Positions 1 to 64,000 of a stretch of DNA of 64,000 nucleotides are shown here, one piece after another. A program made the position numbers and the translations under genes. The notes beneath the pieces are model-generated. The model saw only the letters and a program-made list of their open reading frames with translations. It searched no databases and was not told the origin of the DNA. Positions within the stretch are counted from its first letter, which is position 1. Each line of letters starts with the position of its first letter. The stretch spans positions 35,289,501 to 35,353,500 of the forward strand of contig NC_091670.1 of the NCBI RefSeq assembly GCF_042453785.1, in the 5' to 3' direction. The DNA comes from Malus domestica. Its lineage: Eukaryota; Streptophyta; Magnoliopsida; Rosales; Rosaceae.

Positions 1-1632
1 TTGCTTCTCTGAAAGTGAGAAGTGCGAACTCTTATTCTGTTTTAGGGAAATCTAAGCATATAGAATCATAAACATCTTTTTACATGAGCAATGCTTATAA
101 TATGGCAATAGTCATAACCTTTTTGAGTAACTTAATTCGGCAGTGATTAAGATCCTGATTATTTTGTTGTTGGCAGTGGTGGCATCATTCAAAATTTTGG
201 ATTTGAGGTCAACCAGAATCTGACACCAGTGACAGGGCGTGTGATTGTCCCACCTGAGTTGAAGTTGGGTGCTTCTGATGGCAAGGTGATTAAGGTGACT
301 GTTGACAGAGAGAAATGTCAATGGAATCTGGTTGGGAAGACTCTTGTGGAAGGAAAACCAATCAAGTGCTGGGCCGTGCTTGACTTCAGCAGTTCTGATC
401 GTTTCAAACTGGACCCTAACCAGTTCATCTCAAAGCTCATCGCTCGGTGCAACAGACTGGGAATCAGAATGGGAGAACCTGTTTTGTATGAAACCACTTC
501 AATGAGGCCATTCTCTAGTGTTCAGATGCTTCGTCCACTGCTTGAAAGCGTCTATGAAAAGGCAAAAAAAGAAGGCAATGGCTACTTGCAGTTACTTGTT
601 TGTGTAATGTCTAAAAGAGACCCTGGTTACAAGCATCTGAAGTGGATTGCTGAGACTCAAATTGGTATAGTGACGCAGTGCTGCTTGTCAAATATGGCCA
701 ACAAAGCAAATGACCAGTACCTTGCAAATCTTGCACTCAAGATCAATGCCAAGCTTGGAGGCAGTAATGTAGAGCTAAATGATCGGCTCCCCCTTGTAGG
801 GGGTGCAGGCCATGTTATGTTTGTGGGGGCTGATGTCAATCATCCTGCCGCGCGAAACACAACAAGTCCATCAATTGCAGCAGTTGTTGCCACTGTAAAC
901 TGGCCTGCTGCGAATCGTTATGCTGCACGAGTTCGATCCCAGTACCATCGTGTGGAGAAGATAATGAAATTTGGAGACATGTGTCTGGAGCTTGTTGAAT
1001 CTTATGAGCGATTGAATAAAGTCAAGCCAGAGAAAATTATTATCTTCCGTGATGGAGTCAGTGAGGGCCAGTTTGATATGGTTCTCAACGAAGAGTTGCT
1101 AGATCTGAAGATGGCTTTTGAAAGTATAAAATACCATCCAACCATCACACTTATTGTTGCCCAGAAGCGGCACCATACTCGTCTGTTTCTGGAGAATCCA
1201 AGGGATGGGGGTTCCGCAGGCAATATATCACCGGGAACTGTTGTGGACACAACAATCGTGCACCCGTTTGAGTTTGACTTCTATCTTTGCAGTCATTACG
1301 GAGCCCTTGGAACAAGCAAACCCACACACTACCATGTTCTTTGGGACGAGCATCGGTTTACCTCAGATCAATTACAGAAGCTTATATATGACTTGTGCTT
1401 CACCTTTGCAAGATGTACAAAACCTGTATCATTGATCCCACCGGTGTACTATGCCGACCTCGTGGCATATAGGGGGCGATTATACTACGAGAGTACGGAG
1501 GGACAGTCTCCAGCTTCAGTATCCTCCTCCTCGTCCTCCTCCTCGACACATTCACCGCTGTCAGCGGCTTCTCTTGATGAAAGGTTCTGCAAACTGCACG
1601 CTGACTTGGAAAACATAATGTTTTTCGTGTGA
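1..1632 (+). CDS. AGO2: ARGONAUTE2-like protein, 3' portion (MID-PIWI exon), gene runs off the left edge
   Basis: Small-RNA-guided RNA slicer/silencing effector of the plant AGO2/AGO3/AGO7 clade; Arabidopsis AGO2 acts in antiviral silencing. Positions 1-176 are the end of an intron (acceptor AG at 175-176) and the last exon is 177-1632, ending in TGA. It encodes the end of L2, MID and PIWI. The slicer positions are Asp in GADVNHP (codon at 832), Asp in FRDGVSEGQ (1051) and Asp in YYADLVAYRGR (1456). This is the D-D-D triad known for Arabidopsis AGO2/AGO3, where most AGOs have D-D-H. A poly-Ser stretch lies near the C-terminus and the protein ends MFFV. The next gene is a tandem paralogue with the same final-exon boundary. 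Upstream exons are outside the window, so completeness cannot be judged. Confidence 0.93.
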
Positions 1633-2160
1633 AGGCCAAAGCATGATCCCGCAGTCTCTTTTTTGTACCTGCTGAAAAGGAGTTTGTGCGTGAATCTAAT
1701 GGGTTTCTGTGTCGTAATGTTATGTTTAGCGTTTTCTCTACTTCATACGTTCTGTGCTCACATGTCGTTTCGAATCATTTTGTGGATCTAAAACAGTGGT
1801 AAGTCCTTGTTATGAATGTGGGTCTCATATATCATTTTAAAGTTGTGAATGTAAGAATGTTGGATGACATGTATATTTGTGGGAATGGAAAGTTAATCTA
1901 TTTGTTAACGTCGTGCTTTGGTTACATGAATTTCCTTTTAATTTATGTTATTTTTTTACCTGTATTATTTACGTATAATATTAGAATCGCGAAAGAAAAA
2001 TGTTCTTTTTTTAATTCTCACTTGTTTCTAGCTACAATCGATCGATATCAATGATGTTTTGAAGTGCATACACAAGTACGAGTAATTGAATTGAGAAAGA
2101 GTTTTTTTTTTTTTTTTTTTGGAGACAATATTATTCTCATTTATTTAAGATGATTTTTTT

Positions 2161-2320
2161 AAGGAAATTTTAACGAAAAATTCTTAGTACCGTTCATTTT
2201 AACGAAAAATCACATTTTTACACTAAAAATGTCAATCCTAGTACTATTTACTTTATCATTTATTTTATCCTTAAAATTAAAACTCAAAAATTTCAAACAT
2301 TTTTTTATTAGTTTTCTTTC
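2161..2320 (+). mobile_element. MITE family A, copy 1
   Basis: About 155 bp non-autonomous element with imperfect terminal inverted repeats: AAGGAAATTTTAACGAAAAA at the left and ATTAGTTTTC at the right. The internal landmark CACATTTTTACACTAAAAA is shared with the other copies in this window. It sits in the AGO2-AGO2 spacer. Confidence 0.75.
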
Positions 2321-2494
2321 TTTTTTTAAAATCAAGTTTGGGGTAAAATGGGGATTAACACCAAAGCTACTGGGTTTCCCACCAAAAGCCCGAACTTTTC
2401 GGCTTCCACTACCAACGGTCTTCTCGGCGGTTGACCCTTCGCGACCAAGGCAATCGAGCAAGGGCAAGATGGTCATTCAATCTGCACCCTCGCA

Positions 2495-2500
2495 TATAAG
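2495..2500 (+). promoter_or_regulatory. Candidate TATA box of the second AGO2 gene
   Basis: TATAAG lies 75-80 bases before the ATG at 2575 and is followed by a purine-rich leader. Position and sequence fit a plant TATA box; the transcription start was not observed. Confidence 0.4.
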
Positions 2501-2574
2501 AAGAAAAAGAAGAAAGGAGTGAAATTTGAGGCCACTTTTCTCTCGATTTTTTGAGTTCGCTCCCGATTTTTCCA

Positions 2575-5500
2575 ATGGAAAGCAGCGGCGGCGGCGAATG
2601 GCGAAAAGGAAGATGGAGAGACAGTGACGGCGATGAAAGAGGGAGTGGAGGAGACAAAGAGATAGGAAGAGGCGGTTGGGGAAGTTATGGTGGTTCCAGG
2701 GGTGGTGGTGGTAGAGGGTCCCAGTACCACCGTCAACAACCACCGCAGGAGCAGCATGATAACAAGTGGGGCCGTCCGGGGAGACCTTCTCCATGGAGCG
2801 GTAGGCCCAACAGAGCGTGGGTGTCCACAGCGCCCACCCCTGCATCTCCAGCCCTAGCGAACTCTCCTCCTACTTCCCCTCCTCCTCCTGGTATGGATCC
2901 TCGAGAACTAATTGCATTTTTTTTAATCCCTAATTTTAATCTGATTAGGTTTTCCTGTTTGAGTTTGTATGTGTTACACTTGTATGTATATAATGAGAAT
3001 GTGGTGATATAATGTTTATATAGTGATTACAATAAGCCTGTTTGCAATCGCTTCTCAAGAAAGCACTTTATCTCATAAGAGCTTTTACTAGAATCGTTTT
3101 TATTAGAAGTACGTTAAATTTTTTGATATAAATCCAATTTCTTTTGGCCACTTAGTACTAGTGAGTGAGAGGTTTTAAGTTTGATTTTCTCTAAAGATGA
3201 ATTCAAACTAAATTACTGTGGCTTGCCCATTGTGAGGTTTAGCCCACTAAAAAAAAGGGAACTTTAACGAAAAGCACATGATACTGTTCACTTTAATGAA
3301 AAACCACATTTTTACACTAAAAAGTCAATCCTGGTACTATTCACTTTACCCTTTATTTTGTCCTTATCATTAAAACTCAAAGTTTTCAAGCCCTTTTTAT
3401 TAGTTTTCCTTAATAAAAATCCAATTGCTTTTGAAGCGTTTCCAAGTGCTTTTGCAACTCAAAAGCGTTTTTATAACAAGTTTTTTCTTCCAAATTTTGT
3501 CAAAAAAAATTTAAAGGCACTTCCGAACATTGAACTGGTCATTTGGTTGGTTTTACTGAGTTTTTGCATAAATATGTTCACAGAGGAAAAAATGCGTTTC
3601 AGTAGTCTAGGGTTCGAGACTTGGTGCGATGGCAAGTGCCTCCGCCCATGAGCGGTAGGTCTCGGGTTCGAGACTTGGGAGCATCCTCTCCATAAATGGG
3701 GGTAAGGCTAGCCAACATTCACCTCTCCCAGACCCTGCTTAAAGCGGGAGCCTTGTGCACTGGGTACGACTTTAGTAGTCTAGCATTTTTTAGTTTGCAT
3801 AAACAGTCACCACTGAGGATAACACCTAATGTTTTGTTTATTTTTCTAAATAGATACTTTTGTTCCTCGATTGCGATCTCTGGAAATTTCGAAACAGACG
3901 CCTCCTTCATCTTCTTCGGGCAATGCAGACAAGAATCTCTCAGCAAAACGGCCAGACAACGGAGGCACAAAAGCTATCCAAACTGTTATGCTTCGTTCTA
4001 ATCATTTTAATATCTCGTTCAATCCTGAGAGTATCATAATGCACTACGGTGTTGATGTCAAATCAGAGACCCCTGCTCCTAATCATATGAAAATTTCCAA
4101 GTCTGAGCTCTCTGCAATCAGGAAGAAGCTATCCTCTGATAAACCTACGGACTTTCCATTGTCAAGTACTGCATACGATGGTGAAAAGAACATCTTCAGT
4201 GCAGTGCGGTTGCCCACTGGATCATTTAAGGTAGAGGTTCCTGATGAAGAAGACACGCGGTTTACTACATACATATTTACTATAAAGTTAGTAAACGAGC
4301 TCAAGCTTTGCAAGTTGAAGGAGTACATGAGTGGCCACCTATTGTCTATCCCTCGTGATATATTACACGGTATGGATTTGGTGATGAAAGAGAATCCAAG
4401 TAGGCGCTTGATTGCTGTTGGGCGAAACTATTACCCTGTGGATACTAGTCTAAACGATGACCTTGGACATGGTATTTCTGCATCTAGAGGGTTTCAAGAT
4501 TCTGTAAGGCTCACTTCCCAAGGTCCTTCCCTGTGTCTTGACTACTCAGTCCTGGCATTTTATAAGCGCTTGCCAGTTATAGATTTTCTCCAAGAGCAGA
4601 TTACGGGTTTTACTTTAAATAATTTCGAGAGGTTTAGGAGAGAGGTTGAGCGTGTGTTGAGAGGACTGAAAGTAACTGTGATGCACCGTAAAACCAAGCA
4701 AAAGTACATCATCAAGGGGCTGACTGATAAGAATGCAGGAGATATTACATTTTATGATGTAGACATAGATGGCCAGTTTCCGCCAAGGAAAGTTAGACTT
4801 GTCGATTATTTCAGGGAAAGATACAAGGGAATCCAGTATAAAGACATTCCTTGCTTGGATTTGGGGAAAAATGGTAGAAGGAACGATACACCTATGGAGT
4901 TCTGTGTGTTAGCTGAGGGGCAAAAGTATTCAAAGGAGCGCTTGGACAGAGAAGCAGCCATGATGTTGAGGAGTAGGTCATTGGCTCAACCGCGTGATAG
5001 GCAGAGGAAGATATGCGACATTATACAATCTGATGATGGACCCTGTGGGTAAGTAAATTTATGTTCTCTCTTGTGGTTTGTGAGTCCGATTTTGCTAAAC
5101 TTGCACAGTTAGCAGGCAGTTGGTTTCTCTGAAGGTTGAAACCAGTATTCTGTTTGATTCTTATATATATGGCGATAGTTATAACCATTTTCAGTAAAGT
5201 AATCCTGTATAAAAACTGCTGTCATTATTAAGTATGATCCTGTGTTATTGGCAGTGGTGGCATAATTGAAAATTTTGGAATTGAAATTAACAAGAATATG
5301 ACACCAGTAACAGGGCGTGTCATTGGCCCACCAGAATTGAAGTTCGGTGCTTCTGATGGCAAGGTGAATAAGGTAACCGTTGACAGAGAGAAATGCAACT
5401 GGAATCTGATTGGAAAGTCTGTAATGGAAGGAAAACCAATCAATCGCTGGGCTTTACTTGACTTCACCTGTCATGATCGATTTGTACTGAACCACGGCTT

Positions 5501-6731
5501 CATCCCAAAGCTCATCAATCGGTGCAATGAGCTGGGAATCAGAATGGAAGAGCCTCTTTCATACCAAGGCACTACAATGAGACCCTTCTCTAGTGTTCAG
5601 ATGCTTCGCCAGGTACTTGAAAGTGTTAATGAAGAGGTACACAAGAAAGGAAAAGGCTACTTGCAATTAATTATTTGTGTAATGCCTAGAAGAGATCCTG
5701 GTTACAAGTATCTGAAGTGGATCTCCGAGACTCAAATTGGTATAGTGACACAGTGCTGCTTGTCAAATATGGCCAACAAAGCAAATGAAAAGTATCTTGG
5801 AAACCTTGCACTTAAGATTAATGCAAAGCTTGGAGGTAGTAATGTAGAGCTAATTGATCGGCTCCCCCTCTTTGGGGGTGCAGGCCATGTTATGTTTATG
5901 GGGGCCGATGTCAATCATCCTGCTGCGCAAAACAAAAAAAGTCCATCAATTGCGGCTGTTGTTGCCACTGTAAACTGGCCTGCTTTGAATCGTTATGCTG
6001 CACGAGTTCGACCCCAGCAACACCGTAGCGAAAGGATATTGAGTTTTGGAGACATGTGCCTGGAGCTTGTTGAAACTTATGAGCGATTGAATAAAGTCAA
6101 GCCAGACAGAATTGTTGTCTTCCGTGATGGAGTCAGTGAGGGCCAGTTTGATATGGTTCTAAATGAAGAGTTACTAGATATGAAGAGGGCTTTCGGATGT
6201 AAAAAATACTATCCTACCATAACACTTGTTGTTGCCCAAAAGCGGCACCATACTCGTTTGTTTCTAGAGAATGTGAAGGATGGGAGTCCAACATGCAATG
6301 TGTTACCGGGAACTGTTGTGGATACAACAATCGTGCACCCGTTTGAGTTTGACTTTTATCTTTGCAGTCATTATGGATCCCTCGGAACAAGCAAACCCAC
6401 ACACTACTATGTTCTTTGGGATGAGCATAGGTTTACCTCTGACCAATTGCAGAAGCTCATTTATGACTTATGCTTCACCTTAGCAAGGTGTACTAAACCT
6501 GTAGCTTTGGTACCACCGGTATACTATGCTGACCTTGTTGCATATAGAGGGCGGTTATACCATGAGAGTATCGAGCGACAGTCTCGAGATTCAGTATCTT
6601 CCTCCTCCTACTATTCCTCATCATCATCAGCAGCAGCAGCATTGGCATCGTCACCACACTCAGTGGCTTCTCTAGATGATAAGTTTTATAAATTGCATGC
6701 TGACCTGGAAAACATAATGTTTTTCATATGA
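2575..6731 (+). CDS. AGO2: ARGONAUTE2-like protein, complete tandem copy (3 exons, 995 aa)
   Basis: Exons 2575-2890, 3854-5048 and 5255-6731 join in phase with GT-AG introns to 996 codons including the stop. Exon 1 gives a Gly/Arg-rich disordered leader (about residues 1-105, several GGGGRG/GGSRG runs), typical of AGO2 and often arginine-methylated. Exon 2 gives the N domain, linker 1 (RGFQDSVRLTSQGPSL) and PAZ (from about FLQEQITGFTLNNFERFRR). Exon 3 gives MID and PIWI with the acidic triad D722 (MGADVNHP), D795 (FRDGVSEGQ) and D930 (YYADLVAYRGR), so a D-D-D catalytic set. A Ser/Ala-rich insert precedes the C-terminal MFFI. The ATG at 2575 was chosen because it opens the Gly-rich leader just after a leader sequence with a TATA-like box. 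Intron 1 carries a MITE and a SINE. It probably binds 5'-A small RNAs and works in antiviral silencing, by analogy with Arabidopsis AGO2. Confidence 0.95.
3150..3253 (+). repeat. SINE remnant (family with GTGAGAGGTTTTAG core)
   Basis: The stretch with GTGAGTGAGAGGTTTTAAG and GCCCATTGTGAGG matches the repeats near 61.98 kb (+) and 62.2-62.3 kb (-). The phrase around GTTTGATTTTC resembles a degenerate B box. It is truncated and lies in AGO2 intron 1. Confidence 0.45.
3255..3412 (+). mobile_element. MITE family A, copy 2 (in AGO2 intron 1)
   Basis: Near-consensus copy: it starts GGGAACTTTAACGAAAAGC, contains CACATTTTTACACTAAAAAG and CTGGTACTATTCACTTTACC, and ends TTAGTTTTCCTTA. It is almost identical to the copy at 52378, so both are probably recent insertions. 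Confidence 0.8.
3611..3773 (+). mobile_element. tRNA-derived SINE with perfect 10-bp target-site duplication (in AGO2 intron 1)
   Basis: Flanked by identical AGTAGTCTAG at 3601-3610 and 3774-3783. Inside are an A-box-like GGTGCGATGGCAAGTG and a B-box-like GGTTCGAGAC. The body ends CTGGGTACGACTTT, a common plant SINE 3' end. The 163 bp length fits a SINE. The clean duplication implies a fairly young insertion into the host intron. Confidence 0.85.
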
Positions 6732-8445
6732 AGGTCGAAGCTCGTTCCCATGATCTATTTTTTTTTTGTGGAACAGGACGGATATGGTTCTGTAAGTTGG
6801 CAAACCAGGATGCAATTCCAACTTCCTGAAAAAGGGTTTGTGTGTGAATCTAATGGTTTTTTTAATCGAAATGGTATGTTAAGCATTTTCATTGTAGTTA
6901 GTATGTTAGATCTTGTGTGTTCTTTAGTGGTTCCAAATCGTTTTGAGCACTTGTGTTTCTTTCTTGTGTGTGATATGTATGAATCGAGTCGAAATGGTAC
7001 AAAACACAGAAGGTTTAAATTAGAAGTAGGCTCCAGACACCGTTGTCTTTACTGTCGTTCTTTCTGCTCATAAAATGAATGCTGCAAGTTTTAGGTCTGT
7101 GTAGAGTTTATAAATAGGAAGGAAATACACTGTTGGGGCGATTTTTGGATTATTTACAAATACAATACATGTTGGGAAATAATTCCTGCACTCCTGTCTA
7201 CTTGTTTTCCTTGATTCTTCTTTGATTATTTCTATCCGAATGCTAAAAATCTACAAGGGTGTGTAGGTGGAGAAAAAAGTGGTGTAGAAATCACTTGCCT
7301 ATGTGTCTACAAAATTTGTAATTACCTTTGCATCGAAAGACAATATATCTAAAAGTTTATGGCTCTCCCTCTAGACTTGTGGTCCTTTCCCTAGTTTCCT
7401 TAGATTCCTGGCATGTGATGGTTGGCCAATTCTTGGGGCTCTGTTAGGACCACAAAAATGTGCAGGTCATCTGCAGACATATAAACTTGGAATGGATTTC
7501 TTGTTTCTACTGGAGAGATTCCCCTTTTATTATGTATAAGGACAATGGGAGAGAAACATGTCATGATCAGGGACTAAATTTGGATATATTTGTTGATTAG
7601 GGGGTAGATTCTAGTTCTGTTTCTATTTGTGCAAACTTATCAACAAGTGCACGAGTCTGGAAGTTACTTCTGTCATTGGTTGCACTTGTTTGTGATAGAT
7701 TTCTTTGAGCGGATTGGCATGACAGGTCATTCTGGGTGGTGGCCCAAATTCTTTAATCATTGTGGGATTTGAGGTATTTGGGTGGTGAGTGAAAGGTTTT
7801 GGGTATATGTGGACATGGCAGGTTCAAACTTTGAGATTGGGATGTTGGTCGTTTTTGTTACTTGTTTGGGAGATATTTTTGCTGGAGTTTTAATAAAACA
7901 CTCCTGATACTGTTCATTTTTAATGAAAAACCACATTTATACATTTCCCTGGTACTATTCACTGTCCCTTTAAAAAGGGTTTTTCATTAAAAGGGAAGTT
8001 TTTTTTTTACTTTTCGTTAGTTTTCCTTATTTTTGCACCAGAACGTCTGTATATAAGTGGATTGATGGTACTTGCCTTTGGTGACAGTTTGGGTTAAATT
8101 CTTGCGTTTGTAACATTGTCTGTATATAAGTGGATTGAACAGGCTCTGTGCTCATAATTTTTTGGTTGGATAAATAATCTTTTACCCCTCAAATATGCTG
8201 CACTATACAAAAATAGCCATTTTTGGAAGAAAGAGAACCATTACAAACAAACATGTGAACGCACATACACACGCCAACAAAGAAAAAATGAAACTGCCTC
8301 CAAGGAAGTTTCACTAATTTGGAACAAATTTAGGTCTCACGGTGGAGAAAGACTTGGGCGTCACCGAGAGTATATCCTTGCATGATTACAACACTCATCG
8401 TATGACCTCCGCTAACGTGTAAGAATCCCCCTCACAGTGATGCCT
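6732..8445. other. Intergenic region between convergent AGO2 and LIN-like genes
   Basis: Holds the AGO2 3' UTR (about 6732-7100), a rearranged copy of MITE family A (7884-8029), and the downstream region of the LIN-like gene. No coding potential is seen. Confidence 0.5.
7884..8029 (+). mobile_element. MITE family A, copy 3 (internally rearranged)
   Basis: Starts GGAGTTTTAATAAAACACTC, keeps TGATACTGTTCATTTTTAAT and AAAAACCACATTTATACA, and ends TTAGTTTTCCTTA. The middle is shortened compared with other copies. Confidence 0.6.
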
Positions 8446-11400
8446 TTAGTTGCTTGTGATGATTGAAATAAGCTCATTAGCCGTCCATGTCACTAAGGAC
8501 AGGTTCTGAAGTTTCCTAAGCAACTCTTTGCCCACTGATGATAGCATAGGGACGTTTTGATGAACTGAAATTTTTCACGACACAAATAAATTAATTAATT
8601 AATCAAATTATTTAAAGGAAAACTAATGAAAATGGGTTGAAAACTTAGATGTTTAATGATAAGGACAAAATAAAAGGTAAAGTGAATAATACCAGAATTG
8701 ACTTTTTAATGTAAAAATGTAGTTTTTCGTTAAAATGAACAGTATCAGGAGTTTTTCGTTGAAGTTTCTATTATTTAACTTTAATTTTGGAAAGACATAC
8801 CTGAACTTTTTGCTAGATTCAGCAATGTATATGAAGCAAGCACTCTTTCCTCCACATCTCTGTCATAATTCAGTGATTCTAGCAGCTGAGGCACAAGAAC
8901 CGAGCATGCCATGGACCCTAAATCTTCATCTCCGACTGCATCGACAAACCTACTCATCCACGACACCGTCACAAGGCTCGATCGCGCTAAACTCGGGATG
9001 CCATTCGCCATGGAATCCGAAAGGGCCACGAGTAGTTTCCTGTTGCCGTTTTTTAACAAAACAGTGGCTGTTTTCCTTTGCCAATTTTCCGTTGCTGCTT
9101 CGTCTTCGTTCTGATTTTTCGGATCACATAAAAATGGTGCCATTATTTGTTTGTTTTTCGAAAAATTTCAGCTGGTTTGGGGTAGTAGAAAGCTTACCGA
9201 GTGCGCAAAACCATCCACAACATTTTCTTTGAAGTGAAATGAATTTCTTGGCCAATGACTGTAACCGGCTTGTTGTAAAAGCCCCTGTTCTGTTGATGCC
9301 TCGCCGGTGTTAGAAAACCGGCCTCCCAACATTAAGAGAGCTCTTGACGATCGTTGCTGGACTTTTTTGCTGCATGTTCGACTGCTTAAAGCTTCTATGA
9401 TTGCTTCAATGGCTTCTTCTCTATATACACTGCTCCTGAAAGGGTCTCCCTGCAACAAAACTGCTACTCCATATGGGAACTATTCAAGATATATATAAAA
9501 CCCTAGGGCAAAGATTTAAGTACTTATCTGAACAGTTTGGTTGCCAGAAGTTGAAATGAGTTTAGAAAGATTTTACAATTTCTACGAGAAAGTTGCGTAA
9601 TCACGAAGGACGGATTTACCATAAGATCAAGCTGAAGTAAAACGACTGCAATCAACGGGCGTTCTTCAAGTGGAGCTCTCTGCAGATAGACCAACAAAAT
9701 CTGCATTGTGTTAACGCCGCCGGATCCTTCTTTCAGTCCATTTAGGATTTCAGTGATTTTTGTTCGTCTGCGAAGAATCATTCAGTTGATCAAAATGTGA
9801 AAAGATCATATAAAACGTACAAGAAAAATGAAAAGAGTTCAAAACAAATCCATACCTACTAAGGCATAGTATTTCGATCAACAAAGCGAATGCGGAGCCA
9901 GTACCATTTCCAAGTACAATGAGTTCAAGAAGAGAAGCCTTGTTGAGAAAATCAGCCAAGTAGTTTCGACAGCTTCCATCAGCTCGAACACAACGTGCAA
10001 TGACTGAAGCAACGTTGTTCCTCTCACGAGTTTCCCCTCTCTCGATTTTTGTCACCAGAAGGCTCAACCCTCCAAGAGAAACTACCTCTCTTGCATTCTC
10101 CAAGTTTCGGTCTTCATCAAAACCAGTAAGAAGCTGGTCTAAAAGGTACAACGCCGCCACTTGAGGACTGCAACGAACTGTGAATAGCGTCTGCAACTGA
10201 TCTCCAAACTCTAGTACTCGAAGGACTAGTGCCACCCATCCGACAGATATCATCTGTTTTGCCTTTGGCTTCAACAAGTAAAGCAGAATTGCAGCTTTCA
10301 AAAATAGACCACTGCTTTTTAGAAGTCTCATAAGAAACTCAAGCTGTGGATCCGAGTTCAGTATGATATGTCTAATCATCTTGTTTCTCGCTACAAATTC
10401 AGCTAAAACCGAGATTACTAATTCCAAAATTTCGTCATTACTAGAAACAAACAACACCTCCAGCATTCCCTGAATAACAGGTGGCTTTGATAGCTCAACC
10501 TCAATGACAGGATCACCATGGGAGTCCAACCAAGCCTTGGTAATCACACGAATTGCACTTTCGCAATCGCTTAGATTATCGGAGGAGTAGATAGTGCTAA
10601 TAGCCCGGCTTAAGTTGCTTAGAGGTGGAAGATGGGAGTTATCTTGGTTACGGATTGAATTGTTCTTGACCATGAGGTTCTTGTTCACCAAGCATTCTGT
10701 TGGTGCATTCTGGCATCTAAAGAATCCAAAATGGCCCGTCTTCTGTGCCTCCGACTCAGGCCATAGCGCGATTACTGGATTTCTATGATTTTCGCTTGAT
10801 GACCTTCTCCGACTAGACCTTTCTCCACTCTGACAAAACCAGAAAACGGTGACAATGTGAATTCTCCCTGCAACATTCAATTACTTACGAAAAATGAATG
10901 TAGTAAAGAACTGAGATGAAGACAGATTCACTCACATGAACATAACCGAGATGGTTGTAATCATCTTCATCTACACACAACTTTTCCACCTCATCTAGAC
11001 CCCAAGTATCGTTCAAAACTCCATTTCGATGATTGAGCTCCACAGATTTTCGCTCAAGCGCGGGGCCAAACACAGCGTGGTATCTTCAGTGATTTCCGAA
11101 GCCATCAAACAAGATACACAATTACAGCACAAACTACAAATCAAATATCCTTTCAAAATGTTTTGCAAAAGTGATTAAAATGTTTTCATATATTAGTACT
11201 ACTTACAAATTTTTGTTGAGCGAGGAATGTGAAGTGTAAGAATCCGATGATCTCCTTCTTGATGATCTGCAACTGCGTATCGAAGAAGGCAAAGGTATAG
11301 TAGGAGGAACAGGACGGGCCTCAGCTCCAACTTGAAGCCACTCTTTGTAGTACAAAGCAAACCTTGTAGTTCCCATATCCATTTGTTCATCGTACGCTCT

Positions 11401-12222
11401 TGCCACGGCTTTCATTTTCTTCTCCTTCTCGCCGTCCTCTGAGCTCGAAAGAACATCCATTTCCCTGGCATACCAAATCTTCACATGTAAAAGATGTGGA
11501 AGAAAGAAATGCTCCCAAAGATCAGGAAGAAAATGTGTTCTTGCCAAACTCGCTGAATCACAGAACACTTGAAGCAATTGCCTCGCCGAAAGCCGGTCAT
11601 TTTTCTCAATCTTGTGAACGATCGACAAGTAGAGTTGAGCACAAGCAGAGAGATGAGAATTGCTAGATTTTGAGGAACCAACAACGTTCAAAACCCGAAT
11701 CGTATTCTTCACTTTTTTCGTCCTAACTTCCATACTTTCCGACCATTGATCTTCCACCAACTTATCAACACTTTCAATACCCAGTTCCAAGTTTCCCAAC
11801 ATCCCATTATCCAGATCCTTTTTCTTTCTCACCAAGCAAGCCCTGCACTTTTCGCGGATTGTTTCCCGAAAACCCTCATCCTTCACATACCTCCCAACAT
11901 AACCGCTAAGTATCGAAACCACAGCTCTAGTGGTAACTTCATCAATGGCAGCAGGCTCACTAGCCATCGAACTCTCCGAAACCAATGACTTGGAATTCGA
12001 CCTCTCCGAAGTAGTACTCACCCTCCTCGACGACCCTTTTCGCGTCCGAGCCTTGTGGTGCGGAAAATCGTAACTTTTTCGATCCTGGCAGATGTGCACA
12101 GGCAGAAATAGAGCCGTAAGTTCATCTCTTTCTCTGTACATCAATGGTTTCTGGCCTTTCGGGTACTTATTTTTTTCTAGTCCGACTCGTTCTTGGGTGA
12201 GCAGTTCCTTCAAGGAAGCCAT
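8446..12222 (-). CDS. LIN/CERBERUS-like armadillo-repeat protein lacking U-box and WD40 (7 exons, 988 aa)
   Basis: Exons on the minus strand, 5' to 3': 12222-11207, 11083-10936, 10829-9856, 9767-9620, 9449-9198, 9110-8801, 8564-8446. All junctions are GT-AG and in phase, total 989 codons with stop. Exon 1 carries the LIN-type N-terminal region (EVTTRAVVSILSGY, SACAQLYLSIVHKIEKND, LWEHFFLPHLLHVKIWY). Exons 3-6 carry the helical armadillo-like region (LLVYLQRAPLEERPL, YREEAIEAIIEAL). Named homologues such as legume LIN/CERBERUS are E3 ligases for symbiosis and add a U-box between these parts and WD40 repeats after them. Neither is visible here; the protein stops right after LVTWTANELISIITSN. 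Ligase activity is therefore doubtful and a scaffold role is possible. Intron 6 holds a MITE. Confidence 0.85.
8614..8768 (-). mobile_element. MITE family A, copy 4 (inside LIN-like intron 6)
   Basis: Reverse-oriented copy: starts AAAGGAAAACTAATGAAAAT and ends GTTTTTCGTTGAAGTTTC on the plus strand. It occupies most of the 236 bp intron between exons 6 and 7 without touching the splice sites. Confidence 0.75.
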
Positions 12223-13278
12223 TTTCCGGAGGATTACTGCATTTAGGGATGGAGGAAATAAGTGTTAGTGTGAAGGTTCTTCCGCACTGACATCCCACAA
12301 AACCAGAAGATACAAAAAAGACAGCTATGTTAGCTATTACAAGGGAAAGAGCCGAAAGATGGTTACAGATATGAGGACAAAGATTGGACTGGAGTCTTTG
12401 CCTGACACCTTTTTAACGTTTTAATTGTAAAGCGATTAAATTTGTAGAAAAAAATTTAAAAATTAAAGAATATGGAGGTTAATAATTGTTTTATTGCTTA
12501 AGTATTAATAAACATGTTAATTTTTATTGGTGACATATTATTTAGTTTGTAAATTTTATCTATAAATTTAATTTCCCTAGCGTTATCCTTAAAACGTTTA
12601 ATGAAACAGTCGGGATCTAAACCGGTTTGAATTTGGACCAGGATGAGTTTTTTTGGAATAGAGATTTGAACTTAGGTACAGAGAGATGAGGGTAACATTT
12701 TTGCCAACTGACATAACCCACGTCGGTCTTTTTTTTTTATATTTATTTTTATTATCTTGGATGTTAAACAAGAGAAAGTATCATTTTTTTGGGTATTTGG
12801 TACCAAATATGAGCTGCTAATTGTTGTGGGGCTTTTGTGTCGCGGATTTTAATGGGCTTGTGTTGTAAAGAGACGAGTTTTCCTATGGGATGTTTTGGGT
12901 CTAACTCATGAATAGGGAATGTGAAGATTTTGGTTCGTCTCTTTACAACACATGCCATGAAAATGTTCGACGTAAAACCTCCAAATACTAATTAAGAGCA
13001 TTTCTAATAAAAAAATGCATTTTTTTCTTGGTGTATTATTATTTCATTCCAAGTCAAATGCATAACCTTTGATTAAGCGTGAATAACTCACAAACAACGA
13101 CAATCAGAAATCATTCGCACATATCTAGACATTCAAGAATATGAATATATAGATACTTATTATTTAATATATACCCAAGCAATTATGCAAGTTTGACCAT
13201 TGACCATTGCTATAAGATGACATGTAACATGTTGCATGGTGGCTTAGAGAGAGAGAGAGAGAGAGAATCGTCCACGTG

Positions 13279-13314
<36 letters not shown>

Positions 13315-13363
13315 CGTCCACGTCACTGTTGTCACATGCAAAAGTTAATGTGAAAACAAAAGA
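12223..13363. other. Promoter side of the LIN-like gene and AT-rich spacer
   Basis: Upstream region of the minus-strand LIN-like gene, then AT-rich DNA with no recognisable gene. Two (GA)n blocks at 13249-13265 and 13282-13311 are each followed by GAATCGTCCACGT, so about 50 bp is duplicated in tandem. Confidence 0.5.
13249..13325. repeat. (GA)n microsatellite duplicated with its flank
   Basis: Two GA tracts, each followed by AGAATCGTCCACGT and then C or G. The shared flank shows a short tandem duplication including the microsatellite. Confidence 0.8.
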
Positions 13364-13855
13364 GAGTAAATTGTAATAATGGTCTCTCAACTTTAATCAA
13401 ATTGAAGCAATGCTCTCTTAATTAAAAACTCATTACAATTGATTTCGCAACTCATCAAAATGTGTAGCTATAGTCTTTTTTGTTAATTTCGTCAGAATTT
13501 TGTCAAAATAAGTTATGTTAGAAGGACTATGGCTACAATTAGGGTCCCTCAACTCATCAAAGCGTGTAGTTATGGTCATTTTCTTCAATTTTGTCAGAAT
13601 TTTGTCAAAATGAATTATGTTGGAAGGACCATTGCTATAATTGGGTTAAAGTTGAGGGATAATTTCTCCAATTGGATTAAAATTGAGGGATAATTTCTCC
13701 AGTTGAATTAAAGTTGAGGAATCAATGGTAATAAATTTTTAGTTAAGGGACCATAGTTGCACGTTTTGATGAGTTGAGGGGCCAAATAGATTTTTAGTTG
13801 AGAGACAGTTGCTCCAATTAAGTTAAAGTTAAGAAACCATTACTACAATTTACTC
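13364..13855. repeat. Palindromic repeat family B, copy 1
   Basis: About 490 bp element whose left end (GAGTAAATTGTAATAATGG, CTCAACTTTAATCAAATTG) is the inverse of its right end (CAATTAAGTTAAAGTTAAG, CATTACTACAATTTACTC). Internal phrases such as CAACTCATCAAAATGTGTAG also recur in both orientations. It has no coding capacity and would fold into a long hairpin if transcribed. A second copy lies at 49771. Confidence 0.75.
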
Positions 13856-13860
13856 TTAAA

Positions 13861-14741
13861 AAAATTAAAACAGAAGCATACAAAATAGTTAGGACAAAAA
13901 TATAAGGTAATACCCCAAAAGCTCATGACTCATACGAGTCATTGACGCTGTGGTTTTGTTTGTTATCTCCTCCTCTCATTTCTCCATCTTTTTCTCTGCC
14001 ATGCCATGCCATGTTTTTTTCTTTGTTTTCCAAAAATGACTAGTAAGTGGCCTTGCTACAGCAGGCTATCTTTTTGAGGATCGAGGCTCACATAGGTATT
14101 TAAGTCTCTTTTTAGCAACTATCATGTGATTAACCAACGTTAAGAATCGAACTTATAACATAACTTTGCAATACAGGGCTGAAATTCATCCTCAACTACT
14201 AAATCTCCTTATGATCGTTGCCACTTGCCATGTTTTCTTCTGCTGTTGGCACGCCTTGTTCTTTAGTAAATTGACAATTGTTCTCTTCCAAAATATTACT
14301 TTCTCTGAACCGGTTTAGCCCAACGGTTTTAGGGTTCAGACCGTTTTAAGTTTTGCCTTGGGCAGAAGTGGTATCCGACCGGTTTTGTTTTGAAGGGAAG
14401 TCGTGACATCAGCATAATAAAGAATTTGCCAAACATCTCTTCATTAATTTGTTAAATAAAGAATTTACCAATAAAATTGGAAAAAACAATTCATCAAGGT
14501 CTTTCAAGTGGTCCAAGAAGGAGTTATACTTTTGTCAAGACAAAAGGTTTGAATATAATATTAAAGATGCTTTATTAATTTTTTTTATCATAAGCAATGT
14601 TATTTAAAAATGAGAGAAAAAAAGAGAAGGTACACTACAATTAACATAACAACCAGTTGAAAAATGCTAGTTATCTAGCTAGCAATAGATTTCTCTCAAA
14701 TGGGCTTGTGAGACCAACATCTTGGGGCTAATGTTGGAGCC
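13861..14741. other. AT-rich spacer without recognisable feature
   Basis: No gene, clear repeat end or structured RNA was found here. Confidence 0.4.
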
Positions 14742-14757
14742 GCTCAAGGGCCTACTT

Positions 14758-14975
14758 TAAAAAAAAAAAAAAAAAAAAAAACGACAACTAGTGGCAAGTT
14801 ACGGTTATCCATCATTTTCAGGGGTTGGGAAGACTTATAGAGGCATTTCAACCTCCCTTTAGCTACAAGTCTGGCTTTCAGACCAGCAGCAAGTTTTGAA
14901 CCCGAGACCTCACAGTTTTTAGTTTTAAGAAATCTCATAATTTGTTATTTTCCACTGGACCACCAACTCATGATT
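14758..14975 (-). mobile_element. tRNA-type SINE (family S2), minus strand, with long A tail
   Basis: On the minus strand it opens with an A-box-like TGGTGGTCCAGTGGAAA, has a B-box-like GGGTTCAAAAC and the family phrase GGTTGAAATGCCTCTATAAG. On the plus strand an A-run marks the tail side at 14758-14781. Flanks GCTCAAGGGCCTACTT (14742-14757) and GCTCAAGGACGTACTT (14976-14991) form a 14/16 duplication. Related copies are at 24636 and 30802. Confidence 0.75.
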
Positions 14976-15038
14976 GCTCAAGGACGTACTTGGTTTAGTA
15001 GAATATCTCATGCATTCTTCAAATGGTGTACTTGGCTT

Positions 15039-15680
15039 CAGTGACGGATCCAGGAAATAATATTATGGGGGTCAGTAAGAATTGCGCGCGCAGTATGCAA
15101 ATTTTTTTAACAAAAATAGCATGCATATTGTCATTTCATCGAGTTTTGGTATGCCTGAAGTCATTTGGAAATGTATACAACACACCAGTTAATGCCTCAT
15201 TTACGTAGGTAACTAACATGTTCCAAGGTTGCTCTCATATAAATGCTTAACAAAGAAACACACTTATCTTGAACACACTAACAATGTTTGATATCATTGC
15301 ATCCCATTAATATGTTTGTCTAAGAATGATGATATTTTGTTATTCTCTGAAATCACAATTTCATTTACTTTGCATTTTTGGATAGTTTTTTACTTGGTTC
15401 TTTTTTTTTCTGCCTACAATTGTAATCACAAATAACAAACAAGTCAGAGGTAAATAATATTAGGACTAGACTGTAAAGGGGCAACACCTCTCTAATGCAT
15501 TTTACAAGCAGTTGAAGGGCATATATGAAGGGCAACTCCAACCTTTAAAGGGCAGCATCCAAGTCATCCATAGACATTCATCGAAGTTCGAAGGGTCAAC
15601 ACTCAAGTTATCCCTAAACATTCATTGAAGTTTGGGTATCAGTTGACCCCCCAGGGCGCCCCTCAATGCATCCGCCCCTG
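15039..15680. mobile_element. Non-autonomous hAT element with perfect 8-bp target-site duplication
   Basis: Flanked by identical CTTGGCTT at 15031-15038 and 15681-15688. The termini are CAGTGACGGATCCAGG on the left and, reversed, CAGGGGCGGATGCATTG on the right, matching the CAGnGGCGGA ends of plant hAT elements. The 642 bp interior codes for nothing long, so it needs a transposase supplied elsewhere. Confidence 0.87.
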
Positions 15681-15688
15681 CTTGGCTT

Positions 15689-16903
15689 AGTATAATATCT
15701 CATGTATTCTTCAACTGAAGAAGGTCATCTTTGGAGGATAAAAAATAGGTTGGAAGAAGAAGTTTAAAAGAAATATTTTAAGTTATATTTTAAAATCGGA
15801 GAAGAGCGTAGAAGATGAATATCTTATTTACAGAACAACCCCACCACATGCTGATTGATTTATAAAGTTAAACAATTAGTCAAAAGTAATGAAGTTAGTG
15901 TCTTGATGATGACCACCTGATGACGATTGCATGCAGATCATATGGATCCCTTGAACCATAGATCAAGTCTACACTAATCTTCCCTCAAAAAAAAAAAAAC
16001 AAAAAAAAAAGTCTACACTAATCAAACATAAAATAATTTTCATTGCTTAACAAATAACTAATACATGTTAACTTAGTAAACAAAATATATGACGTACGTA
16101 GCAATTTCGCAGCAATAGAGCATGCAAATATCTGTCGTGTACTCACAAGCCACACTCAAACATAACATTAGATAATATGGGATGATGGGTTCTTTTGTTT
16201 CTTTTTAGTAGTAGGTAATATTTTCTTTTCAAATTCGTCGTATGGGAAAGAACATTTTTTATATATGTATGTATGTGTGTGTGTATGTGTGTATCGACGA
16301 TGGGACATGTAGATTATGTTAAATAATGTAGTCAATCAAGTGGCAAGCATAGAAAAACATGTATATAGCTATGTCCACTCCCTACATCTTGTTTGACCAA
16401 ATGATCATATCATCCTCTCTTTTTCTATAAAGGAGAGGTAACGAAGAAAATGATATATTAATTACGCATTTTTATAATTGAAGTATTTTTTTTTATATAA
16501 AAAATGAAGGCGAACAATGACCAATTCATGCATGTGCTAGTATCTATTTCGTTTAGAAAAGATTTAGAAGTCCATTCAAATCTTTAAAATAAAATTTGTA
16601 AGGTTTTAGTTAGGAGTAGTTTAGGAATGAGTAAAGTGCTTTTTTTTTTTGTTTTTTGAAAAATGATAAACACAAATTATTTTTAAGTTCTCACACACTT
16701 AAATTCAGTTTGTTGGTTAGGCTTGATTTATTAAATCTGATGACTAGAAATTTTAAAAAAAATTATGTGAGAATCTAAAAAGAGAGAAAATCACTTTTTT
16801 TTTTCCCTTAACTTTGGTGGGAGGGTAAGGAAAATATGGAAGGTGAAATGAACAATGAGTGGGTGAAAATAGCACTTTAGTACCACTTTAATCGAGATAT
16901 TGA
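15689..16903. other. AT-rich spacer without gene
   Basis: A short GT/AT run (16261-16295) and A-runs are present. No coding potential is apparent. Confidence 0.4.
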
Positions 16904-17132
16904 TGCTCGTTTGGAAGTGTCTTTAAAATGTGTGAAACCGTATTTGTTGAAAATATTTTTGAAATCAATCCCTGATAAATATATGAGTGAATCTTATAAA
17001 AGTGCTTGAAGTACTTTCTGCAAGAAGAACTATAATTATTTGCTTCTTATAAAAATTACTTTGCTTTTTGAAATCCAAAAATATTTTTCTAAAAATGCTT
17101 CCAGTTATTTTAAAAACAATTCCAAACAAGCC
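16904..17132. mobile_element. TIR MITE (GCTCGTTTGGAAG type)
   Basis: Left end GCTCGTTTGGAAGTG plus TTTAAAA; right end reversed GGCTTGTTTGGAATTG plus TTTTTAAAA, an imperfect inverted repeat of about 24 bp. The interior contains AAAAGTGCTTGAAGTACTT. Diverged relatives may lie near 3010-3130 and 32990-33190. I found no clear duplication. Confidence 0.55.
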
Positions 17133-17136
17133 ATGA

Positions 17137-17388
17137 TTAGGTTTGGTAATGTTTTTGCTTATTCTGTATGAGAGCTTCAACGACACAACCAACTCTTGCA
17201 TCAAATATCGGTTCATATGCTTGACCTACTTCTTCCTGCAATTCACTGCCTTTAAAATGCAAATAAGCATTACATTTAATTTCTTTCTCCTGATTGTACT
17301 TGCTAGCCAAATCTATCAGCCATCTTCGAGCTGCTTGTCTGCCGGAATGCCTCCTTGATTTTCTTTTTTGTTGTATTTTAAATTTCAA
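17137..17388 (-). pseudogene. Unrecognised short open frame, possible gene fragment
   Basis: An 83-codon frame on the minus strand with protein-like composition (SGRQAARRWLIDLASKYNQ, FKGSELQEEVGQAYEP). It begins beside the MITE end at 17132 and has no visible promoter or partner exon. I do not recognise the family. It could be an exon fragment of a host gene moved or stranded here, or a chance frame. Confidence 0.25.
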
Positions 17389-17516
17389 AAATGTGATTTT
17401 TTTCGTCTACATGGCATCAAATGATTGGTTGCGTGGACTTTTTGTATGCCACATCATCAAACTAATAGAAAATTTAACATATTTTGATAATCAAGGATTA
17501 CATTGATGTGCAGTAC

Positions 17517-18034
17517 TTAATTTCAAAGACGATATTGCTTGATTTTGAAAATAAGAAACTATTTTAATAACTTAAGTTAATTTCAAGGATCATTTGCTAT
17601 AAAAGTCATTTATATGACTTGGGGAAAGAATTACATTGATTAATATGTTAGGCACGACATAATTACATTGACTTTATTTATTTTTTTGGTAAAATTACAT
17701 TGACCTTATTTATTGCGCTCACAACCGAGCTTTTAAAGACGAAATGCCATCGACAAGATGGACAAATTTTTTAGTGTGTTTATATAGTTCATTTTTAAAT
17801 GTTTAACTCATTACATAATAACATATGTCGTATTGTTCCGTATTCTAATACATTAAAAAATCTCTCAAGCAACGTCCTTAAAAAAAGGCATGTGTGCTGC
17901 ATGCTACATGATTCGTTTTGATGAATTTTCAACTGTAATTGACACTGCAAGCAGCTTTTGTGTGTTAAATTGTCAAAAGAGCAAATAGTATATCAGCCAA
18001 ACTTCTCAAGGAACCAGTCAAAAAATGTCGATGC
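17517..18034. other. AT-rich spacer
   Basis: No gene seen. Contains short AT-rich phrases such as GGCACGACATAATTACATTG. Confidence 0.35.
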
Positions 18035-18037
18035 TTA

Positions 18038-20238
18038 AACCATCTCCAACTGAATGGTTTAGAGGGCCAGGCCAAAAAGTTTGTGGGCCCCATTGGACAA
18101 AAAAGGGCCAAAAGGCCAACTGGGAGGCTCAAATGAGCCAGCGCCTCAAGCCGGGCTAGAATTCAAATGCAACGGTTAGCTAGCCATTATTTTTTATTTT
18201 TTATTTTTTTTACAAAATTTGTTTAAAAATTTGTAATAACTCTTTTCTTTTTTCCCTATACCTTCCTAAACCATTAAACATTTCATAACATTAAGTAACA
18301 TGAAACAACATTAAACAATATTAAACAACATTAAACAACATTAAATAACATTAAATAACATTAAACAACATAAAAATTATACAACATAAAAAATAAAATA
18401 AAAACATTTAACAACATGAAACTTAAACAACATTTTTAAAAACATTTAACAACATAAAACTTAAACGCTTACTTCATGCTATTTTTTGGCCCAAAGATGT
18501 GCAACAAAATCCTGTTGTAAGTACTTGTTTGTGGCACATGAACGTATCATTCTATAGCGCCTCATGTACTCATTAAGATACTACCAGTTCTTGGATTGAA
18601 AGACAAATTAGGCCTATCATATATTTTTGCATGAGCTATTTTTGACCTATTTGGATCATCTTGTTCATCACTGGACTCTCCATTAATATACCCATCTCAC
18701 TCATCCTCCACAATCAATTTTTTCTTTTTTGGTCAATAATCCTCCACAATCATATTGTGTAATAATGCAAGAAATCATGATGGGGTCCAAATTTTCTTGA
18801 CTCCACCCTCTTGCCGGTTCGCTGATGATCTTCCATCGTGCTTGTAGCATATCGAAACTCTCTCAACATCTTTTCGGTATGCCTCTTGGTGTAAGGTAAA
18901 CAACTTTTTGGCATCATTCATAGGGTTTGGAATTGCTTGGACAAGTGTCGCCCATTTTGGGTAAATGCTATCTGCCAAGTAATACCACATGTTGTACTGG
19001 CGGTCGATGATGTAGTAGTCAAGTTGAGGTGCTTTACCTTTCGCCAGGGTATTGAAGAAGGGTGAACGCCCAAGAACTATAATGTCATTTTGGGATCCAG
19101 GGACTCCAAAGAAAGCATGTCAGATCCATATGTCATACGAGGTAACTGCCTCTAACACAACAGTTGGCTTTCTTGACCTTCCGCATAAGCCTTATTGCCA
19201 TCCGATGGAAAATTCTTCCAATCCCAATGCATGTAGTCTAATGACCCTATCATGCCCGGAAACCCATGGTCTTTAACTTTGCAAATGAGCTGATCCAGAT
19301 CTTTTTTATTTAGCTCGCAGAGGTACTCGTCTTTGTAAAGCTAAACAATTATGTCACAAAATTTAACAAGAGTATCAAGGCATGTAGACTCAGACATACC
19401 ATGGGTTTCATCCATCGAATCAACTAGGGAGCCATAGGCCATCATTCGGAGTGCAACAGTAACATTCTGATGAGGTGAGAAACCAGGGTGGCCTACTTTG
19501 TCCCGCTTCTGTCGAAAGTATGGATTGACCTGCTGGACATCACGAAGTGAACACTCGAAGACATGATGCCTAATTCGGAAACGACGTTTGAAATCCTCTT
19601 CTGTGTACATCGAGTTAGGGTTAAAGTAGTTGTTCATCAGATTGACATGCGTCATCACTCTGTTTCGTGGTTTGTAAGAGCGACAAGCAACAGAGCCACC
19701 CCATTGAGGTTGTTCCTGAGTTGGCAGACACATCATGACCGCAACCATGTCTACTACTCTATTTTGTATGTTGCGCCATGCTTCATCTTCTTCATCAGAC
19801 TCCTCATCTTCTCGTCTCATCTGCTCCCATTTTTCTTCCAATTAAAGGATCCCCAGTTGGAATCCGAAAATGATCCAAAGTTGGATTTCATTGCAGATTT
19901 GAATTGAAAGAGATTGAATTCAAAGGTGTGCGAATTATAATCCAATATCCACCTCATTTTTAGCCAAACAAAATTCAAATCCAACAGCTAGCTGACATCA
20001 CTTAGCTGTTGGATTTAAATTTAAGTTGTACTTTTTAAATAATAAATTATGTTTGGCACTATGACCCTTTGGCCTTAGGTTGAAGACGGTTTTTTGTGAC
20101 AAGACTAAAATGAGCCATTTGGCCCTCAATTGGAGATGGTAAGAAATATGGTTTTGCACTGTTCATTAAAATATTAATTTATTGGAGGACCAGATGGCTA
20201 AAATGAGCATTTTGACAAGTCTTCGGTTGGAGATAACC
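18038..20238 (-). mobile_element. PIF/Harbinger DNA transposon with TTA target-site duplication
   Basis: Flanked by TTA at 18035-18037 and 20239-20241, the 3-bp target typical of PIF/Harbinger. Termini share ATCTCCAACYGAA in inverted orientation (AACCATCTCCAACTGAA left; GGTTATCTCCAACCGAA reversed right). The 2.2 kb element encodes a decayed transposase on the minus strand (18735-19841). The 3' part (about 18290-18450) is a run of ATTAAACAAC-like units. It can no longer make its own transposase but may still be mobilised in trans. Confidence 0.85.
18735..19841 (-). pseudogene. Decayed PIF/Harbinger transposase (HARBI1/ALP1-like nuclease family)
   Basis: The first 166 codons (19841-19341) read EDFKRRFRIRHHVFECSLRD and SESTCLDTLVKFCDIIV, the family's N-terminal and pre-catalytic blocks. 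After a stop at 19341 the same frame continues with DEYLCELNKKDLDQLI, GFPGMIGSLDYMHWDWKNFP (first DDE-type Asp block), then is lost again. Further on another frame gives YYLADSIYPKWATLVQAIPNP and EAYRKDVERV, matching the family's YYLADGIYP and RKDVER blocks. At least two premature stops and one or more frame changes separate these parts, so it is inactive. Confidence 0.85.
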
Positions 20239-20262
20239 TTATCATTCTAGCTTTTTAAAATA

Positions 20263-20479
20263 GGACCAGGATCCTCTCCTGAGCTAAGGATGAGGATCCT
20301 CCTCATCAAGTGATGTGGGCCGTTGGATGAAAATCTAACGGTTACAATTATTATAACTTTAAAGGGGCCCCATGTTTGTAGCCGTTGGATGAAATCCAAC
20401 GGCCCACACTCATTATCCAACGGCCCACGCTCATTGATGAGGAGGACTCTCATCCTTAGCTCAGGAGAGGATGTGGTCC
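20263..20479. mobile_element. Mutator-type MITE with perfect 9-bp target-site duplication
   Basis: Flanked by TTTAAAATA at 20254-20262 and 20480-20488. Ends are long inverted repeats (GGACCAGGATCCTCTCC left; GGACCACATCCTCTCC reversed right; both continue TGAGCTAAGGATGAG). The 217 bp element is nearly one hairpin and inserted just to the right of the Harbinger element. Confidence 0.85.
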
Positions 20480-20488
20480 TTTAAAATA

Positions 20489-21721
20489 AACAAAAAGATG
20501 ACATATTTTGCTTATGAATCACACGGTATGGCAACCATGGCCGACACCAACTCCGTCTCTAACCTTTTGCCCCCTCTCTCTCTCTCTATTCACAGACGAA
20601 AGCGAAAGATTAACCAAAATAATAAACTACTGCGCCTACAATGGCTCTCCATTTTCCCACACTTGCAGTGTTCGCAATTTCCAAACAAAAACAAAACACT
20701 TCCATTAATTTACACCGAGGCTGCGTCACCTCACCCCAGCTGGGATCGCTGATGCTATCTCAATCGTCACCAAAGCGACTTCATCTCCCTCTAACGAAAT
20801 TTCTCACCTCCTTCTCTCTCTCGCTTTAAAAAAACACATAAAAAAGCTTGTTTTCTCTCTGTTCTCTCTCTCTCTCTCTACTTTCTGACTCTGTTTCTCT
20901 GAATTGAATCCTACCCTTTTGGCCCCCCACCTCTCTGTCCTCCCTGCCAATCTTGGGATTTGATATCTGTGAGTTTTGTTCTGGTTGATATGGTTGAAAG
21001 TTTGCTTCTTCTTGTTTTGGGGAATTTTGGGTTTGCTGCAATTTTCCTGAGATGAGTTCTTTTGATGTTATGGGTTTTGAAATTCAGGTGGGATTTGATA
21101 GGAAAACTACAACTTGTAGCAGAAGCCAATAACAGTACATGTGTAAATTTTTTTTATTAGTTTTTATACAACTCTTTTGATTAAATCTGCAAAAGTTTCT
21201 GTTTTGTGCAGTATTACAAAATTACATCATATAATATATTGGTTCCAATATTTGGTTTATATTGTTGTAGTTAGATCTTGAGCATCAATATTCTAGCTTT
21301 GTATTTTAGATTTTGTTTCTATTTCCAATTTGGAAGCTTCAACTTAGCAGTTTTAATTTGGAAGCTTGAAATTAGCAGTTTTAATCCAATGGTTTTGTGT
21401 TTCAAGTCTTTTCAATGAAACCCACCTTTCAAAATTGAAGAGCAAAATCACAGTTTGTGATAGGTTCCCCTTTTGTTAAATAGTCTGTTTACCTTGCTTT
21501 TCGTTCCTTAAAAGCACTTTTGCTTATAGGTTTTTACCAAACCAATCAGATGGATCATAATATTTTGAGAGCTATAGCCTATAGCTTGTGTTGGAAGAAT
21601 TAGACAGCTTTCGGGCTCTTGTTCTTCAAAGGAACTAGTTCTAGATTTTGCTATCTTCAAGCAGTATGTGATTAGGCTTGACATCCATACATCCTAGGCT
21701 CTACAGGTCTAAAGTCGATTA
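20489..21721. other. Promoter and 5' leader region of the first NPR gene
   Basis: CT-rich tracts near 20573-20590 and 20849-20880 and a TC-rich sequence precede the ATG at 21722. The long distance suggests a 5' UTR with an intron, but I could not fix its boundaries. Confidence 0.4.
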
Positions 21722-23980
21722 ATGGCTCATTCAGCCGAACCATCATCCTCTCTGAGCTTTACTTCATCACCCCATTTATCAAATGGTTCAATAAGCCACA
21801 ACTTATCGTGTTCTGGCTCCGAATCGGTGCCAAGTCTTGAAGTCATCAGTTTGTCCAAGCTTAGCTCTAGTTTGGAGCAGTTGTTGATTGATCCTGGCTG
21901 TGACTATAGTGATGCTGATATCGTAGTTGAGGGGATTCCTGTTGGTGTACACCGATGTATATTGGCTTCTAGGAGTGGATTTTTTCGCGAGCTATTCAAG
22001 CGAGAAAAGGGGTCTTCTGGAAAGGAAGACAGGCCAAAGTACTGTATGAGTGATTTTCTGCCTTATGGCGATGTTGGATATGAAGCCTTCTTGGTTTTCT
22101 TAAGCTATGTGTATACTGGAAAGCTTAAGCCTTCTCCCGTGGAGGTGTCAACCTGCGTTCACAATGTATGTGCCCATGACGCATGTAGACCTGCTATCAA
22201 TTTCGTTGTGGAATTGATGTACGCCGCTTCCATTTTCCAAATGCCCGATCTGGTTTCGATATTCGAGGTTGGTCTTCTGTTATTCTGAATTTCCGAGCAG
22301 ATTTTTATCAGTTAGTCAAGTCTATGAGTTCATGAATTCGTAAATCACCATATTTAACTTATCTATGAATGTTATGATAGGATAGGATTGTCTATGCAAC
22401 TTATCATTTACTCATTCTTTTGGTAATATAAATGAAAAAAGAGTTCTGATTTGATTGTCTATGGGTTGGCAGCGGCGCCTTCTTAATTTTGTTGGGAAAG
22501 CTCTGTCAGACAATGTTGTCCCAATTCTCTTGGTTGCCTTCCATTGTCAGTTGAATCAGCTCATCGATCAGTGTGTAGATAGAGTGGCACGATCAGATAT
22601 TGATGACATCTCTCTTGAGAAGGGACTTCCTGATGAGGTTGTGAAGAAAATCAAAAGTCTTCGCCGCAATTATCAGCAGGATTCTGACCCAAACTTGCCA
22701 CCTGCCGATCCCTTGCATGAAAAGAGAATCCGAAGAATACATAAGGCTTTGGACTCGGATGATGTCGAGCTTGTGAAACTTCTTTTAACGGAGTCTAATA
22801 TAACCTTAGATGAAGCAAATGCTCTCCATTATGCTGCAGCTTACTGCGATCCTAAGGTTGTGACCGAAGTGCTTGCTCTGGGCCTCGCTGATGTTAACCT
22901 CCGGAATTCTAGGGGTTATACAGTGCTTCACATTGCTGTGATGCGCAAAGAGCCATCAATTATTGTATTGCTACTGACTAAAGGAGCTCGTGCATCGGAG
23001 CTGACATCAGATGGTCAGAGTGCTGTTAGTATTTGCAGGAGGTTGACGAGACCAAAGGATTACCATTCAAAAACAGAGCAGGGGCAAGAAGCAAACAAAG
23101 ACCGAATATGCATTGATGTTCTAGAGAGGGAAATGCGGCGGAATCCAATGGCTGGAGATGCATCTATATCTTCCCAAATAATGCCTGATGATCTGCACAT
23201 GGAGTTGCTGAACCTGGAGAACAGAGGTGACATTCCTAAGACATTCTCATTTTTATTTACACCATATCCAATTTTATTTTGCGAAGTTCTCTTGATAAAT
23301 GTTGGTTGTGGATATGTAGTCGTCTTATGTTAACCCCCAAATTTCTACCTTTTGCCTTTCATACTTCGGCTTTTGATTGGTTTTGTGTGCCTGACTCTCT
23401 GGCATGACATCTTTCGCTTGTAATCGCAGTGGCATTGGCCCGATTGTTTTTCCCTGCGGAAGCCAAGCTAGCCATGGTCATTGCCCATGCGGAGACATCT
23501 GAGTTTGCTGCGCCATCATCATCGAAAGGATCAAGTGGGAATCTGATGGAGGTAGATTTAAACGAGACCCCCACCGTGCAGAACAAAAGACTTCATTCCA
23601 GGTTGGAAGCCCTTATGAAAACAGGTAAATCACAAATGCATGCTTTTCTCTGTTACAGCAGTCGACCTACATAATATTTAGTCATTTGTTCTAAGCTTCA
23701 TCGAATTGTGGCAGTCCGTTTGGGTAGATGCTACTTCCCTCATTGCTCAGAAGTCCTGGATAAGTTCATCGATGACGACCTCCCTCATTTGTTTTACCTC
23801 GAGCCTGGCTCCTCCGACGAGCAGAAGGTAAAGAGGAGGCGTTTCATGGAGCTCAAGGAGGAAGTACAAAAAGCATTTGACAAGGACAAGGCCGAGTGTA
23901 ACCTCTCCGGATTGTCTTCATCGTCCTCCACGACATCTCCGGAAAAAATTGGTGCAAATCAGAAGGTTAGGGAACCGTGA
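21722..23980 (+). CDS. NPR3/NPR4-type salicylate receptor, tandem copy 1 (4 exons, 586 aa)
   Basis: Exons 21722-22267, 22473-23226, 23430-23624 and 23715-23980 join in phase with GT-AG introns. Exon 1 is the BTB/POZ domain with the C2HC zinc-type set Cys145, Cys150, His152, Cys155. Exon 2 has the ankyrin repeats (DDVELVKLLLTES, ANALHYAAAYCDPKVV, RGYTVLHIAVMRKEPSII) and the RRLTRPKDYH motif. Exons 2-3 join at LENRVALARLFFPAEA, where Arg433 matches the arginine needed for salicylate binding in Arabidopsis NPR proteins. VDLNETP at 475-481 is the EAR-like repression motif of NPR3/NPR4. This places it in the co-repressor clade that acts with TGA factors in the nucleus, rather than with NPR1 itself. 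An adjacent paralogue follows. Confidence 0.94.
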
Positions 23981-24635
23981 AGGCGTGTAAATTTGCATCT
24001 AATAAGCCTTCGGAGGTTTACTGACGAGAGCGTAGGAAGATGTTGGCTATATTCGGATGGGTAAAATCTTGGCAGATGTGAATTGTTCTGTTAACTGCAC
24101 AAACTAGCAAGTATCCTCCTAGTTTTGTAGTTCTGTAGAGGATGGTTTTGAATGAAAATTACCTTTAATCTTTCTTTTAAATCCGTCTCAAGAGGTTTTC
24201 GAACTCAAAAACTTCAGGTTTAAGGGAAAACGCTCTTAACGAACTAGGACGTATTCAATTTCAATACATAATAAATATTACTTGTAACAAAGTTAAATTT
24301 GATACTTTTTTTTTCTTTTTCTAATTAGACTCTAGATTATCTTGTTTATCTAGACTTTGGCCTTTAAATTTTAATTAAAAATTCAATAATTAAGATTTAG
24401 GCCTAAAAATATTTATCATCTTATTTCTATTCTCAATATACTTAGAATAATATTAGATACACTAAATTTGTTTATCAAATGATGTGTCACTGATTAAATT
24501 TATACTTTAATTCAAGTTGGAACTTGATTAAATAGTTGTAATAGAAATTTATATAGTGTAAAATGTGCCGCGTCAAATGCACAAATTTAGTGTGTATAAC
24601 ACCACCAATATACTTAACATTAAAGTTCCAAATTC

Positions 24636-24846
24636 AACCACCACGAGGTGGCCCAGTGGTTAAGAATGAATTTTAGGTCCGTATTTCACACGGCACGTTC
24701 TGAGTTTGATTCATGTCGCTGATAAATCACACGATGATGGCCAGAGAAAGGTTGAAATGCCTCAACGAGTCTTCCCGACCTTCGGAAAGATAGACTACCG
24801 TGGCGAAGCCACCAACTAGTCTCCTTTAAAACAAAAAAATTAAAAA
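24636..24846 (+). mobile_element. tRNA-type SINE (family S2) with 10-bp target-site duplication
   Basis: Flanked by TTCCAAATTC at 24626-24635 and 24847-24856. The A-box-like phrase is GAGGTGGCCCAGTGGTTAAG; the B-box-like phrase is TGAGTTTGATTC. It shares GGTTGAAATGCCTC and GTCTTCCCGACC with the family and ends in an A-rich tail. Confidence 0.85.
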
Positions 24847-24884
24847 TTCCAAATTCCATAATCCGTCCCTCCTAATAAATAAAG

Positions 24885-25025
24885 AGTTGTGCTATTCAAT
24901 GATAAATTTTTACCTCTCACACCTTTGTTAATTTTTTTTTCCATTGATATTCTTCAATTCATTCAATTTGGCGGGTGAAAATTAAGAGGAATGTGTGAGA
25001 CAAAAATGGATGTCTAGATAGCAAT
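24885..25025. mobile_element. Degraded hAT-type MITE (same family as 36615)
   Basis: GTTGTGCTATTCAATGATAA at the left, CTCACACCTTTGTTAATTTT inside, and TCTAGATAGCAAT at the right. The plan matches the 36615-36754 element, but the ends are worn and no duplication is clear. Confidence 0.5.
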
Positions 25026-25330
25026 CGCAGCATCACCCTAAATCGAACAAGTGATCAATTATGGTAGTAGTCAAATCTGACTTTTAACCCATAATTCATG
25101 TTTAAATCCTATTCTAATTCTAACATGTTTCCTAACCCGGGAGCTAATAAACGTTGAAAACTTGAAACCACGTTAGCAACGTTAAAGCGTAATCGTCACT
25201 CAAACTCCGTTGACAATTTGCGTAGTAACATCTTCAACCGCCTCCTGCATTTTTGTGACCCCATCAATCATCAAGCTTTGATGATCCATCTCATTAATCT
25301 CCGTGTTTAAAATCTAACCCATGTTAATTA

Positions 25331-27883
25331 ATGGCTGATCCATCATCTTCCTTGAGCTTCACCTCATCCTCCCACATATCCAACGGCTCAGTAACCCCCA
25401 ACTCCTCCTCCCCCGCCGCCAACACCCCGCCGCCCACCCCGGACCTCACCTCCCTGACCAACCTCAGCTCCAGTTTGGGCCGGCTGTTGGCCGACTCCGG
25501 CGGCGACTACAGCGACGCCGAAATCACCGTCGAGGGCGTTCCGGTTGCCGTCCACCGATGCATTTTGGCTTCGAGGAGCGAGTTTTTCGCGAAGGTATTC
25601 AGCCGGGAGAATGGGGGTTCCGAAAAAGAAGGAAAACCTAGGTACTTTTTGAGTGATTTGCTGCCATTTGGTCATGTGGGTTATGAAGCGTTTGTGGTTT
25701 TCTTGGGGTTTGTGTATACTGCAAAGCTGAAGGCTTTTCCGGTCGAGGTTTCGAGCTGCGTTCACATTGTGTGCGGCCATGAAGCTTGTCGACCCGCCAT
25801 AGATTTTGCTTTGGAGTTGATGTGTGCCTCTTCGGTTTTCGGAATGCCGGAACTTGCCTCAGTACTGCAGGTTGGTTGGTGTTGTTTGCTTTCTGAATTT
25901 CTGATCAAACATTTTAATCACATTGAGAAATTAGTCAACTTTCGAGTTCTCATTGCACATTTGTTCAAGTGTTTCTGCAACTTCGTTATTCAAGCTTGGA
26001 TCTTCCAATATCTCGAATGCAAAGACAGATTACTAACTAATTTGGAAAGAAAAATGGAAGGTTGTTCTGATTTGGTTGTGTGTGTATTGGCAGCGACAAC
26101 TTGCTGATTTTGTTGTTAAAGCCGTGGCGGATGATGTTATCCCAATCCTCGTGGTGGCGTTTAATTGTCAGTTAAGTCAGCTCATTGATCAGTGTATAGA
26201 GAGAGTGGCACACTCGGATCTTGATAGTATCTCTCTTGAGAAACGACTTCCTGACGAGGTTGTGGCGAAGATTAAAATTCTTCGCCGGAATTCTCAGCAC
26301 TACTGCGACCCAAACATGCCGATTGTGGACCCCTTGCGTGAAAAGAGAATCAGGAGAATACACAAGGCACTGGACTCCGATGATGTTGAACTTATGAAAC
26401 TTCTTTTAACCGAGTCTGATGTAACCTTAGATGAAGCCAATGCGCTCCATTATGCTGCAGCCTACTGCGATCCTAAAGTTGTGACTGAAGTGCTTGGTCT
26501 GGGTCTGGCTGATGTTAACCTCCGGGATTCCCGGGGTTTTACAGTGCTTCACATTGCTGTGATGCGCAAGGAGCCATCAATTATAATATTGCTTCTGTCT
26601 AATGGAGCTCGTGCATCAGAGCCGACCTTAGAAGGTGAGAGCGCTGTTAGTATTTGCCGGAGGTTGACAAGGCCAAAGGATTATCATACAAAAACAGAGC
26701 GGGGGCAAGAAGCAAACAAAGACCGAATTTGCATTGATGTTCTGGAGAGAGAAATGCTGAGGAATCCAATGGCTGGAGAGGCATCTATATCTTCCCAAAT
26801 GACGCCCAATGATCTGCACATGAGATTACTGAAACTGGAGAATCGAGGTAACATTTCTAAGACACTTTCACTTTGATTAGTCAAGGCATTGTGGTGGCAG
26901 ATCGTAGTCGGTATCATTTTTCTCCAGAAACACTTGAATCTCAACCTTTTGCGTTTCATGTTTCATCTTTTGATTGTTTAATGTGTGTTGAGTATCTGAC
27001 GTGATATCCTTCACTTATTAGATAAGGCCTGAATCTGAAGTGTATTATTTATTGCAGTGACATTTGCCCGATTGTTATTCCCTGCTGAAGCCAAGCTAGC
27101 CATGGCGATTGCTCATGCAGACACAACGTCTGAGTTTGCCGGGATCTCTTCAGTGAAAGGATCAAGTGGGAATTTGATGGAGGTTGATTTGAATGAGACT
27201 CCCACTGTGCAGAACAAAAGACTCCTTTCTAGGTTGGAATCGCTTGTGAAAACAGGTATCATGCTTTTGTCTCTCGGATAAATTATTGTGGTTGAATTGC
27301 AGAGTTCTGGTTGATCCTTTTCTTCGGCTTATTTATTTGCATGCTTCGACGAAACTCTCCAACCCCACCCCCACCCCCCCCTGGTGCCACGAGAACTTGC
27401 AACTGTATGACTTTGCCCCTATGCTTCAGTTGTCTCGTGTCCGTCAAGGGTCAAGGTGGTTACGAAAATCATTAACTTAGCTGATGTGGAACATGAGGCA
27501 CAAGACATCATAAGTTGAACCACAACAGCAAATATTTAGTATTTAGAATCTGCTAGTTAAAAGTACTTGTAGTGTCATCGGTTTTATTCTCTTCTAAGCA
27601 TTAGTGTTCTATTGTGGCAGTCAGCATGGGTCGATACTATTTTCCACATTGCTCGGAAGTCCTCGATAAGTTGATTCAGGGCGACCTTCCTGATTTGCGC
27701 TTCCTTGAGACGGGCACCACCGACGAGCAGAAAATAAAGAGGCAGCGTTTCTTGGAGCTTAAGGAGGAAGTACAAAAGGCATTTGACAAGGACAAAGCTG
27801 ATAAGAACATCTACGGGTTGTCTCCGTCATCCTCATCGCCTCCGGAACAAGTTGGTGCAAGTCCGAAGGTTAGAAAATTGTGA
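25331..27883 (+). CDS. NPR3/NPR4-type salicylate receptor, tandem copy 2 (4 exons, 584 aa)
   Basis: Exons 25331-25870, 26094-26847, 27058-27255 and 27621-27883; the second exon is the same length (754 nt) as in copy 1 and all phases match. BTB domain with Cys143, Cys148, His150, Cys153; ankyrin repeats; LENRV with Arg431; VDLNETP from residue 474. The first exon starts in strikingly GC-rich, Pro/Ser/Thr-coding DNA (about 25390-25560), unlike copy 1, so the disordered N-terminus has diverged faster than the rest. All key residues are kept, which suggests both copies work. It should bind salicylate and repress or degrade defence regulators with TGA factors, by analogy with Arabidopsis NPR3/NPR4. 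Confidence 0.94.
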
Positions 27884-28634
27884 AGGCATGTAAATTGTAT
27901 CGAATCATAGGCCTCCCAGCAAGGACGAAGCTAGAAATTTCTTTTAGTAGGTGCATCCCAAAAAATAACTAAGAAGACCTTATTATAGGATGTCTTAATA
28001 CCCAATATGATAATAGGGATGATTTCAAATGATGGTGTATCACAATTCCAATGGTACAAAAATTTCAGTCTAGTAGTGGAAAGTGGCAAAATGATGAGAA
28101 AAATATTCCTACATGATAGGCGGGAGAGGGTTTTTTCGTTTGAATGACAGAACAAGAGCACTTTTGCTCGTATTATGGAGTGAAGTAGTATGCAGGTATG
28201 TTGATCTTTAGATACATATATTTACTACAAAGATAACGCGTGTATATTATATAACTGAAGTCTGCAATTTAACAAACGAATTACTTGAGTGGGAGCATCT
28301 TCACCCACTGAACCTTGATTGGCTCCGTCCATGCCTCCTAGTTACGATCAAATTTTGCAAAATGGTCCGAGTTGGAAGCATGTGAAAGTCTCCATATGCA
28401 GGATTTTAGCTGCCAAACTTGTAAAACAGATGAATTCTTTGATCAATGAAACAGTGTAATTCTTAACATATCTCTCGGGTGCGAAACCAAAGTTACCACC
28501 GCAAGATGAACCGCAGATTGAGCACCATACGAACCAAAGGGAAGCACATGAACGAATTTACGTCGAAGTATTTAGTATACAAGACGGGATTCATTGCGAA
28601 AATCTAAACGTACAAGATTAGAAGGATGAAATTC
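27884..28634. other. Spacer between NPR copy 2 and the convergent mTERF gene
   Basis: Two 3' UTRs and, from about 27916, a hAT-like end (CAGCAAGGACGAAGCTAGAA) without a recognisable partner end. No gene. Confidence 0.45.
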
Positions 28635-30421
28635 TTAGCCCTTTTGCGATTTTAAACTTTCCCACATGGCCGGACCTTCAGGATGGACATCTACGAAATA
28701 TTTTACAAATCGAGCATCTGAACATGCAAGGAGAGTGCTCAAGGATAGCATAGGCTTTGCTGCACCTTTCTCCTTGAGCCACAAATACATCGAAAATCGA
28801 AGATTAATCCTCTCCATATCGTAACATAAATATGCCGGGAAAGCCACCAGAGAATCGAGCGGATAATTTAAACTGTCTGTCAAGCAACTGATCTTCTTTT
28901 CAAGCACATCTTTGCTCTGGTTAAGAACATTAGGAGCTTGTTTAATGATCTTTGATACGACATTGCAGTCCAAGCCAGCTTGAACTAGGCAATCAAATCT
29001 TTCCTGCAGTTGGTCCCCTCTGCCTCTGAATTTTTTCAGAGCTTTCATCATCTCCTCTGAGTTTTCGGTGTATCCCCATCGCAACAAAAACGATGTTTTC
29101 TCGAGATGATTACTAGGAACTGGGGATATTACTTGCTTGATGGTTTTACCTTTTGACTTTGAAGCCAATCTCAACACCTTGTGTGGATCTTCCTTCATAA
29201 GTTGGAGCAGGCCGACTCTTTTGACCTTCAGCTCTTTACATAAAGTCTTAGGTCTTTTTAAACTAGACGAACTCAGAAATTCAATGTCATCGGCTACAAT
29301 GTCTACTATTTCTTCTGTCCCCATTCCAATCTCAAACAGAAAATCCATTGCCAGCAAAAGATTTTTCATGCACTTACCAGACAAGACCTGAGGGTTTCGC
29401 ATAAACAACGAATAAACCTTATCCATCCCGAGACCCAATTTGAGTAACCGGCCAAACAATACATACACGTTCTTCCCAGAACCTTGTAACAGTAATGCAG
29501 GATTTCTTTTAAACAAAGCACACATTTGCTCCTCTGTATAACCCACACTATCCAGAAAATCCATTGTATCAAGCATTCTGTTCCAGTTGTACGTACTGTT
29601 ATGTGATGCATACCTTCCAATCCAATCCATTCCGAGGCCTATATCCTTCATTTTTTCGTGAACCTTGACAAAGTCTCTATGAACACCGCCAACCAAAAGC
29701 AAGGGGCAACAACTAACAAGCTTAATAACTGTTGGTATGCTTAACCCCAAATTTTCATAAGCTTGAAGCTTTGAAGCCAACACTCGATAGTCATATCCAA
29801 ATATCTCTCTTGCCTCCCTGTACATTTTACCAATGTTACCACGGGGGATTCCGTAATTGCATAAAGCATGAACATTATCAACCATAACATGATCATCACT
29901 CAGAAACATCAAGTGCCGCGGTAGCAGCGATTGCAGCTCAGAAGGGCTCAAACCCAAGCTCTCAAAGAAGGGTTCAAACTCATTAACGGGATTGTAGCGT
30001 AAAAACCGGGTTAAAGAACGGGCAACATCTTTCTCGGAGTCTATCTTGGAGAGCAAATTCTGAAGAAAAATTGGGGAGTTCTTGCTAATATGCTCGGCAT
30101 CCATGAAGCTGAAGCTTCGAGTAGAATGCAGGTAGTCGAAAAGGGCTTCCTGAGCCACGGTTCTAGCATTTCGAGAAACCCGATTCAAAACTGGAGAATC
30201 AGATTGCGTGGACTCCATGACTGAGACCCTTGCCAAATGGGCAATCCTAGAACTCCCAAAGCATCGATTTTTAACCCAAACGAAAGACGGGTTTTGCGCA
30301 GAAGTGGTTGTTTCATGAACCAAAGGAGAGAGGGGTACATGGTGTTTGAGTTGGGCAATCATTTTCGATACCCTTTTGTGGATTCTATTCATTAACATAG
30401 AAAGTGGCGAAGGAGGCATAC

Positions 30422-30458
<37 letters not shown>

Positions 30459-30473
30459 TTGTGGGTGAATCAC
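28635..30473 (-). CDS. mTERF-family organelle transcription termination/regulation factor (intronless)
   Basis: Single exon of up to 612 codons. The sequence is a chain of degenerate ~30-residue mTERF helix repeats (LGLSIPTVIKLVSCCPLLLV, VGYTEEQMCALFKRNPALLL, LGMDKVYSLFMRNPQVLSGK, VVSKIIKQAPNVLNQSKDVL), the nucleic-acid-binding superhelix of organelle gene regulators. The basic, Ser-rich N-terminus fits a mitochondrial or plastid targeting peptide. The first ATG (30473) lies just before a (CT)n tract that would encode alternating Leu-Ser; ATGs at 30419, 30398 and 30392 lie just past it and are more plausible starts. It resembles Arabidopsis MTERF18/SHOT1-like proteins, but the exact member is uncertain. 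It neighbours NPR and TLC genes as in Arabidopsis. Confidence 0.88.
30425..30456. repeat. (GA)n microsatellite at the mTERF start
   Basis: GA dinucleotides on the plus strand (CT on the mTERF sense strand) between the first and second in-frame ATG of the gene. Length changes would alter or shift the longest reading frame. Confidence 0.85.
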
Positions 30474-30801
30474 ATTTTTGCAATAATAGTTGAAAACTGG
30501 AAGTTGCAGAGTGTGAAGATTGAAAGAGATGGAGACAATTGAGAGGAGAGGTTACCTTGGATTGGATGAATCCTCTCGGGATTTAAGTCCCTATTGTTCC
30601 TTTCATTATATCCTGTCTGGGTTTTCCAGAGAAGCGAAGATGGAGTGTGCGCCCCTCTGTTTCTGCCATTATCATAAACCCTAGAATTTGGGGGTTTTAG
30701 CCGCCTCTTATTTTTCTTTATTTTTTCAAATCTTCTTATTTATTTATTTATTTTGTAATTCTGGTGTTCAAGGACTATAATACTCAATTTACACTTATTC
30801 A

Positions 30802-30952
30802 ACACCACGAGTGACTTAGCGGTTGGAGATTAATTCAAAACCTGTATTTTTTATCAGAGATAGTCTGAAATGACTTTATAAGTCTTCACAGCCTCCGACA
30901 TGATGGACGGTTACGAAGTCACCCACTGATTCATTTTTAAAGAGAAAAAAAA
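30802..30952 (+). mobile_element. tRNA-type SINE (family S2) with 13-bp imperfect duplication
   Basis: Flanked by TTACACTTATTCA (30789-30801) and TTACATTTGTTCA (30953-30965), 11/13 identical. It has the A-box-like GAGTGACTTAGCGGTTGG and the family phrase ATGACTTTATAAGTCTTC. The ends are A-rich. Confidence 0.75.
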
Positions 30953-30965
30953 TTACATTTGTTCA

Positions 30966-33299
30966 TCTTGTTAATAAAAAAGGACGCTCATCTCATGTTC
31001 AAAAGTTGGTTCCGCCACTCTAAATTACTATACTTAATTATCCTCTATCTCCATAACTAAGTGTTTTATGTTCTATTTGACAAGATCAGATCTAAAGTTG
31101 AGTTTCTGTAACCATCTGATGATCAATTTCTGCTCTCCTCAGGAGAATTAATTATCATCAACATCATCACTGCCATTTGATGGAAGCTGATCACGAAGCT
31201 TCATGTTATCAAGTGCATATTAATCGCATGGATAACAAATGCATCAATCAACATCGACAAGCTTGTTGGGTGAGTATGGCACCTAGAGTAGGCTAGTTTA
31301 GGATTCGACTCCGATGTAACCCTAAACAATAAATGAAGAAAATAAGTCCGCACCCCGCACCCTTTCTGATGTAGTGACGCCGCAACAGGACTAGGTTCTC
31401 TCACATTTTCTTTTCATCCCTTTTCATTCGGATTCTCTCACGTTATCTTTTCATCCATTTTCATTCTCTTCTCTCACATTCTCTTATTTTATCTTTCTCT
31501 TGCTATAAAAAATTAATATAAGATGTTGACGTGATAAACCGTGACCGTTCAAATAGAAGGGGATGAGAAAAAATAGGGGAGAAAATCTTACTCCGCTGCA
31601 ACAACCCTTATGAGTCACATTTACACGCCAAAAACACCAAACCCAAATCCCACCACGGCAATTACTCATCCTCTTTTCTTTCAGTTATGAATCCAAATTT
31701 ACAAAGAAAAAGGAGCTCACAGGGCAACAAAAAAGTTGAAAAAGTGGAAACTTGAACCAAAAGACAAGTTTTACTTAAAACTGCTATCTGCTGCTGCCCC
31801 ATGCATGATGTAGCAGCATGCCCTCAACCGGCTAAGTACCCAACCATGGATTATCTCCTTTATAACATAGTATAATCTTGATTAAGGTCCACTTATAGTA
31901 ATGATTACCATCTTATTTGGTCCTATCCAATGGCAATCCAAAATTCAAACATTGAGGGTTCTAGTGTTAAATAATAAGTTTTTTAATAGAAACATAGTCA
32001 AAGTGCGCAAATAAAAAAAAGTCAGTTTATTTCCTAAGATATTTCATCAAACATGCAGTGGCTTGTTGTCATCAGCCAAACCATGTTGCGTATATGTCAA
32101 TAGATATCGACATACGTCGAAGCAATCTGATGAGTGTTATCGATAGAATTTGTCAAGTGCTCTCGACGCAACATATCGAGGTTTTGACAAGATATGCGGC
32201 ATATGCTTAATGGGCATTACATCAAAACTTGTGGGCACAAAAGAGAGTCATACCTAACTTTCGAAGAGTCATCGGAAGACCTTTACATGTATATTTTCCT
32301 AACTTCGAATGATCATGGGACCACCTTGACCCCAATGTACATCCACCGTATGGCATTATACAATTATAGGGACACTTAAAAAAAAAACCCTTTCCTCCAA
32401 TTATACAATAACATGTGGTATTCCATATTGTGTTCCGAACAGAATGAAAAATCTCTCCTATTGCAAGAAGAAATCATGTTTTTTTTTTTTTTTTTGTCAA
32501 ATCAGGAAGTAGTCATGATAGGTAATATAGCAAAGCAATATGATAAATGATGTAACAACCATAATAATTGGGGTAGGATGGGGTTGATGGAATATTAAGA
32601 ACTGTAGCAGCACCAATAACATAAGATAATAAATTAACATTGTTAATATACAACCTAAGATTAAAATGAACAAAAAATATGGGTAACATAACTTAGAAAA
32701 TAATCAAGTAAATATCTTCACTTGATATGCCACCACAAAAGTCCACTACATACGAACAAAAAATAATGTTTTTGTCTTTTGTAAATATCATGCACTTATC
32801 CAAACAAACTCTAAATTTCAAAATATTAGACTAATTTGTTATAATTTACTGGTATTTTTTTTTTATTATTATTTGAAATAGTTCTGAATTCGATTATCTT
32901 TTATGTTAATAAACAGATCCAAACATTAGCATAAATGCTAATAAAAACAAACTCTAGAATCCAAATAGCTCATGGGCCAAACACATTATAAACTCATTTG
33001 AAAGTGTTTTTAAAAGATCAAAAATACTTTTGGGAAAATTAATTTTGGGTTCCAAAAGCATTTTAAAAAGCAAATTATTTTTTCATAATTTACTTAAATT
33101 TTTATTAAAGATTGATTTCGAAAATATTTTTACTAAATATACATTCAATCAATTTAAAAGTACGTTCAAATCAGTGATATTTTCATTTCTCACTTCCGTA
33201 TCCCATTTGGATAACAAGAAAATCCAAATCCACCCAAGAATTCCCTTATCATTTTCCAAGTTCCTTCCCTTATTATTTAACTAATAACCCCTCTTCTTT
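30966..33299. other. Intergenic, no gene
   Basis: AT-rich spacer between the divergently placed mTERF and TLC genes. Contains a diverged relative of the 16904 MITE near 32990-33190. Open frames here look random. Confidence 0.45.
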
Positions 33300-34664
33300 A
33301 TTTTATTATTACATGTTCGGTTGGATATTCCAAGCACTAACATTTTTCATTGATTTCAACTCTTCTCTTCCCCTTTTCCTCCTTCCGATTTACATGTTCG
33401 GTTGGATATTCCAAGCGTTCGCATTTCTCCATTGCCGGTCACAAATTCTTCAAACCCATTTGTTTTCTCGATTACCCATCTGCATCCGCGCCTCAAGTTT
33501 TCGACTTTCCTTGTGATTTGTGGATTTTGGCATTGATTAGTTTCTGGGTTCCTGTGTTTCCCCAAATGCCCATCTGATTTGGAGGGGTTTTTGGCTGTTA
33601 ACTTTTGTGACTTCATGCTCATGGTGAGACCTCCTCCCTCTGATTTCTGAGCTTCTTAGCTTTAATCCTCTGTTTTAGCTTTCTGGGTTTTGTTTGACAT
33701 TTCATCTGCTTTTGGTTATATTATGGTTTCTGATCTCATGTGGAGGTGGGTTTTGATTTTGAATACCCCATTTGATTTCTCATGTGTTTGTGGTTGCCTC
33801 TGGATCCGAGTTTGTTTTTCCCTTTTGATTTCATTTTCTGGTATCTTCTGGTACTGCTTGATTTTGTCTTTTTCTTTCTTTCTAATGGTGTTTTTAGATC
33901 TCCTGCATTAGCTTGTATTGATATTGTTCTGTAATCGTATAAAAGTATTGATGGAGTACCTGCATTTTACATTGACTTCTATTCAAATGCCCACCTGGTT
34001 TCTGTGGTTGAGTCATTTGTTTTTGGAATGAAGAAACTGTTTGTGGCCAGTCATGAGATCAAATCTTGGGTCTTGGTGCTTGACCAATGTATGACTACAC
34101 TATCTAATCCTGTCAGCAAGTTTTTTTAGTGTAGATTCATGCATTTGTATTTGGAAAGTCCTAAACTGGAGTTTGGGAGTTGCTTAGTCTCTTTTTTTTT
34201 CCTTCTAGGTGTTACTTGGATCTCATCTGCTTCTAATTCTATTTTGTGATTCTGGTTTTAGCCTTTGCGTTTGTTGTTTTTAAACGAAGGTTTTTGTTGC
34301 CCAAATCTATTTAAGTTGGTTTCAACAAATAAAGATGCTTTTGTGCGGCTATTTCTTGTCGTTGGGCTGTGTAGGTTGTTTGTGGATTATGTTTGTACAC
34401 TTAAGCTATCACATTGCTTACGGTTTACCCATCTGCTAATATAAGCTACTCTGGTTAAATGTCATCCTCAGATGCTCACGGCAGTAGCCAAAGGAAAAAG
34501 ATACTGATAAAGACGTGCATATTTTGTGATTATAAATTACTATCCTGGTAGCTTCCTTGCTCTTTGAGTATGCTAATGGAAAGATTAAACAGGAAAATGA
34601 AGTGGGGAAGCTAGTACGAGAAAGGAAAGAAGGGAAATAAGAACTAGTAATCTAGCATATTGCA
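33300..34664 (+). other. Probable 5' UTR and leader intron of the TLC gene
   Basis: T-rich DNA with duplicated ATGTTCGGTTGGATATTCCA at about 33312 and 33394, about 82 bp apart. A long pyrimidine-rich intron likely ends at an AG near 34590, just before the coding exon. The exact boundaries are inferred. Confidence 0.4.
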
Positions 34665-37504
34665 ATGGAAATGTCTACAAAATCGGTTATGGCGATCAAA
34701 TCTTACCAAAATCAGGCCGGCGTTCTTGTTAAAAACTACTTGCTAGCGGATCCCTTCATACCATACACTTCCATTATTGGAGGCATAATTTTGTGCAAAA
34801 TGGTATGCTCTTAGTAAAGATGTGCTATAGGGTGCCTCATTCAAGCTGTAGATTTGGTTTTCTATTTTCTTATTAACTCGTTAAATATTGCAGGTCTATG
34901 ATCTTACCCAATTAATTAGTACCTTTTACATTAAGGCTTATGGTAGTCTTACAAAAATCCAACGAATTGAGTGGAACAGTCGGTGAGGACACCCACTTTC
35001 CAACTGTAATATACTTCCCTTCTGGAACACTACTTGTAAATTTATTAATTTGAAAAGTTAACTTTTGCAGTGGTATCTCCAGTATTCATGCCATTTTTAT
35101 CACAGCTCTGTCCTTGTACTTTGTGTTCGGGTCCGATCTCTTTTCTGACCAACAGCACCTTGGCCTTATTACATTTCGAAGCTCACCACTGTCTGTTTTT
35201 GGGTTAGGGGTATGTGCCTTCAATTATTAATTTTATTATGAATTATTAGCCACTCAATTATTGTCAAAGTATTTTACATGTATATTGTTCAAGTGTAAAT
35301 ATCATTGTTGGTTTCAATTTGACCTTAAGCTCATAGGAAGTGATGAACAGATCCCAACATTATCTTATTTGCTTCATTATCATCCGACCAGGCCTAGCCT
35401 AGCAGTTAGAAATTAACACATGAGCCAATTTATCACAGATTGACGAGTGATCTGGACTTTATATTTTGTTGGGTTGTTTCATCTATATGCACTTTCTTTT
35501 GTTTGTATCTCCTGACATTTTTCTGTGGGACATAATTAAGATCATATATCACAGGTCTCTGTTGGGTACTTCTGTGCGGATCTGGGAATGCTTTTATGGC
35601 TATATCCTTCTTTAGGTGGAATCGAGTATGTAAGTAACTTCTATATGGAAGACAATTCATATATAATTTATTGGTTTGCTCTAACCGTCTTGACATATGG
35701 GTCAGAAGTATCATTTACCAAGGTTATAATAATCCCATTAAGGTGATTGCTTAATTGCACAGACAGGTATCTAGAAAGTAGAGAAGAAGAGGTTAAGTGA
35801 ACGGAAAAAGAAACCACATTTGCATATAAATTAAGTTAGTCACTTTTGATTAGACTTTGGCATTTTCTATTGGATCAGTTTCATTGGAATTTAGGGCTTT
35901 TCATTTTCATTTTTCTCTTATAATTGCAGAGGTGGCTGTAGTTGAAATTCGATATACGTTCTTCTTATCTTTGTAGTGGTTGGCACTTGGCAGAGGTGTT
36001 GTTAGAGTTTAATGGTTTTACTTTTGTTGGTGGACTTTTTGGTGGAAAAATAAATTTTATTTCTTTCCAAAAGAATGTATATAATAATAAACAAACACTA
36101 GTCGGCATATAATAATAAACAAACACTAGTCGGCTTATACACAAATCTTTTATTAGAAATGAGTAACGTTCACCACACGTTTGCAGCTGTATAACTCTTG
36201 ATATGGTGGGATTCAATTTCAGGTTTTCCATCACTCACTGTCTGGAATTGCAGTAGCATACTCCATGTTTTCTGGGGAAGGGCAACTTTATACATACATG
36301 ATCCTCATCTCTGAGATCACTACGCCAGAGATCAATATGAGATGGTAAGTTTATACACACAAGATTATGTTTAGTTTATGGTTTTCCATCTTTAATATAA
36401 GCTTTCGGTTTCATGAAGGTATCTTGATACAGCTGGTCTGAAGAGGTCCAGCGCATATCTCCTAAACGGCATTGTGATATTTTTATTATGGCTGGTCAGT
36501 TGAAGTCCTTTTGTATTATTATCTTTTGATCATTAAAGGTGGGGGGGGGGCTATCATATAATAGAGAGAATTCAGTTGCAACAACACTTCCCTGATACTT
36601 TCACTTATAATATTGGGTAGTGCTATCCACACACCCATTTTTACTTCTCACACATCCCTCTCAATTTTCGACAGTCGGATTGAATGAATTGAAGAAGATC
36701 AATGGAAAAAAATTAACAAGGGTGTGAGAGGTGTTTGTGTGAATAGCACTATCCATAATATAAACTGTCATTTCGTAGCCACTTGTCTTGATGTAAGCAG
36801 CATCATGAGCTAATATCTTTCTTGTCCTCCGGTTACATAACTGTCATTGTTAGACATGCTTTCTGAAGGACTTTACGGTATGCAGGCGGCAAGAATTCTG
36901 CTGTTCGGTTACATGTTTTACCATGTTTACTTGCACTATGATATGGTAAGATTGCAACTCCATGAAGAAATGTACCACCTACACTTTGGATTTTGCTTGC
37001 TGTATACTTTCACTGTCTTCCAAAGTTGAGTTATACATTTTACCTTCTTTGGATAGTTCTCTGAGAAAGGGTAAAAAGTTTGGATCTTTGCATTTTCAAC
37101 ACCGTCCTCTTTTGGTGTGCTTTTCTTGGGGAACAGGATGAAGTCTTGAATCTTGCGTATGGAGTGCAATATTTTACATTTTTTAAGCATTCTAGAAGAG
37201 TCTACATTTCTCAGGTCGTACTTCTTTAAACGAAAAAAAGAAGAAATGAAAAGGGACCAAAACATCCTTTACGTGTTCCCTTAAAAGCAATCTTTGTGAA
37301 ATTTGTATGAATCGTCTTTTCAGATTTTGGAGTGTCATTTGTTGCAAGTAGTTAATCATTTTAATTGGATTGCAGATCATCCAGATGCACATCTTCGGAT
37401 ATCTTTTGGTCTTTATCGTGCCAACAGTGCTAGCGGTAATGAATTTGATGTGGTTTGGAAAGATTATCAAGGGATTGATGAAGCAATTGGCCAAGATGCA
37501 ATGA
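34665..37504 (+). CDS. TLC-domain (TRAM/LAG1/CLN8) multispanning membrane protein (8 exons, 275 aa)
   Basis: Coding exons 34665-34802, 34894-34982, 35071-35209, 35555-35629, 36223-36344, 36419-36494, 36886-36945, 37376-37504; GT-AG and phase consistent, 276 codons with stop. The protein closely follows what I recall of Arabidopsis At1g31300/At4g19645: YQNQAGVLVKNYLLADPFIPYTS, VYDLTQLISTFYIKAYGSL, RIEWNSRGISSIHAIFI, FHHSLSGIAVAYSMFSGEGQ, EITTPEINMRWYLDTAGLKRS, YMFYHVYLHYDM. Several hydrophobic segments span the TLC domain, thought to sense, move or make lipids; this subgroup has no proven reaction. The start could also be 34689 (MAIKSYQNQ), which matches Arabidopsis better. Intron 6 holds a hAT-type MITE and intron 4 a 28-bp duplication. 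Confidence 0.92.
36063..36133. repeat. 28-bp tandem duplication in TLC intron 4
   Basis: The phrase TAATAATAAACAAACACTAG followed by TCGGC occurs twice in a row. Confidence 0.75.
36615..36754. mobile_element. hAT-type MITE with 8-bp duplication, in TLC intron 6
   Basis: Flanks ATAATATT (36607-36614) and ATAATATA (36755-36762) differ at one base. Ends GGGTAGTGCTATCCACAC and, reversed, GGATAGTGCTATTCACAC form an inverted repeat. It is 140 bp and non-coding. Confidence 0.82.
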
Positions 37505-37511
37505 TGGATAT

Positions 37512-37572
37512 CCATACATATATGTATATATGTATACGTATATGTATATGTATGTATATGTATATATGTATG
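37512..37572. repeat. (TATG/TA)n microsatellite in the TLC 3' UTR
   Basis: Imperfect ATGTATAT-type repeats begin eight bases after the stop codon. Confidence 0.8.
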
Positions 37573-38207
37573 TTTGAAATGAGTCGAAAGGCTTCCGTTT
37601 TAAGATGGATCTGATCTTGTGCATTCTTCTATATTGTTGCTGTATAAATGATAGAGGCCCAGAGGAGGGTTAAAAAGCAATCAAAACTGGAGTCATTTTG
37701 GAGGCCAAAGTTGTTGTAGATGATTCCAAGTTTGTTGTTAAGTTACGAGGGGAATCGATTATGTCACGATGGTTAAATGGTTCAAAGTTGCACGCGTTGT
37801 TTCAGCATCCTCTTTAATGTTTTAACTAGTTTTGCAACAATGCTTAGCTTATTACGGATGTGCAGAGATTTCTACCCACTAGTTCAGATGTGCAAATCTA
37901 TATTAGGGGAGATTTTCAGTGTATTGGAAACACGGTCTGGTATAACAAGTGTCATAATACAAATGATTGGGTGCTAAAAAAAAGACAAAAAACAATTCTA
38001 AATAATTGTATTATGACAATTCCGTACTGGGCAGCATTCTGGCACTTTGAAAAATTTCCTCATATTAGTGGAATTAAAAACTAATGCAAAGAGGGAAAAG
38101 TTAGTGGGTGTGTGTCAAACCGTGACATGTGCATCATGTAAGAGGAAAAACTGTGACATGTGCAAAGTAATTTCCACATAGCTTGTCCTTTTTTTAAGTA
38201 GTAAGTA

Positions 38208-38722
38208 AGATCTAAAATATCGATATTATCTCGATATTTTCATCAAAATTTTCGTGTTTTTGGACTACCGATATTTCCGATATCATCGATATTTTAGACC
38301 TTGATAGGAACTCTATGTGGTACTAAGTCACTCATGTATCTTACCATACAATGTATAAAGTGTAAAATATTGTACTAATTCATTATATATAAATGATTAT
38401 GGTGTGTTTAAACTTCTTTCATTAATTACTACATATTTTCTACACTCACAATGTTTGCCAGCTCGCTATATAAACAACTTAAATCAGTTAAATCCATCAT
38501 GCAATGCATTTCCTTCCAAATTTTTCTGATAAACTAATAGATAATTGACTAAATAAACATCCTGCAAAGTTTCAATAAAAATTTCCAAGTTTTTCTTACA
38601 ATTTCCGTAGTTTTTATTCAATTTTTATCGATATCGATAATATCTTGATATTTCCATCGAAATTTTCGTGTTTTTGGACTACCGATATTTCCGATATTAT
38701 CGATATTTTAGACCTTGACTCG
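38208..38722. repeat. Pair of CGATAT-rich direct repeats (family C)
   Basis: Two ~95 bp copies (38208-38305 and 38626-38720) share TTTTCGTGTTTTTGGACTAC and CGATATTTTAGACCTTGA. Each copy also starts with sequence partly inverse to its end. They flank about 320 bp of unique AT-rich DNA. Confidence 0.7.
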
Positions 38723-39180
38723 TAAGATTGAATAAATCAAATAAGAATTAAGCGACAAAACAAACAGAGAGTCCGAAAGGAAAAATTGGAAGTGTGTTCT
38801 TATTTATTTGTGATTTGGCATCATTTGGTGATTTACGTCGCATTGAAGACAAAAGTAGGAAAAATCTTGAGGATCAACCTAGTACTGCACCTGCGACGGA
38901 TTGCAAAAGCATCCATGTACTTTTTACCCCACCATATAAAATAGAATAGCTATTAGGTATCGATCAGTCGGGGCTCGTGTTATCTAATTTCTAGAATTTC
39001 TAGTGCTCAAGTAAAATATATCTCAACTCAACTCATTTTGTTTAACCATTTTTTTTTGTTGGGTACGATTTAATTACAATTTTTTTAAATGTAGATATGT
39101 TGTTGATGATATTAATTGTCTATAATTCGACCATTAAATTATCAAAATCCGTTGGATATGATTGTTTATAAACTCAACTT

Positions 39181-39387
39181 CCCTTGCCGAAAGGCGCAAT
39201 CAACCTCGAGGGAGGACTGGATGCATAACAAATTAGCAAGTAACAACCGTTTACATGGAACAAGTGGAAGATAGAAACCCTTGCCGAAAGGCACAATCAG
39301 CCTCGAGGGAGCACTGGATGCATAACAAATTAGCAAGTAACTACCGTTTACATGGAACAAGTGGAAGATAGAAATCATTGAAACGAA

Positions 39388-39452
<65 letters not shown>

Positions 39453-39721
39453 TTTATGGAGCTCACATCACATTGAACTTCAACGATCCGAACGGTCTAT
39501 TTTTCAAGTTGCACCACATAGATCATCCTTGCAAATATTTGCCAAATTGTAAATATTTGAGGCATCTAATTGAGTTCAAAGAATTTACATGGAACAAGTG
39601 GAAGATAGAAACCCTTGCCGAAAGGCACAATCAGCCTCGAGGGAGCACTGGATGCATAACAAATTAGCAAGTAACGACCGTTTACATGGAACAAGTGGAA
39701 GATAGAAATCATTGAAACGAA

Positions 39722-39762
<41 letters not shown>

Positions 39763-39899
39763 TTTATGGGGCTCACATCACATTGAACTTTAACGATCCG
39801 AACGGTCTATTTTTCAAGTTGCACCACATAGATCATCCTTGCAAATATTTGCCAAATTGTAAATATTTGAGGCATCTAATTGAGTTCAAAGAAATTTAC
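39181..39899. repeat. Nested tandem duplication with 97-bp units and (AT)n tracts
   Basis: A 97-bp unit (starts CCCTTGCCGAAAGGC, ends GTGGAAGATAGAAA) occurs at 39181-39277, 39278-39374 and 39612-39708. After units 2 and 3 comes the same extension: TCATTGAAACGAAAAC, an (AT)n tract (39391-39450, 39725-39760), then CTTTATGGRGCTCACATCAC and about 130 bp more. So a ~334 bp block beginning at unit 2 is itself repeated. Units 2 and 3 are more alike than either is to unit 1. Confidence 0.9.
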
Positions 39900-40215
39900 G
39901 AACACCGTGTTATAAGAAACATTAAAATTTCATCGTGACAACAAAATGGGTAAATGGTTTCGAATTGAATTGAATTTTTTCATAGATCATCTATGAATCG
40001 AGACTTACAAAATTGACGGCTCGAATTGTTGAAGTTCGATATGGAATGGGTCCCACAACTAATCCCCATTTTTTGATATTATAAACTTTGTGTTTGTTCA
40101 AATAAGAAGTTTATAGACTTTTAGTCTTTATGTTAACCATACCAAGTACAGCTGCCTCTGCAAAAAGAATTTTTCAAAATTAAATTTGATCAAATCTTAT
40201 CTTCGGTCAATTATA

Positions 40216-40530
40216 TCCAGGGTTTAAAATTTCTTCGATATAGTCGATATTTCCATGGAAATATCCAAAAATCATAGAAAGGTATGGAATTGGGGAAAAA
40301 GTCTGAACTTCACCTTATATCAAAGAAACTTTTAAGTTTAGGCTAAAATTGACATATATTGTCGATATTTCTTATACATCTATTAAATATTGGAGAAACT
40401 CTTATATTTTGTCCAAATCAATGTTTGACAATCCCAAAAATTTCATTATAAATTTCCATTATTTCCATCGATAGCAACCGATATCGATATCAATATTTTC
40501 ACCTGTACCGATATTTTAAACACTGATTAT
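40216..40530. repeat. CGATAT-type foldback repeat
   Basis: Left GGTTTAAAATTTCTTCGATA and right CCGATATTTTAAACACTGAT are imperfect inverse ends. The interior is rich in TCGATATTTCC. It is related to the family at 38.2-38.7 kb. Confidence 0.5.
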
Positions 40531-41132
40531 ATCACAAGAAAGATTAAATGGATTAACTATTTTATACTGGAAAAAAATTAGTTGAAAAATTAGATAATGT
40601 AAACTTAATTATTATATTTTGTTTAAAAGTGCGAGACGTGTAATATTTAAATAATGTTTGTAATATTTCTTCTTTTGATATTAATTTTTAATGATATTTG
40701 ATGTAGTTCTCAAGGCTGGATGTGTGTATATGATATGACAAAAAATAAACAAATGTATTTATACACACACACTAATTAATATTCTCAATAAAATCTGGTT
40801 CACCAAACGTAGGTATCAAAAGTGTTGAGTGAGTAGGGTAGCCGCATAGTGCAAATCATAACTGAATTAGTTGGGGAAAAGCTATTGTGACAAAATACTT
40901 TTCAAGGCTGATAATATAATGCGTTACTTTTATAACTAATAAACGAAAAGTTAGATAGAACCATATATCATGCAAAAAACAATTCAAAAGTGCAAGCTTA
41001 GTTAAGGTGCATTCGACCAGCAGCCGATATCAGCAAACTTAATTGCAGAAAAGATGGCCAGGTGCCATCTTCCAATATCGTATTTTATTAACATTTGAAA
41101 GTACATTCTGAATCCGTTAAAGTATGCATTAA

Positions 41133-41270
41133 AAGTACAGCGACAGCTAGGGTTTAGGGTTTAGTGGCATGTAAATTATGTTCTAAGCATGTAAACTATG
41201 CAGCAAAGTACAGGTACAGCTAGGGTTTAGGGTTTAGTGGCATGTATTATGTTCTAAGCATGTACAGATA
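41133..41270. repeat. ~70 bp tandem duplication with telomere-like core
   Basis: Two consecutive units each contain GCTAGGGTTTAGGGTTTAG, GGCATGTA and TATGTTCTAAGCATGTA. The core holds two TTTAGGG-type plant telomere units, also known as a telo-box in promoters. Confidence 0.8.
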
Positions 41271-41927
41271 CAATTTTTATTAGGGGGTATACTAACACGA
41301 GTAATCTTCCTGAAATGGTAGTAAAACCCATGTGAGTTTATGGAATGGCAAGCAAGAACGGATCGGTCCTCGTCAGTATTATCCTGTGGTTTGAGGACGT
41401 TGCGTCATCTCCAGCCGAGAGCCAAATTCTATGTTCTTTTTTTGTTTTCGATAATGTTAATATGACCCATAAAACTCGCAGTTTTTGAAGCTTAGCAGAT
41501 TTGCAGGGCATGATCGTGATTCGTGAGTTCCATTATGTATCTAGGAGTTTATGATGCATGAACTTGCTAATTATTCTTAATAAAATTTCACATTTTGGCA
41601 ACAGCAAAGAAATTACAACGCATGAAATTTTAATCCAACTTCTCATCGGGTGTTCGAATTTGCTTAGTCGACCAAAAACTGTGTATAATATACAATAAAG
41701 CATGCACAGCCTTTTTATGATTTCTGGTCTCTGTTTGTGTGTGTGTTATATCTGAGCATGCACGGATGCTATACATCCCTTCATGTGCGTGCGTACGTGT
41801 AGCGCACACACACTCGCAATTTTAATTCAGAACCTCTGGATGATAAACATCTGTTACTCCATATGAGAAAACCCTAATGCAGCTCAGATAATTAGTCTAC
41901 CTTTTAATTCATTGAATTAATGACCTC

Positions 41928-41936
41928 TATAAATAG
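41928..41936 (+). promoter_or_regulatory. TATA box of the aspartic protease gene
   Basis: TATAAATAG ends 54 bases before the ATG at 41991, the usual spacing for a short-leader plant gene. Confidence 0.7.
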
Positions 41937-41990
41937 GTACTACATATGAGAAGGATTCACTTGTCTCTATACCTAATCTTTTGATCCCAA

Positions 41991-43454
41991 ATGGCAACAC
42001 CCCTCACCACTACCTTCCTTTTCCTTCTAACCGTTGCAACATTCTTCAATTTCAACCAAACCCTAGCCAGCCATAGCTCCAGTTCTACTTCCCTGGTGCT
42101 TGGACTAACACATTCTCAGGTTTCCCTTCCAAGCCCGAAAGCATCTTCTTACTCGAAAAAGATGCCATCACAAGTGTCAGACATGGTAGAGCCATTGAGG
42201 GAAGTGAGAGATGGGTATTTGATATCTCTTAGTTTAGGGACACCCCCACAAGTCACTCAAGTATATATGGATACTGGGAGTGACCTAACATGGGTTCCTT
42301 GTGGCAATCTTTCTTTTGTTTGCATAGATTGTGATGACTATAGGAACAACAACCTAATGCCCACTTTCTCCCCTTCAGCTTCTTCTTCGTCTCTTAGAGA
42401 CCTTTGTGGTAGCTCCTTTTGCATTGACATCCATAGCTCAGATAACTCTATCGATCCATGCACCATTGTTGGATGCTCGCTTGCTACCCTTCTTAGGGAC
42501 ACATGTCCTAGACCATGCCCTTCATTTGCTTACACTTATGGCGCAGGTGGGGTTGTCCAAGGGACACTTAGTAGAGACACACTAAGGGTTCATGGAATTA
42601 GTACTACCCCCAACAATATTGTCACTATGGAAATTCCCAAGTTTTGTTTTGGGTGCATCGGGTCTACCTATAGAGAGCCTATTGGGATTGCAGGGTTTGG
42701 TAGGGGAGCGCTTTCCCTCCCATCCCAGTTAGGGTTTCTACATAAGGGCTTCTCTCATTGCTTCTTGGCTTTCAAGTATGCAAACAACCCTAATGTTTCA
42801 AGTCCACTAGTTGTAGGAGATGTTGCTATTTCTTCCAAAGAAAACTTGCAATTCACTCCAATGTTGAAGAGTCCCATGTACCCTAACAACTACTACATTG
42901 GTATAGAGGCCATCACAATAGGTAATGCCAGTGCAGTAACACAAGTGCCCTCAAGCTTGAGAGAATTTGATTCACAAGGAAATGGGGGTTTGCTGATTGA
43001 CTCAGGAACCACTTACACTCATTTTCCTGAGCCATTATACTCCAATCTTCTCTCCGTTCTCGAGTCGGTGATTTCGTATCCTAGAGCCAAGGAAATGGAG
43101 ACAAAGACCTCTTTTGATCTTTGTTATTTAGTCCCATACACAATGAATAATACTATCACAAATCAGGATGACCTACAATTTCCTCCAATAACTTTCCACT
43201 TCTTGAATAATGTGAGTCTTGCTTTGCCCCAAGGAAATCACTTCTATGCCATGGGAGCTCCAGTAAACTCGAGTGTGGTGAAATGCTTGTTGTTCCAAAC
43301 AATGGATGATGGAGATTACGGGCCAGCCGGGGTTTTCGGTAGCTTCCAGCAGCAAAATGTGGAGGTTGTGTATGACTTGGCGAAAGAGAGAATTGGGTTT
43401 CAGGCAATGGATTGTGCTTCAGCTGCAGCCTCTCAAGGACTTCACAGAAACTAA
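41991..43454 (+). CDS. Secreted nepenthesin-type aspartic protease (A1 family, 487 aa, intronless)
   Basis: Pepsin-like endopeptidase. Both catalytic motifs are present: D94 in YMDTGSDLTW and D337 in LLIDSGTTYTHF. An N-terminal hydrophobic stretch (about residues 5-26, LTTTFLFLLTVATFF...LA) is a signal peptide, so it enters the secretory pathway. A Cys-rich insert follows the first active site (CGNLSFVCIDCDDY ... CGSSFCIDI ... CPRPCPSF), as in plant nepenthesin-like enzymes, and IAGFGRGALSLPSQLG is a family signature. The C-terminus has GVFGSFQQQNVEVVYDLAKERIGF, also typical. A TATA box lies 54 bases upstream. The plant-specific subgroup function is unknown; relatives act in the apoplast in defence or development. 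Length is normal and no defect is seen. Confidence 0.93.
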   Translation: MATPLTTTFLFLLTVATFFNFNQTLASHSSSSTSLVLGLTHSQVSLPSPKASSYSKKMPSQVSDMVEPLREVRDGYLISLSLGTPPQVTQVYMDTGSDLTWVPCGNLSFVCIDCDDYRNNNLMPTFSPSASSSSLRDLCGSSFCIDIHSSDNSIDPCTIVGCSLATLLRDTCPRPCPSFAYTYGAGGVVQGTLSRDTLRVHGISTTPNNIVTMEIPKFCFGCIGSTYREPIGIAGFGRGALSLPSQLGFLHKGFSHCFLAFKYANNPNVSSPLVVGDVAISSKENLQFTPMLKSPMYPNNYYIGIEAITIGNASAVTQVPSSLREFDSQGNGGLLIDSGTTYTHFPEPLYSNLLSVLESVISYPRAKEMETKTSFDLCYLVPYTMNNTITNQDDLQFPPITFHFLNNVSLALPQGNHFYAMGAPVNSSVVKCLLFQTMDDGDYGPAGVFGSFQQQNVEVVYDLAKERIGFQAMDCASAAASQGLHRN

Positions 43455-44092
43455 GTAACTCCCTCCCAAGTTTTGATGATACGGTCGTTCTTGCTGTTTT
43501 AAAGTTGTGCATTTCAGCAGACAAAATAACGAGGCTTCGGCATCGGCAGTTTGAAATTTTGCATAATGTATTTAGCTAGTTTATTTTTGTTTCAATAAAT
43601 TTAATTCGCTTTTTGTTCTTGGCCAAATATCATTGTGTTAAAATGATGAGCTGGTTATATTCCAGTTGCTTGGTGAAGATGGAACCATTTGCAGTGGAGT
43701 AACTTAATTAGCAATATTCTCTGTGAACCAATTGTTTACTTATCTTTATTCTCCTTTTGTTTATTCAATTTAAAATGTCAGAAACAGAGTGAGAAAAGGA
43801 GCATGCGGGAATCACTTCCCTATGGCGATTGGTAACAACTGAGAGTTGCGAGCTAACGATACGAAACGAACAGAATAGAGCATTGAACATGCACGATAGG
43901 TAGTAGGAGGGTATGTGATTAGACTGTTAGGCCTGCAAGTATGTATGTGCTAAGAGTCGGATCTTCGTGTTGAAAAACAAAAGTGCTTTCTGCCGCAGAT
44001 AGGCTTATAATAAGCCGCTTATCAGGACAGCACCAACAAAACACCAATAGGTAAGATGTACTGATACAGCTTGAAGGAGATGTTTTTTTTCA

Positions 44093-44230
44093 AATGAAAA
44101 CTAATGAAAAGAGATTCAAAACTTTGAATTTTAACCAAAAATCATTAAATAATTTTTTAATGATAAGGACAACAACAACAACAAAGTCTTTTCCCACTAA
44201 GTGGGGTCAGCTTAATGATAAGGACAAGAG
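44093..44230 (-). mobile_element. MITE family A, copy 5, partial and interrupted
   Basis: Reverse-oriented 5' half: AAACTAATGAAAAGAGATTC, CAAAACTTTGAATTTTAA, TTTTTAATGATAAGGAC. It is interrupted at 44171 by a 41-bp insertion and is not followed by the rest of the element. Confidence 0.65.
44171..44211 (-). mobile_element. 41-bp RTE-type LINE (or SINE) tail with 14-bp target-site duplication
   Basis: Flanked by identical TTAATGATAAGGAC at 44157-44170 and 44212-44225. The insert is AAC repeats followed by AAAGTCTTTTCCCACTAAGT and GGGGTCAGC; read on the minus strand it ends in (TTG)n. This is the well-known 3' end of plant RTE-clade retroposons. Only the extreme 3' end was inserted. Confidence 0.75.
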
Positions 44231-45674
44231 AAGAAAAAAAAAAACTTCTCAAACGTGCGTGCAATCTCCTTTGCTTGCATCTTTTGACTGCTTCTTTTTC
44301 CAGTACCCATCCACTGGGCTCCAAAAATTGCCTTGCCGAAGCAACTCCAATCATTATTGCTCCAATATCTATTTTACAGCACACACCTTTATATATTTGT
44401 ACTATACACACACACACACACACCCTAATACATATTATATATTATGGACATATGAAGCACTGAAGAATACCTTGTGCAACTTTATTTACCAAGCCACTAC
44501 CTTTTATACCTACAATTTTAATTTAAATGATGCACCATTGAGACGACTGCGATGTTCCCAGCAATTTCCATCCACGAAACCATCGGCGTCGTGAGTTGCT
44601 TTGGAAATTGTAAGGTAAACAAAATTCAAGATTTTTAAGTCCACACAGATATTGAAATGATTGAAGACTTGAGATGCTTCTGAAATTGAAGGACATGAAG
44701 CGGGGGTACGATATGGGCTCATATCCATGGGTGTATTTGATTTTATTGATTTCGTTTGCATTATTTTTTTATTTTGCAGAGGAAGAAGGTGAGATTGTAG
44801 GTGGAGGAGAAGAGGAAGCCACAAATGGGTGGACAATAAAAGAAAATTAAGTAATTGGTGAAGAAAGTTAAGAAATTGAAGAGATACATAGAAAATTTGA
44901 TGATTATCGAACAAAATTAGAAGAAAATGTGTTTGGAATGTGAGAATGTGTCAAGAAAATTCACGGGGAGAGAGAAGAATGTAGTACCGTTAAGTTTCAT
45001 AACCAGTTTGTGTGAGAAAACACGTCAATTTTATTTTTTTATTTTTTTTCTGATATTAAAATTATGCATTTTTTATTAAAATTTAAGTTCTTTTATCCGG
45101 TTTATTAGTTTTTTTTTAATAAAAATTTGTCTTTTTAATTGAATAAAGTTATAGCATGATTTTTTTATTAAAATAAACTTAGCTCTAGACATTTTCATGA
45201 AAGTTCGGACGAGTTTTCGAACCCAACTAATATAATGCTACTAAGCACCAACAAACATGCCCAAGTGAATCCGACAATTGCTAACCACAGCATTTTCGAT
45301 TTTCAAACATCCCTATTTTTCTTACTAAGCTGAACTGTAAAATGATGCAAATATATATACTTTGTGTGTGGCTGCTGAAAACTGGGCAACAAGGACCGAC
45401 TTCATAGTTCCCGCTAAAATCATGTTCAGTTCTAATTAAAGAAGAAGAATTCTTATTAGTTACTACCAAACACCCGAGAGTGTTTTCATGCCAAACCATT
45501 TCATTACACGAACAGACAATCACAATCTCCATATCTAAACAAACATGCATATACAAATCTGAATTCAATGTACACATTCAAGCGAACAGCTGATATATCA
45601 TGTTTCCACCGTGAGTTACGCGAGCTATTGTGGAAATACCGAGCAGGCAGTGACCGAAAGCACCACAGAAGGTT

Positions 45675-48600
45675 CTATGAGCAACAAGACGAGCTTGCCA
45701 CCCTTTCAGAAGGTCTGTCCACAAGAACCATTCCTGCGGGGTTCTGCACAGGCTGCACTCGAGGTAATCTCTTTGCTGTACCCCAAAACAGAAGAAAACC
45801 GCAATCAGATCACTAAATTACATTATAACAAAAACCAAATAAGCAAAAAGACATGCGTAAATCCATTTTTTAACGGTTAATTCATTGCGCTGAAATGGGT
45901 AGATGCTATTGCTCCTATAAAGACCTTATAAAAGTACCTATCTCATAGAAAATGTCATTGACATTGTCTGCAGTTTTTGCAGAGGTTTCCAGGAAGAAAA
46001 GACCATTCTCTTGAGCATATGATTGTGCATCCTACAACAGCAGCAGCAAATACGAGCAGCACTCAGAATGAATATACATATAAGTTATAACAAATAGATT
46101 CTAGTCAAGCAAGCTCCACTAAAAATCGTACATTATTATACAGTTCCTTTTGTTTGTCCATTCTTTCAAAGTAACCTCTTCAAGGAAACAAATATAAATT
46201 TTAATTTCACATTATTTAAATCTTTTTCACACATATTTTCATACTTCCGAAACACTAGTTTCAGAAAAGTGCAGTACCACAAATTGAGATATACAACCTG
46301 GAGTACATGAACTACAGTCCACAAGCGTAGGGAAATATGCTTAGTTGCTTCAAACTTCAAAACTAAATATCAACATTGGAAAGATGAAAAGGGGCAGAGA
46401 AAAAGACAGCTTGCAGTTACCCATGTCATATAATACGTGCAGAATGGAGAACTGGAGGATATTACTATAAGAATGAAACTGTAATAATGTTGTCCAACAC
46501 TAATATATAAGCATACTTTATACAAGAAGAGCGAATGATTCCCAAAATATATTCATAACATTCTTCAAAATTTTAAATTCCATTCATCTGGAAAGCTGTT
46601 ACTTTTCAAGAATAAGGGGTTTGGACAGGAAAAATATCTAGTGACATAAAAGTTCAACCAGTAAGCAGAACAAAAGAAAGCAGAAAGTAATGACTTACCT
46701 CTGCGGCCACTTTCCTGGCCTCCACCAGATCCGCTTTATTACCAGCTAGTGCCATAACCATGTTTGGGTTACCTTGTCATGTGAGAAAAAAATAAAATTA
46801 TTAAAAATTAATGTCATAATGGGAAAACTAAAGAAGCCAGTACCAAAACTTAGCATACATAAGTTTCCATGCCCCATCAATTAAATAGAGGAATGTCTGC
46901 AGGGTACAATAAAGTGATAAAAAATACCTTGTGACTTGAGTTCGAGGACCCATTTTTTTGCTCGCTCAAATGAGGCCTACAAGAAAAGTAAAGTTAAATT
47001 TCTATTTAAGATGTATTTGACTTAATATATCACATTAGCGAAAAAATGAGACACAAAAGCAATAAATGATAAGATATCCAATAGAAACAACGTTCAACTA
47101 GGGATGACTAAAAAGCTTTAATTCTAGTCAATGTTCTAAAAATCGGCCTAGGCGCTACACCGTGGTCATCCTCCCCGATTCAGTCCCAATCGGGAGGAAA
47201 ATCGGAGAAGACAATAAGCAGGCGCCTGAAGAGCCTGGGCGGGCGCCTAAGGGTGCTAGGCAGCAACTAGGGCGCTTAGGCAGGTGCTGGAGGCTCAATA
47301 GGTCTGAGCATGGTTGAGAAAGGAAAGACGCAGGGTCTCTGTTTTTAATCTGGAGAATGAGGAACACAGTTTTTTTTCGAGGAAGAAGACAATGCAAAGG
47401 GAAACTTCCTCTGCCAATCCCACGTGACAAACCTATTTTTAATTGTTGCCCAATACCAACGTGCCACCTACCATCCCACTTGTTGAATGGGTTTGAAAAA
47501 CATTATGAAACTAACATATAAAGCCCTTAAACTTTACACATATATCCATATTTATAATTATTTATTCAAAATATTTTTATTTTTTTAAGTTCATAAGCAC
47601 TTATTTAATTATTAAGTATAAACATACACTTATTTACACGAAATATAATAGATTTACTTAAATCCGCCTAGTCAGCCTAGGCGCCCACCTAGACCCCACC
47701 TAGGCGCTAGGCCCCAGCCCGCCGCCCGACTAGCACCTAGCGTCTTTTAGAACCTTGATTCTAGTGAATGAATGCAAATTCAACATCGACAAAGAAATAA
47801 ATTTCATGGAAATCTAAAATTTTCAAACCTGGAAAAAATGGTTTTCAGAATACTCACTTGATTTGTTAAATCATACACAATAATTGCAGCAGCAGCTCCT
47901 CTGTAATACATTGGCGCCAAACTATGGTACCTCTCTTGACCTGCTGTATCCCAAATCTCAAATTTTACAGTTGCATCGTTTACAGCCAATGTTTGTGAGA
48001 AGAAGGCAGCACCTATTGTTGATTCCTGTATCATACAAAAAACGGTAATGGTCTGGACCAAAAAGAAAAGGCTTCCTTTGAAAGTTATAGAACAAACCTG
48101 AAATTCAATGAATTGTCCTTTTACAAAGCGCAACACCAGACTAGACTTCCCAGCTCCAACATCCCCAAGAAGCACCTGAACCAGTACATCAAACATCAAA
48201 CTGGTAATGACGAAATGCAATACCCAAAGAAAAATAATAAACAAATGACTAAAAATTATACATCACATTATGCTAAGCTGCATATGCCTACATATATTCG
48301 AATTAGTGACCAGTATATTAGCAAATATCTTTCAAAGAAAGCGCAACCTTTATGTTGACATGGACTTCTGCTTTTACATTTGTATTCCTACTTATAATAT
48401 GGTAGCATTGTGGCAATACTGATATCATATACCGAGAAAGCTATGAGACTTGCACCAGTCACGGTATGTTCATTTGTTCTCAGAGACCCTCGGGTTAAAA
48501 CATTGGAGCCAGACCGAGATAAACAAGAATACGGAAGAGTAATAACTTTGGTCTAAACAGATATGAATCCTAATAAGCCTTCAGTCCCATTTTTTCTCAT

Positions 48601-49254
48601 TGCAGCGAGGATGCTAAAATAAATTAAAACCAAGACCATACACAAGCAAGAATACAACTATGGAAAAACAAAAGAGCAAAATTTCGGTGTTAAATGATGT
48701 CGTAATTGACTACCATTCCAGGGTTTAAAGAAAAGAAAAAAAAGATACTGTTAACCCACATCCTTTATGTTAATTAAAGCAATCAAATCCGTTAATTAAA
48801 GCAATCAAATCCGTTAATTAAAGCAATCAAATCCATTAATAACGAAACATAAATCCAAATATGAACTGGCCTAAAAATACACAATCATCTGAACATTACG
48901 CAGAAATCATGCAGACCAAAATTCACAGCTGAACAAATCAGACCAAAATTCACAGCTGAACAAATCAGACCCAAATCAGAATATCCAAAATCCAAACAAA
49001 TTCCATGAGAAACAAACCAAACCCACATCACAATTCTCATTGAATCGCACACAAACCGATCAAAAACACAAGATTTCCAAAACCCCAATTGAAATTACAC
49101 AAACCCCATACAATACAGGACAGCATCAAAGACCAATCAGAATCGCACAATTTCATAAAATTGATTAGAAAGCAAGCTCAAGAAAAGGGCTTTTCGCAGA
49201 AGCAGAAACGCGTACCAATTTGGCATTGATGTTCTTGTTCCCGGCGGTGGCCAT
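45675..49254 (-). CDS. RABF2: RABF2-type (ARA7/RHA1, Rab5) small GTPase (7 exons, 200 aa)
   Basis: Minus-strand exons 49254-49216, 48175-48098, 48025-47858, 46976-46928, 46772-46699, 46031-45938, 45775-45675; all GT-AG, phases close to 201 codons with stop. Rab5 GTPase controlling fusion and cargo sorting at late endosomes/prevacuolar compartment. Motifs: P-loop GDVGAGKSS, switch [32 protein letters not shown], and a C-terminal CCS for double prenylation and membrane anchoring. The start [13 protein letters not shown] matches ARA7. Intron 3 (46977-47857) holds a foldback element; intron 1 has two small tandem repeats. It lies near TLC, mTERF and NPR genes, as in Arabidopsis chromosome 4. Confidence 0.95.
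47131..47758. mobile_element. Foldback/Mutator-like element with 9-bp duplication in Rab intron 3
   Basis: Flanks TTCTAGTCA (47122-47130) and TTCTAGTGA (47759-47767). Ends contain GTTCTAAAAATCGGCCTAGG and, reversed, GTTCTAAAAGACGCTAGG, an inverted repeat rich in GGCGCCTAGGCGC-like words. GC-rich ends with an AT-rich centre suggest strong secondary structure. It is a widespread plant repeat type. Confidence 0.7.
48771..48840. repeat. 22-bp tandem repeat, three copies, in Rab intron 1
   Basis: GTTAATTAAAGCAATCAAAT followed by CC is repeated three times in a row. Confidence 0.85.
48912..48970. repeat. ~28-bp tandem duplication in Rab intron 1
   Basis: CAGACCAAAATTCACAGCTG followed by AACAAAT occurs twice. 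Confidence 0.8.
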
Positions 49255-49770
49255 GAGTGCAATGGATTGAAAATTGATGAGATCAGAAAACTGAGCAGAA
49301 TTTGAGGCAGAGGAACGCAGACGTTGACGAAGAAGGCAAGATGGGGTCTGATGCAAGCAGAAGAAGAAGAGGAAGAAGAAGAAGACGAAGGCGGCAAATC
49401 GAGGAAGGATCCTAAAAGCCAAGCCAAGACCAACAACCCTTCTCACTCTCTCTCTCTCTTCTCGAATGCGAAGACCTTTACTGAAGCAAATGACCTTTTT
49501 TTTTTACGGAATATTATTATTTCCGATGATTATTATTTTTATTTAATTCCAAACGTTTTCCGCGTGGCAAAGCGTACGAGACGATATAATCTTCTTTCAT
49601 CCTTCCGGTCCAACCAGGCCAACCAGCCTGTCTACTCAGCTTCCACTTGGGCACCTTTTGTTCAAGACAATGGGCTCATTGGACGGGCTTGGACTTGAAG
49701 TTGAGGCCCAACACATTCATGGACCCGCCTAGTACTTTTGAGGCCCAACACATTCTTGGAATTAAGTTAG
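49255..49770 (-). promoter_or_regulatory. Rab gene 5' UTR and promoter region
   Basis: On the minus strand the leader contains a (TTC)n/(CTT)n tract (plus strand 49360-49388 AAG repeats) and a CT-rich stretch at 49441-49461, common in plant core promoters without TATA. Confidence 0.4.
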
Positions 49771-50323
49771 GAGTAAATTGTAGCAATGGTCCTTCAACTT
49801 TAATCAAATTGGAGCAATGGTCCCTCAACTAAAAATCCATTACCATTGGTCCCTCAACTCATCAAAATGTGTAGCTATGGTCCTTTTCGTCAACTTCGTC
49901 AAAATTTTGTCAAAATAAATTATGTTGGAATGATCATTGCTACAATTGGGGTCCCTCAACTAATCAAAACGTCTAGCTATGGTCTTTTTCGTCAATTTCG
50001 TCAATTTTTTTTCAAAATGAGTTATGTTGGAAGGATCATTGCTACAATTGGATTAAAGCTACCATTACTCCAATTGAGTTAAAGTTGAGAAACCATTTCT
50101 CCAGTTGGATTAAAGTTGAGGGACCAATGGTAATGGATTTTTAGTTGAGGGATCATAACTGCACGTTTTGATGAGTTGAGGGACCAATGATAATGAATTT
50201 TTAGTTGATGGACCATAGCTACACGTTTTGATGAGTTGGAAGACCAATGGTAATGAATTTTTAGTTGAGAAACTATTGCTCTAATTGAGTTAAAATTAAT
50301 AGACAATTGCTACAATTTACTTT
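49771..50323. repeat. Palindromic repeat family B, copy 2
   Basis: Same layout as the copy at 13364: GAGTAAATTGTAGCAATGG left, CATCAAAATGTGTAGCTATG inside, and GAGTTAAAATTAATAGAC then GCTACAATTTAC at the right. It is longer because of internal duplications of GACCAATGGTAATGGATTT-like units. Likely to fold back as one long hairpin. Confidence 0.75.
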
Positions 50324-50497
50324 TAAATTAGTGATTTGTAGTCTTTTCCTTCAACCTGTATCCCGATTTAAACCATTTTCCCAAGAGGGTGCCCTTATAA
50401 TATTTTGTGAGCTGTTAAGTCACACAAGAAACGTCACGTGACTTAAGAAAATATGAGACATGCTGTGACATGCATGAATTAGGCGTTCAAGAACCAA

Positions 50498-51394
50498 GGC
50501 CCCTTTCGGTAATTTTCTGTAAAGCAATTTTTGAAGAATTGTTTTGTAAAACAGAAACGACAAATAGGACTTCGCATTTCATGATTTGAACATGTGTTTG
50601 TTAGTTTAATTCAAGATTGATTTTTGGGAATGAAAATCTTGAAAATGGGTCTGGTAACTATATTTAAAATGTCAAAATTCGTATTTGGTAGTAATGGTGG
50701 CGGTTGTGGTATTTAAGATTGAATTTTGAGAATTAAAAACCTTGACAACGTGTCTGGTAACTATAGCTAACATGTCAAAATTTGTGTTTGGTAGTAATAG
50801 TGACAGTGGTGGCAGCTATCGTGGTTAAGAAAGGTGGTAGTGGTGAGGGTGGGGTGGGCATGATGGAGGTGGTGGTAACGGTAGCCATGGTGAGGGTAAT
50901 GAAGGGAGGGGGGATGTGGTAGTGGTGGTGGTCGTAGCAGTGAGACAATAGAGGTGGTGATGGTGATGGTGATGGTGACGGGAGTGATGGCGGTGGATAA
51001 CATGGTGGTGGTGGTGGTGGTGGTGAGAGCAGAGGTGCAAGTGGTGGTAGTGTCGTTTTGAGCATGGCGAGACGATGGGAGGTGGTGGTGGCCATGGTAG
51101 CGAGGGTGATGTCAGTGATGATGATGATGATGATGGTGAGATAGTAAAGAATGTTATGGTGGTGGTGGTGGACATGATGACGGTAGTAGTGGCTTTATAA
51201 TGTATCTTTTATTTTCTATTATTTTGAAAACTATTTTTGGAAAACAAAAGAAACATCAATTTGATGTTCTATAAGCTTAGATTTAATAAATATGAGATTT
51301 TATTTTCACAAAACAGTTTGCCAACTACATTTTCCACCCATCTTTGTATTTGTAAAACAAAAAACTGTTTTGTAAAATGTTAACGAAAGGACCC
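50498..51394. mobile_element. ~0.9 kb TIR element carrying a TGG-rich minisatellite
   Basis: Ends AGGCCCCTTTCGGTAA and, reversed, AGGGTCCTTTCGTTAA match, each followed by sequence with TGTAAA/TTTACA words. The centre (about 50800-51180) is G/T-rich with irregular GGTGGT, GATGATGATG and GGTGGTGGTGG runs. It has stop-free frames on the minus strand only because of this composition. A related element in the other orientation lies at 63.2-63.7 kb. Confidence 0.6.
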
Positions 51395-51463
51395 TAAAAT
51401 TTTTAGCTATATACAAATTTTTAAGTGCAGCAAACAACATCTTTATACCTTGATTAGAATTTA

Positions 51464-51618
51464 GAGAACTTAATTAAAAGCTTATGGTACTATTCACTTT
51501 AACGAAAACCCACATTTTTACACTAAAAAAGTCAATCGTAGTACTATTCACTTTATCCTTTATTTTGTCTTTAACGTTAAAACTTAAAGTTTTTAAATCA
51601 TTTTCATTAGTTTTCTTC
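51464..51618 (+). mobile_element. MITE family A, copy 6
   Basis: Shares CTATTCACTTTAACGAAAAC, CACATTTTTACACTAAAAAA and TTTTCATTAGTTTTCTTC. The left end is worn. Confidence 0.7.
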
Positions 51619-52377
51619 AGAATTTATCCTAATTAGTGAGAACTTTAAAGTTTGTAAAGATAAAAATATAATTGTAAAGGAAGTATGAGGCTATCTTCAC
51701 AACTCCTTCACTTAGCCGACTTCATAACTCCTCACAAAGATTAAACCTAAAACATCGTGTTTTTCTGTTTCTCAAAAAAAAACATCGTGTTTTTCATGTG
51801 AATGCGAACTACGAAAAAGAGGCAAAAATCCACACACGCACCTCCACTGTGGCGGTACGTACGACCTCTCTTTTTCTCCACGTACGTACTTCTGATCGGA
51901 TATCATTTCACATGTTTACAAGTACTTTCCTTTGATTCATTACAATGACGTGTTTGATTCTCATGCCTTGGGCTTGCTTTTTCTACGTTTTTTTGCACAG
52001 TGCACATGTTCAACATGGCAGAGCTACAAAAAGACCAGAGTGGTTTTAGATCCATCATGACAACTGTCTAAAAATTTTCTAGCCGCTTCAAGCTTGCAAT
52101 TGTAGAACAATGAAACATAAGAAAGAAGATGAATTGTTCTCATGAAGAAGTTGAGTTCAATGATGTTTGCGTTTTATATTTTTCTGACAGTTTTATTTGT
52201 TTTGTCTTTGTGGTTTAGTGAAACTCAGGAATGAAATTTTAAAATAGACTTTAATGTTATTTCTAAAGCAACTTAATCAACTATTATCTGCAACCCTTCT
52301 CTTTGTTCTCCTTTTTCAGTCAAACGATTCAAATAAGATTTCTTTGTATTTTCACCCTATAATTTCAAATTTTTTAT

Positions 52378-52531
52378 GGGAACTTTAACGAAAAGCACCC
52401 GGTACTGTTTACTTTAACGAAAAACCACATTTTTACACTAAAAAGTCAATCCTGGTACTATTCACTTTACCTTTTATTTTGTACTTATCATTAAAACTCA
52501 AAGTTTTCAAGCCCTTTTAATTAGTTTTCCT
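52378..52531 (+). mobile_element. MITE family A, copy 7
   Basis: Near-consensus copy: starts GGGAACTTTAACGAAAAGC and ends TTAATTAGTTTTCCTA. Nearly identical to the copy at 3255, only about 0.8 kb from copy 6. Confidence 0.78.
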
Positions 52532-53937
52532 ATTTTTTATTGGTTACCTGGCTCCCTACTTCCACTTAGTTGATTTACACTTGTTTTTATTCTCTCTATG
52601 GAATTTAGTGGGTTTTTCAATTTTGTGAAAATTAGTTCAATTGCTCATGTTATGAGTTTGAAATTTATTCTCAATAGGTATATGAAAGACCCTCTCTCAC
52701 AAAGAATCCTCCCTCTGCCAGTGTCAACATGTATTCATATCTTTCCTGCATATTGGATATATTGGCAAAATACATATGGCTATAGGAGAGCAGAAGACCC
52801 CTTTGTATATTTGTAGTATTTTGAAGTTTACTTTGTTTTTTAGATAATGGTTTGATCTTTTAACAAGCGATGCAGGTTTAGGTTAGGTATCTCTACACGT
52901 AAAAAAATATTAAAAATATGATTTTAGCATCTGAAGTTTAACTTTCTTTACATAAAACCTGATATAGTCTTTTTACCTGAATAAAACTTAATGACTAGGC
53001 TTCACATAAGCAAATTCATTAATTTTGTATTATCTCTCTAATGAAGATGGGACGATATGTGTTAGTGAGCTCTACCTCTATTAAAAAAATAATATAAATG
53101 ATGGTACAAATGGATAATAAGTGTGTAACATTACTCATAATATATATAACTTGATGCAGATGACTTAGACTCTTGGGTCAACTTATCCACCAGTAGTTCA
53201 ATCTCATATGGAACCAGTCACGAGATAGTACTATACCATCAGAATTCAACCCAAATTTTCTCGTGGCACTTATACAACTAACTCTTTGCATGGTAATACG
53301 AACACTTACATATAACATGAATCAATATGTCAATCTATGCATCAAAGATGTTAGTTTACTATTTGCATGGTAATAGGTACGTACCTCTTCATTTTTTCTT
53401 TCAAATATTGCATTTTAAAGTTATACAATAACAGTTTTCTTCCTCACTTACAGTGGATTCCAAAATCATTAACGATTCTTTGACAGATATAATTACATAC
53501 AGTATTTCATCTACTGATATCAATCATAGATCACCTAGAACCTACTCAACACATTGAAGAAAACCAATCACAAGTGCAAATCGCACAAGCAAAGCCATAA
53601 AACATATCGTAGTACCACAATGACTATAACTCGTGTTCAAGTTTTCCATACAAACGATATTAGAGGGAGATTAAAGCTCTAACTATACATAATTAGGAAA
53701 AAGTTGACTTGAAAAAGAAAAATTAAGCAGAGATAAAGAAAAGGGTAATGTAAATTAATGTGGGTGTCTTTATATGAAAAGGAGAAAGACTTATATAATC
53801 GAGATTCGAGGGGGTTAGCTCCTCCCTGTGACCGTGAATGTGTATGTGATGCCCTCCAAGGGAAAAAAGTTGAACTTTAGCACACTCCTTTTGTCAGAGG
53901 CACACAGCCAGCGAGGGCTACCAAATTAGCCAATAAT

Positions 53938-53980
<43 letters not shown>

Positions 53981-54307
53981 TCTGAAAACCTACTTTTGCA
54001 GCTTGCAACGACACCACACAGGACAAGAGAAAGAAAATAAAAGAACATCTCCTCCATTGATTCAACCACCAATAATACCAACAAAAGATGACAGATGAAG
54101 GATCAATGTATGGCATATTGGTAACTGTAGTGCAATGTCCAAAGGGCAACCTTCCCCTCTCTCTCTCTACCCCCTCACAGAGATCATTGACTGGTCGCCT
54201 TTGACCAGTCTTTTGGGAAGCACTTGTCTCTCTGCGTTTTTGCAGTTCTACTGCTAACTGATCAGTACTCGCTTTCTTCTCTCTCTCTCATCTGTACCTC
54301 ATAAATG
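52532..54307. other. Intergenic, no gene seen
   Basis: AT-rich spacer with a (CT)n microsatellite at 53939-53977. The CT-rich 53.9-54.3 kb stretch looks like a transcribed leader, but I found no matching gene on the plus strand. Confidence 0.4.
53939..53977. repeat. (CT)n microsatellite
   Basis: About 19 CT units without interruption. Confidence 0.9.
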
Positions 54308-54316
54308 ATACATGAA

Positions 54317-54515
54317 GGATCAAGATCCTCTCCGGATCTAAACATCCTGAGCTTAGGGATTAATTGATCCGATCCATTAAAATTTGATCCAACAGTTACA
54401 AATAGAGGATCATACTCAAAGTTATAATAATTATAGCCGTTTAATCAAATTTCAACGGGCCGGATCAATTGATCTCTAAGCTCAGGGTCATTAGATCCGG
54501 AGAGGATCTGGATCC
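54317..54515. mobile_element. Mutator-type MITE with perfect 9-bp target-site duplication
   Basis: Flanked by ATACATGAA at 54308-54316 and 54516-54524. Ends GGATCAAGATCCTCTCCGG and, reversed, GGATCCAGATCCTCTCCGG form a long inverted repeat continuing through ATCTAA and CCTGAGCTTAG. The 199 bp is related in style to the 20263 element. Confidence 0.87.
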
Positions 54516-54524
54516 ATACATGAA

Positions 54525-55173
54525 TAAGCTCAATCTCCACTTCGATTTTCACTGCGTGACATACACTATCCAATCATATAGTACAATTATATGTACATAT
54601 ATGCGGATACTGTTAAATATTGTGTTTAACTTCTCTCCTATTAAGTTGATTTTTAATATGTATGAGAGAGTTCATGGGAAAAATTGCATAACATCTGTTT
54701 AATTCCTCTGTATATAACATGACTCAGCAATCTGCATTATGCATTTTCAAAACTTTAAGAAAATAATTTCATGACTGTAGGAGATAAAAGTTGTGGCATG
54801 GATACACCGTTGTTATTACTACAGGACGCTACAATGACGATGTATTTGTGTTATATGCAAGTTGTTCTCGCTAGCTACATGATCGAACGATAATATTTAA
54901 ACCATAGACCATGAGAAGTTATTAAGACAAAAAAAACACATAATTAGAATCGTTAGTAAGTGAATCCAATAACATGAAACTCAAAACACAAATGGGGTTT
55001 ATCTAGTCAAAAGGAAAATATAACAAATTAAGGGGTTTATAAATTATGTACAATCAACCAAATGAAGTCAATGAAATCTCAACCTCTCTCTTTTTCTATC
55101 TTATGGTCATATAAATAAATAGAAAATATCAATGTAAATTAATTAAGATGATGATGATCACTAATTAATTTAA
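54525..55173. other. Spacer downstream of the trihelix gene
   Basis: AT-rich; probable 3' UTR of the minus-strand trihelix gene at its right end. Nothing else recognised. Confidence 0.4.
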
Positions 55174-55973
55174 TCAATTTGGAGGTGGCTGTTGGTTCTT
55201 GTTGGAAGCCAAGTCATGGATGGAATTTGCAAGCTTGTTAATGGCATCAATGAGGCCATTAATGCCTTGCCTGTTGATCTCAGTCTTAGTTTCCTCGATC
55301 TGTAGCCTTCTCTCATGCAAACTCAACATCTCTCTGTGCCTCCTCTCTTCTCTCTCCTCACAGCCCTGAAGTGCTTCTGCAATCACGGAAGCACCTCCAG
55401 CGATGGCAGTTCCCACTTCACTTGAGGTGCTTGCGCTCACAGTTCCACTGGTTCCTCCTTGATCTCCACCGCCACCGCCACCACCTCTTCCACTTGCCCT
55501 CCTCCTCCTTTTAGCTGGTGAGTCTGAATGCTCACTTGTATCAGAATCTGATATTATTTCACACGTCTCCCAATAGTAAAAATGTTGTTGCACTAATATT
55601 TCAACGAATCGATGTATACTAACTCATCATATTATTAATCATTACCATGCAATGCACACAATAATTATCAATACTACCCTCTTTTCTTTTCCATGAAATA
55701 ATAGAAAGTTCATAAATAAATCTTTTATTAGTGGACAAATTGGCCTAAAATTTAACAGAACTTATGGTTTGATTGGAATATATAAGTACCAATAAATTAG
55801 TTGTTTAATTAAGCTTTTACTTCATGACAAGAGATTAAACATATTAACGCTAGGGAGCTGCTATTGGTAATCCAATTAACTCTTCCTCTAAGTGCTTTTA
55901 GTGCTAATAACTTATGCATTTTCTTCCCAAATTTGGTGGAATAATAAAAATGAAAAATCCAATAATTAATGGG

Positions 55974-56025
<52 letters not shown>

Positions 56026-56818
56026 CTACTGTGGGCATCACCTGTGCGTATTGGAGAGCAGGTGGTGGTTGGGCTGCCAGTGGAGCTGGTGGAAGAAGTG
56101 GCAATGCTGCAATTGTTGGAACTGAGATTTGATGATGATGATGTTGCAGAACTGGAGGAGGAGGAGGAGGCAGTGAAGAAGAAGGCTGCTGATGAACACC
56201 AGTGGTACTAATTATAGGCCTCTCCAAACCATACCCAATATTTGGACTAATCCCAACATTTGAACCAGAAACAGAAGCTCCTCCCACCACCTGATGACCT
56301 CTAATCTGATAACCACCACCACCAGCAGCTTCTCTCCTCTCCACCACATCCACCAAAGCCTCATAAATCTGAAGCACCATATTTGTAGGCAAGTTCCTCT
56401 CCTTCCTCTCATTCTTCTCAAGCTTCCAATAAGATGCTCTACCTTCTTCTCCTTTCCCTTCTCCCACATTAGTAATCTTCCTCTCATATTCTCTCACTTT
56501 CTTGTAATCCCTCATGAGATTGTCCCACTTGTCATTGCACTGATTTTGGCTTCTCAAACAACCTTTTTTCCAACAGTAGTCCTCCACCCACTTCCACCTG
56601 AGCTCAGCTGGTTTCCCCATTGATCTTGTTGTCTGATCAGTTCCTCCACTACTACTACTACCCCCTTCCCCACCCCCACTTCTCTTCATTCTTCTCTCAT
56701 CATCCATCTTCTTTGCCTCTATCAGAATCATTGTCTCCCCCACTGTCCAGTTCCCTTTCCTGTAGTCCCTCATGATCACACTGCTAGTACCATTTCCTCC
56801 TTGTCCAGCCATCACCAA
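55174..56818 (-). CDS. Trihelix (GT-type) transcription factor, At1g31310-like (2 exons, 388 aa)
   Basis: Exons 56818-56026 and 55547-55174, joined in phase (donor GTACTC, acceptor ATCAG). The DNA-binding trihelix/SANT-like domain sits at about residues 15-125: YRKGNWTVGETMILIEAKK (helix 1), ELRWKWVEDYCWKKGCLRSQ and QCNDKWDNLMRDYKKVREYE (helices 2-3, three spaced Trp). After it come SYWKLEKNERKERNLPTNM, a Gly/Val-rich linker and a Pro/His-rich stretch (residues about 210-262). Exon 2 has the basic cluster KRRRRASGRGGG, likely a nuclear signal, and a predicted coiled coil (EEREERRHREMLSLHERRLQIEET) for dimerisation. The start could be residue 3 (56812). The intron begins with a (CT)n tract directly after the donor. 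Confidence 0.9.
55975..56022. repeat. (GA)n microsatellite abutting the trihelix splice donor
   Basis: About 23 GA units on the plus strand; on the gene's strand a (CT)n tract starts immediately after the donor GTA. Confidence 0.9.
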
Positions 56819-56842
56819 AATGCATGCAGCATTCCCCTAGAC

Positions 56843-56870
56843 CTAGAGAGAGAGAGAGAGAGAGAGAGAG
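56843..56870. repeat. (GA)n microsatellite in trihelix 5' UTR
   Basis: About 13 GA units 25 bases upstream of the ATG on the gene's strand (CT-rich leader). Confidence 0.85.
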
Positions 56871-57331
56871 GGGAGGGAAAAAAATGGTGTAATGGGTCCT
56901 TTATGGAGGGTGGATTTGATTTGATGGATGTGTTACTGTGGCGTTCAAACCAGTCAAACCTCAATGAGATTATTGCTAATTTAGGAAAAGGGTAATTAAC
57001 GGGGTTACCTTAAATATGATCTAGGGCTCTTAAACAACACTCTTAAGTGGCATTTGATGTTGATATGTATTGTTTGTGGTTTTGCAGGAGGAGAGGGTTT
57101 TTGGGTTTTTGCACCAAGAGGGGGAGAAGATAAGTGGGAAGTAGAGACGGAGGTACCTGTTTACACTATTAACTCATAGCTATGATGTATTTTGTATTGT
57201 TTCTTTTTGTCTTAAAATTTTCAACCTTTTTGAGAGCTTGAGGGTTGATCTTACACCATGTAAAATCTTCAAAGATTAAAGTTCAAATCTGAATCTACTT
57301 ATTCAAACCACTACTGCTCCCCACAGTGAAG

Positions 57332-57367
<36 letters not shown>

Positions 57368-58949
57368 CTGTGACGGTAGAGTACCATTATAAGAAAAGGC
57401 CAAGCAAATCCATTCAAACTGACATCAACAACAAACCCCAAAAATTTTCAGAGAGTGAGAGAGATTTGAAGAGAAAAAAGATGCAGTGCCTGCTGGCATT
57501 AGAGAGGTCAATACATGACTACCACTCACCCCTACCCGTGGTGTAGCCTCTCATCATGACACCCGTTCAAATTGTAGATTTTCTTTTTTTTCATTTTAAC
57601 CTAACCACAGCTAAAACCTAAAAGTGAAGAGAATATTAGCTTTCTGATCTTGCATTTCTGCTTTTGTTGTTAATTTTTATTGAATAAATTAAATGAAAGT
57701 CAAAGAAACAGATTGAGAGAAATGTAAAAGAAAAAACAGGAATGTGAAAATGATCATCCTAACTCTGTAAGAATATAAGCAGTATTGCCGGTGATTCATA
57801 TGATAGTACGAAGAGAGCTTCAAACATGTGAGATCCTTCTAATTATTATATTAAGAGCTAATTAATATTGATGGTATTTTTTTTTTTTTGGTAAATATTG
57901 ATGGTCATTTATATGATAATGAGAAGGATGATTGTATAAAACATGAAAAGACTTCTAATTATATTGCACAATACAAGAATTTCACTGACAAAATCAAATC
58001 TCAGAAAATCCCATAGCCTGTTCTCTTTACAATGAGAAAGTTGATTGCGATTCTTCATGAACTCTCTATCACCTCATGTTTTTTGTAGAATATTTTACAA
58101 TATTGGCACGAGAATTGACTCTCTCAAATTTAAGATTCTCCATGAACTCTTTGTCAACTCAGATTTTTTGCACAATATTTTATAAAAGTTGCACAAAGTC
58201 TAAAAAATGTTCAACTTTAAAAGGGTTCCCATAGCATTTCTCTCATGTCTTATTAACAGTAAAGTTTATTGAAACACAATTAAATTATGATTGTTTTTAT
58301 TTGATAATTGACTTTAAATATTCTTTAGGGAGTTGAGAACTAATTTCTTGCAATGATGGGTTGAGCATTGTTGTGCATGGTAATGCGCAAAAGCAGCATT
58401 ATATTTTTCTTTCCATGGGGAAGAAGATCTAGCAGGATAAATCTACATCAAAAGCCTAAAAAATGACTAAGAATCTACCCTAATCAATTAGATTTAGTTT
58501 AATTAGTCCCTTAATCCCATGTTATGCCATGCATACAAAGAATGTTAAAATAATAATTGCCCATGTCGCATGAAAACCCTATCAAACTTTCACTAAGTTA
58601 CCACACAACCCCAAAACTTGGTGCTTTCTTCGAAGAGGACACTTTTGTTCTTTATGTGAAATACAAGTGTCAATTTCGTCTTTTTGAGGATTTGGAGAAC
58701 CTTTTTCATGTAATGAGAATACCTGCTATATGCTACTATTTTACGTGTTATATTATCGATGAACAAAGGTTTATATATTTATTTTTAGAGTATATTAATA
58801 AAAATATTAATTATAATTTGAGTAGAATTAATCATAACACAATGTGACGGTGTTCTTTATACATGAAAACTTTTTATAAGGTCCATTTTAATTTATGAGC
58901 CATTTCAAAAAATTAATTATCCCTTAGCTAGGACATTGTGTTGGGGGGG
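56871..58949. other. Promoter side of the trihelix gene and spacer
   Basis: Includes another (GA)n at 57331-57363 and AT-rich DNA. No gene. The short open frame at 58557-58847 lacks features of a real protein. Confidence 0.4.
57331..57363. repeat. (GA)n microsatellite
   Basis: About 16 GA units upstream of the trihelix gene. Confidence 0.85.
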
Positions 58950-59173
58950 GGATAAGGATCCTCTTAGGATTCCTTTTGTGGGGATCTGGAGGATCAATCA
59001 ATCGTGTATGTTCATTGCACATTATGCAACTAGTTTTCGTTAGGTACTGTTTCTGTTCAATTCTAAATGAAAAAAATTCAAAATAATTTCAGACCGCACG
59101 ATGTACGATGAACGGATACAATTGATTGATCATCCGGATCCCTACAAAGAGGATCTGGATAAGATCCTAATCC
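58950..59173. mobile_element. Mutator-type MITE (GGATAAGGATCC type)
   Basis: Ends GGATAAGGATCCTCTTAGG and, reversed, GGATTAGGATCTTATCCAG continue into matching GATCAATCAATYGTRT on both sides. Flanks TGTGTTGGGG and TGTGTGGGG suggest a worn duplication inside a G-run. Confidence 0.65.
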
Positions 59174-59586
59174 TGTGTGGGGTACAACTTGTGATATATG
59201 TGACAAAGTTGCTTTGACTAGGGTTTTGACCAGGGAGGATGGTTTCAATGGGGTCATGGAACCCCACGACTAGTCCCTTTCTTTCTTAGTTTTTGGCCTC
59301 TAGCCTGCTCCTTTTAGGGTAACCAAAACCAAGGGTAGTATGGTCATTTAGCAGATTAAATACTTACTTCTTTGGCTCATGCATTTATGTGTGAATGTGA
59401 TCTCTCTATATTGGCTATGATTTTAATCTGGGTCCTAGCTATCTGCCATTAATTAGATTTGGATTGTGATGAAGATGGTGACTAGGTGTGACAGCAGCTT
59501 AAACGGAACACATGTTACTAATACAATGTAATATGGAAATTTTTTATACATAACGTTGTAGAATTAGACCGGAACACCACAATGAT

Positions 59587-60889
59587 TGATGGGTGCATAT
59601 TTTCATATATTATTATCATATATTTCCTTTGGATTTTGTCTATATGAAGGGGTTAAATGCACTAATTTATATTGTTTTAATTTATAGGCATTCAATACGG
59701 GAGTTAAGTGAAAAAAGAAGTGAAAAATGGAGATTTCAGGTGTCTACCGTAATTCCAGTGGAACAAGAGGCTAACTAACTGTGCAAAGACATGTGTATTA
59801 CAACAAGAAGATGAAACCGAGCAGTTTTGGAATCAAATAGAGATGGGAATGCTATTCAATGGAATTTAGGAGAGAACTTAATTTATAGTTTTTATTATTT
59901 CCGTTTGTTTTTCATTTTCTTTAATAAGGACTTCAAGTCCATTAGTGATAGGATTTTAGTGGGGGTTTTAATTGGATTTCAATTAGCCTTTAATACCCTT
60001 GCCGTGGGTTTTATATTAAGGAGATCCACTCTCCTTGTGAAAGGATTTAGTCACCAAAACAAAACATTATCATATTAGACATAAGGGCTGCGGCAAGGAT
60101 CGAAGGGCAAAGAGGAGAGCTACTTTGGAGTTTTCTTTGCTAGGGCTACGATGTAGCCTGATCATGAATACTTAATTGCCTTGTGGCATTGTTATTATCA
60201 AGTTTTTCTTCTTTATTGAGTATCTTTTGCTATTCGTAATGCGCTTGACTTTTATTTAGATGCTTGATCACCATCTAGGTTTAAGTTAAGTTGATTTGAT
60301 GCAAGTTATAGTAGATGCTTAACTTGGGTTTAGCTTCTTGCAATTGATCCCATAAACACCTATTTGTAGATGCCATGCAATTAGGGTTTGTGTGATTTTC
60401 CAATTATTTCCTTAGAGCTTAATGAGTTCTTACTTGTTTAAATCCGTCTAGATGCCATAGAGGGTTAACATGTAAGGATACTTTTGATGTAACCAGATGT
60501 CATGGCCGTTGAATAATTTAGGGAAAATCGATCATCAATATTGGGGAACAACTTGAGCATAACATATTAAGGGAATTAAGTAGAATTGGTTACGGTGAAT
60601 TCGGATGCCCTAGGTCTTCTTTTCTTATGTTTTCAATTTATAATTTACATGCATTTTATTTTAAAGCTTTCTTTTATTTTAGTTTAATTTCAAAGTTTCA
60701 TATCTTTTCCATTGAAGTTTCTCCGCTATGATTTGTTTCAATTTAATTAGTAAGACTTTTAGAATCAATTCGATCTCTGTGGGATGATATCCGTGCTTAT
60801 ATGCTATGTTATCATTTGATTCGTATACTTGCGAGCACAAAAATTCGAGACTTAATGAGCCTAATTTCAGTTATCTAATTTTCGCAACA
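59587..60889 (+). mobile_element. Solo LTR, probably Ty3/gypsy type (fossil)
   Basis: About 1.3 kb starting TGATGGGTGCATATTTTC and ending TTTTCGCAACA, so TG...CA ended, with flanks ATGAT (59582-59586) and ATGAC (60890-60894) as a slightly worn 5-bp duplication. The 3' part (CTCTGTGGGATGATATCCGT, TACTTGCGAGCAC) resembles the end of plant gypsy LTRs. No internal region or coding part is present, so it is a relic left by LTR-LTR recombination. The one mismatch in the duplication suggests moderate age. Confidence 0.6.
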
Positions 60890-60894
60890 ATGAC

Positions 60895-61504
60895 AGAACA
60901 ATTCCATGACTTCAGATTATGAAAATTTATATTTTTTTGTACATTAATTTAGAGACCATGGTGTTAAGGTATGGGCATTGATGGATGATGGGTGATGAAA
61001 CTTTAATGTATAGCTAGGCTTCATCAAATGCCAAAATAGGTCGCATTTTAGAGGGACCAATATTGAACCAATGACATGGGTTCATTCACTATGTAATTTT
61101 CATATATAATTGTTGTATCATTGCTTGTATTGTACGTATCCATCCATGTACCACCAACATTAGTCCTTGATAAGGAGAAAGGCTTCCCTATTATCCTTCA
61201 AAAGGCAGAGATTAACAAGGGATATAGATATATTCGGATGTTTGGTACACTCACTCAAATAATAAAATATGTATAACGTCACAAAAAGTATACTTTGTAA
61301 ACATTTCGATGATATTCAGCGTCGGTACGTACTTGTAGTTCGGGTCTTTGCAAGACGTCGTGACTTTAAGCCACGTTGGATGTAAAGGGCTAGACTAGCT
61401 AAATGTTCATGTGCAATCAATCAAGAACATGAATGTTTGATTCTAACTTGAAGGATTAAGATGGACGGACTATTCCTCCACATCAAACATGACTAAGGTT
61501 TCTA
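60895..61504. other. Intergenic, no gene seen
   Basis: AT-rich spacer; nothing recognisable. Confidence 0.35.
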
Positions 61505-61647
61505 CAAGTGGCCCTTTACCACAGTGGTGGAAAGGTGTTGAGCCATTGCATAAAGACGTGGGTTGAAACACCGTTGGCGGCTAATCTAACACATAATCTA
61601 ACAAAATATATCGTTTGAAAAAAAAATAAATAAATAAAAAGAAAAAC
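61505..61647 (+). mobile_element. SINE-like element with worn duplication
   Basis: A-box-like CCACAGTGGTGGAAAGG and B-box-like GGGTTGAAACACC about 35 bases apart, then an A-rich tail (AAATAAATAAATAAA). Flanks CATGACTAAGGTTTCT (about 61489) and CATGATTGGGGTTTCT (about 61648) match at 13/16. Confidence 0.6.
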
Positions 61648-61974
61648 ATGATTGGGGTTTCTGGTCTCAGATTGGTTAATTACTTCGATCGTATGTTTTA
61701 AGTATCAAAGCTTAGTTTTGATATTTAAGACCTAACATCAAATATTTAAATGACCATTTGTACTCTAAATAATTAACCATGTCAATAATTACTTAATGCA
61801 TCGTGCCTTTAAGAAAAAGAAAACATCATGTATGTAGAATTTTTGGATTGAGGGAAAATTGAGATTACATGGCAAAAACTTAATAATTTGGACAAATTTG
61901 TGGATGTAAAGTTAACTGTAATCTAATAGCAGGAAGGTAGTTGCGTATTTATAAATGTTCAAGAGATAATTGTC

Positions 61975-62100
61975 ACTTAATACAACGGTCTAGTGGTATT
62001 CCTTTTCATTGGTAAGTGAGAGGCCTTAGATTCGATTTTCACCAAAAACGAATTTGAACCAATAAAAAGAGGTAATTGAATTCTGACCGCATTACCCATA
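61975..62100 (+). mobile_element. SINE-like element (AGTGGTATTC family), plus orientation
   Basis: A-box-like GGTCTAGTGGTATTCC and B-box-like TTAGATTCGATTTTC, with GTAAGTGAGAGGC between. The inverse copy lies 100 bp away. Confidence 0.55.
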
Positions 62101-62194
62101 AGATCACATACTGAGATCATCTCCAGAGTTATAGGTCACATTTAGTCCTAAAATTAACATTTTTTTTTAACAAACGATATTATCTACACTAAAG

Positions 62195-62335
62195 AGGTGA
62201 GGGGTGGACTTAGACTCACAATGGACTAACAATAATATGGTTCAAATTCGACTTTGACTAGAATCGAACCTAAAACCTCTCACTTACAAATGAAGAAGAA
62301 TACCATTTGATTGTAGTACTAAGTGGCAATCATCT
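62195..62335 (-). mobile_element. SINE-like element (AGTGGTATTC family), minus orientation
   Basis: Minus-strand reading has AAATGGTATTCTTCTTCATT, GTAAGTGAGAGGTTTTAGG, TTCGATTCTAG and the 3' phrase CCATTGTGAGTC. Together with the plus copy it forms an inverted pair. Confidence 0.55.
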
Positions 62336-62339
62336 AATT

Positions 62340-63187
62340 AAAGGGCTCAATAGAACCGGACTAAAATGGTAGTCACAGAGTACATTTAGCCCTCAAGATT
62401 GAGGTGGCCCAAGCCCACCTCTCTATTTTTTTATTTTTTTTACTTTGGACAAAGAGCCCACCTCTCCCTACTACGTACTTATAACAAGGCCCAGGGCCCA
62501 ATGCAGAATATACTTAGATCTGGACCTTGATACTTTTATATCATTTCAGTCTTCGTTTTTGGTATAAATTCTTTGGTATTTTTAGGGATTTTTTTGGTTT
62601 GTTTCTAACCTTCAATTATAAGGATATATAATATATATCTCTTAAATTTGTAAACAAAAGTAACAAAGAATATTTTCTGTAGATACAAAACAAAATTTTG
62701 ATAAAAAAATAAAAAAAAATTAATCTAGAAATAACTACATCTGAAATGTTGCGAAATCATATACATGAATTCTTATAAGTGAGTTGTTGTGACACTTTCA
62801 AAATGTCATTGTGTATTCCTCCTGTTATATTTATTTTTAATTTATTCATGAAAACAAAAAATACATGTTAGCTATTTTCAAGTGCGAATGACAACACCGT
62901 TATTATGAACTTATATTATATCTTAAACTGTAAATCTCAATCTAATAATTGGAAACATTGAAGAATGAAATGTAGCTAATAGTGTTTATCAGCATGTCTA
63001 ATGATTACTCTTTTTATCATGCATGCATTTACACCATCTTTTTACAAAATAATTATTGCTTATGCAGGAAATTACATTCCTTCCAAGTCTTACTCCTCCT
63101 GAATTGAAAAAAAAAGGAATGTTACATGAGAGGAAATAAAGTTATTTTAATTTATGACTTTCCTATATTTAGTAACAAGGAACTAAA
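62340..63187. other. Intergenic, no gene seen
   Basis: AT-rich spacer without recognisable feature. Confidence 0.35.
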
Positions 63188-63698
63188 GTCTTAGAGTCTG
63201 TTCGTTAACGTATAGCAAAATTGTTTTTCGTTTTTTTAGATGCAAAAATGGGTGAAAATGTGTTCAGTAAATTGTTTTATGAAAATATACTCAGAAAACG
63301 AAAAAATGAGAAAACAATATTTAGCCTAAGTTTTGTAGAACATCATTTGATGTTTCCTCTTTTTTTTTTCAAAAACAATTTTCAAAATAATTGAAAATAA
63401 AACATACATTATAAAACAAAGTTAGAGTTTTAATAAGAAATATAAACATGTATGTCACCACTACCGTCAATAATGACGCCACCAAAATGATCATCACCAC
63501 ATTCCCTATCGTCTCACCATCATCACCACCACCACCACCACCATATTTGACACCATCTTCGCCATTACCATAGCCTCAACCGCCGTCACCCTTGCCACCA
63601 CAACCACGACCACCTATACCGTTTAACCATCGGCACAACCGATATTACCACCATCGTCTCAACTTGACCCCCACAACCTTTACCTCCGCCACTACCAC
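63188..63698. mobile_element. CCA-minisatellite element, relative of the one at 50498
   Basis: Left part has GTCTGTTCGTTAACG and AACATCATTTGATGTTTCCT plus CAAAAACAATTTTCAAAATA, inverse to phrases at the right of the 50.5 kb element. Then comes a C/A-rich minisatellite (CACCATCATCACCACC). The orientation is opposite and the far end is missing. Confidence 0.5.
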
Positions 63699-64000
63699 TG
63701 TGACAGTCCGTCCCAAAATATATTTTTGGATGGTGTGAATTGACTAGAATACCCTTGGATGTTGAGTATATGGTGTGGTGTTGTGGTTTGAGTTTGGGTG
63801 TTAGACTAATCTAATTAGTTCCTAAGTTTTTAGAACTTAAAATTATGGTTTTGTGGTTGTTAGTAGCCCAAAATTGGACCACACACTCACACTCACACTC
63901 ACACTCACACACACCACTCCCATTGACTTCTCTCTCTCCTCCCTCCCTCAGAATTCTTGCCATTTCCGTACAACCTGTACGAACAACCCTCAAACCTTTT
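63699..64000 (+). mobile_element. Possible start of an LTR element, cut by the window edge
   Basis: An abrupt sequence change at TGTGACAGTCCGTCCCAAAA resembles the start of plant gypsy LTRs. A (CACACT)n tract lies at 63881-63914. Only about 300 bp is visible, so neither type nor completeness can be judged. Confidence 0.25.

What the first reader, a model, noticed from the sequence alone, without database searches (positions are those of the whole stretch)
1..56818. One collinear block unites two separate Arabidopsis gene clusters
Gene order here is AGO2-AGO2-(LIN-like)-NPR-NPR-mTERF-TLC-(protease)-Rab5-trihelix. From memory, Arabidopsis has AGO2-AGO3-TLC-trihelix at At1g31280-At1g31310 and ARA7-TLC-mTERF-NPR4 at At4g19640-At4g19660. 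The window interleaves both sets, with a single TLC gene as the shared anchor. The simplest reading is that Arabidopsis lost alternate genes from two whole-genome-duplicate copies, while this lineage keeps the ancestral order.
Basis: partly seen in the sequence, partly recalled or inferred. Interest (0 to 1): 0.8.

Follow-up and report, generated by a model that had tools for sequence, protein, structure and literature searches.

The report
Ancient plant gene neighbourhood kept intact
This stretch of what is very probably an apple chromosome keeps side by side a set of neighbouring genes that thale cress seems to hold only in scattered, thinned-out copies, an ordinary outcome of whole-genome doubling followed by gene loss.

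Summary
The gene order is real. Window genes in order: AGO2-like x2, a LIN-like ARM-repeat gene, NPR3/4-type x2, mTERF, TLC, aspartyl protease, RAB5, trihelix. The window lies on contig 10 of a 651-Mb, 19-contig genome (apple, by inference). A collinear duplicate on contig 5 (nine Ks values, 0.08-0.28) has counterparts of 8 of the 10 genes; it has one AGO2, and mTERF is removed by a deletion of about 1.8 kb.

Locus numbers in papers put AGO2 and NPR genes close together in grape, poplar (two chromosomes) and tomato, so the joined order is most likely ancestral to core eudicots. The AGO2 tandem (Ks 0.38) looks too young to be the pair behind AGO2/AGO3. TLC is not a unique anchor: an older NPR3/4-TLC pair sits on contig 9, so I cannot prove which genome duplication separated the Arabidopsis segments; the Brassicales beta event is my preference.

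No Arabidopsis genome could be searched. The phenomenon (fractionation) is well known; only this instance seems undescribed (one narrow search).

The parts
1..1632 (+). AGO2-like gene A (3' part; MID/PIWI exon in ORF 151-1632; 5' exons lie upstream of the window)
   Evidence: Pfam Piwi E 3e-94; N/PAZ exon at -1342 to -140
1679..1699 (+). miR403-like target site in the presumed 3' UTR of AGO2-like gene A
   Evidence: 1 mismatch, 0 matches in 100 shuffles; miR403 sequence recalled
2575..6731 (+). AGO2-like gene B (Gly-rich first exon, N/PAZ exon in 3850-5049, MID/PIWI exon in 5238-6731)
   Evidence: Pfam; MID chain 4g0m 'Protein argonaute 2' E 1.6e-37; first exon and start codon read by eye, not modelled
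6833..6853 (+). miR403-like target site in the presumed 3' UTR of AGO2-like gene B
   Evidence: 3 mismatches
8784..12222 (-). LIN-like ARM-repeat gene (ARM_LIN, ARM_LIN_2nd, ARM_LIN_C; no U-box or WD40 hit in the three ORFs scanned; not spliced)
21722..23980 (+). NPR3/4-type gene a (4 exons, 586 aa)
   Evidence: NPR4 142 bits vs NPR1 118 bits; tree
25331..27883 (+). NPR3/4-type gene b (4 exons, 584 aa)
   Evidence: NPR4 132 bits vs NPR1 101 bits; tree
28635..30419 (-). mTERF gene, single exon, 594 aa; no counterpart found on contig 5
   Evidence: genome-wide search
34689..37504 (+). TLC-domain gene (8 exons, 267 aa)
   Evidence: model; Pfam PF03798 E 1.7e-28
41991..43454 (+). A1-type aspartyl protease, single exon, 487 aa
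   Evidence: after contig 5 (89%) the next match is 38% identical
45675..49254 (-). RAB5 (RABF2 type), 7 exons, 200 aa, C-terminal CCS
   Evidence: model; RABF2b best hit
55174..56812 (-). trihelix gene, 2 exons (exon 2 assigned by eye; SH4-type by recalled resemblance to At1g31310)
   Evidence: PF13837; contig 5 copy 94%, next match 35%

Best explanation
The window is one copy of a gene neighbourhood already assembled in the common ancestor of core eudicots (AGO2 - LIN - NPR3/4 - mTERF - TLC - protease - RAB5 - trihelix). The apple lineage copied the block in its own late genome duplication (contigs 10 and 5, shown by collinearity and Ks) and kept most of it on both copies. In the Arabidopsis lineage two further duplications (beta, then alpha; inferred) made four copies, each of which lost most members: At1g31280-31310 kept AGO2/AGO3-TLC-trihelix, At4g19640-19660 kept RAB5-TLC-mTERF-NPR4, At5g45110-45130 kept NPR3-mTERF-protease-RAB5. 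The step of loss, deletion of one of two duplicates, is shown here for mTERF on contig 5. That the same process made the Arabidopsis pattern is inferred.
For: All ten genes confirmed in order. Contig 5: counterparts of 8 of 10 genes in the same order and orientation; nine Ks values 0.077-0.281 for these eight genes. mTERF: no contig 5 copy among the 11 matches of the genome-wide search; contig 5 DNA matches window 28569-28659 and 30456-30671 with about 6 bases between, so about 1.8 kb is gone and only about the last seven or eight codons remain. Three other species join the two halves: grape AGO2 VIT_10s0042g01150 and 01180 with VvNPR1.2 VIT_10s0042g01250; poplar AGO2 Potri.012G118700 and 015G117400 with NPR3/4 Potri.012G118300, 012G118500 and 015G117200; tomato AGO2a/2b/3 Solyc02g069260/270/280 with NPR3 Solyc02g069310. 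At4g19650 and At5g45113 (both mTERF) are reported as block duplicates. 3 of 3 Arabidopsis segments in window order (segments chosen because they match).
Against: Apart from a few solved structures no Arabidopsis sequence was available, so most Arabidopsis orthology rests on locus number and annotation. AtNPR4 cannot be placed with contigs 10/5 rather than 9/17 (AU p 0.255 and 0.333); the best tree joins the two apple groups without AtNPR4, with support 56/25 only. The contig 9 NPR3/4-TLC pair means At1g31300 and At4g19645 could be products of the older gamma triplication. mTERF, TLC, protease, RAB5 and trihelix were not checked in grape, poplar or tomato, so only the AGO2-NPR join is shown there, by gene numbering. 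I name no LIN counterpart in any Arabidopsis segment.
Confidence: 0.8

Rival explanations
1. Gamma version: the At1g31 segment descends from the same gamma-triplication copy as the window, but the At4g19/At5g45 pair descends from a second gamma copy, whose apple relic is the NPR3/4-TLC pair on contig 9 (contig 17 keeps an NPR gene). Fractionation is still the process, but between older copies.
For: NPR3/4-type gene and a TLC gene about 2.1 kb apart on the same strand on contig 9; Ks to the window copies 1.73 (TLC) and 2.3-2.5 (NPR), old. Further along, RHD3-like and RAB5 matches on contig 9 (about 5.7 and 9.1 Mb away) and contig 17 (about 7.2 and 11.5 Mb away). A distant aspartyl protease (30-32% identical) lies 0.2-0.3 Mb from the NPR genes of contigs 9 and 17. 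AtNPR4 placement unresolved.
Against: mTERF, LIN and trihelix searches give no match near the contig 9 pair, and the nearest contig 9 Piwi match is 2.7 Mb away. The nearby protease is less similar to the window gene than copies on contigs 6, 12, 14 and 3, and the closest other RAB5 copies in exon 3 are on contigs 2 and 15. Needs apple to have lost mTERF and RAB5 beside the second copy while Arabidopsis kept them.
Confidence: 0.2
2. Transposition version: in Arabidopsis the AGO2/AGO3 and trihelix genes moved out of the block, with TLC duplicated along the way, without whole-genome duplication.
For: Single-gene transposition is common in Brassicaceae (general knowledge). No call supports it for these genes.
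Against: Several genes moving to one new site in the old order is unlikely; At4g19650/At5g45113 are reported as block duplicates.
Confidence: 0.05
3. Coincidence: members of large gene families meet by chance in each species.
For: RAB and aspartyl protease families are large here.
Against: AGO2 and NPR genes lie close by number in grape, poplar (two chromosomes) and tomato; the window genes fall in particular clades rather than anywhere in their families.
Confidence: 0.01

Closest known systems
Fractionated (diploidised) whole-genome-duplication blocks, as described for Arabidopsis, maize and Brassica (recalled)
   Same: Interleaved gene sets on duplicate segments, collinear with one fuller outgroup block; deletion of single duplicates
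   Different: Nothing in principle; this particular block, joining AGO2 with NPR3/4, was not found described (one search, 0 papers)
Late duplication of the apple tribe, homoeologous chromosomes 5 and 10 (recalled)
   Same: Contigs 5 and 10 are collinear here, nine Ks values of 0.08-0.28
   Different: None seen; the window is one half of such a pair
Arabidopsis block pair At4g19650 / At5g45113 (PLAZA, cited in PMC3471360; passages seen)
   Same: Same mTERF-NPR-RAB5 neighbourhood by locus number
   Different: The window has the AGO2 and trihelix flanks in addition

Membership tests
Fractionated whole-genome-duplication block | Same gene families in the same relative order in the duplicate segments | tested here: met
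   Contig 5: counterparts of 8 of 10 genes, collinear. Arabidopsis: 3 of 3 chosen segments in order by locus number, some loci recalled
Fractionated whole-genome-duplication block | Duplicate genes share one age | tested here: met
   Nine Ks values, 0.077-0.281, median 0.196, for the eight genes shared by contigs 10 and 5; not testable for Arabidopsis
Fractionated whole-genome-duplication block | Complementary loss between duplicates | tested here: inconclusive
   Contig 5 lacks mTERF and has one AGO2; I did not look for genes lost from contig 10; Arabidopsis pattern by locus number only
Fractionated whole-genome-duplication block | Outgroups keep one unfractionated block | tested here: inconclusive
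   AGO2-NPR closeness by locus number in grape, poplar, tomato; the rest of the block not checked there
Fractionated whole-genome-duplication block | Arabidopsis genes are the true orthologues of the window genes | not testable with these tools
   No Arabidopsis genome held; AtNPR4 placement unresolved
AGO2/AGO3 clade | MID domain closest to AGO2 among the short MID chains; miR403 target after the stop | tested here: met
   AGO-B only for MID (whether other plant MID chains are in the library was not checked); target sites; no AGO tree was built
NPR3/4 clade | C-terminal region closer to NPR4 than to NPR1 | tested here: met
   tree
Canonical plant RAB5 (RABF2) | Closest to RABF2b; C-terminal prenylation cysteines | tested here: met
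LIN (U-box/WD40 E3 ligase) | U-box and WD40 domains | tested here: inconclusive
   Only ARM_LIN domains in the three ORFs scanned; the gene was not spliced and the rest not scanned

The most novel reading that the evidence does not exclude
The linkage of antiviral AGO2 with the salicylate receptors NPR3/4 has been held together by selection in core eudicots (for instance as a shared regulatory neighbourhood for immunity), and Arabidopsis, the model in which both were studied, is a lineage that broke it.
Probability: 0.05. Interest if true: 0.6.

Novelty: new member of a known kind. Interest (0 to 1): 0.28.

Why it matters
It gives a likely ancestral context for three Arabidopsis segments that hold well-studied immunity and trafficking genes, and it warns that orthology from Arabidopsis to apple for AGO2/AGO3 and NPR3/NPR4 is probably many-to-many: the apple AGO2 pair and NPR pair look like local duplications unrelated to the Arabidopsis pairs. 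The contig 10/contig 5 pair is a clean place to study gene loss after duplication.

Tried and rejected
Rejected: chance clustering (the AGO2-NPR closeness recurs in grape, poplar, tomato). Rejected: AGO2-AGO2 here as the counterpart of AGO2-AGO3 (Ks 0.377 between the window copies, 0.196 from A to contig 5, 0.351 from B to contig 5: a local duplication before the late apple duplication, the second copy missing on contig 5; gene conversion could also lower Ks and was not tested). Led nowhere: AU tests for AtNPR4; a literature search for other grape block members (swamped by unrelated papers); tRNA and Rfam scans (nothing); Pfam on the ORF at 19344-19841 (nothing); papers naming At1g31280, At4g19660 and synteny together (0 papers). 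Not done: trees for TLC, RAB5, mTERF, AGO or trihelix with Arabidopsis, because their sequences were not at hand (RABF2b apart, whose structure was matched but not put in a tree) and I did not write them from memory; intactness of the contig 5 copies was not modelled.
Full report
What is in the window. The window lies at G000:C10:35289501-35353500 of a genome of 651,096,769 bases in 19 contigs. Size and contig number, the collinearity of contigs 5 and 10 and paired hits on 13/16, 9/17 and 2/15 fit apple, Malus; that name is my inference from recalled facts. Pfam and spliced models give, left to right: AGO2-like A (+), AGO2-like B (+), LIN-like (-), NPR a (+), NPR b (+), mTERF (-), TLC (+), aspartyl protease (+), RAB5 (-), trihelix (-). 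The first AGO gene begins upstream of base 1.

Which relatives they are. For AGO-B, the only AGO gene searched against solved structures, the one short MID-domain chain under E 1e-20 is 'Protein argonaute 2' 4g0m (from Arabidopsis, recalled); the best full-length match is argonaute 10. No AGO tree was built. A miR403-like target site (sequence recalled) follows both AGO stop codons and is found once in the contig 5 stretch with the AGO gene. Both NPR genes score higher against NPR4 than NPR1, and the tree puts contigs 10, 5, 9 and 17 with AtNPR4 and contigs 2 and 15 with AtNPR1. RAB5 is closest to RABF2b. In the trihelix search only contigs 10 and 5 give close matches (100 and 94%); the other six are 30-35%. 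The TLC gene carries the heptapeptide YHVYLHY, which is what the published forward primer for the peanut homologue of At1g31300 encodes; the reverse primer reads EMLVIVVP, which is only similar to the window protein. This is a slight sign that At1g31300 belongs to this TLC family.

The contig 5 duplicate. DNA alignment and protein mapping show a collinear block at C5:37.565-37.616 Mb with counterparts of 8 of the 10 genes; whether each is intact was not modelled. Nine Ks values for these eight genes (LIN in two parts) are 0.077 to 0.281, median 0.196, consistent with one late duplication. The second AGO2 and mTERF are missing there. The genome-wide mTERF search lists 11 matches, none on contig 5, and a permissive local search finds no remnant of the protein. 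Contig 5 DNA matches window 28569-28659 and then 30456-30671 with about 6 bases between, so about 1.8 kb is gone and only about the last seven or eight codons of mTERF remain. This is gene loss after duplication, seen directly.

Ages of the tandem pairs. AGO-A against AGO-B gives Ks 0.377, AGO-A against the contig 5 AGO 0.196, AGO-B against the contig 5 AGO 0.351. The AGO pair therefore arose before the late apple duplication, and contig 5 lost one copy. NPR a against NPR b gives 0.653. Both values look far too small for a split as old as that between apple and Arabidopsis (inference), so neither pair should correspond to AGO2/AGO3 or NPR3/NPR4. Gene conversion could lower such values and was not tested.

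Arabidopsis. No Arabidopsis genome could be searched. Locus numbers seen in passages of papers: AGO2 At1g31280, At1g31300 as an expressed sequence of unknown function, trihelix At1g31310, ARA7 At4g19640 and RHA1 At5g45130, TLC At4g19645, mTERF At4g19650 and At5g45113, described as block duplicates, NPR3 At5g45110, aspartic protease At5g45120. Recalled, or seen only in a listing: AGO3 At1g31290, NPR4 At4g19660. Beyond the window, the next gene found on contig 10 is an RHD3/Sey1-like GTPase; from memory RL2 is At5g45160, which would extend that segment (listing only). At5g45140 and At5g45150, recalled as lying between RHA1 and RL2, have no counterpart that I identified. The order of the matching genes agrees with the window in all three segments, chance 2/6, 2/24 and 2/24; the segments were chosen because they match, so these figures describe and do not test.

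Other species. Grape: AGO2 VIT_10s0042g01150 and 01180, VvNPR1.2 VIT_10s0042g01250 (its NPR3/4 type is recalled). Poplar: AGO2 Potri.012G118700 and Potri.015G117400, NPR3/4 Potri.012G118300, 012G118500 and 015G117200. Tomato: AGO2a, AGO2b, AGO3 Solyc02g069260, 270, 280 and NPR3 Solyc02g069310. By gene numbering AGO2 and these NPR genes, which Arabidopsis keeps on different chromosomes, are near neighbours in all three. This is the strongest evidence that the joined order is ancestral. It covers only this join; the other genes were not checked in these species.

A complication. The TLC search found a second, more divergent TLC gene on contig 9, in exon pieces covering residues 1-267, about 2.1 kb from an NPR3/4-type gene on the same strand. 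Ks to the window copies is 1.73 for TLC and 2.3-2.5 for NPR, near saturation and compatible with the gamma triplication (inference). RHD3-like and RAB5 matches lie on contig 9 about 5.7 and 9.1 Mb away, and on contig 17 about 7.2 and 11.5 Mb from its NPR gene; a distant aspartyl protease (30-32%) lies 0.2-0.3 Mb from both NPR genes. Against this, the closest other RAB5 copies in exon 3 are on contigs 2 and 15, and mTERF, LIN and trihelix have no match near the contig 9 pair. So TLC alone cannot anchor the Arabidopsis segments to one post-gamma duplication. AtNPR4 could not be assigned (AU p 0.255 with the window clade, 0.333 with contigs 9/17; the best tree joins the two apple groups first with support 56/25). 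I prefer the beta duplication because only the contig 10/5 block has mTERF or close relatives of the protease and RAB5 beside NPR and TLC, and because two post-gamma duplications would give four Arabidopsis segments, in line with At1g31/At2g35 and At4g19/At5g45 (the At2g35 segment is recalled).

Verdict. The phenomenon is well known; this instance was not found in print in one narrow search.

Noticed in passing
G000:C5:37.62-38.23 Mb: The RHD3/Sey1-like gene, seen at one place on contig 10 (C10:35.361 Mb), has many copies or fragments spread over about 0.6 Mb of contig 5, and short RAB5 exon matches lie in the same stretch (C5:37.77, 37.84, 37.98 Mb): apparently a local amplification on one homoeologue.
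   Followed up: no
L051 (G000:C9:11095001-11103500): NPR3/4-type gene and a TLC gene about 2.1 kb apart on the same strand: probably an older duplicate of the NPR-TLC part of the block. No TLC hit beside the contig 17 NPR gene.
   Followed up: partly
window-relative -13.4, -9.4 and -6.1 kb (L033, L034): Three tandem copies of a Cys-rich sequence upstream of AGO2 on contig 10, one on contig 5; the one copy scanned is weakly gamma-thionin-like, 24 bits against a cut-off of 25.1.
   Followed up: partly
window 13448-13646 and 49848-50051: Two tandem arrays with similar 102-base units, probably one repeat family present twice.
   Followed up: no
window 19344-19841: 166-aa minus-strand ORF that looks like a Harbinger-type transposase fragment by eye; no Pfam hit up to E 1.
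   Followed up: partly
L032-L033, window-relative -20559 to -19210: O-fucosyltransferase-like ORF upstream of the block (Pfam O-FucT).
   Followed up: no
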